A DNA stretch of 64,000 nucleotides from Streptomyces sp. NBC_00440 (GTDB taxonomy: Bacteria > Actinomycetota > Actinomycetes > Streptomycetales > Streptomycetaceae): NCBI RefSeq assembly GCF_036014215.1, contig NZ_CP107921.1:8305501-8369500 (forward strand), read 5' to 3'. Within the stretch, counting starts at the first letter, position 1, and each line of letters begins with the position of its first letter. Under the pieces are notes generated by a model. That model was given only the letters and a program-made list of their open reading frames with translations, was not told where the DNA came from and did no database searches. A program made the translations under genes and the position numbers. Positions 1 through 64,000 of this stretch are shown piece after piece.

Positions 1-153
1 CCCGTTCAGCAATATCATTTGCCGCTCACAGGCAAGTGCGCGAAGACTGCATCCAGAAAGCGCTGGCGTACAGGGCAAGCCGGTGCCTCTCGGACTCGGC
101 CGTGTTCTCTCGTTCGTCGGGAAGCTCTCCGGCTCGAACGGCACGTCAGACAT
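1..153 (-). CDS. Possible 5' end of an unrecognised gene running off the window
   Basis: A minus-strand frame opens with ATG at 153 and stays open for 51 codons to the window edge. An AAGGA ribosome-binding site lies 7 nt upstream (161-165), which is the main support. The protein begins MSDVPFEPESFPTNE and is not recognised. It would be divergent from the ABM-rhodanese gene at 187, so the short gap would hold both start regions. It could be a chance open frame in GC-rich DNA. Confidence 0.3.
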   Translation of the reverse strand, partial: MSDVPFEPESFPTNERTRPSPRGTGLPCTPALSGCSLRALACERQMILLNG

Positions 154-186
154 CGTAATTTCCTTACAGGATAGAAGAGGCTGCAG

Positions 187-876
187 ATGGAAAATCGCCA
201 TGTTGTGATCATTCCGATCGAGATCGATGAGGATAAGGAAAGCTCCTATCTCGACGCCTGGCAGGACGCTGCGGACGTGATGGCAGCTCAACCCGGTTTC
301 ATTCGGACGTACATGTTCCGCACGATCGTTCCGGGGAGTAAATTTTCTCTCGTCAACGTGGCGGAATGGGAGTCCACCGCTCACTGGGAAGAGGCGATGA
401 ACGTCTGCCCGATGATGGGACAGCAGATAGCCGTCGCCCATGCCTCGAACTACGAGGCGATCCGGACGGTCCTGCCCGCGCAGAGCCCGGGCTGCGGCGA
501 CGGTCACACCCCCGCTGGCCTGTCTCCGGTCGAGGCGCGGCGCCGCGTCGTGGACGGGGAGCTCACGCTGGTCGATGTTCGCGAAGACGATGAATGGGCA
601 GCGGGTCACCCGGCGGGCGCCGTCCATGCCGCGCTCAGCACATTGCCGGCCTCGCTGTCAGATGTGCCTGACGGCCCGCTGGCCTTCGTTTGCCGCACGG
701 GCCAACGCAGCATGCAGGGCGGCGCGCAGGCGATCCGCGTGGGCCGGTCCTTCGTCTACAGCGTGACAGGCGGCCTTGAGGCGTGGGAAGCGGCAGGGCT
801 TCCGGTCTCCCTTCCCGGCCGTGGGGACTCGGTGAACAACGGCGACCGTGCCAAAGCTGCGGTACGTGAGGACTGA
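187..876 (+). CDS. Antibiotic-biosynthesis-monooxygenase domain fused to rhodanese domain
   Basis: Residues 1-95 resemble the small ABM/EthD-like ferredoxin-fold domain (MENRHVVIIPIEI... with a conserved AEWES stretch). Residues about 108-205 are a rhodanese with the LVDVREDDEW motif and the active-site loop CRTGQRS. The cysteine is intact, so sulfur transfer through a persulfide is plausible. A good RBS (agaagagg) precedes the ATG by 6 nt. The MBL-rhodanese gene follows on the same strand after 184 nt, which suggests a shared role in persulfide or sulfane-sulfur handling. The substrate of the ABM half cannot be told from sequence. Confidence 0.85.
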   Translation: MENRHVVIIPIEIDEDKESSYLDAWQDAADVMAAQPGFIRTYMFRTIVPGSKFSLVNVAEWESTAHWEEAMNVCPMMGQQIAVAHASNYEAIRTVLPAQSPGCGDGHTPAGLSPVEARRRVVDGELTLVDVREDDEWAAGHPAGAVHAALSTLPASLSDVPDGPLAFVCRTGQRSMQGGAQAIRVGRSFVYSVTGGLEAWEAAGLPVSLPGRGDSVNNGDRAKAAVRED

Positions 877-1060
877 CGAAAGCAGAAGCGGCGGATAACC
901 GTCGCATGCGTCCGTCGGCATGAGGCCGACCGGGCACGCCATCCACCTCGCACCCCTCAAGGAATTCCCTACCACCATTTCAGGCGGAGCTCGTCCGTGC
1001 CAAATGGCGGCGATTTCCCGTAACGAGAATTGACCGGGTGTGCCGTCCAAGAAAGGAATC

Positions 1061-2425
1061 ATGTTGTTTTTTATCGACACCCTGGAGTTCGAGGGGCTGG
1101 GGAACCGCAGTTACCTGGCCGGCGGTCGGAGAGCTGCGGTCGTGGTCGATCCGCCGCGGGACGTCGACCAGGTGATCGCCGCCGCCGCCCGGAGAGGGGT
1201 GCGCATCGCCTACGTGGCGGAGACGCACGTTCACAACGACTACGTCACCGGCGGTCTGGAACTGGCACGCCTCACCGGGGCCCGCTACCTGGTCCCGGCC
1301 GACGCCAACGTCTCCTTCCCACGCACTCCCGTCGCGGATGGCGGCACGTTCGAGGTGGATGAACACCTGGTGCTGCGTGCGATAGCCACCCCGGGCCACA
1401 CCCCGCACCACACCTCGTACGCACTGGAGGAGGAGGGATGCGCGGTGGCGGCCTTCACCGGCGGCTCGCTGCTGATCGGCTCCGTGGGCCGTCCGGACCT
1501 GGTGGACCCGCGGCTGACCGAGCAACTGGCCCGTGCCCAGCACGCTTCCGTCCACCGGTTGGCGGCGACACTCGACGACGAGGTGCCGGTGCTCCCCACG
1601 CACGGTTTCGGCAGCTTCTGCTCCTCCTCCCAGGCCGAGGGCGATGCGAGCACGATCGGCCAGGAACGCGCCGGCAACGACGCATTCACCCTGGATGTCG
1701 ACGACTTCGTGAAGCGGGTCCTGGCCGGGCTGGAGGACGTGCCCGCCTACTACACGCACATGGGTCCGGCCAACGCCGCCGGTCCCGCTCCCGTCGACCT
1801 GACCCCGCCCGAGCCCGCCGACGCCGCACAGATCGCCGAGCGCTTGGCGGCGGGTGAGTGGGTGGTGGACCTGCGGAGCCGGGTCGCCTTCGCCGACGGC
1901 CATGTGGCCGGATCGTTCAACTTCGAGGGCACCGGCAAGCTGGCCACCTATCTGGCCTGGCTGATCCCGTGGGGCAAACCAGTCACCCTGCTCGGCGACA
2001 CCCCAGCGCAGATCGCCGACGCGCAGCGGGAGCTGACCCGGGTCGGCATCGACCGCCCGGCCGCCGCCACCGGAGATCCAATCACCTGGGTCCGTGAGGG
2101 GGAACAGCTCGCCTCCTTCCCCCGCGCCCGCTTCGCCGACCTCGCCGCTGCACGCGGGCGCGGTGAGGACGTGGCGGTACTGGATGTGCGCCGGGATTCC
2201 GAACGTGCGAACGGCTTCATCGAGGGCTCCGTGCACATTCCGCTCCACGAGTTGCACGGCCGGGCCGGCGAGGTGCCGGACGGCACGGTGTGGGTGCACT
2301 GCGCCGGCGGGATGCGCGCGGCGATCGCCGCTTCCCTCCTGGACGCGACCGGACGAAAGGTCATCGCCATCGATGACAGCTTCGAGGCCGCCGCCGGCAC
2401 GGACCTCAGCGTCACCCGGACCTGA
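1061..2425 (+). CDS. MBL-fold hydrolase with two rhodanese domains (persulfide dioxygenase/BlhA-like)
   Basis: The N-terminal metallo-beta-lactamase domain carries the metal-binding THVHNDY motif (H56, H58, D60), TPGHTPHH near residue 113 and PTHGFGSFC. Two rhodanese domains follow. The first lacks a catalytic cysteine; the second has VHCAGGMRA with an intact cysteine. This architecture is known from CstB/BlhA-type enzymes that oxidise or relay persulfides. ATG 1061 is chosen because GAAAGGA lies just upstream (1051-1057); a GTG 21 nt upstream is possible but has no RBS. The usual aspartate of TGDxLF is replaced (TGGSLLIG), as in many actinobacterial members. It pairs with the upstream rhodanese fusion. 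Confidence 0.88.
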   Translation: MLFFIDTLEFEGLGNRSYLAGGRRAAVVVDPPRDVDQVIAAAARRGVRIAYVAETHVHNDYVTGGLELARLTGARYLVPADANVSFPRTPVADGGTFEVDEHLVLRAIATPGHTPHHTSYALEEEGCAVAAFTGGSLLIGSVGRPDLVDPRLTEQLARAQHASVHRLAATLDDEVPVLPTHGFGSFCSSSQAEGDASTIGQERAGNDAFTLDVDDFVKRVLAGLEDVPAYYTHMGPANAAGPAPVDLTPPEPADAAQIAERLAAGEWVVDLRSRVAFADGHVAGSFNFEGTGKLATYLAWLIPWGKPVTLLGDTPAQIADAQRELTRVGIDRPAAATGDPITWVREGEQLASFPRARFADLAAARGRGEDVAVLDVRRDSERANGFIEGSVHIPLHELHGRAGEVPDGTVWVHCAGGMRAAIAASLLDATGRKVIAIDDSFEAAAGTDLSVTRT

Positions 2426-2471
2426 ATGTCTTGCTCCACCCGTACAGAAGGCGCGTGATACCTCCGCAGTC

Positions 2472-2669
2472 TCCACCCGGAGCAAGAGCGATACAGATCT
2501 GGCCGAGTGGCTGCCCACCGCCCACTCCTACCGCTGCACCTACACCGCGATCTGGGCCGAAACGACACTGCGTTGGGACCTCGCCGCCGACACCGCCGGG
2601 CGACACGCCCTCCTCGTACCCGCTGAGGACTGTCCCTCCACCACCGTCGTCTACCACCCGGCCTCGTAA
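2472..2669 (+). pseudogene. C-terminal remnant of a secreted HNH (DUF1524-type) nuclease
   Basis: The frame ending at 2669 reads RSKSDTDLAEWLP, then YRCTYTAIWAETTLRWDL and a cysteine near the end. This matches the C-terminal third of secreted actinobacterial HNH nucleases of the DUF1524/GmrSD-C type, where the NRSKSDKDPAEWLPP stretch is typical. The N-terminal part with the signal peptide and the DHxxPxS motif is absent, because the frame runs directly out of the end of the MBL gene. The recognition is from memory of the family. Confidence 0.5.
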
Positions 2670-2884
2670 CGGGGCCAGCGGGCCGGCAGGCGGGAGGGCT
2701 GCGCGGGATGTACGGGTGGGTGCTCACCCCTCCACTGCTTCCGGCCCCGGCCCGGACCGAGAAGGTCCAGCCCCGCTCGGACGCATTGCCGGGCGGGACG
2801 CAGTACGAGGTCAAGAGGTCACCCCAACTGGTGCCGAAAGGAAAGGAGTTTGACCACGGAAGGTTCGGATGGCCATAAGCAGAG

Positions 2885-3095
2885 GGCATTAACGAGCGAA
2901 GTGGGACGATTCGGGCGCCCCCCGGGTGCCGGGACCTACGCCCCCTGCACAGCAGAAGCGGCTCGATCCGCTCCAAAAGGTCATCCGAGACGATCCACGG
3001 CGAAGAAGTCCCCATGCCCAGCCGCTGCCGAACTCCTGATGCGGACTCGGCCACCAAGGCACCGAGCACCCCACTGTGTTAGCCCCTGTAAGTGC
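2885..3095 (-). mobile_element. IS5-family transposase fragment (5' end only)
   Basis: On the minus strand the DNA encodes WIVSDDLLERIEPLL followed by an SRHPG stretch, the start of an IS5-family transposase. Homology stops after about 40 codons. The same sequence, less degraded, occurs inverted at 4305-4775, including the non-coding leader with GGCTAACACA. The two copies read away from the DJ-1 gene that lies between them. Confidence 0.7.
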
Positions 3096-3226
3096 GGTCA
3101 CTCTGCGGAAACACGCCCTCGTACGGGAACTCCGCCACCGTCCGGAACGACCACTACAGAGGAGTCGGCCCACCAACCGGGCCCGTCACACCAACGCCCG
3201 GCACACGGGCACAGGAGGGCACATCC

Positions 3227-3955
3227 ATGCACCGTAGGGAGTTTATCCGTCAGACGTCAGCAGCCGCGGGCGTCGTGTCGGCAGGGGCATTGGCCACCAC
3301 CTCCCTGGGCGCTGGCTCAGCGGCGGCCTCGACGCAGCGCACAGGTGCGCTGCGTGTCCACATCGTGATGTTCGACGGTGTTGAGGAGATGGACTGCATC
3401 GGCCCGTACGAGGTCTTCTCCGCAGCGGCCATGCACAGCCCGAACGGTGTCGAGGTCCGATATGTCACGACGGGGCGGCCTCGGCTGATCCGTTGCGGAT
3501 ACGGCACGGGCATAGAGGTGAAGTATCGATGGTCGCCGGAAGCGGCGGACGTGGTCATCGTGCCCGGCGGCGGTTACGCCCACCGTGAAGGTGCGGGCGT
3601 ATGGGCCGAGATCGACGGCGGCACTCTCCCTCGTGCCCTCGCCGCCGCTCCTCGTGAAGGGCTGACGATCAGTTCGCTGTGTACGGGAGCGGTGATTCTG
3701 TCTGCGGCCGGCCTGACAAAGGGACGCCCATGCACCACACATCACGGTGCGAAAGACTATCTGGGGGAACAGGGCGGTCTTGTCAAAGACGCCCGGGTGG
3801 TCGACGACGGGGATCTTGTGACGGCCGGGGGTATTACCTCGGGTCTCGACCTGGGCTTGTGGCTGGTCAACCGCGAACTCGGGCCGGATGTGGCGACGGG
3901 CGCGGAGACCATGCTGGAGTACGAGGCACGTGGGACCGTCTGGCGGGAGAATTGA
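3227..3955 (+). CDS. Tat-secreted DJ-1/PfpI-family protein
   Basis: The N-terminus (HRREFIRQTSAAAG, then an Ala-rich hydrophobic stretch to about residue 36) is a twin-arginine signal peptide. The mature part is a DJ-1/ThiJ/PfpI class I glutaminase-like fold: FDGVEEMDCIGPYEVF, VIVPGGG, and the nucleophile elbow SSLCTGA with cysteine near residue 151. This subgroup resembles isonitrile hydratase and the ligand domain of GATase1-AraC regulators, but there is no HTH. The substrate is unknown. ATG 3227 follows AGGAGG by about 9 nt. The gene is flanked by inverted IS5 fragments, so it may have arrived with them. Confidence 0.85.
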   Translation: MHRREFIRQTSAAAGVVSAGALATTSLGAGSAAASTQRTGALRVHIVMFDGVEEMDCIGPYEVFSAAAMHSPNGVEVRYVTTGRPRLIRCGYGTGIEVKYRWSPEAADVVIVPGGGYAHREGAGVWAEIDGGTLPRALAAAPREGLTISSLCTGAVILSAAGLTKGRPCTTHHGAKDYLGEQGGLVKDARVVDDGDLVTAGGITSGLDLGLWLVNRELGPDVATGAETMLEYEARGTVWREN

Positions 3956-4304
3956 CCGGGGCCGGTCCCACTCGGACGGGTGAAAGACCGGACAGGCGCA
4001 GGACTCGGTCGAGGAAGGCCGGCTGGGGGTGCATCGGGGATGCCGACCTGTGCAGGGCGCGGAGATCAGCTGGTTCGCCGACCGGGACGACCACCTCCTC
4101 AAGTGTGGTCGGACGTCGGCTTCGATGACTACGTTGCCATGCCCAGGTGGTGTCTGCTGAATCGGCGACGACAATGGCTGCAGTGGTTGCTACTGACTGC
4201 TGCACGCGGACAGCGTCGGCGAAGACGCTGAATGACGTTTTTTCAGCGACTCATCCCCATACGAGGGTGAGTGCCGCTTTGGTGATGTCGTCCGATGCGG
4301 GTGG
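3956..4304. other. Intergenic stretch with no supportable gene
   Basis: No frame here has a start with an RBS or a recognisable domain. The right part (about 4290-4304) grades into the leader of the IS5 fragment. A short T-rich run (gttttttcag) sits at 4234-4243, but I see no convincing stem beside it. Confidence 0.4.
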
Positions 4305-4775
4305 GACTCACAACGGCTAACACAAGGGGTGTTCGGCCTTGGTGGCCGTGTCCGCGTAAGGAGTTCGGCGGTGGCCGGGCACGGGGGCTTCGCCGTGGAC
4401 CGTCTCGGACGACTTGTGGGAGCGGATCGAGCCGCTTCTGCCGTGCAGGGAGCGGAGTTCCCGGCACCCGGGGCGGAGCCCGCTGCCTGACCGGAAGGTG
4501 CTGTGCGGCATCTTGTTCGTGCCGCACACGGGCGCCCAGTGGGAGTTCCTGCCGCAGGAGTTGGGCTTCGGTTCGGGCATGACGTGCCGGCGGCGGTTGC
4601 GGGACTGGAACGTGGCCGACGTCTGGGAGCAGTTGCCCGTGGTGCTGCTGGCGCCGAGCCGAACGCGGCAGCTCGTCTCGACTGGCCCCGGGCCGTGGTC
4701 GACTCCAACCACGTGCGAGCCATAAAAGGGGGACTGGACAGGACCGAGTCCGGTCGGCCGTGCCCGAGCCGGATC
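4305..4775 (+). mobile_element. IS5-family transposase remnant, inverted relative to the 2885-3095 copy
   Basis: The frame from about 4414 reads WERIEPLLPCRE, DRKVLCGILFVPHTG, QWEFLPQELGFGSG and CRRRLRDWNVADVWEQL, the N-terminal third of an IS5-group transposase. After a frame change it continues DWPRAVVDSNHVRAIKGG around 4680-4740 and then ends. The catalytic centre is deleted. The leader GGCTAACACA and the start region match the minus-strand copy at 2885-3095. Confidence 0.8.
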
Positions 4776-4900
4776 GAAACACCACCTGAAATGTCGGCGG
4801 AACGGCTGGCCTGGACGGCCGAGAGGATCCTGTCCCGGCGGGCGGCCTGCTCCTCCAGCGGAGGAGTCCGGACTCGGTTCATAGGGTGCGGAGTTCAGCG

Positions 4901-5686
4901 TCACTGCTCCGGGAGCCGGCGGATGAAGTCCAGGAGCAGGGTGCAGAACACCGAGGGCTGTTCCAGCGGTGCGAGGTGCCCTGCGGCCGGGATGACCACG
5001 GCTGGGCCTGCGTCGAGGGCGCGGGCCAGACCCTCGCCACCCTCGAAGAAGTCGGGCATGTCGTGTTCACCGACGCCGACCAAGGCGGGAGCGGTCAGTG
5101 TGCGTAGCGTTGCCGTTCCTTCGCCGAGCGGGTCCACCGCCAGCGGCGGCTCGCCGTGGGCGAGCTGCTCAGCAAGCCGGCCGCGGAGCATACGGGCAGC
5201 GTGAGCGCGTACATCGTCGCTTGCGTCGGCCGAGGTCCATGCCTCGACGCCGGCTGTCACTGCTGCGTCCAGGTCGCCGGCGGCGAGCGCAGTCCTTTCG
5301 GCGTCCCAGGCGACTTGCAGACGTGGAGAGGCCGGCTGGTCGTGGGGCCGGTACCCGACGAGCACCAGGCCCTCGACCCGCTCGGGTGCCGTGACGGCGG
5401 CCTGGAGCGCTACCAGGGCGCCGAGGGAGTTCCCGGCCAGGACGAAGCGGTCGGCCCCGAGGTGGTCGAGCGTGTCGAGCACATCCGTCCAGGGGGCCAC
5501 TTCACGGGCTTCGGGCACGGTCGCGTCGCCGTGGCCGGGCAGGTCCAGGGCGATGGGCCGCACGCCCGCATCGGCCAGCAGGGGGAGGTGGGCGCCCCAC
5601 ATGGTGCGATCGGTGGGGCGGGCGTGAAGCAGGACTACGGGGCGGCCTCGGCCCGCCTCATCAAAGGGCAGCAGCATGGCAAGCAT
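4901..5686 (-). CDS. Alpha/beta hydrolase
   Basis: A classic alpha/beta-hydrolase fold: oxyanion region VVLLHARPTD, DLPGHG, nucleophile elbow GNSLGA, acid region GEHDMPDF and catalytic histidine in AAGHLAPLE. Length (261 aa) is typical. The HG of the usual oxyanion motif is HA here. The substrate cannot be assigned. Two starts are possible, ATG 5686 and ATG 5677 (MLLPFDEAG). The second sits at a better distance from the AAGAAAG element. It lies just downstream of the AKR/XRE pair on the same strand (102-nt gap), so it may be co-transcribed with them. Confidence 0.85.
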   Translation of the reverse strand: MLAMLLPFDEAGRGRPVVLLHARPTDRTMWGAHLPLLADAGVRPIALDLPGHGDATVPEAREVAPWTDVLDTLDHLGADRFVLAGNSLGALVALQAAVTAPERVEGLVLVGYRPHDQPASPRLQVAWDAERTALAAGDLDAAVTAGVEAWTSADASDDVRAHAARMLRGRLAEQLAHGEPPLAVDPLGEGTATLRTLTAPALVGVGEHDMPDFFEGGEGLARALDAGPAVVIPAAGHLAPLEQPSVFCTLLLDFIRRLPEQ

Positions 5687-5788
5687 CTTTCTTCGGTGGG
5701 AACACTGGGAACAGGGGGAGGGGGAGGGGAAAGACCGCCCGGGCTCGTGGTGCCGAGGAGCGGAAGACCTGTCTTCCTGGGGCGGATG

Positions 5789-6687
5789 TCACGCTGCGGC
5801 GGTCAGCTCGTCGCTCTCCGCGTCGCTCAGCACCAGCGTGGCCGCGCTCAGGTTGTCTTCCAGGTGCGTGACCTTGGAGGTGCCGGGGATGGGCAGGACG
5901 ACTTCGGAGCGGGCCAGCAGCCAGGCCGGCGCCACCTGAGACGGGCTGGTGCCATGCGCGGCGGCGATCCGGTCGACCGGGCCCCCGGAGCGGGCCAACT
6001 CACCCGCGGCCACCGGAGCCCAGGGAATGAAGCCGATGCCGTGGCGGTGGCAGTACTCCAGGACGTCGGCGGAGCGGCGGTCGGTGAGGTTGTAGCGGTT
6101 CTGGACGGTGGCGATCGCGGCGACCGTGCGGGCACGCTCGACCTGGTCGACGGTGACCTGGGACAGGCCGATCGCGAGGATCTTGCCCTCGTCCTGGAGC
6201 CTCTTCAGCTCGCCGACCTGGTCCTCCAGCGGGACCTTCGGATCGACGCGGTGCAACTGGAAGAGGTCGATGTGGTCCACGCCGAGCCGGCGAAGGCTCA
6301 TCAGTGCCTGCTGACGCAGGTACTCCGGGCGTCCGACCGGGGGCCACGCCGCCGGGCCGAGGCGCACCAGCCCCGCGTTGGTCCGGAGCACGTCGGGCCG
6401 TTGCGGGTCAGCCCGGCCTTGGTCGCGATCAGCACGTCGTCGGGGCAGGGGTGGATCGCCTCCCGGATGATCTCCTCACTCACGGACGGGCCGTAGGAGT
6501 CCGCGGTGTCGATCAGCTGCACCCCGAGCTCGACGGCACGGCGCACGACACGGACGCACTCCTGGCGGTCCTCGGGTTCACCCCACACCCCGAGTCCGGT
6601 CAGGCGCATGGCGCCGAAACCGAGACGGGCGACTTTTTTACCCGCTATCTCGAAGGTGCCGGCCATGTCGGACAGCGACGCAATCAT
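5789..6687 (-). pseudogene. Aldo/keto reductase with a one-base frameshift
   Basis: The 5' part encodes [23 protein letters not shown] and ATKAGL; the 3' part, in another frame, encodes LRRLGVDHIDLFQLHRVD, IGLSQVT, VQNRYNLTDRRSADVL and IPWAPVAAGE. The break lies at about 6390-6400, where one extra base would restore [13 protein letters not shown], so a single-base deletion explains it. Restored, it is a 299-residue AKR with the catalytic Asp, Tyr, Lys and His. ATG 6687 overlaps the stop of the upstream XRE gene by 4 nt (ATGA), so the two are translationally coupled. It may be a sequencing error rather than a real mutation. Confidence 0.8.
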
Positions 6688-7550
6688 GAGCGGAATTTCC
6701 CTTTTTCTGCAGGATTGGCCTGGTTCGCCAAGGCCGCTTCCTGCTCGGACAGCCGGCCAAGCAGGACCAAGGCGTCGGCGCTGGCGCTGCCGGGATCCGC
6801 GCTGTAGACGGACAGATGCTGTCCGGGGGCGCTGGTGACGGCGAGCGCCTCGAAGTGCAGACGCAGTTCCCCCACACGCGGGTGCCGGAAGTGCTTGTCC
6901 TCGTGCGTACGGGGTCGCACCTCGTAGCGCGCCCACAGGCCCGCGAACGCGGGGCTGCGCACGCTCAGCCCGCCAACGGCCTGCTCGATCCGCTCATCCT
7001 GCGGGAACTGCGAGGCGGCCGCCCGCAGGTTACCCACCGCGATCCGCGCCGCGTGGTCCCAGTCGGCGTAGAACTCCCGCGCATAGGGGTCGAGGAAGAT
7101 CATGTGCAGCAGGTTGTCGTAGCAGGCGAAACCGCCGTACAGCTCCCGCGCCATCGCGTTCGCCGCCAGCACGTCCTGCGCCGCCCCGACCACGAAGGCC
7201 GGCACCTCGCGCATACCGTCCATCAGCCGCAGCAACTCCGGAGCGACGGTCCTCACCGCAGCCGCCGTCCCGAAAACGGACAGGCCCAGCCGGAAGAGGT
7301 GGTCGGCCGCCGCGGCGTCCAGCCTCACCGCCCCGGCGATCGCCCGCAGCACCTGCTCGGACGGATGCCGCTCACGGCCCTGCTCCAGCCGGATGTAGTA
7401 GTCCGTGCTCACGCCGGCCAGCAGCGCCACCTCATCGCGCCGCAGCCCCGGCACCCGCCTTGCCCCGTAGTCGGGCAGGCCGACGTCCGCCGGCGTGACC
7501 GCCGCACGGAGGGCGCGCAGGTAGTCACCGAGTTCATTCACGCTTTCCAT
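6684..7550 (-). CDS. XRE-family (MmyB-like) transcriptional regulator
   Basis: The N-terminal helix-turn-helix (residues about 5-80) includes [16 protein letters not shown] and [22 protein letters not shown], the signature of the MmyB/XRE regulators common in Streptomyces. The C-terminal ligand-binding domain has [11 protein letters not shown] and DERIEQAVG features of the MmyB fold. Members usually control an adjacent dehydrogenase or reductase; here the stop overlaps the AKR start. ATG 7550 is preferred over GTG 7559, though neither has a clear RBS. Confidence 0.88.
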
Positions 7551-8614
7551 ACCCGGCACGATAATCGGGGACGGACACCGGGGCGTGGGTGCGCTGCACC
7601 CACCCGGGAAGGCTCGCTCCGACGCGGGTCGCCCTCGTGACCTGCTGAAACGCCTGCCGCCACCCGGCTCCGAGAAGCGGATCGTGCTGGCCGCGCTCCT
7701 TCATCGCGGTGCTGTCGCCGGGCACGCCGTCGTGGACAGCGGCGCTGGACACGGTCCGGCTGGGGCCGAGGAGACGCCACTGGTGTCAGGCCACCCGCTG
7801 CGACTCAACGAACCGGGGTCCCCTTACGCCCTCCAACCACGACGCTCAAATTCGCCGGCCCAAGTGCCGAGCCGCCAAGTTGAGCGCTCCTTTGGCAGCA
7901 AGCGGTCGTCCCGACGGGGCCTTAATGACGAATCCGATGACAAGCATCGTTGGGATCAGTCGCATCCGCCCATCGACCGCGACAAGAGCCAACTGCCTGA
8001 CGCCGACCGGGGCGCCGTCCGCGTCGCCCGACGTGCTGCGCGGCAGCTCGCACATCGCCTTCGTTTCCCCTGTCGAGCCCGGCGACGAGAGGGTCTGGTT
8101 CTGCGAGCCGACGGCATCGGCTACGAACTGGCCCTCGCCATCGTGGAGCCGGACCCCGAAGCTGAGCGCGTGGCCTATGCCTGGGACGCCGTTGCCGCCG
8201 CGCTCGGCAATCACCCGCACTTCATCCGCACAGTACTCGAACAGAATCCTTCGGGCTGCTCAACAGAGACACCATCACCGCGCTCACGCACCGTCAACAA
8301 CTACACCCTGCGGATGACCGGCGACCCGAGCACCGGCTTCGGAAGGGGCCCGACCTCCTCGGTCGCCGAGGTAACGTCCCAGCAGGCCCTGACACGGCGT
8401 CTACCGGCTGATCAGTAGCTTCCGGGAGCCGTCCGAGCAACGCGCCGCACGATGCAGCCAGTTCGCATCAGATGCAATAGGCGCTGGTTGGGGCAACGGG
8501 ATGATCCTGAAGCCCTGATCTGCTCGAACCTACGTGAGGCGACGTGCAGCGGGGCCTCGTTCGGGCCCTCCGGCTCCACTCGGTTTCGGGAAGTCCTCTT
8601 ACGAGAACATCTGC
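7551..8614. other. Degraded region without an intact gene
   Basis: No frame has both a plausible start and a recognisable protein. Around 8100-8330 the plus strand shows protein-like text that switches frame (GIGYELALAIVEPDPEAERV, then AAALGNHPHFIRTVLEQN, then FGLLNRDTITALTHRQQ), which looks like a decayed gene of unknown family. The rest is GC-rich sequence with frames open on both strands. Confidence 0.35.
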
Positions 8615-8896
8615 TCAGGTGCGTTGGGAATAGAGGTGGTCGGCCCAACGCCACGTTCGGGCTGGCCTCGGTCTACACCGCATTGAGGGAGGGGCCAAGG
8701 ACATCGGCGATCGCCGCGATGGTCGAGAAGGCGGGGTGGCCACGCGAACCGACTCGATCTTCCGGAGGGTCTCCGGTGAGACGCAGGCGGCGAGCGGGAC
8801 TTCAACCATCGAGCGCTCTGCCCTGGCCCGACGCGGGAGGGCGCCGAGTCGCTGTCCGCGTTCGATCTCTGCAGGAGTGAGCGGCAACCTGACCAT
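8615..8896 (-). pseudogene. Decayed XRE-type HTH regulator paired with the MetAP gene
   Basis: The first 50 residues (LTPAEIERGQRLGALPRRAR, then SPETLRKIESVRVATP) match the small HTH regulators that sit beside a stand-alone type I methionine aminopeptidase in actinobacteria. At about 8738 the frame is lost; adding one base restores FSTIAAIADVLG. In the restored frame the codon expected for Trp near the C-terminus reads TAG. The gene therefore carries both a frameshift and a likely nonsense change. It is divergent from the aminopeptidase gene across the repeat at 8912-8939. Confidence 0.7.
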
Positions 8897-8911
8897 GGCT
8901 CCGATTCTCGT

Positions 8912-8939
8912 ACCGGTATAGTTTGACCGGTATAGTTAT
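8912..8939. promoter_or_regulatory. Tandem 14-bp repeat between divergent HTH and MetAP genes (probable operator)
   Basis: ACCGGTATAGTTTG at 8912-8925 is followed directly by ACCGGTATAGTTAT at 8926-8939, matching at 12 of 14 positions. The repeat lies 16 nt upstream of the HTH start and 23 nt upstream of the MetAP start. ACCGGT is self-complementary and TATAGT resembles a -10 box. A binding site for the adjacent HTH protein is the simplest reading. Confidence 0.55.
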
Positions 8940-8961
8940 TGGCTGCATAGAAGGACGCCGC

Positions 8962-9732
8962 GTGATCGAGATCCTGAACCCCACCCTGCTGGCCCGAGCG
9001 AAAGACACAGGTGCCCTGGTCGCTGACATCCTGCAGACACTGAAGGGCCGTAGCGCGATCGGCACGAATCTTCTGGACATCAACCGGTGGACCGAGGCCA
9101 TGATCGTCAAGGCGGGAGCGAAGTCCTGCTACGTCGACTACGCGCCATCGTTCGGACGCGGCCCGTTCGGCCACTACATCTGCACGGCCGTCAATGACGC
9201 CGTGCTTCACGGACGGCCATACGACTACACGCTTGCCGACGGAGATCTGCTGACACTCGACCTCGCCGTCTCCAAACGCGGGATCGCTGCAGACGCTGCC
9301 ATCAGCTTCATCGTGGGCGACGCAAAACCCTCAGAGAGCGTCGCGATGATCAGTGCAACCGAGCGCGCGCTGGCCGCAGGGATCGCGGCTGTCGGGCCCG
9401 GGGCTCGCATCGGAGACATCTCCCATGCCATCGGCACGGTCCTCAGCGAAGCGGGGTACCCGATCAACACCGAGTTCGGAGGCCATGGCATCGGATCAAC
9501 GATGCACCAGGACCCGCACGTTTCGAACACCGGACGGCCTGGCCGTGGATACAAACTGCGCCCTGGGCTGCTGCTGGCACTGGAGCCCTGGGTCATGGCG
9601 GACACCGCTGAACTCGTCACTGATGCCGACGGGTGGACGCTCCGAAGCGCGACAGGCTGCCGGACAGCACACAGTGAGCACACGATCGCCATCACCGACG
9701 ACGGAGCCGAGATCCTCACCTTGCCGAAGTAG
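8962..9732 (+). CDS. Type I methionine aminopeptidase (accessory copy)
   Basis: All five metal ligands of the MetAP-I fold can be placed: the Asp in LLTLDLAV, the Asp in AADAAIS, the His in GGHGIGSTMHQDP, the Glu in LALEPWVM and the Glu in HSEHTIAI. The substrate histidine in NDAVLHG is also present. The enzyme removes N-terminal Met from nascent proteins in the cytoplasm. GTG 8962 is chosen because AAGGA (8951-8955) lies 6 nt upstream; a TTG at 8923 would fall inside the repeat. A MetAP next to its own HTH regulator is a recurring actinobacterial pair distinct from the housekeeping map gene. Confidence 0.88.
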   Translation: MIEILNPTLLARAKDTGALVADILQTLKGRSAIGTNLLDINRWTEAMIVKAGAKSCYVDYAPSFGRGPFGHYICTAVNDAVLHGRPYDYTLADGDLLTLDLAVSKRGIAADAAISFIVGDAKPSESVAMISATERALAAGIAAVGPGARIGDISHAIGTVLSEAGYPINTEFGGHGIGSTMHQDPHVSNTGRPGRGYKLRPGLLLALEPWVMADTAELVTDADGWTLRSATGCRTAHSEHTIAITDDGAEILTLPK

Positions 9733-9749
9733 ACGCAGCCGTGAGGTCG

Positions 9750-9870
9750 GAGCCCCCGTGTTCCGCTCAGGCCGCCGTGCCGGAGCCGACCACTGGGAGA
9801 ACCGGTTGAACGGTTCGACCTTGTTGGCCGCCGGGGTCACCCGGCGGCGCAGCGGTGCATGAGCCAGGGC
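9750..9870 (-). pseudogene. Tn3-family transposase fragment (distal piece)
   Basis: The minus strand encodes APLRRRVTPAANKVE then PFNRFSQW, a hallmark of the C-terminal third of Tn3-family TnpA. The proximal neighbour of this motif (STSTLLKRLRSVSKENAPYA... RVIRTMQLLR) lies 1.06 kb away at 10928-11120 on the same strand. The gap is filled by the inverted-repeat-bounded element 9877-10927. Confidence 0.75.
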
Positions 9871-9912
9871 GTGTATCGAAAGTGGATCTTGAGTGATGAA
9901 TGATCGTGGTTC

Positions 9913-10407
9913 ATGGCGCGGGGAGATCTCACGGATGCACAGTGGGCGGTGTTGGAGCCGTTGTTGCCCAAGGGAGTGAGGGTGGGACGGCCGCCCATCT
10001 GGCCCCGCCTGCAGCTGATCGACGGCATACGGTTCCGGGTCCGGACCGGTGTTCCGTGGCGGGACGTGCCTGTCGAGTACGGGCGGGCCAGGACGGCCAC
10101 GCGTTCGCCCTGATCGCGTGCGGGCTGACAAGGCGTACGCCTCCCGGAAGAACCGGACATACCTGCGCCGCCGGGGCTCCGCTGCACCATCCCGGACAAG
10201 GCCGACCAGGCGCGCAACCGCCAGAAGCTCGGTTCCCGTGGCGGTCGGCCTCCGCATTTCGATGCGGTGGATTACCGCGAGCGTCATGCGGTCGAGTGCG
10301 GGATCAACCGACTTAAAAGGCACAGGGCAGTGGCCGCGAGGTACGACAAGCTCTCCGTCCGCCACGAGGCGACTGTGCTGGTCGCAGCCGTGAACGAGTG
10401 GCTGTGA
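9913..10407 (+). pseudogene. Internally deleted IS5-family transposase
   Basis: The start reads GDLTDAQWAVLEPLLPKG, RPPIWPRLQLIDGIRFR and TGVPWRDVPVEYG, the typical N-terminus. After a deletion of roughly 100 codons the text resumes as [18 protein letters not shown], changes frame, and ends [19 protein letters not shown]... VNEWL with a stop at 10405-10407. The central DDE part including the first two acidic residues is missing, so this copy cannot transpose by itself. Confidence 0.8.
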
Positions 10408-10428
10408 CCAGCGCCGGCGCAACGGCCC

Positions 10429-10884
10429 TCAGACGATGTCGAATTCGTTGCCCTCGGGGTCCTGCATGGCGGCGGCGTAGAGCCCCATGTCCGGCTCATC
10501 CTTGATCCGCAACACGGTGGCACCAGCTTTGACCAGCCGTTCAACCGTAGCCTTGACCCGCTGTGTGCGGACGTCCAGTGGGACGTCACGGCCCCCACCG
10601 GCCTTCAGGTCGAAGTGCCACCGGTTCTTGGTGACCTTGGGCTCCGGAACCTGCTGGAACCACACCCTCGGTCCACGTGCCGCGGGATCGATGATCGACT
10701 CCGGAATATCTCCGGCTCCGGCCGGCAACTCTGCCTCGGGCACCCCCATCGCCGCCCAGTAGGCACGCCATGTGGCGTGCCCGCCCGGCGGAGGCTCAGG
10801 TACGTAGCCCAGGGCCTCGGCCCAGAAAGTCACCATTCTCTGCGGATCGGAGCAGTCGATCGTCAGCTGCACTGTCATCTCCAT
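10429..10884 (-). CDS. VOC/glyoxalase-superfamily protein, passenger of the 9877-10927 element
   Basis: A 151-residue glyoxalase-like protein with VQLTIDCSDPQRMVTFW at the start, NRWHFDL in the middle and MQDPEGNEFDIV at the end. It resembles the Glyoxalase_6 type of VOC proteins, which often act on xenobiotics or as resistance proteins. It lies between the terminal inverted repeats of the surrounding element and is convergent with the transposase remnant. Its reading frame is intact although the transposase is not, which suggests selection on the passenger. No clear RBS precedes the ATG. Confidence 0.8.
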   Translation of the reverse strand: MEMTVQLTIDCSDPQRMVTFWAEALGYVPEPPPGGHATWRAYWAAMGVPEAELPAGAGDIPESIIDPAARGPRVWFQQVPEPKVTKNRWHFDLKAGGGRDVPLDVRTQRVKATVERLVKAGATVLRIKDEPDMGLYAAAMQDPEGNEFDIV

Positions 10885-10927
10885 GCTCGGAGAATCCCAG
10901 ACAGGTCTGACAGATGATCCACTTTCG

Positions 10928-11120
10928 CAACAGGCTCTGGCGCAACAGCTGCATGGTGCGGATCACGCGGCGCGCCGACCTCGCGGAAGGCGGCATAGGG
11001 GGCGTTCTCCTTCGACACCGAGCGCAGACGCTTGAGAAGCGTGGAGGTGGAGATGGCGCTGCCCTTGCGCACGGAGACGGCCACGCGCGTGAGGGCGGGA
11101 CTGGGGCTCACTGCGGTCGG
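10928..11120 (-). pseudogene. Tn3-family transposase fragment (proximal piece)
   Basis: The minus strand encodes STSTLLKRLRSVSKENAPYA then AFREVG and, in a shifted frame, RVIRTMQLLR. This is the Tn3 TnpA segment that normally leads directly into the LRRRV...NKVE motif now found at 9750-9870. The element 9877-10927 separates the two. Confidence 0.7.
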
Positions 11121-11359
11121 AGTCGATGACGTTCTTGCCCGGTCGCCGATCAGTGCGTCGATGTGCACGTACTCGCTCTGCTCGGAGGGCCGGTAGAAGG
11201 CCAGTTCCTGATCCTGGGCTTCAAGTGGAAGCCCAGGCGGGGGGCGAGAGCGTGAAGACAGGGGAGCTTTGGCCTCCTTCAGCTGAGGGCTTGGCGGAGG
11301 GCGGGGCGGCTGTTGATGAGGGTGTTGGGGAGATCACCGCGCCGAAGTTGGCCAGGCCG

Positions 11360-11720
11360 CAGGCGCTATCTGGGTCAACGTGGGCACCGATCACGACACC
11401 GCCGCGTTCGCAGTGGAATCGATCCGCCGCTGGTGGTCCGGTCAGGGCCGAGCTGCCTACCCGCAGGCGACACGACGGCTCATGACCGCCGACGCGGGCG
11501 GCCCGAACGGCTACCGCACCCCGGGCCTGGAAGCTTGGACTCGCCCGGCTCGCTTCCGAAACAGGACTCACGATCGCCGTCTGCCACCTGCCGCCGGGTA
11601 CATCGAAGTGGAACAAGATCGAGCACCGGCTCTTCTTACGCAAACTGGCGCGGCCGCCCGCTGACCAGCCACGAAGTCATCGTCCGGCCCATCGCAGCGA
11701 GGGCGAGCGGGGACTCGCAG
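11360..11720 (+). pseudogene. ISAzo13-family transposase remnant
   Basis: The plus strand reads IWVNVGTDHDTAAFAVESI, RRWW, TADAGGPNGYR, then after frame changes GLTIAVCHLPPGTSKWNKIE and RPLTSHEVIV. These are hallmark segments of ISAzo13/ISL-type transposases (SNGYR, PPGTSKWNKIEHRLF, TSHEVIV). The N-terminal half is missing and at least two frameshifts are present. Confidence 0.75.
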
Positions 11721-11730
11721 CGGAGCCGCG

Positions 11731-12808
11731 CTAGATGTTCTGTCCACGGAGGTTGGGTGCGGTGACAGTGATCACCGTCTGGGGATCTTGAACGAGTGAG
11801 GGCCTTCCGGGTTCGGTGTGGATTGCGACGTCTACACCAGCCCGAAAGGCCCTCATGCCTCACCGTAATGCACCTCTGACCGAGACCGGACGCCTGCGGC
11901 TGGCCCGCTGTGTGGTTGATGACGGATGGCCTCTGCGCCGGGCAGCGGAGCGGTTCCAGGTATCACCGACCACAGCCCAGCGGTGGGCCGGGCGCTATCG
12001 CCGGCTCGGCGAAGCGGGGATGAGCGACCGTTCCAGCCGCCCCCACCACAGCCCTCGACGCACGCCGACCCGGACCGAACGCCGGATCATCAAAGTCCGC
12101 CTCGCGAGGCGGTGGGGACCGGCCCGCATCGCACACCTGCTGGGCCTGGTGCCATCCACCGTGCACCGGGTGCTGGTTCGCTTTGGCTTGGCCCGGCTCA
12201 GCCATCTCGATCGGGTCACCGGCCGTGTCATACGCCGCTACGAACGCGACCGGCCCGGCGAACTCGTGCACGTGGACATCAAGAAGCTTGGCAACATTCC
12301 CGACGGGGGCGGTCACAAGGCCCTGGGCCGCCAGGCAGGCCGCAAGACCCGCTCCGGGGCCGGTTACAGCTATATCCATACCGCCGTCGACGACCACTCC
12401 CGTCTGGCTTACAGCGAGATCCACACGGACGAGAAGAAAGAGACCGCCACCGCGTTCTGGCAGCGGGCCCAGACCTTCTTCACCCACTGCGGGATCACCG
12501 TCGAACGGGTCCTGACCGACAACGGGGCGTGCTACAAGTCCTACCTCTGGCGCGAGACCCTGGCAAAGGCCGGGATCACCCACAAGCGCACCCGGCCCTA
12601 CCGACCGCAGACCAACGGCAAGGTCGAACGACTCAACCGCACCCTGCTCGACGAGTGGGCCTACGCAAAGCCCTACCGCTCAGAGCAGGAACGACGTGAC
12701 GCATTCCCCCGCTGGCTGCACTCCTACAATCACCACCGCGGACACACCGCGCTTAAGGGCCAACCACCCGCCAGCCGCGTCCCCAACCTCACGGGTGAAT
12801 ACAGCTAG
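11731..12808. mobile_element. IS481-family insertion sequence, apparently complete
   Basis: The left end (11731-11758) and right end (12781-12808) form an imperfect 28-bp inverted repeat with about 19 matches, centred on CCCAACCTC. Each end is bordered by CTAG, which fits the NCTAGN preference reported for IS481. The intact transposase lies between. The element inserted next to the ISAzo13 remnant. Confidence 0.7.
11855..12808 (+). CDS. IS481-family transposase
   Basis: N-terminal HTH (VVDDGWPLRRAAERFQVS, TAQRWAGRYR) followed by an rve integrase core. The DDE residues are visible as the Asp in VHVDIKK, the Asp in VLTDNGAC and the Glu in NGKVERLNR. ATG 11855 has GAAAGG 5 nt upstream. The reading frame ends at a TAG that is part of the CTAG bordering the right end. 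Length (317 aa) is normal for the family and no frame damage is seen, so this may be one of the few active elements in the window. Confidence 0.9.
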   Translation: MPHRNAPLTETGRLRLARCVVDDGWPLRRAAERFQVSPTTAQRWAGRYRRLGEAGMSDRSSRPHHSPRRTPTRTERRIIKVRLARRWGPARIAHLLGLVPSTVHRVLVRFGLARLSHLDRVTGRVIRRYERDRPGELVHVDIKKLGNIPDGGGHKALGRQAGRKTRSGAGYSYIHTAVDDHSRLAYSEIHTDEKKETATAFWQRAQTFFTHCGITVERVLTDNGACYKSYLWRETLAKAGITHKRTRPYRPQTNGKVERLNRTLLDEWAYAKPYRSEQERRDAFPRWLHSYNHHRGHTALKGQPPASRVPNLTGEYS

Positions 12809-13263
12809 AGCCTCGGTGGGAGTCGGGTCTGCGGCCGCCACCGCTGCACCCGTGGCCTGCGCTGCCCTCACCTTTTCTACACTCACCGCTTCCGCCGTAC
12901 CGACCCGAGCCGCCAGCGGTGCGCCACCGTTGAGGTAACTGGCCACAATGTGGCGGTGACGCGAGGTCAGGGTGGGCCGGTCGCACGGCGCCTGTCCCAC
13001 GGGAGGCGCTACAAGTCGTGCCTCATCGAGCGCGGAAGAACAGCACCCAACTGCCCACCTGTGGGGGCGGCTTCACTGACTACTGCATCCTCCCCGCCGC
13101 GGGCGGCCGCCGCGGCATCGTTCCCCTCAGATGCACCCGGGTGATCTGCCCCCTCCGCCAGCAGGCATGGCCACGCACGCACTCCCGGGGCATGAAGGCG
13201 CGGGCGGCGCGTGAACTGATCAAAACCCCTGCATCCGGGCGCGGATCGTGACACAGTCCGGCC
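12809..13263. other. No supportable gene
   Basis: GC-rich stretch between the IS481 element and the dienelactone hydrolase gene. Frames are open on both strands, but none has a domain I recognise or a convincing start. Confidence 0.35.
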
Positions 13264-14052
13264 GTGACTTACGAAGATGAGTTCGACGTCGTCGACGAAC
13301 AGCCGGTCATCGAGGTGCCCGGCGCACCCACCCGCATGTCCGCCTATCTGGCCCGTCCCGCTACCACGGGCGATCACCCGGTCGTCCTCGTCGGCACGGA
13401 ACTGTGGGGTGTGAACGAGGACGCGCGTGCCGTGGCCCGCCGCGTCGCTGCCCTCGGTTTCGTAGCGATTGTCCCGAACCTCTACCACCGCACCGATCCG
13501 GACTCGGCGGAGGGCTTTCCCCACTCCGACGCGAACCGCACCCACGCCTTCGAGCTGGTGGCCCGGATGACCCGTGACGAGGTCGAGGCAGACCTGCGGG
13601 CGGCGGCCGCCCACGCCCGCACCTATGCGGGCGCCGCGGACCGCACCGGCATGCTGGGCTTCAGCCTCGGCGGCCACTTCGCCTACTTCGCGGCGACCCG
13701 GCTGCCCCTCGCGGCGGCCGCGATCTACTACCCGGGCTGGCTTCCCACGACCGGCACGGCACTCAGCCGCCCGGCCCCGCTCCTCGACGAAACGGGCGCG
13801 ATCGCGACGCACGGCACCCGCCTCACCCTCTTCTTCGCCGAACGTGACCACGTCATCGACGCGGCCCAAGTCGACGCGGTCCGCCGCGCGCTCACAGCAG
13901 CGGGCGTACGCCACGAGGTAACCGTCCACCCTGACGCCGAGCACGCTTTCTTCTTCCCGGGGTACGAGACGTACGACAAGACGGCGGCGGACGCGTCGTG
14001 GGAGCACGTGGTGCGGCTGTTCCGCGACGAACTGCGAGTTCCGCTGACGTGA
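13264..14052 (+). CDS. Dienelactone hydrolase family protein
   Basis: A 262-residue alpha/beta hydrolase of the DLH type: VVLVGTELWGVNEDAR, nucleophile elbow GFSLGGH, acid region FFAERDHVI and catalytic His in HPDAEHAFFF. The usual DLH nucleophile is cysteine (GxCxGG); here it is serine, which is seen in esterase-like members. GTG 13264 is the only reasonable start. The protein is cytosolic with no signal peptide. Neighbours on both sides are IS fragments, so the genomic context does not help with the substrate. Confidence 0.85.
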   Translation: MTYEDEFDVVDEQPVIEVPGAPTRMSAYLARPATTGDHPVVLVGTELWGVNEDARAVARRVAALGFVAIVPNLYHRTDPDSAEGFPHSDANRTHAFELVARMTRDEVEADLRAAAAHARTYAGAADRTGMLGFSLGGHFAYFAATRLPLAAAAIYYPGWLPTTGTALSRPAPLLDETGAIATHGTRLTLFFAERDHVIDAAQVDAVRRALTAAGVRHEVTVHPDAEHAFFFPGYETYDKTAADASWEHVVRLFRDELRVPLT

Positions 14053-14099
14053 CGCTCCGGCTATCGGCGCCGTCGAGGACAGATGGCGGGATCACCGAC

Positions 14100-14195
14100 A
14101 GGTGATCTACGGGATCTTGCGCCGGTACGGACTGGGGGGGAGTGGCGTGATGCCTGATCGGTTCGGGCCGTGGAAGACGGTCCATGAACGCCATC
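14100..14195 (+). mobile_element. Short IS5-family transposase fragment
   Basis: The plus strand encodes VIYGILRRYG and MPDRFGPWKTVHERHQ, corresponding to the INGILxRxRTG...DLPxRFGPWKTVYERHRRW segment of IS5 transposases such as the intact copy at 52062-52949. Only about 30 codons remain. Confidence 0.6.
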
Positions 14196-14301
14196 AGCTT
14201 GCTTGCTCGCCAGGTCTACCGGAGGGTGGCCGTCAACCGGCGCCGGATGCCCGCCGGAAGCAGCTTGCCCGGTCCCTCGTCCCTATCACTGAAAGCCTGC
14301 C

Positions 14302-15153
14302 ATGAGTCCCGTCCCCACCTGCATCCTCAGTAGCAGCGAAGCACCGCAGGCCCTGCATGGACATGCGGTCGACGCATACGTCCAGATTGGCTCACTGAGC
14401 AAGATCCTTACCGGAACCGCTCTGGCCCAGTTCGCAGCGAAGGGCGTGCTGGAGTCGGACTCCCCGCTGGAGCAGTTCTTGCCCGTTCCGCCGGGTACCG
14501 GTATCACCTTGAAGCATCTCGCCCAGCACACTTCCGGACTGCCCCGGATTCCCCCGCACATGAGACGGCGTGACCCGTACTCCGCCTTCGACGATGACGC
14601 CTTGCACGGCGTGCTCCGGAGACTGGATACCCTCGCCACTGCTGCCCCGGGCCGCACGGTGGAGTACTCCAACCTCGGATACTCCGTCCTTGGAGCCGCG
14701 CTGACTGCCGCCTCAGGCATGTCCTACCAGGGCCTCTTGGATCACTACGTCCTCGCCCCTCTGGACATCACCGAGGTAACGAGCAATCCGCCGGCAGATC
14801 GACAACTCCACAGCCGCGGACTGTTCGGCCGTGCACGGCGTCCCTGGACCATGTCCGGCCCGATCCTTCCCGCCGGCGGGCTCTGGGCCACCCCGCGTGC
14901 CGCTGCGGACCTGGTGGCCGCGCTCCTCGTGGATCGGAAACTGGGGGAGCCCGCTATGTCCTGGCAGAAGGCCGGTAGCGTGCTCTGGCACAACGGCGCC
15001 ACCGGTGACGCTTCTGTCTTCACCGGCGCTGTGCCGGACGGCAGATGGGTACTGGTTCATCGCCTCACCCGACGAGCCGACCGTACCGACGAACTTGGCA
15101 TCAAGCTTCTACAGCAGGCCAGACCCGGCAACTCTGCTGGCCCCAAGCCCTGA
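14302..15153 (+). CDS. Serine hydrolase, class C beta-lactamase family
   Basis: The SxxK motif (GSLSKI) and YSN motif (EYSNLGY) of the AmpC/penicillin-binding protein fold are present, with LKHLAQHTSGLP between them as in most family members. No signal peptide is seen at ATG 14302, so it is either cytosolic or its true N-terminus is lost; the SxxK motif lies unusually close to the start (about residue 31), whereas typical members have 60-80 residues before it. An upstream-truncated gene is therefore possible. It probably acts on esters or D-amino acid peptides rather than antibiotics. Confidence 0.8.
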   Translation: MSPVPTCILSSSEAPQALHGHAVDAYVQIGSLSKILTGTALAQFAAKGVLESDSPLEQFLPVPPGTGITLKHLAQHTSGLPRIPPHMRRRDPYSAFDDDALHGVLRRLDTLATAAPGRTVEYSNLGYSVLGAALTAASGMSYQGLLDHYVLAPLDITEVTSNPPADRQLHSRGLFGRARRPWTMSGPILPAGGLWATPRAAADLVAALLVDRKLGEPAMSWQKAGSVLWHNGATGDASVFTGAVPDGRWVLVHRLTRRADRTDELGIKLLQQARPGNSAGPKP

Positions 15154-15269
15154 ACGGCCTGTCCCAGCGACGAAATACCGAGTGGGTCTTGCTCTCGGTA
15201 ATTACGGTTAGCGCCTTCAGCGCTTGCGCCCACGGGGCGTATGCCCAGCACCACGTTGACCGGCTGGGC

Positions 15270-15470
15270 TGGTGTCGAGCATGTGCCGAGGGCCACGACA
15301 CCAAGGACGGGGACGTTGCCCGCCTCTCGCAGCTCGGGGCCCGGCACATCAACTTCCTGGGCCGCTACCTGTTCACCGTCAAGGCCAGCGCCGCCGGCCA
15401 GGGGCTGCCCCCGCTGCGGGACCCGGACGCCGTCGAGGACGGCGAAGGCGGGGAGAGATGGGCGATGCAC
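15270..15470 (+). pseudogene. C-terminal fragment of a Tn3-family transposase
   Basis: The plus strand encodes DVARLSQLGARHINFLGRY then LPPLRDPD. This is the C-terminal signature of Tn3-type TnpA (DVARLSPLxxxHINxLGRY...LRPLRxP). It is in the opposite orientation to the fragments at 9750-11120, and nothing upstream of it is preserved. Confidence 0.7.
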
Positions 15471-15709
15471 CCGACCTGTCGGGCCGTTCGTTGTCGTAGC
15501 GGAGGTCCCGTGCAGATACCCGTGACCGGTAGAAGAAGAGGACGCCATGTCCCGCACGAAGGTCCGGCCGCTGGGCCGCTGCACCCGCTGGTGAAGACGG
15601 CCGGGAGATACGCGATGGCCGGGCCCTGTGGCGACCTACTGCGGTGGACCGCTTCACCCTCACCCACTCCCGCCGCGCCTGACCCGCCGGCGGGGGCCGG
15701 TCCTCCCAC

Positions 15710-15740
15710 TTGACTTCGAGTGCGCTCCAAGCCCTAGTTT
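15710..15740 (+). promoter_or_regulatory. MerR-type promoter with dyad in a 19-bp spacer
   Basis: TTGACT (15710-15715) and TAGTTT (15735-15740) are separated by 19 bp. The spacer region carries the dyad CTTCGAGTGCGCTCCAAG (15714-15731, CTTxGAGxGCxCTCxAAG). An overlong spacer with a central dyad is the hallmark of promoters untwisted by MerR-family activators. It lies 61 nt upstream of the AKR gene and reads toward it. No MerR gene is next to it in this window. Confidence 0.6.
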
Positions 15741-15801
15741 CTGAGGCGTTCGTCAACTCACGGTACCGCCCGGTCCGCCGGGCAGGAGGAGTGTCCCGCG
15801 C

Positions 15802-16794
15802 ATGATCACCCGAACCACGCTCGGCTCGACCGGTCTCATCGTCAGCGCGATGGGCCTGGGGTGCATGGGGATGAGCGAGAGCTATGGCGCCGCCGACTGG
15901 GACGGCGGCCTGGCCACCATCGACCGGGCCCTGGAGCTGGGCATCACGTTCCTGGACACCTCCGACTCCTACGGCACCGGGCACAACGAGGTGCTGGTGG
16001 GCCGGGCCATCCACGGCCGCCGGGACCAGGTGCAGCTGGCCACCAAGTTCGGCATTGACCGCAGTGCCGGCGACCGGGCACGCCACATCCGCGGTGCCCG
16101 GGACTACGTGCTGCGCTCCTGCGACGCTTCGCTGCTGCGGCTGGGCGTCGAGGTGATCGACCTGTACTACGCCCACCGTCCGCCCCAGGACGTGGAGATC
16201 GAGGAGACCGTCGGGGCGATGGCCGAGCTGGTCGAGGCGGGCAAGGTCCGCCATCTGGGTCTGTCCGAGGTCGATGGCGAGCTGCTGCGCCGGGCGCACG
16301 CGGTGCACCCGATCACCGCGGTGCAGAGCGAGTACTCGTTGTGGAGCCGCGACGTTGAGGCGGTCACCCCGGTGATGGCCGAGCTGGGGGTCGGGCTGGT
16401 CCCGTACTCGCCGCTGGGGCGAGGGTTCCTGACCGGCACCCTGGACCGCTCCACACTGGGCGAGAAGGACTTCCGGCGCACCAACCCCCGCTTCGCCGGC
16501 GAGGCGGGCGAGGCCAACGAGAAGATCGCGCAGACCGTGCGCGAGGTGGCCGACCGGCTGGGTACCACCCCGGCCCAGGTGGCGCTGGCCTGGGTGTACG
16601 CCCAGGCCGAGCGGCTCGGGGTGGCGGTGGCGACCATTCCGGGCACCCGCAGCCCTGCCCGGCTGGAGCAGAACGCGGCCGCGCTGGAGCTCACCCTGGA
16701 CGCCGAGGCGCTGGCCGCGCTGGACCCGCTGAGCGACCAGGTGATCGGCGAGCGCTACACCCCCGCGCACACCGCTGAGGTCGCTCGGGGTTAG
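15802..16794 (+). CDS. Aldo/keto reductase
   Basis: A complete 330-residue AKR: GLGCMGMSESYG, catalytic Asp/Tyr in FLDTSDSYGTG, Lys in LATKFGI, His in YYAHRPP, then GLSEV, QSEYSLWSR and VPYSPLGRGFLTG. This subgroup (AKR13-like, yakC type) reduces aldehydes or quinones with NADPH. AGGAGG lies about 11 nt upstream of the ATG. The MerR-type promoter upstream suggests induction by an electrophile or redox signal. The TAG stop is followed within 5 nt by the end of the truncated IS5 element. Confidence 0.9.
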   Translation: MITRTTLGSTGLIVSAMGLGCMGMSESYGAADWDGGLATIDRALELGITFLDTSDSYGTGHNEVLVGRAIHGRRDQVQLATKFGIDRSAGDRARHIRGARDYVLRSCDASLLRLGVEVIDLYYAHRPPQDVEIEETVGAMAELVEAGKVRHLGLSEVDGELLRRAHAVHPITAVQSEYSLWSRDVEAVTPVMAELGVGLVPYSPLGRGFLTGTLDRSTLGEKDFRRTNPRFAGEAGEANEKIAQTVREVADRLGTTPAQVALAWVYAQAERLGVAVATIPGTRSPARLEQNAAALELTLDAEALAALDPLSDQVIGERYTPAHTAEVARG

Positions 16795-16848
16795 GTCGTG
16801 TCCGGCGGATCATGGATGGCCGCTGCCCACTGAGACTAGGGTCTGGCC

Positions 16849-17142
16849 ATGGGATCGATGGGGGATGGTTTCCGCAGTCGTTGGGCCATCGTGGCTAGGA
16901 CGCTGGTCAAGCGTCCGTGGCTTTTCGCGAGCTGGGTTCTGCTCGCAGTTCTGGCGGTTGCCGCCCTGAAGATCGTGCCGCAACCGTGGAGCGCGGGCGT
17001 CTGTCCCGTTTGTCTTGTTTGTCGCGCTGCTGCTGATTTCTCGGACGCCGCATCAGAAGGGGTGATTCCACTCCGGGCCGAAGCCAGAGTCGGATCTGCG
17101 GCCGTGACGGTGCCATGGAAAACGTACGCCCGCTTGTCGTAA
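16849..17142 (+). CDS. Small membrane protein, passenger of the truncated element (frame uncertain)
   Basis: The frame starts MGSMGDGFRSRW and has a transmembrane segment (FASWVLLAVLAVAALKIV). A second hydrophobic segment (FVLFVALLLIS) appears around 17003-17040 in another frame, so a frameshift may have broken a two-TM protein. No family is recognised. It lies between an IS end and the tail of the transposase, in the same position as the passengers of the other elements. Confidence 0.4.
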   Translation: MGSMGDGFRSRWAIVARTLVKRPWLFASWVLLAVLAVAALKIVPQPWSAGVCPVCLVCRAAADFSDAASEGVIPLRAEARVGSAAVTVPWKTYARLS

Positions 17143-17168
17143 CGGGTCGGTGCGCCACGAGGCGCCAT
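17070..17168 (-). pseudogene. 3' end of an IS5-family transposase
   Basis: The minus strand encodes PTRYDKRAYVFHGTVTAA and, after a frame change, IRLWLRP. The intact transposase at 52062-52949 ends with nearly the same text ([22 protein letters not shown]). Everything upstream of this tail is missing. Confidence 0.75.
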
Positions 17169-17339
17169 GGAATCGAGTGAGGTGAGAGACCTTCACCACC
17201 GAGGATCCCTTCCGGACGAGTCCATCTGCCGTGATCTTCGTAGCGGGCGGGCGGTAGCCACTGCGACGTGCTGGGCACGGCATTGGTCCATCCAATGGGT
17301 AAGTAGCACTTTTGTCTGGCGCCTCGGAGGTATCAGGCA

Positions 17340-17527
17340 TCAGAAGGCGGGGCGCGGACCCGTCCATCTCCAAGTAGGCCGCCCTTGCGGAGTTCTGCCA
17401 GCAGGACCTCATGGAGGCGGGGCCATACCCCCGCTTCGGTCCAGTCCTGCAGACACCTCCAGGCCGTCACTCCGCTGCAGCCCGAACTGTTCCCCGGGGA
17501 CGTCCCGCCAGCTCACCCCAGGACTGC
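17340..17527 (-). pseudogene. Fragment of a second type of IS5-family transposase
   Basis: The minus strand encodes SWRDVPGE and then WTEAGVWPRLHEVLLAELRK with a frame change between. This is the segment after the N-terminal domain in IS5 transposases of the WTEAGVWPRLHEVLL type. It abuts the truncated end of the IS3 OrfB, so this IS5 copy probably caused that truncation. Confidence 0.7.
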
Positions 17528-18255
17528 CTGCCGAGCAGTTCGTTCTTCAACGTCGAGAAGGACGACTCCGCCAGGGCGTTGTCCCAGCACTGTCCGGTGC
17601 GCCCCACGGGCAGGCGGACGTTCAACTGCGCCGCGAGTGGGGCGAGTTCGTGACTGGTGTATTGGCAGCCGCGGTCGGAGGGGAAGATCACGTGCTCTGT
17701 CGGTCGACGGGTGCGGCAGGCGGTGGTGAGGGTGTCGGCGACCAGGCTCGTGCGCAGGTGGTCGGCGGTGGTCCAGCCGACGACGCGGCGGATGTCGATG
17801 ACGGTGGGTAGGTAGAGCCAGCCCTCGTCGGTGGGGATGTAGGTGATGTCGCCGCACCAGCGCGTGTCAGCGCCGGCAGGGTTCGGCTGGAAGTCGCGTA
17901 GGACCAGGTCTGGGCGGATGGCCGCTTTGGGGTCCGGGATGGTGGTGCGCTGGCGGCGTCGGTGTGTGATCCCGGTCAGATCCGCCTGCTGCATCAGTCT
18001 GGCGACCCGCCGTCGCCCGCAGACAGTGCCGTCGCGGTTGAGGGCGGCCTTCACGCGCGGGGAGCCGTAGGTGTCTCGGGAGCGAGCGTGGACCGCACGG
18101 ATCTTCTCGGTCAGCTCAGCATCGTCACTGGTGCGGGCGCTGGGGCCTGAGCGGCGGGCGAAGTAGGCGGCACGGGAGACCTTCAGCAGCTCACATGCGC
18201 GTGTGACGCTGGGGCCTGCCTGCTTCTCCGCCTCGATGAACGGGTGGACGTTCAC
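17467..18255 (-). pseudogene. IS3-family transposase OrfB, 3'-truncated
   Basis: The protein has the IS3 OrfB features: CELLKVSRAAYFARRSG, HTH_21 region GRRRVARLMQ, and an rve core with the catalytic residues in GDITYIPT, FPSDRGCQYTS and ALAESSFSTLKNELL. After LLGRQSWG (about 17528) the text changes into the adjacent IS5 fragment. About 40 C-terminal residues (normally EGWYNxxRxHSxLGYxSP) are missing. GTG 18255 overlaps the OrfA stop (GTGA). Confidence 0.85.
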
Positions 18256-18560
18256 CGGGTCTCCTGCGCGAAGAAAGCCGTGGCTCGCTTGAGGACCTCC
18301 ACGTCCTCGCGCAGACGGCGGTTCTCCCGCCGCAACGCGGCCAGCTCGTCACGTTCGTTGCCGGTCAAGCCATCCCGCTCGCCGGCGTCGACTTCTGCTT
18401 GCCGGACCCAGTCACGCACCCGGGTCTCGGCCAGGTCGAAGTCCGTGGCGACCTGGCCGATCGAGCGGTCGCCGCGGCGGCACAGCTCAACGATCTCGGC
18501 CTTGAACTCCGGCGTGAACGAGCGGCGAGCGCGACGAGGCGTCTTCCCCATGCTCTCCAT
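18252..18560 (-). CDS. IS3-family transposase OrfA
   Basis: The HTH/leucine-zipper protein of IS3 elements: RRSFTPEFKAEIVELCRRGD, RVRDWVRQAE and ELAALRRENRRLREDVEVLKRA, the last being the coiled coil that mediates dimerisation with OrfB. ATG 18560 is chosen because GGGAGG lies 9 nt upstream. It overlaps OrfB by 4 nt. The OrfB partner is truncated, so the element is inactive. Confidence 0.85.
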   Translation of the reverse strand: MESMGKTPRRARRSFTPEFKAEIVELCRRGDRSIGQVATDFDLAETRVRDWVRQAEVDAGERDGLTGNERDELAALRRENRRLREDVEVLKRATAFFAQETR

Positions 18561-18820
18561 GATGGACATCCTCCCGGGGACGAACCCCCGATCTCGAATG
18601 TCCGCCAAACCGGAGCAAGCTCAAACCGCCAAGCTTATGGCCGGGCATGCACGAGTCTGTCCGGGCCGACCTGACGGTCCAGGCGGCGTCCGGCGGACCC
18701 CGCCCCCTCTGTTCGGGTGAACCGGAGACCGGTCGGTCGTGTGGGAACGTCTTACCGGCGTGGCGTGGTCTTCGGTGCGGGATACAAGGCGGAAATCCTC
18801 ACGGAAGGCTCCTCCATCTC

Positions 18821-20356
18821 ATGCGTCCTCGATTCCTGCTCGCCACCACCCGCGCGGCGACCGCTGCCGCTGCCGGCCTGTCACTGGTCCTGACCGCACC
18901 TGCCGCCTCGGCCAGACCAGGCGGCGGTGATCACGAGCCCTGGGTACTGCGGAGTGCCGCACAGCGCACGGACGCCAAGGCGTTCCGTTCGCTGTGCGGC
19001 AAGCAGAAGGAGGGCAGACCCGAGCGTCGTACCTTCCCGCTGTTCGAGCACGGTAAGCCCTTCACCGCGGTGCAGGACTTCCAGCGACTGGACAAGAACG
19101 GCACGGTGTACTGGAGCGGCCACGACCCGAAGAATGTCCAGAAGACCATCTCGGTGTCCGTGATCGGAGCCTGCGGCAAGGGGCCGGTCACGCTCTCCGG
19201 CACGATCGAGGCCGGCTTCCGCCAGTACGCCTATGAGCCGCTGGCGAAGCGGCCGGGCTGGTACATGCTGAAGGAGATCGACCCCCTGAAACTGCCGCCC
19301 AACGGGCACGGTGTCGACACGGTCGACGTCCGCGCGACAAAGCCGAACAAGCCACACAAGCCCGGTACGAGGGCCGCCACGCCGAACAATCCGGCAGCCA
19401 TCGACATCGTCGCGGCCTACACCCCGGCCACTGTCGCCGAACTCGGCAGTGTCTCGGCGGTCGTGTCCCGTATCAACTACGGCGTGAACCAGCTCAACAG
19501 GGCGCTCGCGGACAGCAATGTGCCGGCCAGCGTGCATGTCATCAACACCTACGAGACCGCGGCCACCGGGGTCCATCGCGAGAACGTGAACACGCTGCTG
19601 AGCATGATCAGCAGCCCTACAAACACGGTCCTCGGCAGCGCGGCCGCATCCCAACGGCTGCTGTACGGCGCCGACCTGGTTGCGTTGTTCGCCTCCGTCC
19701 CCGCGGAGGACAGTTCCGGGGCGTCCGACCTGCCCACTCCTCGCCCGTCAGCGGCAACCTCCGGTGCCGCGTTCTCGGTCACCAGTATTTTCTCCGTGAC
19801 GGCATGGGAGAACCTCGCACACGAGATCGGCCACAACTTCGGCATGCAGCACGACCGCCTGACGTACATGAGGCAAGGCTCAACGCCGCCCGAGGGCTCG
19901 TCCAACTACGGCTGGATCACGCCCGACGGACAGCACCGCACGCTCATGGCCTACTCCAACGCCTGCCCCCAGGCGTGCAACGTCGTCAACGAGTACTCCA
20001 ACCCCGACAGGTTCTGGGGCAACCAGCCTCTCGGCGACGCCATGAACAACAACGCAGCCGTCGCACGGCAGAACGCCGACATCCTGGCCGCCTACCGTGC
20101 CCCCACAAGGCCCGTGAACCGCCACTCCCTCACCGTGTCCGTCACCCCGAACACCGGCGGCACGGTCAGGATCAGCGAATTCGGTCCGTACGATCCCAAC
20201 ACGCGGGTCACCGTCAGCGCCTTCCCCAACCCCGGCTACCGGTTCGACGCCTGGGCGGTCGACGGCGTGGAATTGGCGGGAAGCAACCCGAGCCACGAGA
20301 TCACCATGAACGCCAACCGGACCATCAACGCGCTGTTCGCCCCGATCGGGTCGTAG
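18821..20356 (+). CDS. Secreted reprolysin-like zinc metalloprotease with C-terminal repeat domain
   Basis: ATG 18821 opens a Sec-type signal peptide (RPRFLLATTRAATAAAAGLS to the ASA|RPGG site). The metzincin zinc motif HEIGHNFGMQHD lies near residue 334, followed by MAYSNACPQACN containing the Met-turn. The last 80 residues (SLTVSVTPNTGGTV, PGYRFDAWAVDG, NRTINALFAP) form a divergent InlB-B-type bacterial repeat, often an adhesion or substrate-binding module. An acggaagg RBS sits 13 nt upstream. It is predicted to be extracellular. A propeptide of about 170 residues precedes the catalytic domain. Confidence 0.88.
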   Translation: MRPRFLLATTRAATAAAAGLSLVLTAPAASARPGGGDHEPWVLRSAAQRTDAKAFRSLCGKQKEGRPERRTFPLFEHGKPFTAVQDFQRLDKNGTVYWSGHDPKNVQKTISVSVIGACGKGPVTLSGTIEAGFRQYAYEPLAKRPGWYMLKEIDPLKLPPNGHGVDTVDVRATKPNKPHKPGTRAATPNNPAAIDIVAAYTPATVAELGSVSAVVSRINYGVNQLNRALADSNVPASVHVINTYETAATGVHRENVNTLLSMISSPTNTVLGSAAASQRLLYGADLVALFASVPAEDSSGASDLPTPRPSAATSGAAFSVTSIFSVTAWENLAHEIGHNFGMQHDRLTYMRQGSTPPEGSSNYGWITPDGQHRTLMAYSNACPQACNVVNEYSNPDRFWGNQPLGDAMNNNAAVARQNADILAAYRAPTRPVNRHSLTVSVTPNTGGTVRISEFGPYDPNTRVTVSAFPNPGYRFDAWAVDGVELAGSNPSHEITMNANRTINALFAPIGS

Positions 20357-20580
20357 ACGTCTCCCACGTCTCAACAGCCCAGGGCAGAGCCACGGCACGA
20401 TCGTGCGCCGGCCGCGATCGCGAAGCAGATACCCGGCACGCCCGGGCCACGTTGCGACCTCAGCCGGCGTCGCCCCCGCGTCGTGAGGAAGCCCCTCGGG
20501 CCGAACGACAGGTGCCCATGGACCCCGGCCAAGACGTCCGTTCCAGCGGTCATTGCAACGCCCCGGTTCAGGGGGATGCG

Positions 20581-20760
20581 ATGCGCTTCGAGAGCCGGGA
20601 GCTGCGGACCGTGGCTCAGGAACGCATGCAGTTGTCGCATGATCGGGAGGCGTACTTCCCGCTCATGCAGCAGGGCGTCAGCGCCACCAAGGCATGTCAG
20701 ACCGTCGGCTCTGGCTCGAAGACCGCCCGACGATAGTGCGACGGACGCAACGTCGTCCGC
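20581..20760 (+). pseudogene. IS30-family transposase N-terminal remnant
   Basis: The frame reads REAYFPLMQQGVSATKACQT and then RKQK after an in-frame stop. This matches the HTH start of IS30-type transposases (EREAYFxLMQQGxSxxxACRxVG...TGRRW). The stop at about 20735 and the loss of the rve domain show it is dead. Confidence 0.55.
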
Positions 20761-20763
20761 AAG

Positions 20764-20806
20764 CAGAAGGCGGCATCCCCGGTTCGACCGGCGATGCCGC
20801 CTTCTG
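20764..20806. terminator. Perfect 14-bp stem, probable bidirectional terminator
   Basis: CAGAAGGCGGCATC (20764-20777) pairs exactly with GATGCCGCCTTCTG (20793-20806) around a 15-nt loop that can itself pair CCGG with CCGG. There is no long T tract, which is usual in Streptomyces. It lies between the IS30 remnant and the small membrane-protein gene. Confidence 0.6.
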
Positions 20807-20958
20807 GCGCGTCCAGCGACTTAGAAGTCATCTCATTTGGCTTGTCTGCCATGACAGGTGGGTGGGGTGATGTTCGGGCGAGGGCGGATGTGGTTGGCCG
20901 AGGTGTAAGACTTGCCAGTATGGATATGGGGCGTCAGTCGCGGTGGGAAAAGGACGCG

Positions 20959-21174
20959 ATGACGGTAGAGATCGTTTTCGCCCTGGTGACGGCCGCCCTG
21001 CTGGCTGCAACCGTATTCGTCGTCGCGCTGGTTCTCGTGCTGGTCTTCGGCATCTCTGGTGCGGCGCGGGATGGCGTACTGGTGGCAGGTGCGCTGGTGG
21101 GAGCGGCATTCGGAGTATGGCGCCTGGTCCGGGTGCTGCGTCGGTTCGATGCCCATCGCCGCGAAGGACGCTGA
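20959..21174 (+). CDS. Small two-TM membrane protein
   Basis: A 71-residue protein with two hydrophobic helices (VFALVTAALLAATVFVVAL and a second around GVLVAGALVGAAFGVW) and a basic C-terminus (RRFDAHRREGR). AAAAGGA lies just upstream of ATG 20959. No family is recognised. It is followed by an IS5 fragment on the same strand, so it might be another element passenger, but no paired ends were found. Confidence 0.5.
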   Translation: MTVEIVFALVTAALLAATVFVVALVLVLVFGISGAARDGVLVAGALVGAAFGVWRLVRVLRRFDAHRREGR

Positions 21175-21200
21175 TGCTCCGGGGCCGATAGCCTGCTGCG

Positions 21201-21400
21201 GTGGGGATCGTTGAGCCGTTGGTGCCGGATGAGTTGTGGGCGTTGTTTCAGCGGGTAGTGCCCAAGGCGCCCTCGCGGCCTCAGGGCGGTGGGCGGCGTC
21301 GGCATGGTGATCGTGAGGTGCTGGCCGCGATCGTGTTCGTGGCCACGTCGGGCTGTACGTGGCAGCAGTTGCCCGCAGCTTCATTCGCAACGGGCCAACG
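21201..21400 (+). pseudogene. IS5-family transposase N-terminal fragment
   Basis: The frame encodes GIVEPLVPDELWALFQRVVP, RPQGGGRRRHGDREVLAAIV and SGCTWQQLPAASF. This is the N-terminus of a common Streptomyces IS5 transposase. Homology ends near 21400; the rest of the gene is missing. Confidence 0.75.
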
Positions 21401-21843
21401 CCGGTCGGTGGGGCGAGGTCGAAGTCCATACGGGCATGATCCAAAAGGATCTGTCAACGAGCCACGAAGGGCCATCCGGTCCCGACAGGTTACAGAGCGT
21501 AAGAGCTCCACAGAAGTTGGACCAGAACCTGAGTTTGGGAGGCACGGGGACTCCTGCCAGGACAGCATCGCGGTGCTCCTGGTGAGAGGTGCTGGTCATG
21601 CGCCAGATGAAGGTCGACTGGTGTGACGCCGTCGGCCGCTGGCGGGATCAGGAAAGATCAGGCAGGAACCAGCCGGGGTACCTCCCGGACGTAGACGTGT
21701 ACGAGTCACGAACCACAGCCGTCTCTGAAGTCGGCGAACGCGAGGACTCGTTCGAACGCTCTGGATTATGCTCGCGGCGACGGTCCACGTTCGCGGTCCA
21801 GGCGGCACTGGCCAGGCCGCCGTTCAACAAGCATGGGGGAAGT
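21401..21843. other. No supportable gene
   Basis: Only scattered open frames. The last 100 bases probably hold the promoter of the I36-type gene. I could not place -35 and -10 boxes with confidence. Confidence 0.35.
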
Positions 21844-22188
21844 ATGCGCAAGTTCATCGCGTCCGCCGCAGGTGCCACTCTCGCTCTGGGGGCCCTTGGC
21901 CTCGGCCTGGCGCCCACTGCGTCCGCGGCGGCGCCCTGCCCGTCCGGCGCGGTCTGCATCCGCGAGCCGGACGGCAGCATCCTGCCCAAGAACATCTTCT
22001 ACCAGTACGGCGCGCACAACTTGGAAAAAGTGCTCGGCGTCCGCGACGTCGTGAACAACCAGACCGGCGGAGCGGGTTACCAGATCTGCCGGGGGTACAA
22101 CGGCACCAACTGCGGCGGCGTCAACCGTCTGGTCACCACCATCTCGTACGACATGACGCCGGTGAACTCGGTGGTCCTCGTGAAGTGA
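21844..22188 (+). CDS. Secreted peptidase-inhibitor family I36-like protein
   Basis: A 114-residue precursor with a Sec signal (MRKFIASAAGATLALGALG... to TASA|AAPCPS). The mature domain has four cysteines: CPSGAVC near the start, and IC and NC in QICRGYNGTNCGG. This pattern is that of the I36 (SMI-like) proteins abundant in Streptomyces, which inhibit metalloproteases. GGGGGAAG lies 1-8 nt upstream of the ATG. A metalloprotease gene lies 1.5 kb upstream. A hairpin terminator follows. The inhibitory role is inferred from the family. Confidence 0.8.
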   Translation: MRKFIASAAGATLALGALGLGLAPTASAAAPCPSGAVCIREPDGSILPKNIFYQYGAHNLEKVLGVRDVVNNQTGGAGYQICRGYNGTNCGGVNRLVTTISYDMTPVNSVVLVK

Positions 22189-22211
22189 CGCCGCTGTCCT
22201 GACGCGGCACC

Positions 22212-22251
22212 AGGTGCCCGCCCCCGTCGTTCGCGGCAGGCGCGGGCACCT
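22212..22251. terminator. Hairpin terminator between convergent genes
   Basis: AGGTGCCCGC (22212-22221) pairs perfectly with GCGGGCACCT (22242-22251), leaving a 20-nt loop. It lies 24 nt after the I36-type gene and just beyond the end of the convergent broken gene, so it can serve both. Confidence 0.65.
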
Positions 22252-22265
22252 GTGCGTCCTGGGTC

Positions 22266-22880
22266 AGGTGGCGTCGAAGCGGGCGACGTGGGAGATGGAG
22301 ACACGGGGCATCGGCTCCGATGCTCACGGTCGTGCTCTTGCCGCTGGAGTCCTGCACGGCGACCTTCTGTGAGGTGACGATCTCGATGCAGAAGCCGGTG
22401 CCGCAGGGGAAGACCGGCCACTGGAACGCCGTGCCGCCGGGCCCGATGAGGGAGACGCGCTGGCTTGTGGTGACGAACCGCAGCCCGGGGTCGCTCTGCC
22501 GGCACACCGAGCTGGCCTTCTGGGTGCGGCCGTCGATGCTGATGGACGCGTTCGAGGGAAGCCACGGATGAACAGCTCCGCACACGCGGTGCACGGGTCG
22601 AGTACGCCGTTCGAGCAGTCGCGACCGGTGAGGTTCTGGTAGAAGCGGAAGAGGGTGTTCTCCAGAGGCTGGACGTGGGTCTCGATCTGAATGTACGGGA
22701 CCCCTTCGGCCTGCCGCGGGATCGACAGCGGGGAGACCGTGGCGACCGTGCGCCAGGCCGCGTACGGGCGATCCGGGTAGCAGCGGTCGACCGGCACGGG
22801 CACCGCCGGCACGGGCGAGGGGAAGGGGCAGTGCGGGTTGTCCTCGCACTGCCGCCCAGCAGACTCTCGCCGCCGCCGAG
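22266..22880 (-). pseudogene. Broken gene for a Cys-containing protein of unknown family
   Basis: Three consecutive frames on the minus strand read as one protein: CYPDRPYAAWRTVATVSPL and FRFYQNLTGRDCSNGVLDPC in the first, ISIDGRTQKASSVCRQSDPG and FPCGTGFCIEIVTSQKVAV in the second, and VSISHVARFDAT with a stop in the third. The breaks fall near 22558 and 22318; each is explained by one base lost or gained. I do not recognise the family. The 5' end is not defined: no start codon with RBS was found upstream. Confidence 0.5.
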
Positions 22881-23217
22881 GACGGCGACAGGACCCCGTA
22901 TCTGGAACCGTCCTTGGACCTGGCGCCTCAACGCCAGTCCAGCGCTCAGCGCCGCGCGGATGCCGTCAGTTTCCGTCGATATCCGAGAGCAAGTTGATCA
23001 ACGAACGCCTCCGTAACTCGTCGATAGACGCTGTTCCTGGAGAGGCTCTGGCACAGATTTCGTTGTCCCGTCTCACTCAATAGAGTCACTTTCTCAACGA
23101 ACCGAGTCGTTCGTCCTTCTGTCTCAGCGAACCTGGTCGCGCGGCTGAGTGGCTGGGGTGCTGGATGGCCATACCCCGGCTGGGGTGAGTCTGAAGGGGC
23201 GGTCCCTGGCGGGGGTC
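22881..23217. other. No supportable gene
   Basis: AT-richer than its surroundings, with several near-repeats of TCTCAACGAA/TCTCAGCGAA (about 23090-23135). No coding frame stands out. It may hold the promoter of the broken gene on the minus strand. Confidence 0.3.
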
Positions 23218-23598
23218 TCAGTCACTATGGGCGACCGACCCAGGGTCGGCGTCGAGCGCATCGAGCACTGCGTCGCCGTTCGCCCTGGCCCACTCGGTCA
23301 GCATGTGGATCGGCTCGATCAGCGTGGCCCCGAGCGAGGTGAGCTCGTACTCGACGCGGGGCGGCGCCTCGGTGTAGGCGTGGCGGCGGATGAGTCCGTG
23401 CGCTTCGAGCCGTCGGAGCGTCTGGGTGAGCATTTTGCGGGAGATGCCGCCGATCAGCTCGATCAGCTCGCCGTGGCGCACCGGGCCCTTGCTGAGGCCG
23501 TAGAGCACGACCACCGTCCACTTGTCGGCGATCACCTCGACCGCCAGCCGCGCCGGACAGTCGGCGAGAAAGGGATCGCCGGGACAGAAACCGCTCAT
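23218..23598 (-). CDS. HxlR-family winged-helix regulator
   Basis: The protein starts MSGFCPGDPFLADCPARLA and has the HxlR winged helix: IADKWTVVVLYGLSKGPVRHGEL, GISRKMLTQTLRRLE, GLIRRHAY and PPRVEYELTSLG. Cys5 and Cys14 fit the redox- or electrophile-sensing type. ATG 23598 is the natural family start. It is divergent from a quinone oxidoreductase gene, a common HxlR target, but that gene is truncated by an IS element. Two direct repeats in the gap are the probable operator. Confidence 0.88.
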   Translation of the reverse strand: MSGFCPGDPFLADCPARLAVEVIADKWTVVVLYGLSKGPVRHGELIELIGGISRKMLTQTLRRLEAHGLIRRHAYTEAPPRVEYELTSLGATLIEPIHMLTEWARANGDAVLDALDADPGSVAHSD

Positions 23599-23603
23599 GC
23601 GCC

Positions 23604-23630
23604 AAAGGTACCTGCGCCGAAGGTACCTGC
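23604..23630. promoter_or_regulatory. Direct repeats, probable HxlR operator
   Basis: AAAGGTACCTGC (23604-23615) and GAAGGTACCTGC (23619-23630) are spaced 15 bp apart and each holds the palindrome GGTACC. They lie between the divergent HxlR and quinone-oxidoreductase starts, 6 nt from the HxlR start codon. Confidence 0.55.
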
Positions 23631-23687
23631 TGGTTCCTATCAGATTCATAGCCTGGGTTCTCTCCCCCCTCCAGAGCCAGGAGAATC

Positions 23688-23853
23688 ATGCGAGTCATCA
23701 CTCAGCAGACGTTCGGCGGTCCCGAGGTGCTCACCATCGTGGACGCGCCCGAGCCCCAGCCCCTCCCCACCGAGGTTCTCGTCCGCGTCAAGGCGATCGG
23801 GCTGAACCCGCTGGAGGCGCTCCTGCGCGCCGGCGAGTTTCCCCCGCTGCTAG
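23688..23853 (+). pseudogene. NADPH:quinone oxidoreductase, truncated after 55 codons
   Basis: The start MRVITQQTFGGPEVLTIVDA and VLVRVKAIGLNPLEALLRAG are typical of zinc-independent quinone oxidoreductases of the medium-chain family. The reading frame is cut at the CTAG where the IS5 element begins. The rest of the gene is not on the other side of the element, so a deletion accompanied the insertion or followed it. Confidence 0.8.
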
Positions 23854-23908
23854 GCAGTGTCTTCAAAGATCTTGCCAAGATGGCGCGGTAGCTGAGCATG
23901 ATGCCTTG

Positions 23909-24214
23909 GTGGAACATCTTTCTGTCGACGTGCGCGCTTCGCTCCGGCTCTTCGCTTTCTACTTGGCGAACGGCACCCTCGACCTGGACCTGCTCGAAGG
24001 GTTTGACTATCGCTCGACCGTTTTTCACTCCGGCTCCTCGTTGGAACAGGTCTTCGCGATCTATAGCAATGTGCTGCAAATCGACACCGACGGCATGGTG
24101 CTGAACGACGGAGACGCGCAGTACCGGGTCGCGCAGTGGGTCCGAGTGTGCTGCGACCCGAGCTATCGGGTCGAGCCGCCCTTCGATGCCTGGGAGACGG
24201 AGCTCCATCTCTGA
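23909..24214 (+). CDS. DUF7677-like protein, passenger of an IS5 element
   Basis: The frame encodes LSVDVRASLRLFAFYLANGT, SSLEQVFAIYSNVLQIDTDG, AQYRVAQWVRVCCDPSYRVE and ends PFDAWETELHL. This resembles the small DUF7677 proteins of Streptomyces, whose function is unknown. GTG 23909 (or TTG 23906) is the first usable start; there is no strong RBS. It lies wholly between the terminal repeats and is convergent with the transposase, with a gap of 25 nt. Confidence 0.65.
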   Translation: MEHLSVDVRASLRLFAFYLANGTLDLDLLEGFDYRSTVFHSGSSLEQVFAIYSNVLQIDTDGMVLNDGDAQYRVAQWVRVCCDPSYRVEPPFDAWETELHL

Positions 24215-24239
24215 TGACCCGGCGTTCACCGTCAGAACA

Positions 24240-25087
24240 TCACGCCCACATCAGGAGCGACGCGAGAGTGACGGCTGCATGGAAGGACTCCGCGGTCTTG
24301 TCGTAGCGAGTGGCGATGCCGCGCCACTGCTTCAGCCGATTGAAGCAGCGTTCCACCACGTTTCGCTGCTTGTAGCGCTGCTTGTCGAAGGCCGGTGGGC
24401 GCCCGCCGCGACTGCCGCGCCGGAGCCGGTTTTGGACCTGGTCGGCCCGCTCGGGGATGGTGTGACCGATGCTGCGTCGTCGCAGCCAGGTGCGGATGGC
24501 CCGGGAACTGTAGCCCTTGTCGCCCAGCACGTGGGAGGGTCGTACTCGGGGCCGCCCCGGGCCGATGCGAGGCACTCGTATCGCTTCAATCACCGCAGTG
24601 AACTGGGTGCAGTCATTGGTGTTGCCGCCCGTGAGCGTGAAAGCGAGCGGACGGCCGGCACCGTCGCAGGCCAGATGGATTTTGCTGGTCAGGCCACCTC
24701 GGGAACGTCCGAGTGCGGGGCTGCGGAGCCCCCTTTTCGTGCCCCGGCGGCGTGCTGGTGGGCGCGGACGACGGTGGAGTCGACCGACACGAGCCAGTCG
24801 ACGTCCCCGTCCGCGTCCGCCCCGGCCTGGGCGGCCTGCAGCATTCGCTCGAACGTTCCGTCCAGAGCCCACCGCCGGAACCGGGTGTGCAGTGTGGCCC
24901 ACGGACCGTACCGGTCGGGCACATCCCGCCAGGCCACCCCCGTCCGGAACTTCCACACGATCCCGTTGAGCACCATGCGATCGTCCAGCCGCTTCCTACC
25001 CCGCAGCGGCCTGGGCAGCAGGGGCCGGACGAACTCCCACTCGGCATCCGACAGTTCATGGCGACGTATCACGACACCATGATCCAC
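24240..25087 (-). CDS. IS5-family transposase made by -1 frameshifting of two overlapping frames
   Basis: Frame 1 starts at 25087: ELSDAEWEFVRPLLPRPLRG, MVLNGIVWKFRTGVAWRDVP, the first Asp in LVSVDSTVVRAHQHAAG. Frame 2 continues [20 protein letters not shown], the second Asp in VLGDKGYSS, the Glu in NVVERCFNRLK and RGIATRYDK. The switch is at CGAAAAGGGGG near 24735-24745, a run suited to -1 slippage and known from IS5-type elements. All DDE residues are present. The frame ends at 24240, just short of the passenger gene. Confidence 0.85.
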
Positions 25088-25116
25088 CAGCGGTGATCAT
25101 TTGAAGACACTGCCTA

Positions 25117-25335
25117 GTGGAGCGCCAGTTGCACCGGGAGCGCCTCGACCAGTGGATGGGGTACGGCTTCCGGCTGCTTGAGCACGTGATCGTGGTGGGG
25201 TTCGGCTTGGCCTTTGTCTGGCTGGGGTTCTACGCCGTGGACCACAAGGTGTCGACGCAGGTCGTGCCCATGATCGGTGGGGGCGTGGCGGGGCTCGCGG
25301 GGGCGGTGCTTGCTGTGCGAAACCGGCGTGAGTAA
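25117..25335 (+). CDS. Small membrane protein next to the IS5 element, possibly 5'-truncated
   Basis: The frame begins with GTG in the CTAGTGG border of the element and encodes RLDQWMGYGFRLLEHVIVV, a hydrophobic helix (GFGLAFVWLGFYAVD) and a second (GGGVAGLAGAVLAVRNRRE). No family is recognised. Because the start coincides with the element border, the original N-terminus may be lost. Confidence 0.45.
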   Translation: MERQLHRERLDQWMGYGFRLLEHVIVVGFGLAFVWLGFYAVDHKVSTQVVPMIGGGVAGLAGAVLAVRNRRE

Positions 25336-25364
25336 GCCGGCGCCTTGAGACGCCCCGCATTCGG

Positions 25365-25827
25365 TCAGGGCTGCTCTGGCCAGGGCCCGGACTCTCCCGT
25401 GCCTAGTTGAGGCGGGTTTGCGGGGTCGGTGAAGATGGGCATGCCGAGGTCGACCAGCCGAGGACACCCGTCGGCCGGAGTGTTCTTGAGGCTCTTGAGC
25501 TTGGCCATCGCGGCGTCGAAGCTGACCTGAAGTCCCTCGACCTCGCCAAGCCAGCCGTTGGCGCGGGCCTCACGGATACGCTCGCGGAGGTTCTGGATGA
25601 GGCGCGATTTCTGGCGAGGATCCATCTGAAGGACCGGGCAGCGGATGCAGGCGTGCTCGTTGCTTGCACGAGGTTCCGTAGGGACGCCCGCAAGTGCCGA
25701 GCGAGACCTTGCGGAGCTCGAAGTGCTGCTGGAAGTCGCGCCACTCCTGCGGAGTGGGCTCCCGGTACTCCTCCTGGGGACGTGCCACGCGACGATAGTC
25801 GAGGAAGCCGCGGTAGGTCCTGATCAA
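25365..25827 (-). pseudogene. C-terminal part of a site-specific recombinase/integrase, frameshifted
   Basis: The proximal part reads PTPQEWRDFQQHFELRKVSL and GTCGRPYGT; after one frame change it reads EHACIRCPVLQMDPRQKSRL, IREARANGWLGEVEGLQVSF and AAMAKLKSL. This cysteine-containing tail is typical of a Streptomyces integrase type (RKVSLGTCxRxYGTxCxHEHACxRCPxL...GWLGEVEGLxxS). The catalytic domain is missing. Confidence 0.65.
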
Positions 25828-25889
25828 GTCGTCCTGGAAGACGGCTAATGGTGGACTCGGGTATTGGAACTCCGGGAATACCCCCGCGC

Positions 25890-26437
25890 TCAGAGGGGAT
25901 CGAGGAGCATCAGGACCTCGTCCAGGGTGTCGTCGGGCGCGAGGCGGAGGGCCCCGGGCCAGCGACCGACCTCACGCCGTCCGAGTCGGCTGTAGAAGTC
26001 CTCCAGACCCTCTTCTCCCCGGGCAGCGAGATTGAGCTGTTCGAGCCCCACGTCGTTGCGGGCTAACTTCCGCAGCTCACGCATGAGGGCGGAGCCGACA
26101 CCGCGCCCGCGGAACTCGGGGTGGGCCTGAAGGTGGTTGACCGTGCCCCAGTGCCCGACGAGCCGGTAGGGATCGTGGTTGAGGACAACCCATCCGGCAA
26201 GAACGTCGTCGAATCTGGCGGTGATGAGTCGGCTGTGTTGCGGTGGAGACGGCCGAGGAGCTTGTCCGCGACCGGTGCGACATCGTTGTCTTGGACGGGT
26301 GGGAAGGGGAATCCGGCGGCGCCGCCCGAGTTGGTGACCGCGATCCAGCAGTCGATCAGCTGGCGTCGGAGTTCGGGAGTGACCTCGCGGGCGTCGGTGA
26401 TCTGAGCGAGGTCGGGCGTCCTTTCGGGCGTTGTCAT
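25890..26437 (-). pseudogene. GNAT-family acetyltransferase with a frameshift
   Basis: The 5' part (MTTPERTPDLAQITDAREVT, LIDCWIAVTNSGGAAGFPFP) and 3' part (VVLNHDPYRLVGHWGTVNHL, HPEFRGRGVGSALMRELRKL) form one GNAT protein with the acetyl-CoA loop RGRGVGSAL. The frame breaks near 26240, where a single added base would join GRLH to SRLITARFDDVLAGW. About 180 residues when restored. The substrate is unknown. Confidence 0.7.
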
Positions 26438-26450
26438 GAGAAGCAGCATG

Positions 26451-26678
26451 TCAGCGGAGTCTGACATCGGACAGGTCAGGCTTCCGAGTTTCGGCAGCTG
26501 ACCTCGGCCGCATAGGCGCCCCAATCGCCGGCGGCGCTCGCTGCCAGTTGACAGCGACGGTGATGTCGATACCGAGGGTGCGGGCGAGGACCGGAGCAGG
26601 TAGTTCGGTTCCCGGCCTGGCGCCGGGGGTGGGGACGGCGTAGAGGAAGCCGTCGACCGTGAGGGGCTGGGTGTCCAT
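26451..26678 (-). pseudogene. Short frame joined to a recombinase C-terminus
   Basis: ATG 26678 opens MDTQPLTVDGFLYAVPTPG, then the text becomes ELPAPVLARTLGIDITVAV and NWQRA, and in a shifted frame GDWGAYAAEVSCR with a stop. The second part is the C-terminal signature of the zinc-ribbon recombinase type also found at 27149-29337. The junction looks like a fusion of a small gene downstream of the Lsr2-like gene with a recombinase relic. Confidence 0.45.
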
Positions 26679-26682
26679 CAGC

Positions 26683-27088
26683 TCACCTGCGCCAGGGTGG
26701 TGCGGTGGCCGTGTCCTGCGCATCCATCACGGCTTTGCGGATTACTCCGGCGTAAGCGACCTGGTGGCCATGGGCGAAGGCCCACGTCCGGATCGCGGTC
26801 AGCTGCTCCTTGCTGCTTGCTGCGCTTGGTGCCGGTCTGCGTGGCGGCTGTGGCGGGCGCTGCGGGTCAGCCGCTGGCCTTCACGGTGCGGAGCTTCTCC
26901 TGTGCCTGTTCCGGTTCAGCCTTGAGCTTGGTGACACGCTCTTCGCCCTCGCGCTGGGCATCGTCGCTCTCGCGCCGTGCGGTCAGCTCGGAGAGGTCGC
27001 TGTGGATGCGGGCTGCCTTGTTGCGGATGGCGGCGGCCGGGTGGTCCTTCGCCCAGGAGAGCAGTGCCTCGATCCCGTCTTTGTCCAC
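26683..27088 (-). pseudogene. Lsr2-like nucleoid protein with a frameshift in the linker
   Basis: The N-terminal part (MDKDGIEALLSWAKDHP, RNKAARIHSDLSELTARR and a coiled coil) and the C-terminal part (SKEQLTAIRTWAFAHGHQVA, GVIRKAVMDA) match Streptomyces Lsr2-like proteins, whose C-terminal RTWAxxxGHxVxxRG helix reads AT-rich minor grooves. They are in different frames; one extra T near 26867 breaks the Pro-rich linker. Such proteins silence foreign DNA and are often found on mobile DNA. Confidence 0.65.
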
Positions 27089-27148
27089 CGGGCCATCGGA
27101 CGCCGGCTGGCCGTCTGCGGGGCGTCGGTGTCGGTGCCCGGGGTGGGG

Positions 27149-29337
27149 ATGTACTGGAGGGGCGCCGGGTGCGGCCGGACAACGTCACTGGAGCACCGGG
27201 ACGGGGAACGTCGGCTGTGTTCCCACTGCAAACGCAAGACGACGGGAGGCGAGCCGCGGGAGCCCTGTGCGATCTGCGGAAAGAACCTCCCGATCTTCCG
27301 TCACGACCAGGACGGCCTCCCCAGATGCCAGAAGCACCCACCTGCCGAGGACGGCACAACCGTCATCCTCAGGAAGCGCTGCCCCACGCCCACCAGCGAC
27401 GGAAGGCTGCCGCGCAACTCCGCCACCGCCCCAGACTGCTCACCGGTGAGGGTGCCCAAGGCTCCCCGGCAGTGATCTCGCTGATCAATGGCTTGCTCAA
27501 CGCAGGCGCTGCCCAGATCGTCCTCCCTCCGTGCGCCGTCTGCGGGCTGGCAAAGCCCCTGAAGTGGCGCGACAAGGACGCTCGCTGCTGCCGCGGCTGT
27601 TACGAGGCCAGCCGCCAAGAGCCCTGCAGCTGCTGCGGCCAGACCAAGCACGTCGCCACACGCACCCACGAAGGCGAGCCCCTGTGCTACCCGTGCATGC
27701 GCCGCGATCCCGCCAACATGAGCACCTGCTTCCTCTGCGGCCGCCTGTGGCCTTGGACCGTCAAAGACGCCGACGGCCACGCCATCTGCGGAACGTGCTG
27801 GCGCCCACCCGTCACGACCTGCTCGGTCTGCGGACAGCAGAGGCCATGCCACTACTCCACGTCCGAGGCTCCTCGCTGTGCGGCCTGCGGGGACCGCAGC
27901 GCACATGCCCCATGCTCACGGTGCAGCGCCGTCCGGGCCGTGTTCGTCCGCCTGGACAACGGCGACGGGCTGTGCGAATCCTGCGCCCGCCGCCGGGAAC
28001 CGTGTGTCGACTGCGGACGAACCATGCGGGTCTACGGACGAATCGACGCAGGTCCACTGTGCACAATCTGCTACCGCAAGCACCCCTCGTCGCGACGCCA
28101 CTGCGTTCAATGCGGCACACACGAACGCCTGCACCACTTCGGACTCTGCGCTGCCTGTGCAGCTCCGCGGCAGCTGCACGCTGCCCTGATGAATCCCAGT
28201 GGAGATCTGCGCCCGGAGCTCGAGCCCCTCTTCTCGGCGCTGGCCGAGTCCAAGGCGTCATCGCTGCTGCTCTGGCTCTCCCACCAGCGGCCGAAGCAGA
28301 TCCTGCGCACCCTGGCCGAGGGCACTGGCCCCGTCACACACGCCACCTTGGACGAGATGCCGGAATCGAAGGCCGTGACGTACTTGCGAGCCGCTCTGGT
28401 GGCCACCGACGTGCTGCCCGCCCGAGATGAGCAGCTAGCCTCGCTGGAGCGCTGGCTGAGCGTATTTCTCCAACAGGTGGGGGACCGGCAGGAGCGGGCG
28501 CTCATCAGCCGCTTCGCCACCTCAGGCGTCTGCGGTCCCGCGCGCGGCGCCGCCCTGTCACGCGCGGGGAGTGCCAAACCGTGCGGCACGACATCTACGC
28601 GGCGGTTGCTCTGCAACGCTGGCTGCGCCGACGCGGAAGCGGTGTTACGACCTGCGATCAGGCTGAGATCGACGAATGGCTGGCTCAGTCCGGCCGGAAG
28701 CACACCCAGGCCAGGAGCTTCCTGCTGTGGTCCGCTGCACGAGGCCACACTCTCGCGGTGCACGTTCCCCCGCGGGGTACGTCGCGCGGCACCGAGCGAC
28801 TCAAGCAAGAGGACGAGCGCTGGCAGATCAGCAAACGCCTTCTCCACGACGCAGATCTCGCCCTGCCGGACAGGGTGGCCTGGCTGCCTCGTCGTGCTCT
28901 ACGGCCAGCCGGTGTCCCGCGTCGCCCCGCTCACCACAGACAAGATCCTGGCTGAAGCCGATGGCGTTCAGCTCCAGCTGGGATCCCGACCAGTAGAGAT
29001 TCCTGAGCCGCTGGGATTCTTGCTCCTCGAACTCGTCCGTAGCCGACAGGCTTTCGCTGTCCTGGGACAGAACGGCCAAGGCCCGTGGCTCTTCCCAGGC
29101 GGCCGCGCCGGACAAGCTATGACTGCAAGCCACCTGACCGTACGGCTCAACAGGCTCGGCATCCGTGCTCGCGCCAGCCGCAACACAGCCCTGCTGGACC
29201 TTGCGGCGTAGATCTCGGCGTCGGTATTGAGCGAGGTTCTGGGCCTCTCAATCACCTGCGCGGTGGCCTGGTCCCACGACGCCGGCAACACGAGGCTCGG
29301 CTACGCGGCAGACATAGCACGCAGGGGGTGCAAATGA
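27149..29337 (+). pseudogene. Zinc-ribbon-rich recombinase-like protein, broken
   Basis: The N-terminal half has about eight Cys pairs in tandem zinc ribbons (LCSHCKRK, EPCAICGK, PPCAVCGLAK, EPCSCCGQTK, STCFLCGRLW, TTCSVCGQQR, EPCVDCGRTM, RHCVQCGTHE). The C-terminal half resembles a tyrosine-recombinase-like domain (RHDIYAAVALQRWLRRRG, PEPLGFLLLELVRSRQAFAV, ASHLTVRLNRLGIRARASRN). Frames change near 27380, 28520 and 28890. At 29209-29211 a TAG interrupts; reading through gives ISASVLSEVLGLSITCAVAW and a stop at 29335. The start is uncertain. Confidence 0.65.
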
Positions 29338-29390
29338 TCCCGCCTCGTTGAACAGTCTCGATGGCGAAACGCGTTGAATGTCTGAGTGCC

Positions 29391-29430
29391 ACTGGGCCAA
29401 GGCCGCGGGGCACCGCGCTCCTGGCCCAGT
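29391..29430. terminator. Hairpin, probable terminator for the LLM operon
   Basis: ACTGGGCCA (29391-29399) pairs with TGGCCCAGT (29422-29430). It lies 86 nt beyond the stop of the minus-strand LLM gene and 54 nt beyond the recombinase relic. Confidence 0.45.
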
Positions 29431-29515
29431 AGGGCCGGACGTTAAGCCGCGCAGCGTTCCGTGTTCCCGACGGGTAACCAGGCGAGGAAGTCCTTGGCAT
29501 ACTGCTCCTGGGTGG

Positions 29516-30406
29516 TCACAACCGACCGGTACGCGCGATCACCTGGCCGGCGAAGTCAAGCATCTGCTCAAGGTCGGGGAACAGTGCGAAGGCGTCCACG
29601 AACGCCTCGTCCGCACCGGACTCGGTCAAGCGCTTGAGCTTGTCGGCCAGCGAACCAACGGACGTGCCCGGTTCGAGGTTGATACGGATGGCCTTCTTCA
29701 GCGCGTCGGGATCGCGGCCGGCCCCCTGCGCCGCCTGGCGCGCGAGCAACCACAATTGGTCGGTGACCTCGTCCGGGAGGAAATCGATCCCGAGCCAGCC
29801 GGTGGCGCTGCGGCCAACCCGGCGCATCGCGGCCTCGCTGGTGCCGCCAATCCAGATGGGTGGCCCGCCTGCTTGCACCGGTCGCAGGTCGGCGTGGACT
29901 GGCGGCAGCGAGAGGAACTCGCTTTCCCAGGAAACCGGGTTGGCCGTCCACCACTCGTGCAGGAACGCCAGCAGGTCATCGAGCATCCGCCCGCGCCGGT
30001 GCCAGTCCGCGCTGCGGGAGATGTCGTGCTCGTCCTTCATCCACCCGAGTCCCACGCCGACTTCGAGACGTCCGTTGCTGAGCACGTCGAGTGTGGTCAG
30101 CATCCGGGCCAGGTGCGGTGGCTCCCAGTAGAAGGTGCTGAGCGTGCTTGCATTCAGCCGCACCCGGCTGGTCGCCGTCGCGGCGACGGTCCACAGCAGC
30201 ACCGGGTCAAGGTATCGCTTCATCTGCGGCGGGTACGGCTGCTCTCTGCCCGGATAGGTGCTGTGCATCTCGACCGGCTGGACCAGGCGATCGCCGACCC
30301 ACAGCGTGTCGTAGCCAAGGTCCTCGATTCCGCGGCAGAACGCGCTCAGGCCAGCGGCGCTGCGGATAGCGGGCCCGATGATGGGAAGTGTGAAACCAAG
30401 CTTCAT
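29516..30406 (-). CDS. LLM-class F420-dependent oxidoreductase
   Basis: A 296-residue TIM-barrel flavin/F420 enzyme of the luciferase-like family: MKLGFTLPIIGPA, DTLWVGDRLVQP, NGRLEVGVGLGWMKDEH and PPIWIGGTSEAA are typical of the TIGR03619-type actinobacterial subgroup. It probably uses reduced F420 for hydride transfer. AAGGGG lies upstream of the ATG. It is the last gene of a minus-strand run with the NADP-binding and SDR genes (34-nt gap), and all three may be controlled by the divergent TetR. Confidence 0.88.
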   Translation of the reverse strand: MKLGFTLPIIGPAIRSAAGLSAFCRGIEDLGYDTLWVGDRLVQPVEMHSTYPGREQPYPPQMKRYLDPVLLWTVAATATSRVRLNASTLSTFYWEPPHLARMLTTLDVLSNGRLEVGVGLGWMKDEHDISRSADWHRRGRMLDDLLAFLHEWWTANPVSWESEFLSLPPVHADLRPVQAGGPPIWIGGTSEAAMRRVGRSATGWLGIDFLPDEVTDQLWLLARQAAQGAGRDPDALKKAIRINLEPGTSVGSLADKLKRLTESGADEAFVDAFALFPDLEQMLDFAGQVIARTGRL

Positions 30407-30440
30407 GACGAGCCCCTTCGGTGTTCCGTCAACCGTCCGG

Positions 30441-31064
30441 TCAGACGGGAAGCTCGGTGATGCTGAGGGCGAAGTCCAGGTTCCCCACCCCGTGGTTGGC
30501 CAGGCCCACTGTGACCACGCCCGCTCCTTCCAGCCAGTGCGCCATTGTCAGGCCGCCGACGTCCAGCGGGCGCAGCCCGAGGCTCTCGATGAACGCCTCC
30601 ACACTTGCCTTGGCCTGCGCATTGTCGCCGGCGAGGAAGACGTCGGGCCGACCCTTTTCCAGGACATGGCGGAAGACGGTGTTGAACGCCTTCACCACGC
30701 TGGCGCTTGCGGGTGCCGTCTTGGCGACTTCCTGCGCGATCGAGGTCTGCTCGCGGTGGGCCAGCCCGTCGAACGTGGAGTTGAAGGGGTTGCTGATGTC
30801 GACGATGACCTTGCCCGCGAGAGCTTCTCTGTACTGGGCGACGGCCGGTACGACGCCGTCGTGCAGCAGGGCGACGATGACGATGTCCCCGGCCGGGGCG
30901 GTGCCCCATTCTCCCGTCGTGGCGGCGCCGCCGAGAGTCTTGGCGAGGTCGGTGGCCTTGGACTGATCGCGGCCCATGATCTCGACGGTGTTGCCGCCCG
31001 CTACCGCTCGCGCGCCGATAGTGCGGGCCATGTTCCCGGTGCCGATGATGCTGATGTTGCTCAT
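30441..31064 (-). CDS. NADP-binding F420-reductase-like protein
   Basis: The N-terminus SNISIIGTGNMARTIGARAV is a Rossmann dinucleotide-binding loop (GTGNMA) and the rest (IVDISNPFN, VKAFNTVF, DVFLAGDN, GLRPLDVGGLTMAHWLE) matches NADPH-dependent F420 reductase and related NADP oxidoreductases (F420_oxidored fold). In an operon with an LLM enzyme it could regenerate F420H2, which is an inference. ATG 31064 has AGGACA upstream. 207 residues is a normal length. Confidence 0.85.
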   Translation of the reverse strand: MSNISIIGTGNMARTIGARAVAGGNTVEIMGRDQSKATDLAKTLGGAATTGEWGTAPAGDIVIVALLHDGVVPAVAQYREALAGKVIVDISNPFNSTFDGLAHREQTSIAQEVAKTAPASASVVKAFNTVFRHVLEKGRPDVFLAGDNAQAKASVEAFIESLGLRPLDVGGLTMAHWLEGAGVVTVGLANHGVGNLDFALSITELPV

Positions 31065-31096
31065 GAGGTGTCCTGTCCTGGTGCGTGTTGTTGGGT

Positions 31097-31831
31097 TCAG
31101 ATGGCGGTGGTGCCGCCGTCGGCGACGAGTTCCATGCCGTTGACGTAGCTGGAGTCGTCGGAGGCGAGGAAGAGGGCGGCGGTGGCGATTTCGTCTGGGC
31201 GGCCCATCTGGCCGCGGGGGATAAGGGACTCGAACTGGCGCCTGGTGGTCTCGTCGAAGAGTTCTTCCTGCTTGGCGGTGGCGACCTGGCCGGGGGTCAG
31301 GACGTTGACGCGGATGCGGCGGTCCTTGAGCTCGTTGAGCCAGATTCGGGCCCATGCCTGCTGGACGGCCTTGCTGCCGGCGTAGACGCTCCAGCCGGGG
31401 AAGGCGCCGAGGGAGGCGTTGGAGCCGGTCATGAGGATGGAGCCGCCGTCGTTGAAGAGCGGGAGGGCCTTTTGGACGGTGAACAGGGTGCCGCGGGCGT
31501 TGAGCCCGAACCAGGTGTCGAACTGGGCCTCGGTGATCTCGCCGAGCGGGGCGGGCGCGCCGCCGCCGGCGCTGGCCCAGAGCACGTCGAGGCTCCCCTT
31601 CTCCCGCTTGACGGTGTCGTACAGGCGGTCCAGGTCGTCGAGGTTGGCGGCGTCGCCCTGGACGCCGGTGACGTTGCGGCCGATCTGCTTCACGGCCTCG
31701 TCCAGGGCGTCCTGGCGGCGGCCGGTGATGAAGACGTGCGCTCCCTCGTCGACGAACAGCTTCGCGCCGGCCAGCGCCATGCCAGTGGTGCCGCCGGTGA
31801 TGACCGCGACCTTGCCGTCGAGCTTTCCCAT
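31097..31831 (-). CDS. SDR-family oxidoreductase
   Basis: Classical short-chain dehydrogenase: VAVITGGTTGMALAGAKLF (cofactor loop; the usual GIG is GMA), catalytic Ser in MTGSNAS, YxxxK as YAGSK and a C-terminal VADGG. ATG 31831 is chosen over ATG 31837 because AAGGGA sits 6 nt upstream of it and directly abuts the other. It is divergent from the TetR gene with two dyads in the gap, the usual arrangement of a TetR regulator and its target. The substrate is unknown. Confidence 0.9.
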   Translation of the reverse strand: MGKLDGKVAVITGGTTGMALAGAKLFVDEGAHVFITGRRQDALDEAVKQIGRNVTGVQGDAANLDDLDRLYDTVKREKGSLDVLWASAGGGAPAPLGEITEAQFDTWFGLNARGTLFTVQKALPLFNDGGSILMTGSNASLGAFPGWSVYAGSKAVQQAWARIWLNELKDRRIRVNVLTPGQVATAKQEELFDETTRRQFESLIPRGQMGRPDEIATAALFLASDDSSYVNGMELVADGGTTAI

Positions 31832-31879
31832 AGTCATTCCCTTGGGTCCGTGGTGCCGTGTGTGCCTGGGGCGACGGAG

Positions 31880-31957
31880 TTAAGTACACCGTCTAGTGTG
31901 CTTAACGTACGCGGCGGGTGGTCAGGGCGCAAGCTATGTACACCGGTCGTTACCTAG
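31880..31957. promoter_or_regulatory. Two dyads between divergent SDR and TetR genes (probable TetR operators)
   Basis: TTAAGTACAC (31880-31889) and GTGTGCTTAA (31896-31905) form a near-perfect palindrome with one mismatch in ten. A second dyad, AGCTATGTA...TACCTAGCT, spans about 31930-31957, nearer the TetR start. Both contain a GTAC half-motif. The position and symmetry suit autoregulation plus control of the SDR operon. Confidence 0.55.
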
Positions 31958-31975
31958 CTGCGGTACGGTGGACCC

Positions 31976-32587
31976 ATGACGGAGTTGGAGAAGGGCCCCA
32001 CGGGTAGCCGCCGCGGCCGGGGTGCCCGCGAGCGCATCATCAGCGCGTCCCAGAAGCTCTTCCGCGAGCAGGGCATCAACCGCACCGGCATGAACGAGCT
32101 CTGCGCGGCGGCCGAGGTGTCCAAGCGGACGGCCTACCAGCACTTCGGCGGCAAGGACGAACTCGTCGCCGAGTACCTGCGCCGGTTCGACCCCTCCGTG
32201 CTGTCCGGCGTGTTCGACCGCACCGACCTCACACCCCGAGAACGGCTCCTCGCTGCCTTCGACATCTCCCCAGACACACCCCTGTGCCCGTACATCGCTG
32301 CGGCCGTCGAGCTCCACGACCCCCAGCACCCCGCGTCCCAGTACGCACGCGACTACAAGAAGGCCGTTGCCGCGCGGCTCGCCGACACCGCCCGCGAAGC
32401 CGGCGCCGCCGACCCCGAGCAGCTCGGCGAGCAGCTCGCGCTGCTCATCGATGGCGCCGCGGCCCGCACCCGGGTTCTCAATGCCGATGCCTTCCCCGCC
32501 GCCGCCGCCATTGCCGCCGTCCTCATCGGCAACGCTCTCCCCGCCCCTGCGGGCCACAACCGCCTACGGGAAGAAGTGCCGAGTTGA
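31976..32587 (+). CDS. TetR-family transcriptional regulator
   Basis: N-terminal TetR HTH: ARERIISASQKLFREQGINR, MNELCAAAEVSKRTAYQHF, GGKDELVAEYLRRF. The C-terminal domain (PLCPYIAAAVEL, HPASQYARDYKKAVAARL, QLALLIDGAAARTRV) is of the type that often binds aromatic or aldehyde ligands. The protein is 203 residues. It is divergent from the SDR operon and probably represses it. Confidence 0.9.
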   Translation: MTELEKGPTGSRRGRGARERIISASQKLFREQGINRTGMNELCAAAEVSKRTAYQHFGGKDELVAEYLRRFDPSVLSGVFDRTDLTPRERLLAAFDISPDTPLCPYIAAAVELHDPQHPASQYARDYKKAVAARLADTAREAGAADPEQLGEQLALLIDGAAARTRVLNADAFPAAAAIAAVLIGNALPAPAGHNRLREEVPS

Positions 32588-33004
32588 CCTGGCACTCCGG
32601 CCGGGCTGGACTCGTTGCCGGTCACGCTGCTGCACCCACTGGTAGGCCGACACCCTTCGCCAGGCACCTGGACCGGACCTGTTGGCTTCTTACGGAACTG
32701 GCCGCCCGCTGAAGGCCGCAGTAGAAGCCGCTGGGGAGACCGGCGACCCGCGAGGATCCGCCGCCGTGGTCGGCCGGATAGATGCTTGCCCAGCACGCTG
32801 CCGTAGTGGCTGAACAGTCTCAGCGCTCTGCCGGACAGCTCAATGGCGCCGGGGCTAGTCCGTTGCGGGCCTTGCCCCCACCCTGCACCATCGACACCCG
32901 ATCGGTGGCCACGCTGTAAAATGCTCACTGATCCGTACGGGGGCTCCGTCTTGCCCGGCCCTGTCGGCGTAGCCCTCCGCCCCTTGGGTATTCCGCAAGT
33001 TCTA
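32588..33004. other. No supportable gene; left flank of the IS630 copy
   Basis: Frames are open but unlike any protein I know. A minus-strand stretch near 32700-32830 (ALRLFSHYGSVLGKHLSGRP) has some protein character and may be a relic. The rest of the truncated GNAT gene from the other side of the IS is not here. Confidence 0.35.
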
Positions 33005-34134
33005 CTGAGGTTTTCGTGTTGTCGTCGGGTGGTGACGGTTCTTAATTCCTGCGGTATGCCGGTGGGGTGAGGTATTCGGAGGGTGGGGGCCTGACCGCTG
33101 AGCGTCGGGCGTTTCGTGAGGAGATCCGGCTTCAGGCCGGGCAGCGGTTCGCGGCTGGTGAGAAGACCTTGGTGATCGCGAAGGACTTGCGAGTGAGCGT
33201 GCGGTCGGTGGAACGCCGGCGTCGGACCTGGCGCGAGGGCGGCATGGAGGGCCTGCCTGCGATCCGCGGGCCCGGCGAACTCGCCGACCATCACCGATGC
33301 CCAGTTCGGCTGCTGGAGGAGGAACTCGGCAAAGGCCCGGCGACGCACGGTTTCGAAGACGAACGCCGGACCCTGGTCCGGGTCCAGGTGGTGATCCACC
33401 GTCGGCTGCGAGTGAGCGTGTCGGTGGCGACGGTGTGGCGGCTACTGAAACGGCACGGCTGGTCCTGGCAGGCGCCCGCCCGCAGAGCACTGGAGCGTGA
33501 CGAGCACGCGGTGGAGCTGTGGAAGAAGGAGGTGTGGCCCCGGGCGAAAGGCTCGCGGCGGCCTCTGGGGCCTGGATCGTCTTCGAGGACGAGGCCGGCT
33601 TCTCGATGACGCCGCCCCGTGCCCGTAGCTGGGGCCGGCGCGGGCATACCCCCGTCATCCGCGTGCGTGGCAGGTCCCGCCGCCGGACCTCGGTTGCCGC
33701 GCTGTGTTGCTACAAGGCCGGCGAGAAGAGCCGTGTCATCCACCGGCCCCGCACGTACCTCCTGCTCAAGGGCGCCCGCAAGAGCTTCTCCTGGCAGGAC
33801 TATCGCGACCTCCTGGTGTGGGCACACATCCAGCTCGACGGACCGATCGTGGTGGTCTGGGACAATCTCAACACCCATCTGGCCGCGGGGTGAAGCGGTA
33901 CGAGGCCGAACACGACTGGCTCACCACCGTCCGGCTTCCGCCGTATGCACCGACCTGAATCCGGTCGAGGCTGTCTGGTCACTCGTGCGCAGAGCAATGG
34001 CCAACACCGCTTTCGCCACCCCCGACGACCCCGACCGCAAGCTCCGCAGCGAGTTGCGCAGGATCCAACTCCGGCCCCGCCTCATCGCCACAAGACTGGC
34101 CATCAACCCACCGACCCCGCCTTGAAAACCTCAG
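33005..34134. mobile_element. IS630-family insertion sequence, full length but decayed
   Basis: CTGAGGTTTTC (33005-33015) and GAAAACCTCAG (34124-34134) are perfect terminal inverted repeats and each is bordered by TA (33003-33004, 34135-34136), the TA target typical of IS630/Tc1. The single transposase gene inside has several frameshifts. It cut the GNAT gene that ends at 34137. Confidence 0.85.
33067..34125 (+). pseudogene. IS630-family transposase with at least three frameshifts
   Basis: Part 1 (LTAERRAFREEIRLQAGQRF, DLRVSVRSVERRRRTWREGG, VATVWRLLKRHGWSWQAPAR) is the HTH region. Part 2 (AWIVFEDEAGFSMTPPRARS, WGRRGHTPV, GPIVVVWDNLNTHLAAG) holds the first two Asp of the DDE triad. Part 3 (DLNPVEAVWSLVRRAMANTA) holds the catalytic Glu. 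The breaks near 33545, 33893 and 33957 are each repaired by adding one base. Confidence 0.85.
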
Positions 34135-34136
34135 TA

Positions 34137-34587
34137 ACTCGGCGCGTACCGAGGTCAGCAGCCAGCAGCGGCCGCCCGGTGCGTCGGCCGTCACGGTGTC
34201 GAGGAGCGCGGCCCCGACGCTTCGGCCGCGTGCCGCGCCCAGTACGGCGAGTTCATCGACCTCCCGTGCTCCGCACAGCCAGGCGGCGGTACGCTCAGCG
34301 CCCAGTGAGGCCGTCACCTGCGGATAGCAGTGGTCGGCCGGGAACGCGGCGGGCGTGGTCCAGGCCGTCGCGAAGCCCAGCACGACGCCACCGTCCAACG
34401 CCAAGGCCGCTACGAACCCGGGGCGTATGACGTCAGCGGCCAGCCGTGCTGCGAATCGGCCCGCCGCCCCCTCGTCCTGCGACCAGGGCGTGGCGCCGAA
34501 CGCCTCGGCGTACACCTGCCGCACGCCCTCCACGTGGCCCAGCAGTTCCGGGCCGGGCACGCGGCGGACGGCGGTGGCGTCGCTCAT
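34137..34587 (-). pseudogene. GNAT acetyltransferase downstream of tsaD, 3'-truncated by IS630
   Basis: The protein reads ELLGHVEGVRQVYAEAFGAT, FVAALALDGGVVLGFATAWT, VDELAVLGAARGRSVGAALL and stops being GNAT-like after WLLTSVRA, exactly where the IS630 end begins. About 30-40 C-terminal residues are lost. It starts with ATG 34587 overlapping the tsaD stop by 4 nt, so it was co-translated with tsaD. In actinobacteria the housekeeping tsaD is next to the GNAT gene rimI; this protein lacks clear RimI features. Confidence 0.7.
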
Positions 34588-35657
34588 GCCGCTCTCGCGG
34601 CAGTGCGGGAGACGGGGTGCAGGGCCGCGTACTCCAGCGGCGCGGACGGGTCGATCGAGACATCCAGCGGGCCCGGCTGGGCGCCCGCCCGGACCAGGAG
34701 GTCACCGACAGCAGCGATCATCGCGCCGTTGTCGGTGCACAGCTTCAGCGGCGGCACCCGAAGAGTGATCCCGGCGGCCGAGCAGCGTTCCTCGGCCAGC
34801 GCCCGCACCCGTGAATTGGCGGCCACCCCGCCCACCACGACCAGCGTGCCCACCCCGTGCTCGCCGCAGGCCGCCACCGCCTTACGCGTCAGCACATCCG
34901 CCACGGCCTCCTGGAGGGAGGCCGCCCCGTCGGCGAGCGGCAACTCCTCGCCCCGCAGCCGGTACTGCTCCGCCCAACGGGCAGCGGAGGTCTTCAGCCC
35001 AGAGAAGGAGAAGTCGTAACGCGCATCCCGCGACCCGCTCAGCGGCCGGGGAAACGCCACCGCCCGCGGATCGCCCTCCCGCGCGGTGCGGTCGACAGCC
35101 GGCCCACCCGGATACGGCAGCCCGAACACCCGGGCCACCTTGTCGAAGCACTCCCCGGCCGCGTCGTCGATGGTGTCGCCCAGGTGGACGATCGGATCCC
35201 GCGCCAGGTCGCGCACAAGCAGCAGCGACGTGTGCCCGCCCGACACGATCAGCACCATGCACGGGTCGGGCAACGGCCCGTGCTCCAGGGTGTCGGCCGC
35301 CACATGACCCGCCAGGTGATGCACCCCGTGCAGCGGCACGCCCAGCGAGAAGGCCAGCGTCTTCGCCCCGGCCAGCCCGACCTGCAACGCACCCGAGAGA
35401 CCCGGCCCCGTGGTGACCGCCACAGCACCGATGTCCGACATCCGCAGCCCGGCCCGCTCCAGCGCCTCCCTCACGACGGGAACGAACGAGTGGACGTGCG
35501 CCCGCGCGGCGATCTCCGGGACCACTCCACCGAAACGGGCGTGCTCGTCCATGCTCGACGCCACCGCATGCCCCAGCAACTGCCCGTCACGCACAAGACC
35601 GGCGCCCGTCTCGTCGCACGAGGACTCGATCCCGAGCACCACCGCAGAACCCACCAC
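34584..35657 (-). CDS. tsaD: tRNA threonylcarbamoyladenosine transferase TsaD (probable second copy)
   Basis: Complete Kae1/Tsa[34 protein letters not shown], metal ligands in HHLAGH (H114, H118), [40 protein letters not shown] and CTDNGAMIA with the third ligand. With TsaB and TsaE it puts threonylcarbamoyl on A37 of ANN-decoding tRNAs. The housekeeping gene is normally in a tsaE-alr-tsaB-rimI-tsaD block; here none of those is present, so this is probably a paralogue. Its promoter carries an exact match to the Nur-box pattern. Confidence 0.92.
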
Positions 35658-35682
35658 AACCTCTTTCGCACATCAAGCGTAG

Positions 35683-35699
35683 TTGCAACCTATTTGCAA
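35683..35699. promoter_or_regulatory. Nur-box match upstream of tsaD
   Basis: TTGCAACCTATTTGCAA is TTGCAA-N5-TTGCAA, which fits the consensus tTGCaa-N5-ttGCAA described for the nickel-responsive Fur-family repressor Nur of Streptomyces coelicolor. It lies 26 nt upstream of the tsaD start codon, a position suited to repression. No nur gene is visible in the window, so the regulator would act in trans. Confidence 0.6.
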
Positions 35700-35900
35700 T
35701 AAGGTACGCCGTCGCGCCATGCCGCGACGAGGGAAGTGGGAACCACGAAGGAGGCTCAGACGCCCTCTGGTTTTCCCCTCACTCCGGCAGATCTCGCACT
35801 GGAGAAGCCGTACCGACCGGGGCCGCGGCGACAGCGGGAGACGTCGACGCTCCCGCAAGCCACTGTTTTCAGCAGCGGATTCGGCCCCGCCGCCTGACCC

Positions 35901-36908
35901 TCAGGAGCCGTCAGTGCTTTGGCGCAGGTACGCGCCCAGCCGCTCGATCGCCGAGGGGTTGCGCGGGCTCTCGACCAGATCGGCGTAGTCCAGCGTGTAG
36001 ATCCGCTTGTGCTTGATCGCGGACACGTTCCGCAGCGGCGGGTAGGAGAGCAGGAACTTCTTCTTCTGCTCCGCGCTCGTCGAGCCGTAGTCGTTGATGA
36101 CGATGACGTCCGGATTCCGCTTCACGACCGTCTCCCAGCCGACTGTCGTCCACGAGTCCTTGAGGTCGTGCAGGAGGTTGACGCCCCCGGCCTCGCTGAT
36201 GATCTGCTCGGGCGCGGCGTAGCGGCCGGAGGTGAACGGCTGGTCCTGGCCGCTGTCGTAGAGGAAGACCGAGGGCCGGCCCGTGCCCTTGGGGGCCTTT
36301 GCGTGCACGGCGGCAACCGTGGCCTTGTACTGCTTGATCAGCTTCTGGGCGCGCTTCTCGACGCCGAAGATCCGGCCGAGGTTCTCCAGGTCCGTATAGA
36401 GCGCGTCGAGCGGCGGCATGATGCCGCGCGAGGTGCTTGTACGGGCGTTGCGGCAGGACTCGGTGAGCAGATACGTGTCGATGCCGTCCTTGTGCAGCTC
36501 GTCCGGTGTCAGGACGTTCTCGTTGAATCCGTAGTTCCAGCCGGCGAAGACGAGGTCGGCACGCGCGTTCAGGGCGATCTCCTTGGTGATGTGGTCCTTG
36601 GAGAGCCACTTCACCTTGTCGTACGCGTCCTTGTACGGCAGGCCGACGAGGGAGCCCTTGTCAGCGGGCATGACATAGCCCGCCATGCGGCCCTCCAGGC
36701 CGAGCGCGAACATGAGCTCCGTGATGCCGACATCGTTGGTCACCACCCGCTCGGGGCGCTTGTCGTACGTGACCTGCTTGCCGCAGTTGGTGACGGTCAC
36801 CGCCGGGGACTTCGCGGCCTTGGAGTCGGACGCGACCTTCGCGCCACAGCCGGTCAGCGTGAGAGCGGCGGCGAGGCCGAGGGAGGCGGAGGAGATGAGC
36901 TTGCGCAC
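35901..36908 (-). CDS. ABC transporter substrate-binding lipoprotein (FecB/BtuF type)
   Basis: A lipoprotein signal (LGLAAALTLTGC|G) is followed by a FecB/BtuF-like binding protein: VTYDKRPERVVTNDVGITEL, LNARADLVFAGWNYGFNENV, SVFLYDSGQDQPFTSGRYAA, WETVVKRNPDVIVINDYGS. It would bind a metal-chelate or corrinoid outside the membrane. It is the third gene of a permease-ATPase-binding protein operon whose leader is a cobalamin riboswitch, so cobalamin, a cobinamide or a cobalt chelate is the likely cargo. ATG 36908 is the only start that keeps the signal peptide. Confidence 0.88.
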   Translation of the reverse strand: MRKLISSASLGLAAALTLTGCGAKVASDSKAAKSPAVTVTNCGKQVTYDKRPERVVTNDVGITELMFALGLEGRMAGYVMPADKGSLVGLPYKDAYDKVKWLSKDHITKEIALNARADLVFAGWNYGFNENVLTPDELHKDGIDTYLLTESCRNARTSTSRGIMPPLDALYTDLENLGRIFGVEKRAQKLIKQYKATVAAVHAKAPKGTGRPSVFLYDSGQDQPFTSGRYAAPEQIISEAGGVNLLHDLKDSWTTVGWETVVKRNPDVIVINDYGSTSAEQKKKFLLSYPPLRNVSAIKHKRIYTLDYADLVESPRNPSAIERLGAYLRQSTDGS

Positions 36909-36929
36909 GGGGGCCTTCCGGAAGGGGTG

Positions 36930-37691
<762 letters not shown>

Positions 37692-37756
37692 AACTCCTCC
37701 TTCACATCAAGCATCGGAACGGGGACAGATACGGGTGCGCTGCGGGAGGCGCGGCC

Positions 37757-38836
37757 TCAACGGCCTGTCAGCGCATGGCCCCCGCGCCGCATGAGCAGCA
37801 GGAACGCGGGCACACCGAGGGCGGCCGTGACCACGCCGACGGGCAATTCCGTCGGTGCGAGCAGCACCCGCGACAGCACGTCGGCCCACACGAGCAGGAC
37901 CGCCCCGGCGAGCGGCGCGACCGCAAGCACCCGCTGGTGCGACGCGCCGACGAGCATGCGTACGAGGTGTGGAACCATCAGCCCGACGAAACCGATCGCC
38001 CCGCTCACGGCGACCACCGTGCCCGTCACAGCCGCCGTCACGACGAACAGCTCACGCCGCAGCCGGTCGGGCGGCACACCCAGGGCCGCCGCCGTCTCGT
38101 CGCCCATCGAGAGCGCGTCGAGCGAGCCCGCCCGCAGCTTGAGCCACAGCCACCCCGCCAGGACCGTCCCTGCCGCCAGCGGAACTTTCGGCCAGGTCGC
38201 CCCGCCCAGGCTGCCGAGCAGCCACATCATCGCTGCACGAGCCGCCTCGCCCCGCTCGGCGCCGAAGACCATGACGGTCGTGACGGCCTGGAAGCCGTAG
38301 GCGAGCGCGGTGCCGGTCAGGATCAGCCGCAGCGGGCTGAGCCCGAGCGGGGAGCGGGCCACCGCGTAGACGATGAGGGTCGCGGCGAGCGCCGACACGA
38401 AGGCGGAGAAGGAGAGCGCCCAGACGCCGAGACCGGCGAGCGCGCCGAACAGGATGACCGCGTTGGCGCCGACGGCGGCGCCGGAGGAGATACCGAGCAC
38501 GAAGGGATCGGCAAGCGCGTTGCGCACCAGTGCCTGTACCGCGACGCCGACAGCGGCGAGCCCCGCGCCGACCACGGCGGCCAGCACGACGCGCGGGAAG
38601 CGGATCTCCCACACGATGGTGTAGGCCCCCGCATCGTCGGTGCCGAGTCTCCCGCCGCTGAGGCCGGCCCACATGAGCCGCAGTACCTGCCCCCAGCCCA
38701 TTCCCGTCGCTCCGAGCCCGACCCCGCACGCGAGCGAGACGATCAACGCGAGTGCGAGTCCGATGACCAGTTGCGCAGTAGGTATTCGTCCCCTTGGGAC
38801 AACCTCGGGGGCAGAGGGGGTGGTGGTGCGGGACAC
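37757..38836 (-). CDS. ABC transporter permease (FecCD/BtuC type)
   Basis: About nine to ten hydrophobic helices with family motifs VWEIRFPRVVLAAVVGAGLA, VQALVRNALADPFVLGISSG, GAIGFVGLMVPHLVRMLVG and PTELPVGVVTAALGVPAF. It is the first gene after the cobalamin riboswitch. The start is ambiguous: GGAGG abuts ATG 38848 but lies 12 nt from GTG 38836 (VSRTTTPSAPE), so GTG is preferred. The product forms the membrane channel for the downstream ATPase and binding protein. Confidence 0.9.
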   Translation of the reverse strand: MSRTTTPSAPEVVPRGRIPTAQLVIGLALALIVSLACGVGLGATGMGWGQVLRLMWAGLSGGRLGTDDAGAYTIVWEIRFPRVVLAAVVGAGLAAVGVAVQALVRNALADPFVLGISSGAAVGANAVILFGALAGLGVWALSFSAFVSALAATLIVYAVARSPLGLSPLRLILTGTALAYGFQAVTTVMVFGAERGEAARAAMMWLLGSLGGATWPKVPLAAGTVLAGWLWLKLRAGSLDALSMGDETAAALGVPPDRLRRELFVVTAAVTGTVVAVSGAIGFVGLMVPHLVRMLVGASHQRVLAVAPLAGAVLLVWADVLSRVLLAPTELPVGVVTAALGVPAFLLLMRRGGHALTGR

Positions 38837-38944
38837 GGTGGCGCACATCCTCCGGGTCGGTGCCACCGGTGGAGAGCGCAGGGCACCAGAAAAGCCCGGG
38901 AGCTCTGGGGATCCTGCTCGCAGTCCGCGGCGAGCGGTTGACGG

Positions 38945-39090
38945 GTTGCACACCTGCCGCGGGTGACCGGACTCGCGTGACCTGGCAGGCCACACACACC
39001 GTTGCGGGACAGCGCCGGACTCGCACCGGCTTCCCCCGCGGGAGGCAGGCGCAGCGTAGCAACCCGGAGACACCGGTCCACCAGGTGGAT
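38945..39090 (-). ncRNA. Cobalamin riboswitch
   Basis: Reading the minus strand, the core GGGGAAGCCGGTGCGAGTCC is followed by GGCGCTGTCCCGCAACGGT and later AGTCCGGTCACCCGC. These match the conserved B12-box segments of the cobalamin riboswitch (GGGAA..GGTGxxAxxCC..CxGxCCCGCxACxGT and AGxCxGGxxACC). It ends about 100 nt upstream of the permease start. Ligand binding would switch off the ABC operon. A GC-rich stretch with CCCGGG and TTTT near 38890-38905 may be part of the expression platform. Confidence 0.85.
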
Positions 39091-39268
39091 GGTGCCCGCT
39101 TGAGGGGCACGGCCGGCTCCCGTGTGCGGCGACTGGTCATGTGACGCGCATCACGTGGCCAGTCGGGAACGCGGGCGCGCCCGCATCCGACTACTGGCAA
39201 GACACCGTGCGCCCCATAGCCATGGCATGGCGCTGGGGGAGCGGTGGCCGGCACGATCGGGAGAAGCA

Positions 39269-39544
39269 GTGAGCCAAGTCCATGGAGGCGAGCAAGCCTC
39301 CGCGTCACCACCGTCCTCCGTGCACCGTTCGAGGCTCCGATGGCTCCCGCCACCTGCGCTCTTCGGTTTCGTTCTGTTGCTCGCGGCGATGTTCGGGCTT
39401 TCGTACGCCGTGGGTCAGGCGGTCGGTCCGGTCGCTCCCGGCATGCACGGGACGAGCAGCGGTGGCGGTTCCGGCGGGCACGGCGGCGGGCCGGACTCCG
39501 GTGACATGGGCGGGATGGACATGGGACACGGGAGCGGTGGCTGA
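39269..39544 (+). CDS. Small membrane protein with His/Met-rich copper-binding-like tail
   Basis: A 91-residue protein with one transmembrane helix (ALFGFVLLLAAMFGLSYAVG) and a Gly/His/Met/Asp-rich tail (PGMHGTSSGG, GDMGGMDMGHGSGG). Such MDMGHG tails bind copper. GTG 39269 is preferred because GGGAGAAG lies 2-9 nt upstream; ATG 39227 is an alternative. The stop overlaps the copA start (TGATG), so it is translated with the copper ATPase and may deliver or sense copper at the membrane. Confidence 0.75.
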   Translation: MSQVHGGEQASASPPSSVHRSRLRWLPPPALFGFVLLLAAMFGLSYAVGQAVGPVAPGMHGTSSGGGSGGHGGGPDSGDMGGMDMGHGSGG

Positions 39545-41832
39545 TGGGGACCGTACCTGTGCCGTCCTTGACGGTCACCGACATCGAGGTCGGCGGGATG
39601 ACGTGTGCCGCGTGCGTGCGGCGCGTGGAGAAGAAGCTGGCCAAGCTCGACGGGGTCGCGGCGAGCGTGAACCTCGCGACAGGCAGAGCGCGGGTCAGTC
39701 ATCCTGCCGACGTCAGCCCGCACGAGCTCGTCGCCGCCGTGGAGCAGGCGGGATACACGGCCCGCCTGCCCCGGTCCGACAAGGAGGGAGGGACGCGGGG
39801 AGACGACGAGGAATCGGCGGCGGACCGCGCCGAGCGCTCGCGGCTGGTCGTGGTCGCCCTGCTGTCGGTTCCTGTGATCGTGCTGTCGATGGTCCCGGCG
39901 CTGCAGTTCCGTAACTGGCAGTGGCTGTGCTTCATGCTGGCCGCGCCGGTCGCGGTGTGGGGCGCGTGGCCCTTCCACGAGCGGGCGCTGCGCGGGGTGC
40001 GACACGGCGCGGCGACGATGGATTCGCTGGTCTCGCTCGGCGTCCTGGCGTCGTTCTCCTGGTCGGTGTATGCGCTGCTCTTCGGCGGCGCGGGCCGGGT
40101 GGGGATGCGGATGCCGTTCACGCTGGTGCCATCCGCCGCCGACGGGGCCGCCCACCTATATCTGGAGGCGGCTGTCGGGGTCCCGTTGTTCGTGCTCGTC
40201 GGCCGGTTCCTGGAGGCGCGGGCACGACGGGGGACGGGAGCCGTGCTGCGGTCGCTGGCCCGCCTGGGGGTCAAGGACGTCGCAGTGCGTGAAGGCCGCA
40301 GCGAGCGGTTGGTGCCCATCGAGCAGCTCGCTGTCGGCGACACCTTTCTGGTACGTCCTGGCGAGCGCGTCGCCACCGACGGTGTCGTCGTGGAGGGCAA
40401 CTCGGCTGTCGACCGGGCGCTGGTGACCGGTGAGAGCGAGCCGGTCGAGGCAGGCCCTGGGGACAGGGTGATCGGGGGCGCGGTGAATGCGGGCGGGATG
40501 CTGGTGGTCTGCGCCGCTGCCGTCGGCGCGGACACCCAACTGGCCCGTATCACGCGGATGGTGACCGATGCGCAGGCGGGCAAGGCGCGGGCGCAGCGGC
40601 TCGCGGACTCGGTGGCCGGGGTGTTCGTGCCGGTGATCCTGGCGCTGGCGGTGACCACGCTGGGCTTCTGGCTCGGCGCGGAGGCCGAGGCGCAGGCTGC
40701 GGTCACCGCGTCTGTGGCGGTCCTGGTCGTGGCTTGCCCGTGCGCGCTGGGGCTTGCCACACCGACGGCGCTGATGGCCGCGACCGGGCGGGGCGCCCAA
40801 CTCGGAGTACTGGTCACCGGGCCCCAGGCGTTGGAGGGCTTGCAGCACATCGACACCGTCGTGCTGGACAAGACCGGCACGCTCACCTCGGGCCACATGA
40901 GTGTCGCCCGGGTCACCGTCGTCCCCGGCGGTCCGGCGGAGAGCGACGTGTTGCGCTTGGCCGCGTCGGTCGAGGACGGATCGGAGCATCCGCTCGGACG
41001 GGCGATCACCGTGTATGCCGTGCGCATGCTTGCTGATGAAGTGTTTTTGCCGGTAGGGGATTTCGTGGCTGTGCCCGGCTTCGGTGTACGCGGCGTGGTG
41101 GAGGGGCGGCTCGTGGAGGTGTCCGCCGTCGCCGAGGATCTGCCCAGCACGCTCGGCGATGCGTTGCTGGCTTCTGAGGAGGCGGCGCACAGCGCCGTGC
41201 AGGTTCGCGTCGACGGGGTGGTCGTGGCGCTGATCGCGGTGGGAGACGTGATCCGCCCGGGCAGTTACCGGGCTGTGGACCGGCTGCGCCGGCTGGGAGT
41301 GCGCCCCGTGCTGGCCACCGGTGACCGGGAGGCTCCGGCCCGTGCGGTCGCGTCCCAGCTTGCCATCGACACGGTCCACGCTGCCTGTTCGCCCGAGGAC
41401 AAGGCTGCGCTGGTCGCCGTACTCAGGGCCGAGGGCCGCCGGGTCGCGGTCGTCGGTGACGGCGTCAACGACGCGGGGGCCCTCGCGTCGGCCGATCTCG
41501 GCATCGCCATGGGCGCGGGAACGGATGTGGCGATCGGCGCCGCCGACGTGACGCTCGTACGCGGCGACATCGAGGCGCTGGCCGACGCTGTGCGCCTGTC
41601 CCGCACGACGCTCGCCACCATCCGGGCCAACCTGGTGTGGGCGTTCGGCTACAACGTCGTGACCGTGCCGCTGGCCATGGTCGGACTGCTCAATCCGATG
41701 CTGGCGGCTGCGGCCATGTCGGTCAGCTCGGTCCTCGTCGTCGTCAACAGCCTGCGGCTGCGGGCCTGGCAACCCGCGCCCACCGCTGCCCGTACGCACA
41801 AGCCCCGGCAACGGGCGGGAAGCAACTGGTGA
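39544..41832 (+). CDS. copA: Copper-exporting P1B-type ATPase
   Basis: N-terminal heavy-metal domain with GGMTCAAC (C21, C24), phosphatase motif LVTGESEPV, channel motif VVACPCALGLATP (about 398), phosphorylation motif DKTGTLTSG (about 442), nucleotide-binding SEHPLGRA and hinge GDGVNDAGAL. The last helices carry FGYNVV and MSVSSV, the Tyr-Asn and Met-Ser-Ser signature of Cu(I) pumps. It exports Cu(I) with ATP. It overlaps the upstream small gene and the downstream chaperone gene, forming a tight operon. Confidence 0.93.
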   Translation: MGTVPVPSLTVTDIEVGGMTCAACVRRVEKKLAKLDGVAASVNLATGRARVSHPADVSPHELVAAVEQAGYTARLPRSDKEGGTRGDDEESAADRAERSRLVVVALLSVPVIVLSMVPALQFRNWQWLCFMLAAPVAVWGAWPFHERALRGVRHGAATMDSLVSLGVLASFSWSVYALLFGGAGRVGMRMPFTLVPSAADGAAHLYLEAAVGVPLFVLVGRFLEARARRGTGAVLRSLARLGVKDVAVREGRSERLVPIEQLAVGDTFLVRPGERVATDGVVVEGNSAVDRALVTGESEPVEAGPGDRVIGGAVNAGGMLVVCAAAVGADTQLARITRMVTDAQAGKARAQRLADSVAGVFVPVILALAVTTLGFWLGAEAEAQAAVTASVAVLVVACPCALGLATPTALMAATGRGAQLGVLVTGPQALEGLQHIDTVVLDKTGTLTSGHMSVARVTVVPGGPAESDVLRLAASVEDGSEHPLGRAITVYAVRMLADEVFLPVGDFVAVPGFGVRGVVEGRLVEVSAVAEDLPSTLGDALLASEEAAHSAVQVRVDGVVVALIAVGDVIRPGSYRAVDRLRRLGVRPVLATGDREAPARAVASQLAIDTVHAACSPEDKAALVAVLRAEGRRVAVVGDGVNDAGALASADLGIAMGAGTDVAIGAADVTLVRGDIEALADAVRLSRTTLATIRANLVWAFGYNVVTVPLAMVGLLNPMLAAAAMSVSSVLVVVNSLRLRAWQPAPTAARTHKPRQRAGSNW

Positions 41833-42356
41833 CCATGTCTGGATCGATCGCCGGGCCTGCACGGCCGGTGCGGCGGCTCAAACAGTCCGCGTTCGCCGCT
41901 GCGGCGCCGATGGTGGCGTGTGTGGTGGCCCTGGGTGGGCTCACCGCCTGGACTTCCCTCGGTCACGCCGGTACGCCGCCCGACGTGGCCGTCACCCGGG
42001 CCCGCGTCTTCCGGACGACGGGCGGGACTCCCGAGACCGCAGCCTTCTTCCGGATCGCCAACCAGGGCGGATCGGCTGATGAGTTGACCGAGGTGACCTC
42101 GCCGTCCGTGCCGGGCGGGATCAGGCTGAGCCGGCACCGGATGACGCCGGACAGTGCGGCCTACCGCGACGCCGTGGACCGGCTCCAGGTGCCCGCCCGG
42201 GGCACGTTGGACATGACGCCGATGTCCAGCGATGTGACCGTGCCCGCGGGCCAGGGATGGCGTGCGGGCGACCGGATCTGGTTCGACCTGCATTTCGAGC
42301 ACAGCGGTACGGTGCGGGTACAGGCGGAGGTCGTCCGGCCCGGGAGTGCGGACTGA
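41829..42356 (+). CDS. PCu(A)C-type copper chaperone, membrane-anchored
   Basis: A signal anchor (FAAAAPMVACVVALGGLTAW) is followed by a DUF461/PCu(A)C-like beta domain: VTRARVFRTTGGTPETAAFF, RLSRHRM, VPARGTLDMTPMSSDVTVPA. In the family, Cu(I) is held by an H-M...H-x-M set; here RHRM and the Met pair DMTPM are visible, but the HxM is not in its usual form, so binding may differ. GTG 41829 overlaps the copA stop; ATG 41835 is an alternative. It would carry copper outside the cell, e.g. to cuproenzymes. Confidence 0.75.
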   Translation: MTMSGSIAGPARPVRRLKQSAFAAAAPMVACVVALGGLTAWTSLGHAGTPPDVAVTRARVFRTTGGTPETAAFFRIANQGGSADELTEVTSPSVPGGIRLSRHRMTPDSAAYRDAVDRLQVPARGTLDMTPMSSDVTVPAGQGWRAGDRIWFDLHFEHSGTVRVQAEVVRPGSAD

Positions 42357-42725
42357 AATGACGGGCGGTACATGCGGGCAACCTCAGATTTCCGTGCGCC
42401 GTAATTCGAGTTGGTCGGCCGCGACGACCGCTCGGTTCCCGTGAGGGAGAAGGAGAATCCTCACGGGTGGTGGAAGTTGCCCGTGACTTCTGAAGTCGCA
42501 GTTCCTGTGCCAGCATCTCCACTGCGGGCGCGGTGGAATTCGCCTTCCCGAGCGCGCTCCGTACTCCTGTCGGCTGCAGCGATCGCCACACCCCGACCCG
42601 GTGCGGGGAGCAGCCGACGGGAATTTCCTTTCTCTCGGATATATCGGGAACCCGTACGCGGCGCAGCCCGACTACTGCTTCGGGGCGATCGAACGGCCCC
42701 TGCCGTCCGTATTCGAGGAGCGCGT
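42357..42725 (+). promoter_or_regulatory. Structured 369-nt leader upstream of the second FecBCD cassette
   Basis: The gap holds two strong hairpins. CCCGTGAGG (42438-42446) pairs with CCTCACGGG (42459-42467). GTCGGCTGC (42569-42577) pairs with GCAGCCGAC (42610-42618), enclosing an inner CCCCG/CGGGG pair. A palindromic GATATATC follows near 42637-42644. I could not match the conserved cobalamin-riboswitch segments. The first hairpin could also terminate the copA operon. Confidence 0.4.
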
Positions 42726-43766
42726 ATGCCCGTCACGAGACCAGTAGCCGCCGTCGCGGCCGTCATCGCCCTGAGCCTTGGTGTCGCGGCGTGCGGAGCG
42801 TCGGCGGATGACGGCGGATCCGGCAGCGGCGCGGGTGCCGCCGCGGCGCGCTCCGGCTACCCCGTGAAGATCGAGAACTGCGGCACGAGTCAGGTCTTCG
42901 ACAAGGCGCCGAGCAGGGTCGTCGTCATGAACGGTGCCTCCGTCGCGGAGGTCTCGACCCTGCTCGCGCTGCGCCTCGGAGACAAGGTCGTCGCGAACCA
43001 GCAGTCGTACGGCATGTCCGAGTTCCCGGGCCGTGCCGAAGCGATCAAGAAGCTGCCGACCGGCGGCGTCAAGCAGAACGCGGCTTTCGACATTCCCCGG
43101 GAGTCGATGATCGGGCTGCGCCCCGACCTCGTCCTGTCGACGACGTCGTACGGGTTCGACGCCAAGAACGGATTCGCCACCCGCGACGAGTTGAAGAACG
43201 TCGGCGCGCGCACCTACATATCGCCGCAGGGCTGCCACGACGAGAACTCGAAGCTCACCATCGAGGACAGCTACCGTCTGCTGCGCGACATGGGCCGCAT
43301 CTTCCATGTGTCCGACCGCGCGGAGAAAATCATCGCCGCGTCGCGCAAGCACATCGCCGACATCGCCTCGAAGGTGAAAGGAAAGAAGAAGCCGAAAGTC
43401 ATGATGCTGTTCACGAACATGTCGATGGGCAGCAACGACTTCAGTTCCGTGGTGGCCAAGGGAATCTACAACGACATTCTCGGAAAGGCCGGTGCCGTCA
43501 ACGTCTTCGCCGATGCCTCGAAGACGTCCTTCGCCGACCTGAGCAAGGAGAAGGTGGCGGCCACCGATGTCGACGCTCTCGTGGTCATCGCCTACCAGGA
43601 CCCGAACGCCGCGGCCTACGCCGAGAAACTTTTCAAGGAGTTCCCCCAGTGGCCGGCCGCGAAGAACCACACGTACGTGACGGTCTCCGACTCCATCTAC
43701 CTGAGCCCCGACAACGACCTGGCCGTGGAGCGGATCGCGAAGAAGCTCCACCCGGACGCGTTCTGA
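42726..43766 (+). CDS. ABC transporter substrate-binding lipoprotein (FecB type), second cassette
   Basis: Lipoprotein signal with LGVAAC|G near residue 21. The mature protein (VFDKAPSRVVVMNGASVAEV, ESMIGLRPDLVLSTTSYGFD, PQGCHDENSKLTIEDSYRLL, AYQDPNAAAYAEKLFKEF) is a FecB-like metal-chelate binding protein. It is clearly divergent from the 35901-36908 protein. GAGGAG lies 5 nt before ATG 42726. It leads an operon with permease and ATPase. Its place behind copA and the copper chaperone raises the possibility of copper-chelate cargo, but iron-siderophore, cobalt or corrinoid cargo are equally open. Confidence 0.88.
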   Translation: MPVTRPVAAVAAVIALSLGVAACGASADDGGSGSGAGAAAARSGYPVKIENCGTSQVFDKAPSRVVVMNGASVAEVSTLLALRLGDKVVANQQSYGMSEFPGRAEAIKKLPTGGVKQNAAFDIPRESMIGLRPDLVLSTTSYGFDAKNGFATRDELKNVGARTYISPQGCHDENSKLTIEDSYRLLRDMGRIFHVSDRAEKIIAASRKHIADIASKVKGKKKPKVMMLFTNMSMGSNDFSSVVAKGIYNDILGKAGAVNVFADASKTSFADLSKEKVAATDVDALVVIAYQDPNAAAYAEKLFKEFPQWPAAKNHTYVTVSDSIYLSPDNDLAVERIAKKLHPDAF

Positions 43767-44797
43767 CCCCACCGGGCCGCCGCCGCGCCGCCGTCGCACT
43801 CGGTGTCCTGCCGTTCCTGCTCGTCGTGGTCATGCTCGTCGCCGTCAGCACCGGCGCGGTGACCGTGCCGTTGGACGACGTGTGGCGGATCGTGCTGCAC
43901 CACGTCTCGGGGATCGGGCGGGCGCCCGACGACATCGCGCTCGACCAGATCGTGTGGACGTTCCGCACGCCGCGTGTGGTTCTCGCGGCCCTCGCCGGGG
44001 CGGGGCTCGCCCTGTCCGGAGCGGTGCTGCAGACCGTGGTCGCCAACCCCCTGGCCGATCCGATCGTGCTCGGCTTCTCCTACGGAGCCACGCTCGGAGC
44101 CGTCCTTGTCATCACCCTGGGCGGCGGAACAGCCCTGCTCGGCCTCGGTGTCCCAGCCGCAGCTTTCGTGGGATCGCTGATCGCCGGAGCGCTGGTGTTC
44201 TGGCTGGGACGCAGGCGGGGCCGGATGGCGCCCACCCGTCTCATCCTGGCCGGGGTGGCGGTCGGCTACGTGTTCCTGTCGGCCACCAGCTACGTACAGC
44301 TCCAGGCCACGCCCAACGAGCTGCGCACGGTGATGTTCTGGATGCTCGGCAGCGTCGCCGGTGCCCAATGGCATCAGCTGCCCGCCGTCACCGCGGTCGT
44401 CGTGGGCTGCACGGCTCTCCTGACCCTGTTCGGTCGTCGGCTGAACGTGCTGCTCGCCGGCGACGAGACCGCCACCTCACTGGGCACCGACGTCAACCGG
44501 CTGCGGACGGTCCTGCTTCTGCTCTGCGCCCTGCTCACCGGCACGGTGATCGCGGTCGCGGGCAGCATCGGGTTCGTCGGCTTGATGATCCCGCACCTGG
44601 TACGGCTCACCGTCGGCCCCGACCACCGCCGACTGCTGCCACTGTCCGCACTGCTCGGAGCGGTCTATCTCGTCCTGGTCGACCTGCTGTCCCGCACGCT
44701 CGACCGCCCCAACGAACTCCCGCTCGGCATCCTCACCGCCCTGCTGGGCGCCCCCTTCTTCCTGTGGCTGTTGCGCCGCAACAAGGGTCTGGACTGA
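43763..44797 (+). CDS. ABC transporter permease (FecCD type), second cassette
   Basis: FecCD permease with TFRTPRVVLAALAGAGLALS, LQTVVANPLADPIVLGFSYG, GSIGFVGLMIPHLVRLTVG and PNELPLGILTALLGAPFFLW. About nine helices. The start is unclear: homology suggests it begins near the SBP stop, where only a CTG (43763, overlapping the TGA) is in frame; an ATG at 43649 would overlap the SBP gene by 118 nt. It is co-transcribed with the binding protein and ATPase. Confidence 0.88.
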   Translation: MTPPGRRRAAVALGVLPFLLVVVMLVAVSTGAVTVPLDDVWRIVLHHVSGIGRAPDDIALDQIVWTFRTPRVVLAALAGAGLALSGAVLQTVVANPLADPIVLGFSYGATLGAVLVITLGGGTALLGLGVPAAAFVGSLIAGALVFWLGRRRGRMAPTRLILAGVAVGYVFLSATSYVQLQATPNELRTVMFWMLGSVAGAQWHQLPAVTAVVVGCTALLTLFGRRLNVLLAGDETATSLGTDVNRLRTVLLLLCALLTGTVIAVAGSIGFVGLMIPHLVRLTVGPDHRRLLPLSALLGAVYLVLVDLLSRTLDRPNELPLGILTALLGAPFFLWLLRRNKGLD

Positions 44798-44802
44798 ACA
44801 CG

Positions 44803-45597
44803 ATGCGACTCACCGTCGACCAGCTCCACGTGACGCTGGACCACCACCCGATCCTCGACGGCGTGGACATCGAGGCCCATCCCGGCGACCTCGTGGGGCT
44901 GGTCGGGCCCAACGGCAGCGGCAAATCGACGCTGCTGCGCGCCGTCTACCGGTCCCTGCGGCCCGCCGGCGGCGCGGTCCGGGTCGGCGGCGACGACATC
45001 TGGGAGCTGAGCCCCCGCGCCGCCGCCATGCGGACCGCCGCCGTCCTCCAGGACGGGAGCGGTGAGGCCGGAGGACTCACGGTGACCGAGGCGATTGCCC
45101 TCGGGCGCGCCCCGCACCACGGTCTGCTCGGGCGTGACGGGCCAGGTGACCGGCAGGCCGTGGCGGACGCCATCGACCTGTGCGCCGTACGGCACCTGGC
45201 TCACCGGGACTACGGATCGCTGTCCGGTGGTGAGCGTCAACGGGTCCTGCTGGCAAGGTCCTTGGCGCAGCAGCCCCGGCTGCTCGTACTGGACGAGCTG
45301 ACCAACCACCTCGACATCCGCGCCCGGTTCGAGCTGCTGGAGCTGATCCGGTCCGCCGGTATCACGACGCTCGCGGTGCTGCACGACCTCGATCTCGCGG
45401 CTCGCTTCTGCGACCACCTCGCCGTGCTCGACCAGGGGACCGTCAGGGCCGCAGGCCCCGTCCTCGACGTCCTCACACCGACCGTTCTCGCCAAGGTCTT
45501 CGGTGTGGCCGCAGCGTCACGGCGAGACGCCGATGGCGTGGTCCGGCTGACCTACGCCGCGGACCCACTGGCCACTGAAGAGCGGGCGGTGTACTGA
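44803..45597 (+). CDS. ABC transporter ATPase (FecE type), second cassette
   Basis: Walker A GPNGSGKSTLL, signature LSGGERQRVLLARSLAQQP, Walker B LLVLDELTNHLD and H-loop AVLHDLDLAA. The proline of the usual DEPTNHLD is a leucine here; the catalytic Glu is kept, so activity should be possible. ATG 44803 is 5 nt after the permease stop. It completes the second FecBCD cassette. Confidence 0.9.
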   Translation: MRLTVDQLHVTLDHHPILDGVDIEAHPGDLVGLVGPNGSGKSTLLRAVYRSLRPAGGAVRVGGDDIWELSPRAAAMRTAAVLQDGSGEAGGLTVTEAIALGRAPHHGLLGRDGPGDRQAVADAIDLCAVRHLAHRDYGSLSGGERQRVLLARSLAQQPRLLVLDELTNHLDIRARFELLELIRSAGITTLAVLHDLDLAARFCDHLAVLDQGTVRAAGPVLDVLTPTVLAKVFGVAAASRRDADGVVRLTYAADPLATEERAVY

Positions 45598-45838
45598 GGC
45601 AGGCGCGCGGACGGCGGGCACTCAGCCGCTCAGCCAGAGGTCGGCGCGGTCACCGTGCTGGCGAGGATGCCGCTGTCGACGGAGGGACGGCTGCCGACGC
45701 TTCGATGAGTTCCTGTGTCCTGTGCATGGCTCCCCCCACGCGTGGGCAGGACAGGTCTGTCAGCTTTGAGCTATTGAACACTCTTTGAAGCAAGGTGAGT
45801 TGGGCCTCACTGCCTCTCCCGTCTGTGAGGAGCCCGTC

Positions 45839-46150
45839 ATGGCGACGCCTGATAGTCCGGGTTTCGAGACCTGCCTCTGGGAGGCGCCGGCGAACGGGTC
45901 GCAGGCCCTTCTGCTGGGCTTGAGGGACAGGGTGTACGGGTGGTCGTTGCCCGTCTTCACCACGGTTCTGCTCGCGGGCGCGGACTGCTGGCTGGGATTC
46001 CAGTTCGGAGAGGCGGCCGGTGCCTGGGGTGGAGCCGGTGCGGGTGTGGTCATCAGCGTCGTGCTCCGTCTCTTTGTCTCGCGCGCGACGGCCGGTGGCG
46101 GTGGCGGACTCCACCGGCTCTCGTCGAGGTGGTGGCACGGGCGCCGCTGA
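45839..46150 (+). CDS. Small membrane protein of unknown family
   Basis: A 103-residue protein with two hydrophobic segments (WSLPVFTTVLLAGADCWLGF and AGAGVVISVVLRLFVS) and a basic C-terminus (SSRWWHGRR). GTGAGGAG lies 6 nt before ATG 45839. No family is recognised. It converges with copZ and stands in the metal region, so a metal-related role is possible but not shown. Confidence 0.5.
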   Translation: MATPDSPGFETCLWEAPANGSQALLLGLRDRVYGWSLPVFTTVLLAGADCWLGFQFGEAAGAWGGAGAGVVISVVLRLFVSRATAGGGGGLHRLSSRWWHGRR

Positions 46151-46202
46151 GCGGATCCCGTGCCGCCCCGCCGGCGAAGCGGCCGGTCGGCCCGACCCGG
46201 TG

Positions 46203-46418
46203 TCAGGCATCGACGGTCTGGGCCACCTGGTATCCCGCTTCCTCGATCGCGGCCCGCAGCAGGGCGTCGTCCAGGCCGGAGCCCTCGACTCGGACCGTCT
46301 GCCTCTCCAGATGCTCATCCACGAGTGTGACGCCGCCGACGGCGGTGACCTGCTTCTTGATGGCGGCAGCGCAGTGCCCGCAGCTCATGCCGGTGACGCG
46401 GTAGTCGATTCGGTTCAT
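46203..46418 (-). CDS. copZ: Copper chaperone, heavy-metal-associated domain protein
   Basis: A 71-residue HMA protein (Atx1/CopZ fold) with the metal motif GMSCGHCAAAIKK; the two cysteines bind Cu(I). The rest (VTLVDEHLERQTVRVEGSGL, AIEEAGYQVAQTV) completes the ferredoxin-like fold. ATG 46418 has AGGAG upstream. It would hand copper to CopA. It is on the opposite strand from the copA operon and has no clear partner gene; no CsoR-type operator was seen upstream. Confidence 0.92.
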   Translation of the reverse strand: MNRIDYRVTGMSCGHCAAAIKKQVTAVGGVTLVDEHLERQTVRVEGSGLDDALLRAAIEEAGYQVAQTVDA

Positions 46419-46591
46419 GGCACCACTCCTGAGGTGGGGGAGACGCGGGCATGCGTGTCCCGATACGTGCGGAGACGGCACGGTGTTCGGCCGGTCCGTG
46501 TCTCTCATGAGTCGGTCGGTGGCGCGTCAGGGTTCCCCTGTGTCGCAGCCGTCACTCTGACCGGTCGAGGGCGAGTTCCGGTCTCACGGGA

Positions 46592-46880
46592 GTGGAGGAG
46601 CAGCACTTCGTCGGGCTGCGCGACGTATTGGGGCACGCCGCGCAGGCTGGTGGTGAGGTGGAGGCCACGCTGGTGCGGCTGTCGGCGCCTGGCGAGGTGA
46701 CGTGCTTCTTCGGCACCAGGGTCGTCGCGCCGACAGCGTGGGAACCCACCTGGGGCGACCTTCTGATCGTTCCCGCCGGCGGCGATGGGCTGATGGGAGA
46801 TCCCGAAGTCCTGCGGGACCTCGTGCGGGCACAGGCGGCGGGCGGAACGTCGGCACCGGTGCGGCCCTCGTACAGCGCAT
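46592..46880 (+). pseudogene. Protein-like stretch of unknown family, possibly a truncated gene
   Basis: From GTG 46592 the frame reads GLRDVLGHAAQAGGEVEATL, FGTRVVAPTAWEPTWGDLLI and PEVLRDLVRAQAAGG, which looks like real protein. After about 46870 the text becomes arginine-rich nonsense that overlaps the membrane-protein gene in another frame. I see no domain. It may be a broken gene between copZ and the Met-rich protein. Confidence 0.3.
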
Positions 46881-46940
46881 ATGCCGCATCTCATGCATGC
46901 GGCCCCAGTGCTTCGCGGCGCCCACGGGCAGTGCCAAGAT

Positions 46941-47714
46941 GTGGCTGTGTCTGTCAGCCGGGTGTCTCGCGCGTCACGCGCCGCGGTGTTCGCCGCCGTG
47001 AGCGTCGTACTCGCTGCGCTGGGGCACGTGCTGATGTCCGGTACGCCGCTGCCGTGGCCGGTACTGGCCCTGGCGGCCGCCGGGACGGGACTTTCCGGCT
47101 GGGTCTTCGCGGCCAGGGAACGCGGGCGGCACACCGTGATCGCCCTGACGGTAGCGGTGCAGGCGTGCTTGCACGTCGCCTTCACGCTGGCGCAGTCGCT
47201 CGCGAGTCCGTCTCCCGCATCCGGCATGTCCTCGTCGGCCGGCCCCCAGCAGTGGGGCCGCCTGCTGCTGTGCGGCAATCCCACGCCCGAGGCGGCGGCA
47301 CGTGCCTACGACCTGGTGGTGCAGAACGGCCTGACGCGCCAGATGCACCTGCCGCCTGCCCGGAGCGGCGACCCGATGTCACACGACATGGCGGGCATGC
47401 ACTCCATGGCCGGCATGCATCACATGGGAGGAATGTCGGGAACTGCGTCGTGGGGCATGCTGGCCGCGCACCTGGCCGCCGCGCTTGTCTGCGGGATCTG
47501 GCTGGCGCTGGGGGAGCGGGCGACGTTCCGCGTCCTGCGGGCGGCCGCCGACCGGGCCTTCGTACCCTTGCGGTTGATCCTTGCCGTCTGGCCGGTCAGC
47601 GACGTCCCCCCGCCTGTCCGGCACGCCGTCCCCATCGTGCGGCGCCTGCAGTCGCGACTACTCGTCCACACCCTTACGACCCGAGGTCCACCCGGAGCGC
47701 CTGCTGTCGCATGA
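46941..47714 (+). CDS. Membrane protein with Met/His-rich loop
   Basis: About five hydrophobic segments (AAVFAAVSVVLAALGHVLM, LALAAAGTGLSGWVFAA, VIALTVAVQACLHVAFTLA, MLAAHLAAALVCGIWLAL). Between the third and fourth lies a loop with repeated MAGMHSMAGMHHMGGM, a likely Cu(I) site. The overall type resembles Streptomyces membrane proteins found with PepSY/DUF5134 genes. GTG 46941 or 46947 are plausible starts; no strong RBS. It stands upstream of the sigma-factor gene. Confidence 0.7.
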   Translation: MAVSVSRVSRASRAAVFAAVSVVLAALGHVLMSGTPLPWPVLALAAAGTGLSGWVFAARERGRHTVIALTVAVQACLHVAFTLAQSLASPSPASGMSSSAGPQQWGRLLLCGNPTPEAAARAYDLVVQNGLTRQMHLPPARSGDPMSHDMAGMHSMAGMHHMGGMSGTASWGMLAAHLAAALVCGIWLALGERATFRVLRAAADRAFVPLRLILAVWPVSDVPPPVRHAVPIVRRLQSRLLVHTLTTRGPPGAPAVA

Positions 47715-47891
47715 CAGCCGGTTCCACGTGCCCGGCAGCTGACCGCTGCCCGGACGTGCTCCCCGTGCACGCGCCTGCGCTGCACGGCTTTCATCCCGAT
47801 TTCCCGTGACGCGCCCGTGAGGCGTGCGGCGACCTGTGCCGACGGCCTGTCACGTGTGCGCGGAGCGGGATCCGAGAAGGGACCCCGGGCA

Positions 47892-48491
47892 ATGACTCCT
47901 GCCCTGCCCGCGGTGACCGACGAAACGGTCACCGCCATCGCTCTCGCCGCCGCGCGCGGAGACAGCGACGCAGCAGAACGATTCGTGCGCGCACTTCAGC
48001 TGGACGTGCGCCGATTCGTGACGTACCTGGCCCAGGACGCGCAAGCAGCGGACGACCTGACCCAGGACACGTTCCTGCGTGCCCTGTCGAGCCTGCACCG
48101 ATTCGAGGGCCGCTCGTCGGCCCGCACCTGGCTTCTGTCCATCGCGCGCCGTGTGGTGGCCGACAGTATGCGACGTGCCGCGGTGCGGCCACGTATCGCC
48201 GACACCGCCGACTGGCAAGGCGCCGCCGAGCGTACGCAACCCAGGGGGCTGCCCGGCTTCGATGACGGCATCGCTGTCATGGAACTCATCGACGCGCTGC
48301 CACCGGACCGCCGCGACGCGTTCATGCTCACGCAACTCCTGGGCCTGTCCTATGCGGAGGTCGCGGTTCTGGCCGGTTGCCCGGTGGGCACAGTGCGCTC
48401 GCGCGTCTCAAGGGCGCGCGTGTTTCTGGTGCAGTGCTTGTCCGATGCCGCGTCGCTGCCTGACGAGGCGTCCGAACTCGTCGCGGCCTGA
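47892..48491 (+). CDS. ECF-type RNA polymerase sigma factor
   Basis: Region 2 (VRRFVTYLAQDAQAADDLTQ, DTFLRALSSLHRFEGRSSAR, TWLLSIARRVVADSMRR) and region 4 (IDALPPDRRDAFMLTQLLGL, SYAEVAVLAGCPVGTVRSRV) are complete in 199 residues, with no extra domain. GAGAAGGGA lies upstream of ATG 47892. No anti-sigma gene is adjacent. Its neighbours are copper-type membrane proteins, so it may direct their transcription in response to copper or envelope stress; that is an inference. Confidence 0.9.
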   Translation: MTPALPAVTDETVTAIALAAARGDSDAAERFVRALQLDVRRFVTYLAQDAQAADDLTQDTFLRALSSLHRFEGRSSARTWLLSIARRVVADSMRRAAVRPRIADTADWQGAAERTQPRGLPGFDDGIAVMELIDALPPDRRDAFMLTQLLGLSYAEVAVLAGCPVGTVRSRVSRARVFLVQCLSDAASLPDEASELVAA

Positions 48492-48592
48492 CCTCGCGTA
48501 GGCCGACGCCGACCCTTTCCTGTCGTGTCGCTGCTGTTGCGTACGGCAGATCCGGGCGGCGTCGGCCGTCTTCCCCCGCGCACCTCTTCGAC

Positions 48593-48606
48593 GTGACCCC
48601 GGTCAC
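48593..48606. promoter_or_regulatory. Perfect 14-bp palindrome upstream of the PepSY gene
   Basis: GTGACCCCGGTCAC (GTGACC-CC-GGTCAC) lies 94 nt upstream of the PepSY start and 101 nt after the sigma-factor stop. It could be an operator; no regulator is assigned. A chance palindrome in GC-rich DNA cannot be excluded. Confidence 0.35.
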
Positions 48607-48700
48607 GCCAAGACGGATGGAACTCGTCCGCCCGCGCGTCCGACCACTACACCGGACCGCCTGGAGCGGTGGACAACGTTCCGTTACAGAAAGGCCCGTT

Positions 48701-50191
48701 ATGGCGGAAAGCCACACAGCGCAAGCTGCGACGGACATATCCACAGCAGATCCCGGCCTGAACGTCCCAGAGGCCGGCCACGAGGAGAGCGTTCACGGAC
48801 GGATCGCTGAAGCCGCTACGTCGTCGGGCGGCTCCAAGCCTCCCGTGTCGTGGAGCGGGTTGCGTCCCCTGCTGCTTCGCCTCCACTTCTACGCCGGCGT
48901 CGTCATCGGCCCATTCCTGCTCGTCGCGGCCATCACAGGGCTGATGTACACCGCGACACCGCAGATCGAGGCGGTCGTCTACCGCCACGAACTCAAGGTC
49001 ACCCCGCACGGCGAGGCTGAACCGCTCTCCGCCCAGGTGGCGGCGGCACGCAAGGCGGTCCCCGAGGGCACGCTGTTCTCGGTGGCCCCGGCCACCGGCC
49101 GCACGGACAGCACCCGCGTGGTCTTCGACAAGCCCGGCCTGCCCGACAACTACACGCAGACCGCGTTCGTGAACCCTTACTCCAGTGAAGTGCTCGGCCA
49201 GGAGCGGACGTTCGCCGGGTGGTGGCTCCCGGTCCGAGCCTGGGTGGACGGCTTCCACCGGCACCTCAACCTCGGCGAATTCGGCCGCAACTACAGCGAA
49301 ATCGCCGCCAGCTGGCTGTGGGTGGAAGTCCTGGGCGGCCTCGCCCTGTGGCTCACGGCCCCGCGCTCACGCCGGCGGCTGCGGCGCGTGCTCGTGCCCC
49401 AGGGCGGTGCGAAGGGGCGCCGACGCACCATGTCCTGGCATGCCACCGTCGGCGTCTGGGCCTCGATCGGTCTGCTGGGCCTGTCCGCGACCGGCATGAC
49501 CTGGTCCGTGCATGCCGGGGCGAGCATCGGCAAGATCCAGTCGGCGCTGGCCGGACCGACCCCGGCGGTGTCCACAACCCTGCCCGGACGCGCCGCCGGG
49601 AAGGAGTCCGCATCGGTACCCGTGAAGGACGTGGGGATCGACGCGGTCGTGGCCTCCGCGCACGCGGCCGGACTGCGCGGCGTACTCGATGTGACACCGC
49701 CGACCAAGGATCAGACCACGTACGTGGTCAAGGAGAACACCCGCAGCTGGCCAGAACGCCACGACACCGTGGCCGTCGACCCCGCCACCGGTAAGGTCAC
49801 CGACCGCGCGAACTGGGCCGACTACCCGCTCCTTGCCAAGATGACGAACTGGGGTATCGACGCCCACATGGGCCTGCTGTTCGGACTCGCCAACCAGATC
49901 GCGCTCGCTCTGCTCGCCGTCGCCCTCATCGGCATGATCCTGCGGGGCTACCGCATGTGGTGGCTGCGCAGGCCGACCCGCACCGAAGGCTTCGTGCTCG
50001 GCCGGGCACCGGCACGAGGTGCCTGGCGTCGCCTGCCTGGCTGGTTCCTGGCTCCGGCCGTGCTACTGACCGCCATGATCGGCTACTACGTCCCCCTCTT
50101 CGGCCTGCCCCTGCTGGCTTTTCTGGCTGTCGACCTGATCATCGGCGCGCGCCGCCGGCGCCGCACCGAGCGTACGGAGGTGGCCGCGTGA
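48701..50191 (+). CDS. PepSY-associated TM protein
   Basis: A 496-residue membrane protein of the PepSY_TM type: LLLRLHFYAGVVIGPFLLVA and AITGLMYTATPQIE in the first helix, VDGFHRHLNLGEFGRNYSEI and AASWLWVEVLGGLALWL next, WHATVGVWASIGLLGLSATG, and a last pair (NQIALALLAVALIGMILRGY). Conserved histidines (LHFYAG, FHRHLN, SWHATVG, DAHMGLLFG) resemble haem- or metal-coordinating sites. AGAAAGG lies 6 nt before ATG 48701. Family members occur with iron or copper uptake and reductase systems. The DUF5134 gene overlaps its stop. Confidence 0.88.
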   Translation: MAESHTAQAATDISTADPGLNVPEAGHEESVHGRIAEAATSSGGSKPPVSWSGLRPLLLRLHFYAGVVIGPFLLVAAITGLMYTATPQIEAVVYRHELKVTPHGEAEPLSAQVAAARKAVPEGTLFSVAPATGRTDSTRVVFDKPGLPDNYTQTAFVNPYSSEVLGQERTFAGWWLPVRAWVDGFHRHLNLGEFGRNYSEIAASWLWVEVLGGLALWLTAPRSRRRLRRVLVPQGGAKGRRRTMSWHATVGVWASIGLLGLSATGMTWSVHAGASIGKIQSALAGPTPAVSTTLPGRAAGKESASVPVKDVGIDAVVASAHAAGLRGVLDVTPPTKDQTTYVVKENTRSWPERHDTVAVDPATGKVTDRANWADYPLLAKMTNWGIDAHMGLLFGLANQIALALLAVALIGMILRGYRMWWLRRPTRTEGFVLGRAPARGAWRRLPGWFLAPAVLLTAMIGYYVPLFGLPLLAFLAVDLIIGARRRRRTERTEVAA

Positions 50192-50844
50192 TCAACGCGA
50201 CCGGACTGAGGTGGATCCTCACCGCACTCTTCACCTTTCCCGCCCTCTACGCGCTGTGGTCGACGGCAGCGCCGGGCCGTACGCCGGCCAACCGGGTGGA
50301 GCACACCCTCCACGCCGTCATGGGGTTCGCGATGACCGCGATGGCCTGGCCCTGGGGCATGGACCTCCCCGCCGGTCCACAGATCGTCGTCTTCTCCGCA
50401 GGAGGGGTGTGGTTCGCCGCCGCTGCTCTGGCCCGTGCCTCGCGGGCGAACACCCGCACCGCCGCACTGGTGGCCGCGCTGCCCCACATCGTGATGATGG
50501 GGGCCATGGCCTGGATGGCAACCGTGATGAACGGATCAGGGATGGCCGCCGGCGCGGGCGGTGCGGGCCACGACATGCCGGGAATGGACATGGCCGGCAC
50601 CAACGCCACCAGCGCCATGACCCTGTCCCGGGCCGGCGACCAGTGGACGGCCTGCCTCCTCGCAGTCGCTCTCGTAATCCTCGGACTGCGCTGGCTGGCC
50701 CAGGCGTTCGACCACGGGCGCGTCGCCGTTACTCCTGCCACCCCCCGCGGCACCACCGCGCTCCTTCACAGCGAAGCCTCCGAGCCCGCCTGCCACGCGG
50801 CGATGGCCGTCGGGATGGGGGTGATGCTCGTCCTGCTCGTGTGA
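50188..50844 (+). CDS. DUF5134 membrane protein with Met/His-rich segment
   Basis: Several hydrophobic helices (LRWILTALFTFPALYALWS, HAVMGFAMTAMAWPWGMDLP, AALPHIVMMGAMAWMATVM) and a Met-rich segment GHDMPGMDMAGTNA that looks like a copper site. The pattern HTLHAVMGFAMTAMAWP is characteristic of DUF5134. GTG 50188 overlaps the PepSY stop (GTGA) and has ACGGAGG upstream, so the two are translationally coupled. The function of the family is not known. Confidence 0.82.
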   Translation: MINATGLRWILTALFTFPALYALWSTAAPGRTPANRVEHTLHAVMGFAMTAMAWPWGMDLPAGPQIVVFSAGGVWFAAAALARASRANTRTAALVAALPHIVMMGAMAWMATVMNGSGMAAGAGGAGHDMPGMDMAGTNATSAMTLSRAGDQWTACLLAVALVILGLRWLAQAFDHGRVAVTPATPRGTTALLHSEASEPACHAAMAVGMGVMLVLLV

Positions 50845-51061
50845 CGACGGTGCGCGGGTCGCTGATTCCCCTTTTCCAGGAAGTCGTTCGGGGACCGCTT
50901 GAGGTTCCCGAACGACTCCCGCCCACGGAAGCATGTGGGGCGCGACGCAGCGGTCATCGCTTCGGGCGTGCTCCCGCTCCATGGCCCGTGGCCGCGTTCG
51001 TCGAAACACCGCCGGGTATGACCGCAGCACGCCGTCACAACTGCGCAAAGGGAGCTGGGAC

Positions 51062-51277
51062 ATGAACGATCTTACGGGCCTCCAAGAGGTGGCGACCTTC
51101 TGCGGAAACTGCAACTGCGGTTTCCCCCAGCTGTTCATCGACCCCCAGGCACCGGAGGAGCGCCGCATCGTGATCACCGACGACTTCGGCCAGCGCGTTC
51201 AGATGAGCGCCGACCAGTTCTCCTCGCTCGTCGAGGAGGCGAAGGAAGGGAAACTGGACGCACTGATCACGGCATGA
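51062..51277 (+). CDS. Small CxxCxC protein
   Basis: A 71-residue protein with CGNCNCGFPQLFID near the start and VITDDFGQRVQMSADQFSSL, VEEAKEGKLDALI towards the end. The CxxCxC triad suggests metal binding or a modified peptide. AAGGGAG lies 8 nt before ATG 51062. Similar short proteins with FCGxCxCGxP occur in Streptomyces, but I know of no assigned role. It follows the DUF5134 gene by 217 nt on the same strand and ends 43 nt before the IS5 element. Confidence 0.65.
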   Translation: MNDLTGLQEVATFCGNCNCGFPQLFIDPQAPEERRIVITDDFGQRVQMSADQFSSLVEEAKEGKLDALITA

Positions 51278-51424
51278 CAGGGCGGGCACGGCACCCTGAA
51301 TCGCGTCGCAGACGCTTAGGGCCTGTCCGGCGGATCATGGCGTGGGCGAGGTTCCCCACCTTTGTCTCTGGAGCCAGTCCAACAGGCCGGCGACGTGATC
51401 CACCGGACGCCGTAGGGTGATCGT

Positions 51425-52030
51425 GTGGACGTATCTGAGGTGTTGGGGGAGCAGGATGCGCTGCGAGCCGAAGCGGAGGGCGTATATCGGGAGCTCCGGC
51501 TGGACAAGCTGCTGGCCGATGTCGGCACTCCGACCATCGTCGGGAGCGCGGCGCTGGGCCTGATGGTTCGTCGGGATCTGGATCTGGACGTGGTGTGCGA
51601 GCGTCTGGACGATGCTGCCGTGGCGGCCGTCGCCGCGGTCGGTGCTCGGCTCGCGACTCACCCACACGTCCGTCTTGTGACCTTCCGCAATGACTGCGGG
51701 GCGTGGAACCGGGAGCCGGACGCCTACCCCGACGGCCTGTACCTCGGTGTGGAGTGTGTATCGTCCGGGGCCGCCTGGAACCTCGACGTCTGGTTTCTCG
51801 ACGAGCCCGAACGTCAGCCCTCGACCGCCCACCTGACTACCCTGCGCCCGCGTCTGACGGACGAGAGCCGCGCGGCCATTATCGAAATCAAGCGGACTTG
51901 GGCCGACCGTCCCGAGTACGGCACGACTGTCAAGAGCTTCGACGTCTACCGCGCGGTCCTCGATGACGGCGTCCGCGATTCCGCACGGTTTGAGACCTGG
52001 GTCGGGCAACGGAAGAAGCCGCAGCCCTGA
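51425..52030 (+). CDS. Nucleotidyltransferase-like protein, passenger of an IS5 element
   Basis: The text TPTIVGSAALGLMVRRDLDL followed by DVVCERLDD resembles the nucleotidyltransferase-fold motif GS...DxDxxV seen in minimal and toxin-type NTases and lincosamide-type enzymes; later LDVWFLDEPE and IIEIKRTWADRPEYG. 201 residues, intact. GTG 51425 is the first in-frame start. It lies entirely between the terminal repeats of the element. A role in resistance or toxin-antitoxin biology is possible but not shown. Confidence 0.65.
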   Translation: MDVSEVLGEQDALRAEAEGVYRELRLDKLLADVGTPTIVGSAALGLMVRRDLDLDVVCERLDDAAVAAVAAVGARLATHPHVRLVTFRNDCGAWNREPDAYPDGLYLGVECVSSGAAWNLDVWFLDEPERQPSTAHLTTLRPRLTDESRAAIIEIKRTWADRPEYGTTVKSFDVYRAVLDDGVRDSARFETWVGQRKKPQP

Positions 52031-52061
52031 GTACTACGCCGTGCAGGCTTCGAGCGGCGGA

Positions 52062-52949
52062 TCACGTGCGGAGCCAGAGCCGGACCGCGGCAACGGTGAC
52101 AGTGCCGTGAAAGATGAAGGCGCGTTTGTCGAATCTCGTAGCCACGGCCCGGAAGTTCTTCAGTGTGTTGATCGTCCGCTCTACTTCGTTGCGGCGCTTG
52201 TAGATCGTCTTGTCGAAGCCGGTGGGTCGACCACCGTGGCTGCCGCGCCTTTTGCGGTGGGCCCGTTGGTCCTTCGGTTCGGGGATGGTGTGCTTGATCT
52301 GGCGTCTGCGCAGGTAGCGGCGGTTGCGTCGGGAGCTGTACGCCTTATCGCCGCCGAGATGGTCCGGCCGGGTCCTGGGGTGCCCGCCACCGCGGCGGCC
52401 GACGCGGATGCCTTCCATGACCGGGATGAACTGCGGGGCATCGCCCCACTGGCCTGGTGTGATCAGCAGGGACAGCGGGCGGCGACTGCCCTCCCCAGCG
52501 AGGTGGATCTTGCAGGTCAGTCCGCCCCGGGAGCGTCCGAGTCCCTCGTCGGGGCGGTGCTGCCGGGGCGTGCTTCTTTTTCCCGGCACACGCGGAGGTC
52601 TCTTCCGCGCTCCGGCAGAGTGCTGGTGGGCCCTGCAGGACGTCGAGTCCACGCTCACCATCGACCAGTCGATGCGACCTTCAGCATCAGCGTCGGCCAG
52701 GACAGCTGCGAAGATCTTGTCCCACGTGCCGTCCGGCGACCAGCGTCTGTGCCGCTCGTACGCGGTCTTCCACGGGCCGAAACGCGCAGGTAGATCCCTC
52801 CGAGGCACTCCCGTGCGCTGCCGGAAGAGGATCCCGTTAATCACCCTTCGGTGGCTCGCCCAACGACCTCCACGCTGACCGGACTTCGGCAGATGCGGTT
52901 TCAGCCGTGTCCACTCGTCGTTCGTCAGATCTCCCCGCCCCATGTCCAT
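52062..52949 (-). CDS. IS5-family transposase, intact
   Basis: Full single-frame transposase: [50 protein letters not shown], first Asp in [12 protein letters not shown], second Asp in [14 protein letters not shown], Glu in [12 protein letters not shown] and the tail [18 protein letters not shown] 52949 or 52943 (MGRGDL). All DDE residues are present. The tail matches the fragment at 17070-17168, showing that both belong to one element family. Confidence 0.92.
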
Positions 52950-52995
52950 GCCAACGAATCGAGAGCGAAGTGGTCACATGATCCGCCGGACAGGC

Positions 52996-53199
52996 TCTAG
53001 CGGAGAGCAGCACGCCCAGGCCGTGGTCGTCGACGCCGCAGTTGTTCGAGACGACCTTCAACCCGTGTGCGCCCTGGGCATGGAGAGCGTCGATGAGGGT
53101 GCCGGGGATGCCGGAGAGGCCGAATCCGCCGACGGCGAGGGAGGCGCCGTCGGGGATGTCGGCGACCGCCTCTGCGGCGCTGCCGATGACTTTGTCCAC
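52996..53199 (-). pseudogene. 3-oxoacid CoA-transferase subunit A, truncated by IS5
   Basis: [39 protein letters not shown] and [20 protein letters not shown] are the N-terminus of the alpha subunit of CoA transferases (ScoA/PcaI/AtoD). After about 67 codons the frame enters the IS element. The beta subunit is absent. It belonged to the catabolic cluster that continues downstream on the same strand, so the CoA-transfer step has been lost here. Confidence 0.85.
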
Positions 53200-53269
53200 G
53201 GTGGTAGGCGGTCCTTTCAGGGGAGCGGGTGGGGTGATCAGGGCAGGACGGATTCGCCATCCGCGCGCC

Positions 53270-54025
53270 TTACAATCCGGCTTCCGTGCGCAGGGCGTCG
53301 GAGATCGACTTGGCGCCGCCGTGGGCGGTGTAGCCGCCGTCGACCGGGATCTCGGCCCCGGTGATGAAGGAGGCGTCGTCCGACAGCAGGAACGTGACGA
53401 GCGGGGTGATCTCGTCGACGGTGCCGGTGCGGCCGAGCGGGGTCTCGCGAAGGTTGCTCTCGCGGAAGGCGGGGGCGGCCGACGCGGTCATCTCGGTCTC
53501 GATGAAGCCGGGGTGGATGGTGTTGACGCGGATGCCGCGTGGCCCGAGTTCGAGTGCCGCGGTCTTGGACAGGCCGCGCAGGGCCCATTTGCTGGCCGTG
53601 TACGCGACCGGGTAGTGGGCGGTGAGGGCGGCGGAGGAGCCGACGTTGACGATCGAGGCGCCTGGTGGCATCAGCGGGGTGAGGTGCTGGATGCCCAGCA
53701 GCGGGCCGGTGACGTTGACAGCGTGGACGCGGGCGAAGTCGTCGGCGCGTATTTCGTCCAGGCGGGCCCGCCAGGTGACGCCCGCGTTGTTGACCAGGCC
53801 GTGAATCTGCCCGTATGACTCCCGCAGTTCCGAGGCCAGTTGGGCCCACTGCGTTTCGCCGGTGACGTCGAGCGGGCGGATGCCTGGGGCCTTGGTGACG
53901 TCGGTGGCGATGACGCGCGCGCCGTCGCGGGTGAGCGCCTCGACCTCGGCGGCGCCCTGCCCGCGGGCCGCGCCGGTGACGACCACGACCTTGCCGAGAA
54001 GCCGCTTGGTGTGCAGGTCGCTCAC
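53270..54025 (-). CDS. SDR-family oxidoreductase of the aromatic cluster
   Basis: Cofactor motif [24 protein letters not shown], catalytic Ser in [14 protein letters not shown] and the C-terminal [15 protein letters not shown] are typical of 3-oxoacyl/20-beta-hydroxysteroid-like SDRs. Such enzymes in ring-cleavage clusters oxidise dihydrodiols or hydroxyacyl intermediates. GTG 54025 overlaps the stop of the upstream FAH gene (GTGA). NAD is likely, from the Asp in RVIATDV. Confidence 0.9.
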
Positions 54026-54993
54026 GGACGTTCCCGGGCGCGGCGTCGACCGGCGGGCAGGGCGATGGGGGCGGCGCCGGTGACCACGGTGTTGGCGACC
54101 GTACCGAGGCCCTCGACGGTGAGCGTGACGGTGTCGCCGGGCCGGAGAGGCGGTGGGGTCTGTTCGCCCCGCAGGCCCCACAGCTCGGCGAGGCAGCCGC
54201 CGTTGCCGCAGGTGCCGGAGCCGAGGACGTCGCCGGGTACGACGCGGGTGCCGCGGGAGGCGTAGGCGGTCATCTCCTCGAAGGTCCAGCTCATGTTGGA
54301 GAGCAGGTCCGTGCCGATCACCTGGCCGTTGACCTCGGCGGTCAGCGCGAGGCGCAGGAAGCCGTCGGCGGCGCGGTACGGTTCCAGTTCGTCGGGCGTG
54401 ACGAGGTAGGGGCCGAGTGTGGTGGCGGTGTCCTTGCCCTTGCAGGGGCCGAGGCCGACCTTCATTTCGGCGGACTGGAGGTCGCGGGCGGACCAGTCGT
54501 TGAAGACGGTGTAGCCGATGATGTGGTCGCGGGCCTGTTCCGGGGTGAGGTCGTGGCCCTCGCGGCCGATGACGGCGGCGACTTCGAGTTCGTAGTCGAG
54601 GGCGGCCGAGCCGGGCGGCATCGGGATGTCGTCTTGCGGGCCGAACACGGCGTGCGGGTTGGTGAAGTAGAAGGTGGGTGCCGCGTACCACTGCTCGGGC
54701 ACGCCGGCGACGCCGTCGACGGCCTTGCGTACGCCTTCGACGTGTTCCTCGAAGGTGACGAAGTCCCGTACGGAGGAAGGCTGGAGCGGGGGCAGCACCC
54801 GTACCTGGGAGACGTGCGGTCCCGGCGGTACGTCGAGCGCGGCTGCGCCCGCGTCGAGGAGGGCGGGCAGACCGCCGCCGGAGCGCAACAGATCGGTGAG
54901 TGACGCGATGCCGGGCAGTGGGTAGAGGGTGCCGTCCGCCTCGACGACGGCGACACGGGTGCGGTGCTGGTGAGCGTAGGTGGCGAATCGCAT
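54022..54993 (-). CDS. Fumarylacetoacetate hydrolase family protein (first)
   Basis: FAH-type C-C hydrolase: metal ligands in FEEHVEGV and DYELEVAAVIGREGHD, then GYTVFNDWSARDLQ and LGPCKGKDTATTLGPYL, GDVLGSGTCGNG. It cleaves or decarboxylates ring-fission products (e.g. fumarylpyruvate or hydroxy-dienoate types). ATG 54993 has AGGAG upstream. The LGSGTCGNG loop resembles the fumarylacetoacetase-like group. It overlaps the SDR gene downstream. Confidence 0.88.
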   Translation of the reverse strand: MRFATYAHQHRTRVAVVEADGTLYPLPGIASLTDLLRSGGGLPALLDAGAAALDVPPGPHVSQVRVLPPLQPSSVRDFVTFEEHVEGVRKAVDGVAGVPEQWYAAPTFYFTNPHAVFGPQDDIPMPPGSAALDYELEVAAVIGREGHDLTPEQARDHIIGYTVFNDWSARDLQSAEMKVGLGPCKGKDTATTLGPYLVTPDELEPYRAADGFLRLALTAEVNGQVIGTDLLSNMSWTFEEMTAYASRGTRVVPGDVLGSGTCGNGGCLAELWGLRGEQTPPPLRPGDTVTLTVEGLGTVANTVVTGAAPIALPAGRRRARERP

Positions 54994-55079
54994 GGAGGCT
55001 CCTGGCACGAACAGGGGCCGGGGGCGCGGGGTGAGTCAGGGCATGGACAGGGCCGCCGCGCCCCCGGAGCTTGGGGTGG

Positions 55080-56018
55080 TCAGACCGGCGGGGCGACGAA
55101 CACGCCGCGGTCGGGGTCGTTGAAGGACTCCTTGGCGACGATCTCGTTCATCGCGTTCGCCGTGCCCCACTGGTCGGTGACCTCGGGCTGGGAGAAGTCG
55201 TAGACGTGCGGGTGCCAGGTGTCCTCGTCGAGGTTCTCCAGCTCGGTGGTGTACTCGACGGTGTTGCCGTGCGGGTCGAGGAAGTACGTGAAGGTGTTGT
55301 CGCCCGCCATGTGCCGGCCCGGGCCCCAGATCTTCTTGAACCCGGCCCGCATCACCCGGCCGGAGCCGCGCATGTACTCGTCGATGCCGCGCATCTCGAA
55401 GGAGACATGGTGCAGGGCGGTGTGCGGACCCTGCGCGATGGCCATCGAGTGGTGCTGGTTGGAGATCCGCATGAAGTGCATGACCTCACCCATGTGCGGC
55501 GAGGACAGAGTGTCGGACAGGGCGAAGCCGAGGTGACGCTCGTACCACTCACGGGTCCGGTTCAGGTCGGGGGAGTTGAGGACGACGTGCGAGAGCTTGA
55601 CCGGGATGGCCTCCTTCTCCTCGATCCTGCGGTGCTGTCGGACCTCGACGTCGGCGGAGACCTCGATGGTGCGGCCGTCGACGTCGAAGAAGCGGAAGCC
55701 GTAGCCGCCGCCAGGGGTGTCGACCTCGCCCGGATGTGATATCAACTGCACGTCTCCGGCGAGGAGTTGCCCGGCGAGGGTGTCCACGTCGGCCGTCGAT
55801 GCCGCTCCGTACGAGACGAGGTCGAGGCGCTTCTCGCCGGCCTTGCGCAGCCGTAGGACGTACTGCTCGGGGGAGCCCTCGGCGGCCAGGAAGGAGATCC
55901 CGGAGTCCTCGGCGACCTTGGTCAGGCCCCAGACGCCGGCGTAGAAGTCGAGCTGCTTGTCGTAATCCGGCACCGCCAGGTCGACGTGCCGCAGGTGGGT
56001 GAGCAGACGTCCGCTCAT
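55080..56018 (-). CDS. Type I extradiol ring-cleavage dioxygenase (two-domain VOC)
   Basis: Two glyoxalase-like domains. The C-terminal one carries the Fe(II) ligands: His in VKLSHVVLNSPDL, His in ALHHVSFEMRG and Glu in GNTVEYTTE, with the active-site HSMAIAQGPHTA. It would cleave a catechol-type ring meta to the hydroxyls. 312 residues is standard. ATG 56018 lies 4 nt from the end of the amidohydrolase gene. It is the key ring-opening enzyme of this cluster. Confidence 0.9.
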   Translation of the reverse strand: MSGRLLTHLRHVDLAVPDYDKQLDFYAGVWGLTKVAEDSGISFLAAEGSPEQYVLRLRKAGEKRLDLVSYGAASTADVDTLAGQLLAGDVQLISHPGEVDTPGGGYGFRFFDVDGRTIEVSADVEVRQHRRIEEKEAIPVKLSHVVLNSPDLNRTREWYERHLGFALSDTLSSPHMGEVMHFMRISNQHHSMAIAQGPHTALHHVSFEMRGIDEYMRGSGRVMRAGFKKIWGPGRHMAGDNTFTYFLDPHGNTVEYTTELENLDEDTWHPHVYDFSQPEVTDQWGTANAMNEIVAKESFNDPDRGVFVAPPV

Positions 56019-56022
56019 GGGG

Positions 56023-57033
56023 TCAGTCCTTCCGGAGATGGAGGAGGGCGGCCGCGTTGCCGCCGCGGACGGCGTGGAATGCGGCGTCGGGCAGACGTGC
56101 GGCGCGCAGCGCGCTGAGCGGGTCCTCGGTGCCCATGTCGAAGGGGAAGTCGGAGCCGAGCAGCACCCGATCGGCGCCCGCGGCACGCACCAACTCCCTC
56201 AGTACGTACGGGTCGTGTACCAGGGAATCGAAGTAGAGACGCTTGAGGTAGCTGCTGGGCAGGTGGGCGCAGCCGGAACCGGCGTCGGTGCGGGTCGTCC
56301 AGGCGTGGTCGGCGCGGCCGATGTGGGTGGGGAGGTAGCCGCCGCCGTGCGCCGCGATGACCTTCAGGCCGGGGTGACGGTCCAGGGCGCCGGAGAAGAT
56401 GAGGTGGGAGAGGGCGACGGCGTTCTCGGTGGGCTGGCCGACGGAGTTGGACAGGTACCACTGGTCGAGGCGCTCGTCGAGGGTGCAGCCGAAGGGGTGC
56501 AGGAAGACGATCGCGCCGGTCTCCTCGGCGCGTGACCAGAAGGGTTCGTAGGCAGGGTCGGACAGTTCGCACCCCGGGGCGTGGCTGGAGATCTCCACCC
56601 CGGACAGGCCCTGCGCCAAGGCGTGTTCGAGCGCGCGCACTGCCTCTTCGGGATGCTGCAGCGGTACGAGACCGAGGCCGTGTAGCCGATCCGGTGCGGC
56701 CGAACAGTGCGCCGCGGTTGCCTCGTTGGCGAGCCGGTACACCTTCTCGGCCGTCTCCTCGTCGGCCCAGTAGTGGTAGTGCGAGGGGGACGGACTGACC
56801 AGTTGGACGTCCACACCCTGGGCATCCATCGCCGCGAGGCGGACGGCCGGATCGGTGAGACGGGCGATGCGTTCGCCGATCATCGGGCCATTGACCTGAA
56901 GGGCGGCCGGTCCGTTGCGCCGCGCGTCCAGGGCCTTTGCCTCGGCGAGCCCGGGCAGGCCGTCCACCAGTGCCTCTATCTCGGGCAGCAGGACGTGGGC
57001 GTGCACGTCGACCGTGGGCGGTGTCGTCGTCAC
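56023..57033 (-). CDS. Amidohydrolase-family decarboxylase (ACMSD-like)
   Basis: Metal ligands VDVHAHVL near the start, His in IVFLHPFG, His in VIAAHGGGYLP and Asp in LLGSDFPFDMG show the ACMSD/resorcylate-decarboxylase type of amidohydrolase. These enzymes decarboxylate aromatic acids or ring-cleavage semialdehydes without a cofactor other than Zn. The gene overlaps the FAD hydroxylase by 4 nt and is in the same operon. In the pathway it could act either before or after ring opening. Confidence 0.88.
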   Translation of the reverse strand: MTTTPPTVDVHAHVLLPEIEALVDGLPGLAEAKALDARRNGPAALQVNGPMIGERIARLTDPAVRLAAMDAQGVDVQLVSPSPSHYHYWADEETAEKVYRLANEATAAHCSAAPDRLHGLGLVPLQHPEEAVRALEHALAQGLSGVEISSHAPGCELSDPAYEPFWSRAEETGAIVFLHPFGCTLDERLDQWYLSNSVGQPTENAVALSHLIFSGALDRHPGLKVIAAHGGGYLPTHIGRADHAWTTRTDAGSGCAHLPSSYLKRLYFDSLVHDPYVLRELVRAAGADRVLLGSDFPFDMGTEDPLSALRAARLPDAAFHAVRGGNAAALLHLRKD

Positions 57034-58163
57034 GGCAGCTCCCGCAGCATGGTCATGGTGCGGCCCATCAGGCCGGGCACGTCGGCGTCACGGACCCCGT
57101 CGAGCTGCCACTGGCCCAGCTGCACGGACGCGTCCACGACGGGCCGTACGCGGGCGATCCGCCGCTCGTAGTACGCCTGGAACAGCACGTCGTCCCAGGC
57201 GTCGTCTCCGGTCAGCAACTGTGCGAGGACCCAGGCGTCCTCCAGGGACAGGGCCGCGCCCTGGGCGAGGGTGGGCGGACAGCAGTGGGCGGCGTCGCCG
57301 ACGAGGACGACGCGGCCGCGGTGCCAGGACCCCTCGACCAGCATCCGGTCGAACCAGGTGTAGTTGACCTGCGTCGGGTCGGTGATCTGCGCGGTGATCT
57401 CGGGCCAGTGGCCGCCGTAATTCCGTGCCAGAGACCGCATCTCGTCGGCGTACGTGGTCGGCGGGATGGAGGCGCGGTCTCGGTTGGCCTCGACGACGTA
57501 CGCGTAGAGCGTGCTCTCGCTGGTGGGGCAGTAGCCAGCGATGTAGGCGGGGCCGCCGTAGGCGAGGTCGGTACGGGTCATGCCTGCCGGGCGGGGCGCC
57601 GCGACGCGCCAGATGGCCATGCCGGTGGGTTCGGGCCGGTCCGTGATGCCGATCGCGGCGCGGGTGGTGGAGCCCATTCCGTCGGCGGCGATGACCAGGT
57701 CGTAGCGGGATGCGGTGTCGTCGCTGAAGCCGACGGTGACGCCGTCGTCGGCGGACTGGTCCAGCGACGTCGCCCGGAGGCCGAGGCGGACGGTGGCGCC
57801 ACTGGCGCGGACCGCGTCGATCAGGATGTTCTGCAACTGGGGGCGCTGCATGCCGACGGTGGCGGGCAGGTCGTCACCCCCGGTACGCAGGTCTTCCGCG
57901 ACGTGCAGGACGGTGCCGTCGGGGGCGGTGATGCCGACCGCGCCGAAGCCGTAGCCGGACTTCTCCACCTGGTCCCACACGCCGAGTTCGCGCAGCACGC
58001 GCAGGGCGTTGCCCTGGAGGGTGATGCCGGAGCCCGCGGTGGCGTTCCAGTCGTCCTTGGCCTCGATCAGGTCGACGGCGATCCCGGCGCGGCGCAGCAG
58101 GATCGTCGCGGCGTTTCCGGCCGCGCCACCGCCGATGACGAGGACCGTGCGGGGTGTGCTCAT
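57030..58163 (-). CDS. FAD-dependent aromatic hydroxylase
   Basis: Class A flavoprotein monooxygenase: FAD motif VLVIGGGAAGNAATILLRRA, DG motif LVIAADGMGSTTRAAIG and GD motif RVVLVGDAAHCCPPTLAQGA. This resembles salicylate- or hydroxybenzoate-hydroxylase-like enzymes that add a hydroxyl ortho to an existing one, giving catechol-type substrates for the extradiol dioxygenase. ATG 58163. No transmembrane helix. The exact substrate is unknown. Confidence 0.9.
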   Translation of the reverse strand: MSTPRTVLVIGGGAAGNAATILLRRAGIAVDLIEAKDDWNATAGSGITLQGNALRVLRELGVWDQVEKSGYGFGAVGITAPDGTVLHVAEDLRTGGDDLPATVGMQRPQLQNILIDAVRASGATVRLGLRATSLDQSADDGVTVGFSDDTASRYDLVIAADGMGSTTRAAIGITDRPEPTGMAIWRVAAPRPAGMTRTDLAYGGPAYIAGYCPTSESTLYAYVVEANRDRASIPPTTYADEMRSLARNYGGHWPEITAQITDPTQVNYTWFDRMLVEGSWHRGRVVLVGDAAHCCPPTLAQGAALSLEDAWVLAQLLTGDDAWDDVLFQAYYERRIARVRPVVDASVQLGQWQLDGVRDADVPGLMGRTMTMLRELP

Positions 58164-58209
58164 GGGGGAACTCCTTCGTTCCGCTGGTGACTTGCGGGCT
58201 GAGGGCGTG

Positions 58210-59175
58210 CTACTTGACGGCGACCGGGTTGACCGGGGAGCCGACCGCGCCGGTGATCGGCAGCGGGGCGGCGGTCAGCCAGAAGTCGTACGCACCGTCG
58301 TGTGCGCAGTCGTCGGCGAGCGCGTCCAGGTCCCACATCTCGCCGATGAGCAGGCCCATGTTGGGGATGGCGACCTGATGCAGCGGTTGGAAGGCGTGGT
58401 CGAACTCGTTGGGCCGGGCCTCGAAGCCCCAGGTGTCAGTGGCGATCGCGGCGATCTCGGTGCGGTGCAGCCAGTCGGCTGTGGTGAACGAGAGGCCGGG
58501 TGCCGGGCCGCCGGCGTACTCGCCCCAGCCCTCGCGCCGGGCGCGGGCGAGGCGCCCGGTGCGCACCAGCACGATGTCGCCGCGGCCGACGGTCACGCCG
58601 TGCGCCTTCGCGGTCGTGCTCAAATGCTCCTCGGTGATCGCGAAACCGTCCGGCAATTCGCCGTCCTCGCCGATCACTTGGCCCACGTCGAGAAGGATGC
58701 CGCGCCCGGCGACGCAGGGGGCCATGTGCTCGATGCCGGTGACCAGGTCGCCGTCGGAGGTGACGACCTGTTCCGCCGGGCGGCCGTTCCACGCCTTGCC
58801 GTGGTCGAAGATGTGGCCGAGCCCGTCCCACTGTGTGGAGCACTGCAGGGGCATGGCGATCACGTCGTCGGCGCCGCCGATCCCGTGCGGGAAGCCCTGG
58901 TTGCCGAGGGCGGCGTCGGTGCCGGTGTCGAGCATTGTGTGGACGGGGTTGGTCCGGCGCCGCCAGCCCTTCTGCGGGCCGTCCATGTCGAAGCGCTGTG
59001 CGAGGGAGAAGCTGACGCCTCGCCGTACCAGCGCGGCGCCCTCGCGGCGCTTGGCCTCGTCGAGGAAGTTGAGCGTGCCGATCCGGTCGTCCTCGCCCCA
59101 ACGCCCCCAGTTCGAGTACGCCTTGGCTGACTCGGCGATCGCGCCCTCCGGGTCGGCCCGGTCCAGAGCCGTCAC
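58210..59175 (-). CDS. Cyclase-family hydrolase (kynurenine-formamidase-like)
   Basis: A 321-residue cyclase-family protein with the metal site region CSTQWDGLGHIFDHG (the family pattern HxGTHxDxPxH in an altered form, WDGLGH) and VGRGDIVLVRTG, AAIATDTWGFE. Such proteins hydrolyse amide or lactone bonds. GTG 59175 overlaps the stop of the upstream FAH gene. It may act on a formyl-amide or lactone intermediate. Confidence 0.85.
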   Translation of the reverse strand: MTALDRADPEGAIAESAKAYSNWGRWGEDDRIGTLNFLDEAKRREGAALVRRGVSFSLAQRFDMDGPQKGWRRRTNPVHTMLDTGTDAALGNQGFPHGIGGADDVIAMPLQCSTQWDGLGHIFDHGKAWNGRPAEQVVTSDGDLVTGIEHMAPCVAGRGILLDVGQVIGEDGELPDGFAITEEHLSTTAKAHGVTVGRGDIVLVRTGRLARARREGWGEYAGGPAPGLSFTTADWLHRTEIAAIATDTWGFEARPNEFDHAFQPLHQVAIPNMGLLIGEMWDLDALADDCAHDGAYDFWLTAAPLPITGAVGSPVNPVAVK

Positions 59176-60173
59176 GCCGCCACCTCCGCCGCACATCGGG
59201 TGCGCTGCGCGCCGAGACCGGTGATGGAGCCGTCCATCACGTCTCCGTCGCGCAGCAGGCGGCCCCAGTGCATGCCGTTCCCGGCCGGTGAACCCGTCAG
59301 CACCAGGTCTCCGGGGAGGAGCTGAGCGGCCTGCGAGGCGTAGGAGACCATCCGCGCCACATTGAAGATCATGTCCTTGGTGGACTCGTCCTGCATGGTC
59401 TCGCCGTTCAGCTTCAGCACCAGCCGCAGGTCGTCGGGGCTGGCGATCGACTCGGCGGGCACGATCCACGGGCCGAGCGGGGTGAACCCCGGCGCGTTCT
59501 TGCTGCGCAGCCAGTCGGTGCCGATCTGCGGCATGTCCCGGCGGAAGACGGTCGCACGGTCGGTGAGATCGTTGGCGATCGTGTACCCGGCGACGTACTC
59601 CAGCGCCTCGTCGACGGAGATCCGGTACGCCGGGCGGCCGATCACGGCCGTCAACTCCAGCTCCCAGTCCGGCTTTTCGGCCCACGCGGGCAGCACGACA
59701 TCGTCGTAGGGCCCGGTGATGGCGCTCGGCAGGCCGATGAAGACGTACGGCAGGTCTTCCTTCGCCCGCCGGTCCATGATCTCCGCGGCCTCCGCGCGCC
59801 GCTCGTCCTCCGGGCGGTCGTCACCGGGCGTGCGGTGCGCCACGTGCAGATCGATGACGTGCCGGCGGTAGTTGGCGCCGGACTGGAAGACCTGCCGCGG
59901 CTCGACTGGGGCGTGCACCCGGAACTGCGCCAGCGGCCTGCGCACCACGGAGCCGTCATCGGCCAGGGCGCGCAGCCGCGGCAGTACCGCAGCCCAGTCC
60001 TCTAGGAGCCGACGTACCGTCAGCCGGGCGTTGTCCAGGCCGGCGCGCAGGTCCAGCACGTGCTCCTCGGGCGTGACCAGCGCGGGGAACGCGGGACCGT
60101 CCGGGGCCGAGAGCGTCGCGAGGGCGAAGGGGCCGGCGAAGGGTGCGGAAGCGGGAGCGGGTTTCACGGACAT
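59172..60173 (-). CDS. Fumarylacetoacetate hydrolase family protein (second)
   Basis: Second FAH-type enzyme, only distantly like the first: VFQSGANYRRHVIDLHVAHR, DWELELTAVIGRPAYRIS, GYTIANDLTDRATVFR, PGDLVLTGSPAGNGMHWGRL. The acid residues that bind Mg/Mn are present (Glu in WELEL, Asp in NDLTDR). It is the first gene of the minus-strand operon, with AGGAGG just before ATG 60173, and is divergent from the LysR gene. Confidence 0.88.
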   Translation of the reverse strand: MSVKPAPASAPFAGPFALATLSAPDGPAFPALVTPEEHVLDLRAGLDNARLTVRRLLEDWAAVLPRLRALADDGSVVRRPLAQFRVHAPVEPRQVFQSGANYRRHVIDLHVAHRTPGDDRPEDERRAEAAEIMDRRAKEDLPYVFIGLPSAITGPYDDVVLPAWAEKPDWELELTAVIGRPAYRISVDEALEYVAGYTIANDLTDRATVFRRDMPQIGTDWLRSKNAPGFTPLGPWIVPAESIASPDDLRLVLKLNGETMQDESTKDMIFNVARMVSYASQAAQLLPGDLVLTGSPAGNGMHWGRLLRDGDVMDGSITGLGAQRTRCAAEVAA

Positions 60174-60237
60174 GTCCTCCTGATTGCGGTGGGACTAATC
60201 TGGACCCGCCACCAATGATCAGGGAAATAGATTGCAT

Positions 60238-60252
60238 GGATGGAAGCCATCC
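60238..60252. promoter_or_regulatory. LysR-type dyad between divergent FAH and LysR genes
   Basis: GGATGG-AAG-CCATCC is a perfect 6-bp inverted repeat in the 136-nt divergent gap. It is close to the catabolic promoter and suits a LysR-type recognition site. Confidence 0.5.
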
Positions 60253-60309
60253 GTTAGGCAGATTTCTCCTGGTCAGCGCCGACTGACGCCGTACAGCAAG
60301 GGAAAGAAC

Positions 60310-61218
60310 GTGAATCTGGCCCGCTTGGACCTCAACCTCGTCGTGGCCCTGCGCGCGCTACTGGAGGAGCGCAACGTCACCCGTGCCGGACAGCGCGTCG
60401 GACTAAGCCAGCCCGCCATGAGCGCCGCCCTGTCCCGGCTGCGCCGCCACTTTGACGACGACCTGCTCTCCCGCGTCGGCGGCCACTACGAACTCACCGC
60501 CCTCGGACAGGTCCTCCTCGACCGCACCTCCACCGCCTACGACGTCCTCGAACGGCTCTTCTCCAGCCAGGCCGACTTCGACCCGGCCAAGGAAAGCCGT
60601 GAGTTCAAGCTGGTGGCCTCCGACTACGCAGTCGCCGTCTTCGGCGCCGAACTCGCCCGCGCCGTCCACGAGGAGGCCCCCGGAATCCGGCTGCGCTTCG
60701 CGCAGACCCCGCCCACCGTGGTCGACGACACCGCCACCCTGCTCAGCACCGTCGACGGACTGCTCATGCCGCACGGCGTCATCAGCGACTTCCCCGCCAC
60801 CGACCTCTACCACGACCGATGGGTCTTCGTGGTCGCCGACGACCACCCATCCGTCACCGACCAGCTCACCCGGCAGGACCTCGAGGAACTGCCGTGGGTC
60901 ACCTACCAGCGCACGTACGACGCACCGGCCGTGCGCCAGCTCGGAATGCTCGGCGTGGAGCCACGCGTGGAGGTCTCCGTCGATAGCTTCCAGCTGCTAC
61001 CGCAGCTGGTGGGCGGCACCCGGCGCATCGCCATGGTCCAGGCCCGGCTCGCCCGACTGCTCGCGCCGATCGCCCCCGTGCGGATCGTGGAACCTCCCTA
61101 CGAGGCGGTCCCCTTGCGGGAGGCCCTGTGGTGGCATCCGGTGCACACGCACGATGCGGCTCATATCTGGCTGCGCGAGACCGCCGCGCGCGTCGGGGGC
61201 AGACTGCCCGCGCGATGA
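60310..61218 (+). CDS. LysR-family transcriptional regulator
   Basis: N-terminal HTH: LNLVVALRALLEERNVTRAG, RVGLSQPAMSAALSRLRRHF, DDDLLSRVGGHYELTALGQV. The C-terminal half is the effector-binding domain. The NodD/NahR-like text (ALLEERNVTRAGQRVGLSQ) is typical of regulators of aromatic catabolism. GTG 60310 follows GGAAAGAA. It is divergent from the catabolic operon and probably activates it with an aromatic inducer. Confidence 0.92.
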   Translation: MNLARLDLNLVVALRALLEERNVTRAGQRVGLSQPAMSAALSRLRRHFDDDLLSRVGGHYELTALGQVLLDRTSTAYDVLERLFSSQADFDPAKESREFKLVASDYAVAVFGAELARAVHEEAPGIRLRFAQTPPTVVDDTATLLSTVDGLLMPHGVISDFPATDLYHDRWVFVVADDHPSVTDQLTRQDLEELPWVTYQRTYDAPAVRQLGMLGVEPRVEVSVDSFQLLPQLVGGTRRIAMVQARLARLLAPIAPVRIVEPPYEAVPLREALWWHPVHTHDAAHIWLRETAARVGGRLPAR

Positions 61219-61855
61219 AGCCACCGCACCACGAGTCGGTCCTTTCCCGTGCGCGCGCATCCTGGAGGCGTTCAGCCAGGACGAGCCGACGCTGACCGTC
61301 TCCGAGATCGCTCGCCGCACCGGTCTGCACGTGGCCACGACCTCCCGCCTGGTGGGGGAGCTGGTGGCGCACGGGTTCCTGAGCCGGGACGACGACCGTC
61401 GCGTGCGCATCAGGATCCGGCTGTGGGAACTCGTCGTACGGGCTTCGCCGACACTGTCCCTGCGCGACGCCGCGATGCCGTTCATGGAGGGCGTACACGA
61501 CGTGGTGGGCCACCATGTGCAACTCGCCGTCCTCGACGGCGAGGAGGCGCTGTTCCTCGAGCGGCTCTCCGCCCCGAACGCGCTGATCAACTACACCCGT
61601 ATCGCCGGACGGCTTCCGCTGCACGCCTCCTCCAGCGGCCTGGTCCTGCTGGCCCACGGCCCGGCCGCGCTGAAGGACCGAGTCCTCGCGGGGGAGATGA
61701 CCGCCTACACGGTGGCCACTCCGGCCGCCCCCGCGCGGCTGCGCGCGCTCCTTGCCGAGGTGCGCCGTCAGGGATTCGCGTACCGCCCCGGGTACGTGCG
61801 CGACGACGCACTCGGGATCGCCGCGCCGGTGCGCGAGGCCGACAAGGTGGTCCGG
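61215..61855 (+). pseudogene. IclR-family regulator, frameshifted and 3'-truncated
   Basis: ATG 61215 overlaps the LysR stop. The first codons (MKPPHHESVLSRA) and the continuation RILEAFSQDEPTLTVSEIAR, THE winged helix LHVATTSRLVGELVAHGFLS and YTRIAGRLPLHASSSGLVLL are in different frames; one base restored near 61240 joins them. The protein ends abruptly after APVREADKVV, where an integrase relic starts. IclR proteins often regulate aromatic pathways, so this one probably served the cluster. Confidence 0.8.
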
Positions 61856-62010
61856 AAGGCCGGTACCAAAAGCACAGCAAGACCTACCCGACCAAAGCAC
61901 TCGCGGATGCCCGACGTGCCGACCTGTTGACCACACCTCGAGACGGCGCAGTTCGGGCGGGTACTACTCCTGGTGTGTCGCCGGCAACGGCGCACAGGAG
62001 GGTCTCTGTC
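61856..62010 (+). pseudogene. N-terminal fragment of a tyrosine-type integrase
   Basis: The frame reads KHSKTYPTKALADARRADLL, which matches the SAM-like N-terminus of actinobacterial phage-type integrases (xRHRSKTFPTKxxADxxRAxLL). Nothing after this segment is preserved. It marks the junction where the IclR gene was cut. Confidence 0.55.
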
Positions 62011-62044
62011 TAGGTTGCGGCAACGGAAACCAGCGGCATAAGCG

Positions 62045-62965
62045 TCACAGATCCAGGACGAGTCTTGGGCTTCGTGCCCGCGAAACACAGATCATTACCG
62101 TGTCGTCCGCAACACGCTCCTGCGGGGAGAGCACGCTGTCTCGGTGGTCGGCTTGCCCGGCCACCAGCCCCGTTTCGCAGGTGCCACAGGTGCCCTCGGT
62201 GCAGGAGTAGAGCGGGTCCAGCCCCGCCGCTTGAAGGGTATGCAGGATCGACTGGTCGGCCGGTACGTTCAGCACCCTCCCGGATTGGGCCAGTTCGATC
62301 TCGAAGACCGAGTCCAGTGCGCGTTCCGCGGCTGTCGGTGTAAAGCGTTCCAGGCGTAGCTGCTCCGCTGGAACGAGCGCCTCGACCGCTGTGAGCAGGG
62401 ATGCAGGTCCGCACGCGTAGACGAGCTCGCCGCCCCCGAGGCCGGCCAGGTGGTCACCCAGATCCAGCGAGCCCTCAACGAGCCGCATCCGCTCGTCCGG
62501 GAAGCAGCGTGCGAGTTCTTCCCTGAAGGCCATGGAGCTCCGGGACCGTCCGCCGTACAGCAGTGTCCACGGCGCGCTGTCGTCGACCGCCGCGAGCATC
62601 GGCAGGATCGGGGTGATCCCGATCCCGCCGGCAACGAACCGGTATCCGGTGGCCGGCTCCAGGGGAAAGTGGTTGCGCGGCCCGCGTGCCTGGACGTGGC
62701 ACCCCTCCCGCAGTTCGGCGTGGACGTGCGCTGAGCCTCCGCGTCCTGCGGGCTTCAGCAGGACCGCGATGCGGTACGTCACGGCGTCGCCGCCACACAA
62801 CGAGTACTGGCGTTGCAGCCCATCGCCCAGCAGGAGATCGAGGTGGGCGCCCGGCGCCCACGGCGGCAGCGGGTGACCGTCGGTACGACGCAATGACAGC
62901 GAGACCACATCCGTCGCTTCCTTGACGCGCTCAGTGACGATGAGATCGAGCAGGTCATGAGTCAC
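62045..62965 (-). CDS. Oxygenase reductase with FAD, NAD and plant-type 2Fe-2S domains
   Basis: Vanillate-demethylase-type reductase (PDR/VanB): FAD-binding RQYSLCG, NAD region FVAGGIGITPILPML and YACGP, and a C-terminal ferredoxin domain with SCTEGTCGTCETGLVAGQ and a fourth cysteine in MICVSRA. It passes electrons from NAD(P)H to the Rieske oxygenase. GTG 62965 is chosen because GGAGGG lies about 7 nt upstream; ATG 63013 would overlap the preceding gene by 59 nt. Confidence 0.9.
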   Translation of the reverse strand: MTHDLLDLIVTERVKEATDVVSLSLRRTDGHPLPPWAPGAHLDLLLGDGLQRQYSLCGGDAVTYRIAVLLKPAGRGGSAHVHAELREGCHVQARGPRNHFPLEPATGYRFVAGGIGITPILPMLAAVDDSAPWTLLYGGRSRSSMAFREELARCFPDERMRLVEGSLDLGDHLAGLGGGELVYACGPASLLTAVEALVPAEQLRLERFTPTAAERALDSVFEIELAQSGRVLNVPADQSILHTLQAAGLDPLYSCTEGTCGTCETGLVAGQADHRDSVLSPQERVADDTVMICVSRARSPRLVLDL

Positions 62966-63134
62966 GGGGAGGGCCCTCCGACGGACGGGGTGTGCGGTGG
63001 TCGGGGTGGTCATGCAGCCACTCCCAGAGTTCTTCGGGGTCCTGGCTGCTGAAGGTCGCGGCGCAGTGGCAGGTACCGAGAAGCTCGTCGGTGCCAGGAA
63101 GCCAGTGCACCCTCAGTACGGTGTCAGCGGTCAT
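62955..63134 (-). CDS. 59-residue protein in the Rieske oxygenase operon
   Basis: The protein reads TADTVLRVHWLPGTDELLGT, CHC and SSQDPEELWEWLHDHP. It overlaps the oxygenase stop (ATGA) and runs 11 nt into the reductase gene, so it is translated with both. Short proteins of this kind occur between VanA-like oxygenases and their reductases, but no function is known to me. The CHC motif could bind metal. Confidence 0.6.
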   Translation of the reverse strand: MTADTVLRVHWLPGTDELLGTCHCAATFSSQDPEELWEWLHDHPDHRTPRPSEGPPRDS

Positions 63135-64000
63135 CGTGCGGAGAGCTTGGCCAGGATGCGGCGGGCAGCGAGGGCACCGGTGTCGATGTTGATGCTGAGT
63201 TCCTGGTAGCCGGCGGGCTCGGTGTCCAGGCACCGCTGCAGCAGGTTGAGGGCATCGACATCCTGCATCACCACGGTGTGGTTGAAGTCCCCCAAGAACG
63301 TGGTGACCTCCTCCTCCTGGACCGCGAAGTTCCGCGAGACGGCCCAGAAGTCGTAGACCTTGCCCGGCGCAGAAGGCGTGATCGCATAGGTGATCTCGGT
63401 ACGGAAGACGGGCTCCGCCTGCCCGGTGGGGCTGATCCGGCTGTGCAGCAGGTACAGGCAGGGCGCGTGGTACTCGATGTCCTGCAGCCGCTGGATCCGC
63501 CCCTTGATCCCGGTCGAGCGGGCGTAGAAGGGAGGGCATTCGGCATCGAGCATATGGCGGGAAACGCGGACCGCATTTCGCTCCACGTCGACGTCCGTGG
63601 TGATCGGCGTCTCCGCGACCTCGGGGGTGCCGATGTATCCGCCGTGCAGGTAGGTCTCGTGGGAAAGGTCCATGAGGTTGTCGACGAGCAGACCGTAGTG
63701 CGCGTCGATCGGCTCCATGCCGCTGATCGTCGTCCAGTCGTCGGCGGTGAGGTGCGGCGCGCGTGGGATCGCAGCCGGATCGGCCTTCTCGGGGTCGCCG
63801 ATCCATACCCAGATGAACGAGTCGACCTCCGCCACCGGGTAGGACGTCACTCGCGCGGTACGGGGGATGCGCTGCTGGCCGGGGACGGAAACGCAGGTGC
63901 CGGCCGTGTCGTAGGTGAAGCCGTGGTACCCGCACACCACGCGGTCGCCGTCCAGGTGGCTCTCGGAAAGCGGGAAGCGGCGGTGAACGCAGCGGTCGGC
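63131..64000 (-). CDS. Rieske non-haem iron aromatic oxygenase (partial at window end)
   Basis: Rieske ligands CVHRR and CGYHG are visible, followed by the catalytic-domain iron site DNLMDLSHETYLHGG with the two histidines and, downstream, the Asp in QDVDALN. The type is that of VanA/phthalate- or dicamba-demethylase-like oxygenases. The N-terminus (about 50 residues) lies outside the window. It would hydroxylate or demethylate an aromatic acid, using the reductase encoded downstream. Confidence 0.92.
   Translation of the reverse strand, partial: ADRCVHRRFPLSESHLDGDRVVCGYHGFTYDTAGTCVSVPGQQRIPRTARVTSYPVAEVDSFIWVWIGDPEKADPAAIPRAPHLTADDWTTISGMEPIDAHYGLLVDNLMDLSHETYLHGGYIGTPEVAETPITTDVDVERNAVRVSRHMLDAECPPFYARSTGIKGRIQRLQDIEYHAPCLYLLHSRISPTGQAEPVFRTEITYAITPSAPGKVYDFWAVSRNFAVQEEEVTTFLGDFNHTVVMQDVDALNLLQRCLDTEPAGYQELSINIDTGALAARRILAKLSAR

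What the first reader, a model, noticed from the sequence alone, without database searches (positions are those of the whole stretch)
16799..52995. Recurrent IS5-family layout: passenger gene convergent with the transposase inside the terminal repeats
Four elements (9877-10927, 16799-17168, 23854-25113, 51321-52995) share the same plan: end, unrelated small gene, transposase reading toward it, other end. The passengers are VOC, small membrane protein, DUF7677-like and nucleotidyltransferase-like proteins. Two elements share 16 bp of end sequence yet carry different passengers, which suggests passenger exchange. Passenger-carrying IS (transporter IS) are an established idea; a set of IS5 elements with a fixed convergent passenger slot is, as far as I know, little described.
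Basis: partly seen in the sequence, partly recalled or inferred. Interest (0 to 1): 0.8.

Follow-up and report, generated by a model that had tools for sequence, protein, structure and literature searches.

The report
Insertion sequences with swappable passenger genes
In Streptomyces, some lineages of a very small jumping element carry an extra host gene just behind the gene for the jumping enzyme, and that gene has been swapped repeatedly, so these elements move small genes between genomes and plasmids.

Summary
The layout is real and general, but less uniform than described. Element 3 has seven near-identical copies in its own genome, each with its DUF7677 gene. Element 4 recurs end to end at 99.3-99.4% in six Streptomyces plasmid records (three opened; three different sites), with its nucleotidyltransferase-like gene. 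Element 1 has a broken transposase; element 2 is a one-ended remnant. For element-4-type transposases (nearest named IS: IS1648), 108 non-duplicate elements had ends assigned: 79 carry a passenger (43 protein clusters), 29 do not; 28 further loci stayed unresolved in one of two sets. Nine passenger families tested show purifying selection. Turnover is visible: L074 and L075 have 93% identical transposases but different genes, and L075 keeps a stub of L074's gene. Passenger forms tend to keep a decayed inner left end at the transposase stop, which suggests that the left boundary moved outward to a second end-like sequence, enclosing a neighbouring gene (inferred). Convergent orientation is common, not fixed. 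Transporter ISs and the modular IS231 subgroup are precedents; this is a new IS5-type variant with a downstream, repeatedly refilled slot.

The parts
9868..10936 (.). Element 1: IS5-type element with VOC passenger, transposase broken; flanks CCAG and CTGG
   Evidence: inverted ends and frames; relatives with the same VOC gene and end
9913..10407 (+). Element 1 transposase remnant (internally deleted, frame-broken)
   Evidence: frames; DUF4096 in its first part
10429..10884 (-). Element 1 passenger: VOC / Glyoxalase_6 protein, convergent
   Evidence: Pfam
16795..17192 (.). Element 2: truncated remnant (left end, doubtful ORF, transposase C-terminal piece at about 17097-17192 on the minus strand)
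23854..25113 (.). Element 3: complete unit, CTAG on both sides, seven copies in the genome
23906..24214 (+). Element 3 passenger: DUF7677 protein (102 aa)
24240..25087 (-). Element 3 transposase in two frames (24689-25087 and 24240-24956)
   Evidence: frames; DDE_Tnp_1 in 24240-24956; both frames align to element 4 transposase
51320..52996 (.). Element 4: complete unit, flanks TTAG (51316-51319) and CTAG (52997-53000); six plasmid records at 99.3-99.4%
51425..52030 (+). Element 4 passenger: 201-aa protein, nucleotidyltransferase-like by motif (recalled); no Pfam match
52051..52068 (.). Inner vestige of an old left end, overlapping the transposase stop codon
52062..52949 (-). Element 4 transposase, 295 aa (DUF4096 + DDE_Tnp_1)

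Best explanation
These are transporter insertion sequences: IS5-type DDE elements that carry one or two host genes between the transposase stop codon and the left terminal repeat and transpose as a unit, leaving 4-bp YTAR (mostly CTAG) flanks. Shown by sequence: paired ends, whole units in several copies, one empty site, many unrelated passengers, purifying selection on tested passengers, and passenger turnover between close relatives. Inferred route: in the passenger-free form the left end overlaps the transposase stop codon. Its tip decays, the transposase pairs the right end with a second end-like sequence further out, and the DNA between becomes part of the element; the old left end stays as a vestige. 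Later rounds replace the gene inside conserved borders, and the two ends stay matched by selection or conversion. I give about 0.5 to outward movement of the left end as the main capture route and about 0.95 to the rest.
For: Whole-unit copies: element 3 seven times; element 4 in six plasmid records, the three opened lying at different sites; L049/L099 and L112/L113 pairs with 100% identical transposase and passenger at different sites. Empty site for L049: 490-column alignment at 81%, no gap at the junction. 79 of 108 end-assigned elements carry passengers, 43 protein clusters. Turnover: L074/L075 with a 97-bp stub of the old gene; MST/DinB stub in L160. Passenger dN/dS medians 0.13-0.32 in nine families. 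Ends of one element match each other better than shuffled ends: 4-nt tip 3.19 of 4 against 2.45, 0 of 5000 shuffles. Inner vestige: 3.87 of 9 against 2.51 (sd 0.28, maximum 3.11) at other offsets in 47 elements; nearly intact inner ends with a changed tip in L124, L156 and L300.
Against: The outer left end shares nothing with the right end beyond the repeat, so its source is unknown. L074/L075 look like replacement inside fixed borders, not an end shift. Neither the end-shuffle nor the vestige test corrects for relatedness between elements. Many inner ends are too decayed to recognise one by one. 28 of 101 loci of the unnamed-genome set stayed unresolved. No transposition was observed.
Confidence: 0.8

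Rival explanations
1. Internal insertion and replacement: genes enter the interval between transposase and left end by illegitimate or homologous recombination; the left end itself never moves.
For: L074 and L075 share about 45 bp at the left border and the inner border but differ in the gene, with a stub of the old gene left in L075. L160 keeps an MST/DinB stub beside the transposase.
Against: It does not predict a second, inner left end at the transposase stop, which is seen above background and nearly intact in L124, L156 and L300.
Confidence: 0.35
2. Collapsed composite transposon: two IS copies flanked a gene and one lost all but its end.
For: It would supply the outer end and an inner vestige (inference).
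Against: In 48 passenger forms the outer end shows no extended similarity to the right end (positions 18-48: 0.03-0.40), and by eye none of the printed outer ends continues into the transposase 3' end as a left end would. A deletion right at the repeat would hide this.
Confidence: 0.12
3. The passengers are accessory genes of transposition itself.
For: Purifying selection on passengers and their constant place.
Against: 43 unrelated clusters; passenger-free forms have spread, including identical copies in one genome (L110/L111); element 4's passenger has a 90% identical relative without IS ends and 363 homologues.
Confidence: 0.03
4. Chance adjacency: host genes happen to lie between unrelated end-like sequences.
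For: Some accepted ends are weak: six of 47 match only 14 of 18, and three of 47 controls reach 14; 12 clusters have no clearly coding top ORF.
Against: Multicopy units, YTAR flanks on both sides in 36 of 47, an empty site.
Confidence: 0.01

Closest known systems
Transporter ISs (tIS)
   Same: ISs with passenger genes unrelated to transposition inside the ends; passages seen in PMC9330008, PMC7986276, PMC3129680.
   Different: Those passages describe the class; none describes one slot behind an IS5-type transposase refilled with tens of gene families.
IS231 subgroup of the IS4 family
   Same: Called modular because many members have extra DNA with diverse putative passenger genes between a terminal repeat and the transposase gene (PMC2266710, passages).
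   Different: Other family; there the extra DNA lies between the left (upstream) repeat and the transposase, here behind its stop codon. The paper said this modular aspect had not yet been seen in other IS families.
IS1648 (S. coelicolor plasmid SCP2)
   Same: Nearest named IS: 76.9% DNA identity to the element 4 transposase stretch, same ends and CTAG flanks.
   Different: The SCP2 copy is passenger-free.
Integron gene cassettes
   Same: One position filled by many small, mostly single genes (analogy only).
   Different: Here a DDE transposase moves gene and enzyme together; integrase and attC sites were not searched for.

Membership tests
IS5 family | DDE transposase of the IS4/5 type | tested here: met
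   DUF4096 and DDE_Tnp_1 over the Pfam cut-offs for element 4; DDE_Tnp_1 for the second frame of element 3
IS5 family | Short terminal inverted repeats and 4-bp YTAR flanks (that this marks an IS5 group is recalled) | tested here: met
   36 of 47 passenger forms with YTAR on both sides; elements 3 and 4 in the window
IS5 family | Place within the ISfinder groups | not testable with these tools
   ISfinder not on hand
Transporter IS (tIS) | Passenger gene unrelated to transposition between the ends | tested here: met
Transporter IS (tIS) | Passenger moves with the IS | tested here: met
   by sequence only; no transposition assay
IS231-type modular IS | Passenger between the upstream (left) repeat and the transposase of an IS4-family element | tested here: not met
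   slot lies behind the transposase stop; IS4/5-type DUF4096 transposase; the IS4 YREK motif was not tested
Composite transposon | Two IS copies flanking the cargo | tested here: not met
   one transposase; no IS sequence beyond the repeat at the outer end
Integron | Integron integrase and attC sites | not tested
   no search was run for them

The most novel reading that the evidence does not exclude
Several IS5-type lineages in Streptomyces act as a general capture system for single genes. The transposase tolerates end-like sequences further out, so the left boundary hops outward, encloses a host gene and leaves the old end as a scar; repeated rounds give a cassette-like gene pool shared between lineages and, through at least one Planomonospora element, beyond Streptomyces.
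Probability: 0.45. Interest if true: 0.78.

Novelty: new variant of a known kind. Interest (0 to 1): 0.63.

Why it matters
It shows single-gene traffic by very small transposons that annotation hides: all six closest plasmid records list an IS5 family transposase and a hypothetical protein side by side. It makes the question of how ISs acquire cargo testable, because forms with nearly intact inner ends exist. It points to a pool of small, selected genes, several of them enzyme families that often act on small molecules, moving between Streptomyces chromosomes and plasmids.

Tried and rejected
Collapsed composite: no IS sequence beyond the outer repeat. A defence role: 10 passengers scanned against PADLOC, 9 without a match, one (AAA_33 kinase) with two weak hits. 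NCBIfam for 10 passengers: none matched. Joined flanks of the window's element 3 gave a chimeric ORF, so they are not an intact old site. Joined frames have no chance control: 6 of 46 tested gave an open frame, five of them with YTAR on both sides, L100 without.

Counting choices. L123 was dropped (inner end looks intact). L125 and L130 were counted passenger-free for the same reason although an outer match exists. L072 was counted passenger-free, yet another scan puts its outer end 1446 bp away and its duplicate L184 agrees. Some of the 26 passenger-free loci rest on the inner end alone, with a left-right match under 14. L162 was removed as a duplicate of L158; a later look found an MST/DinB gene and misplaced coordinates. 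L156 and L160 joined the MST cluster through the stub in L160, so 43 clusters would be 44 if separated. Eight G-set loci were dropped as duplicates or refetches. The two high decoys (18 for L166, 17 for L229) both come from one place in L220, itself a locus with such a transposase; it is probably a real end, not proved. Six of 19 element-1-type loci reached only 13 of 20, the control level. One search also scanned a wrong-frame ORF of element 3 (24613-25059), without a match.

Not in print as far as searched: ten library searches over open-licence PMC papers; subscription papers and ISfinder were not available. Eight papers were seen as passages, the others as listings; none was read in full.
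Full report
WHAT IS IN THE WINDOW. The window lies near one end of the larger contig of an 8.68-Mb genome in two contigs. Element 3 (23854-25113) has perfect inverted ends with CTAG on both sides, a DUF7677 gene and, convergent with it, a DDE transposase in two frames. The genome holds seven copies at 99-100% identity, each with passenger and CTAG/CTAG. Plasmid relatives of the whole element exist at 89.0% (S. scopuliridis) and 83.8% (S. microflavus). Element 4 (51320-52996) has ends matching 19 of 20, a 201-aa passenger and a 295-aa transposase. The 1679-bp stretch recurs at 99.3-99.4% in six plasmid records; four of the six plasmids are of similar size (543-550 kb) and may hold the same insertion, but the three that I opened have different neighbours and YTAR flanks. 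Element 1 (9868-10936) has the same plan with a broken transposase. Element 2 is a remnant without a right end.

ELEMENT-4 TYPE. Loci came from DNA searches in 150 and 392 genomes of the genus, which overlap, from 60 further stretches and from 80 named loci of one genome-contig scan, the best 80 of 348 relatives. Of 80 named loci, 61 gave a scored pair of ends, 46 with 15 or more of 20 matches. After 11 duplicates between the sets were removed, 108 elements remain: 79 with passenger, 29 without. In the passenger-free form the left end overlaps the transposase stop codon. In passenger forms it lies 319-1929 bp away, median 649. Decoys of the accepted named passenger forms score 0-14 of 20, with one 18, for L166.

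OTHER LINEAGES. Element-3 type: of 36 loci examined, 9 carry passengers (7 of them own copies), 13 have the left end 12-22 bp past the stop and 14 are unresolved; these numbers are my reading of the listing. G005 holds a second DUF7677 copy. L030 in G134 carries the passenger family of element-4-type L075 (48% protein identity), although the two transposase genes are 60% identical in DNA. Element-1 type: of 50 loci, 19 covered transposase start and stop, and 13 of these reach 14 or more of 20 with the end over 470 bp past the stop; the control is 12-14, so several are weak. The best are L266 (20), L329 (19), L327 and L324 (18) and L265 (17). Passengers of this type are VOC, DUF1877, DUF5713, GNAT and SnoaL_2 proteins and one without a Pfam match, among the six scanned.

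WHAT THE PASSENGERS ARE. Element-4-type passengers form 43 protein clusters, 30 of them with one member. Pfam finds SnoaL_2, DUF6624, mycothiol-S-transferase/DinB, alpha/beta hydrolase, GNAT, AAA_33, methyltransferase, HU, Imm7, SDR and TetR, DUF1062, erythromycin-esterase family, SUKH-4, metallo-beta-lactamase fold and thioredoxin; others have no match, the window's own 201-aa passenger included. By codon score 24 clusters are convergent, 7 co-directional and 12 unclear. Median dN/dS is 0.13-0.32 in nine families, three of them resting on one or two pairs. Element 4's passenger has a 90% identical DNA relative in G070, where no IS end was found with up to 3 mismatches; the match runs from about 59 bp before the gene to 12 bp before its end. 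It has 363 homologues.

EXCHANGE. L074 and L075 have 93% identical transposases and share about 45 bp at the left border, yet carry different genes; L075 keeps 97 bp (88% identical) of the 3' end of L074's gene. L160 carries TetR and SDR genes and keeps a stub of about 63 residues of the MST/DinB passenger beside the transposase; L156 has the same genes and a shorter similar stub that was not itself a hit. On a tree of 73 transposases (quick method; 21 of 67 inner branches starred, 21 open) the passenger state changes at least 30 times and presence against absence 10 times; no shuffled baseline was computed. Passengers are more alike than transposases in L048/L049 (95 against 87%), L089/L109 (82 against 75%) and L126/L142 (87 against 81%), without a sharp breakpoint, so these are weaker than the stubs. 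The own genome holds two truncated relatives with other passengers, L299 and L300.

HOW IT PROBABLY WORKS. Shown by sequence: the unit moves. For L049 an empty site exists in G023 (1 of 81 genomes searched had the gene; its frame there holds one TGA): the joined flanks align over 490 columns at 81%, the 10 gap columns lying far from the junction. Joined flanks of 46 elements gave an open frame in 6. The two ends of one element match better than shuffled ends, 3.19 against 2.45 of 4 in a tip not used for choosing ends, 0 of 5000 shuffles as high. Inferred: the left boundary moves outward. At the place of the old left end passenger forms match 3.87 of 9 against 2.51 (sd 0.28) at other offsets; the first three positions of the tip are near chance (0.26-0.49), positions further in reach 0.66-0.81, partly because the stop codon lies there. 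L124, L156 and L300 have nearly intact inner ends with changed tips. Against it: the outer end has no similarity to the right end beyond the repeat, its source is unknown, L074/L075 look like replacement inside fixed borders, and relatedness was not corrected for. Both routes may occur.

WHERE IT OCCURS. Of 394 genomes of the class, 28 match the transposase at E 1e-60 or better, 20 of them in the window's genus. Of the eight outside, one locus each was examined: six passenger-free (L282, L289, L291, L293, L294, L295), one with an end 641 bp past the stop (L270) and one unresolved (L292). A named Planomonospora locus (L166), its end also 641 bp past the stop, carries a passenger that clusters with the AAA_33 proteins of L057 and L065.

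COMPARISON. Passenger-carrying ISs are known as tIS (passages). The nearest precedent is the IS231 subgroup of the IS4 family, called modular for diverse putative passengers between left repeat and transposase (passages). The nearest named IS is IS1648 on SCP2, passenger-free. Ten library searches gave no IS5-type group with an exchangeable slot behind the transposase; that speaks for that library only. Verdict: a new variant of a known kind, well supported in structure, open in mechanism.

Noticed in passing
L299 (G000:C1:183700-188700), locus position 2032: A left end of the element-4 type followed by a broken relative of the L061 passenger; no transposase was detected in this 5-kb stretch: another one-ended remnant in the own genome.
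   Followed up: partly
L300 (G000:C1:3486000-3490500), locus positions 1737-2710: Truncated element with transposase C-terminus, nearly intact inner end, a DUF1062-type passenger (88% to L163) and an outer end that sits in a palindrome.
   Followed up: partly
window 23688-25335: The flanks of this copy of element 3 join to a chimeric ORF (oxidoreductase-like start, membrane-protein-like end), so DNA next to it has been rearranged.
   Followed up: partly
L316 and L317 (genome G023): Two loci of an element-1-type element with 100% identical GNAT passengers in one genome.
   Followed up: no
L030 / L301 (G134): This element-3-type passenger form has an end-like sequence next to the transposase stop that looks like a decayed inner left end; it was not tested statistically.
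   Followed up: no
L307 (plasmid SCP2, AL645771): The annotated IS1648 transposase is listed as two CDS over the stretch that matches the single-frame transposase of element 4.
   Followed up: no
L010 and L011 (own genome): Two copies of element 3 share the same right flank, which suggests insertion into the same place of another repeated sequence.
   Followed up: no
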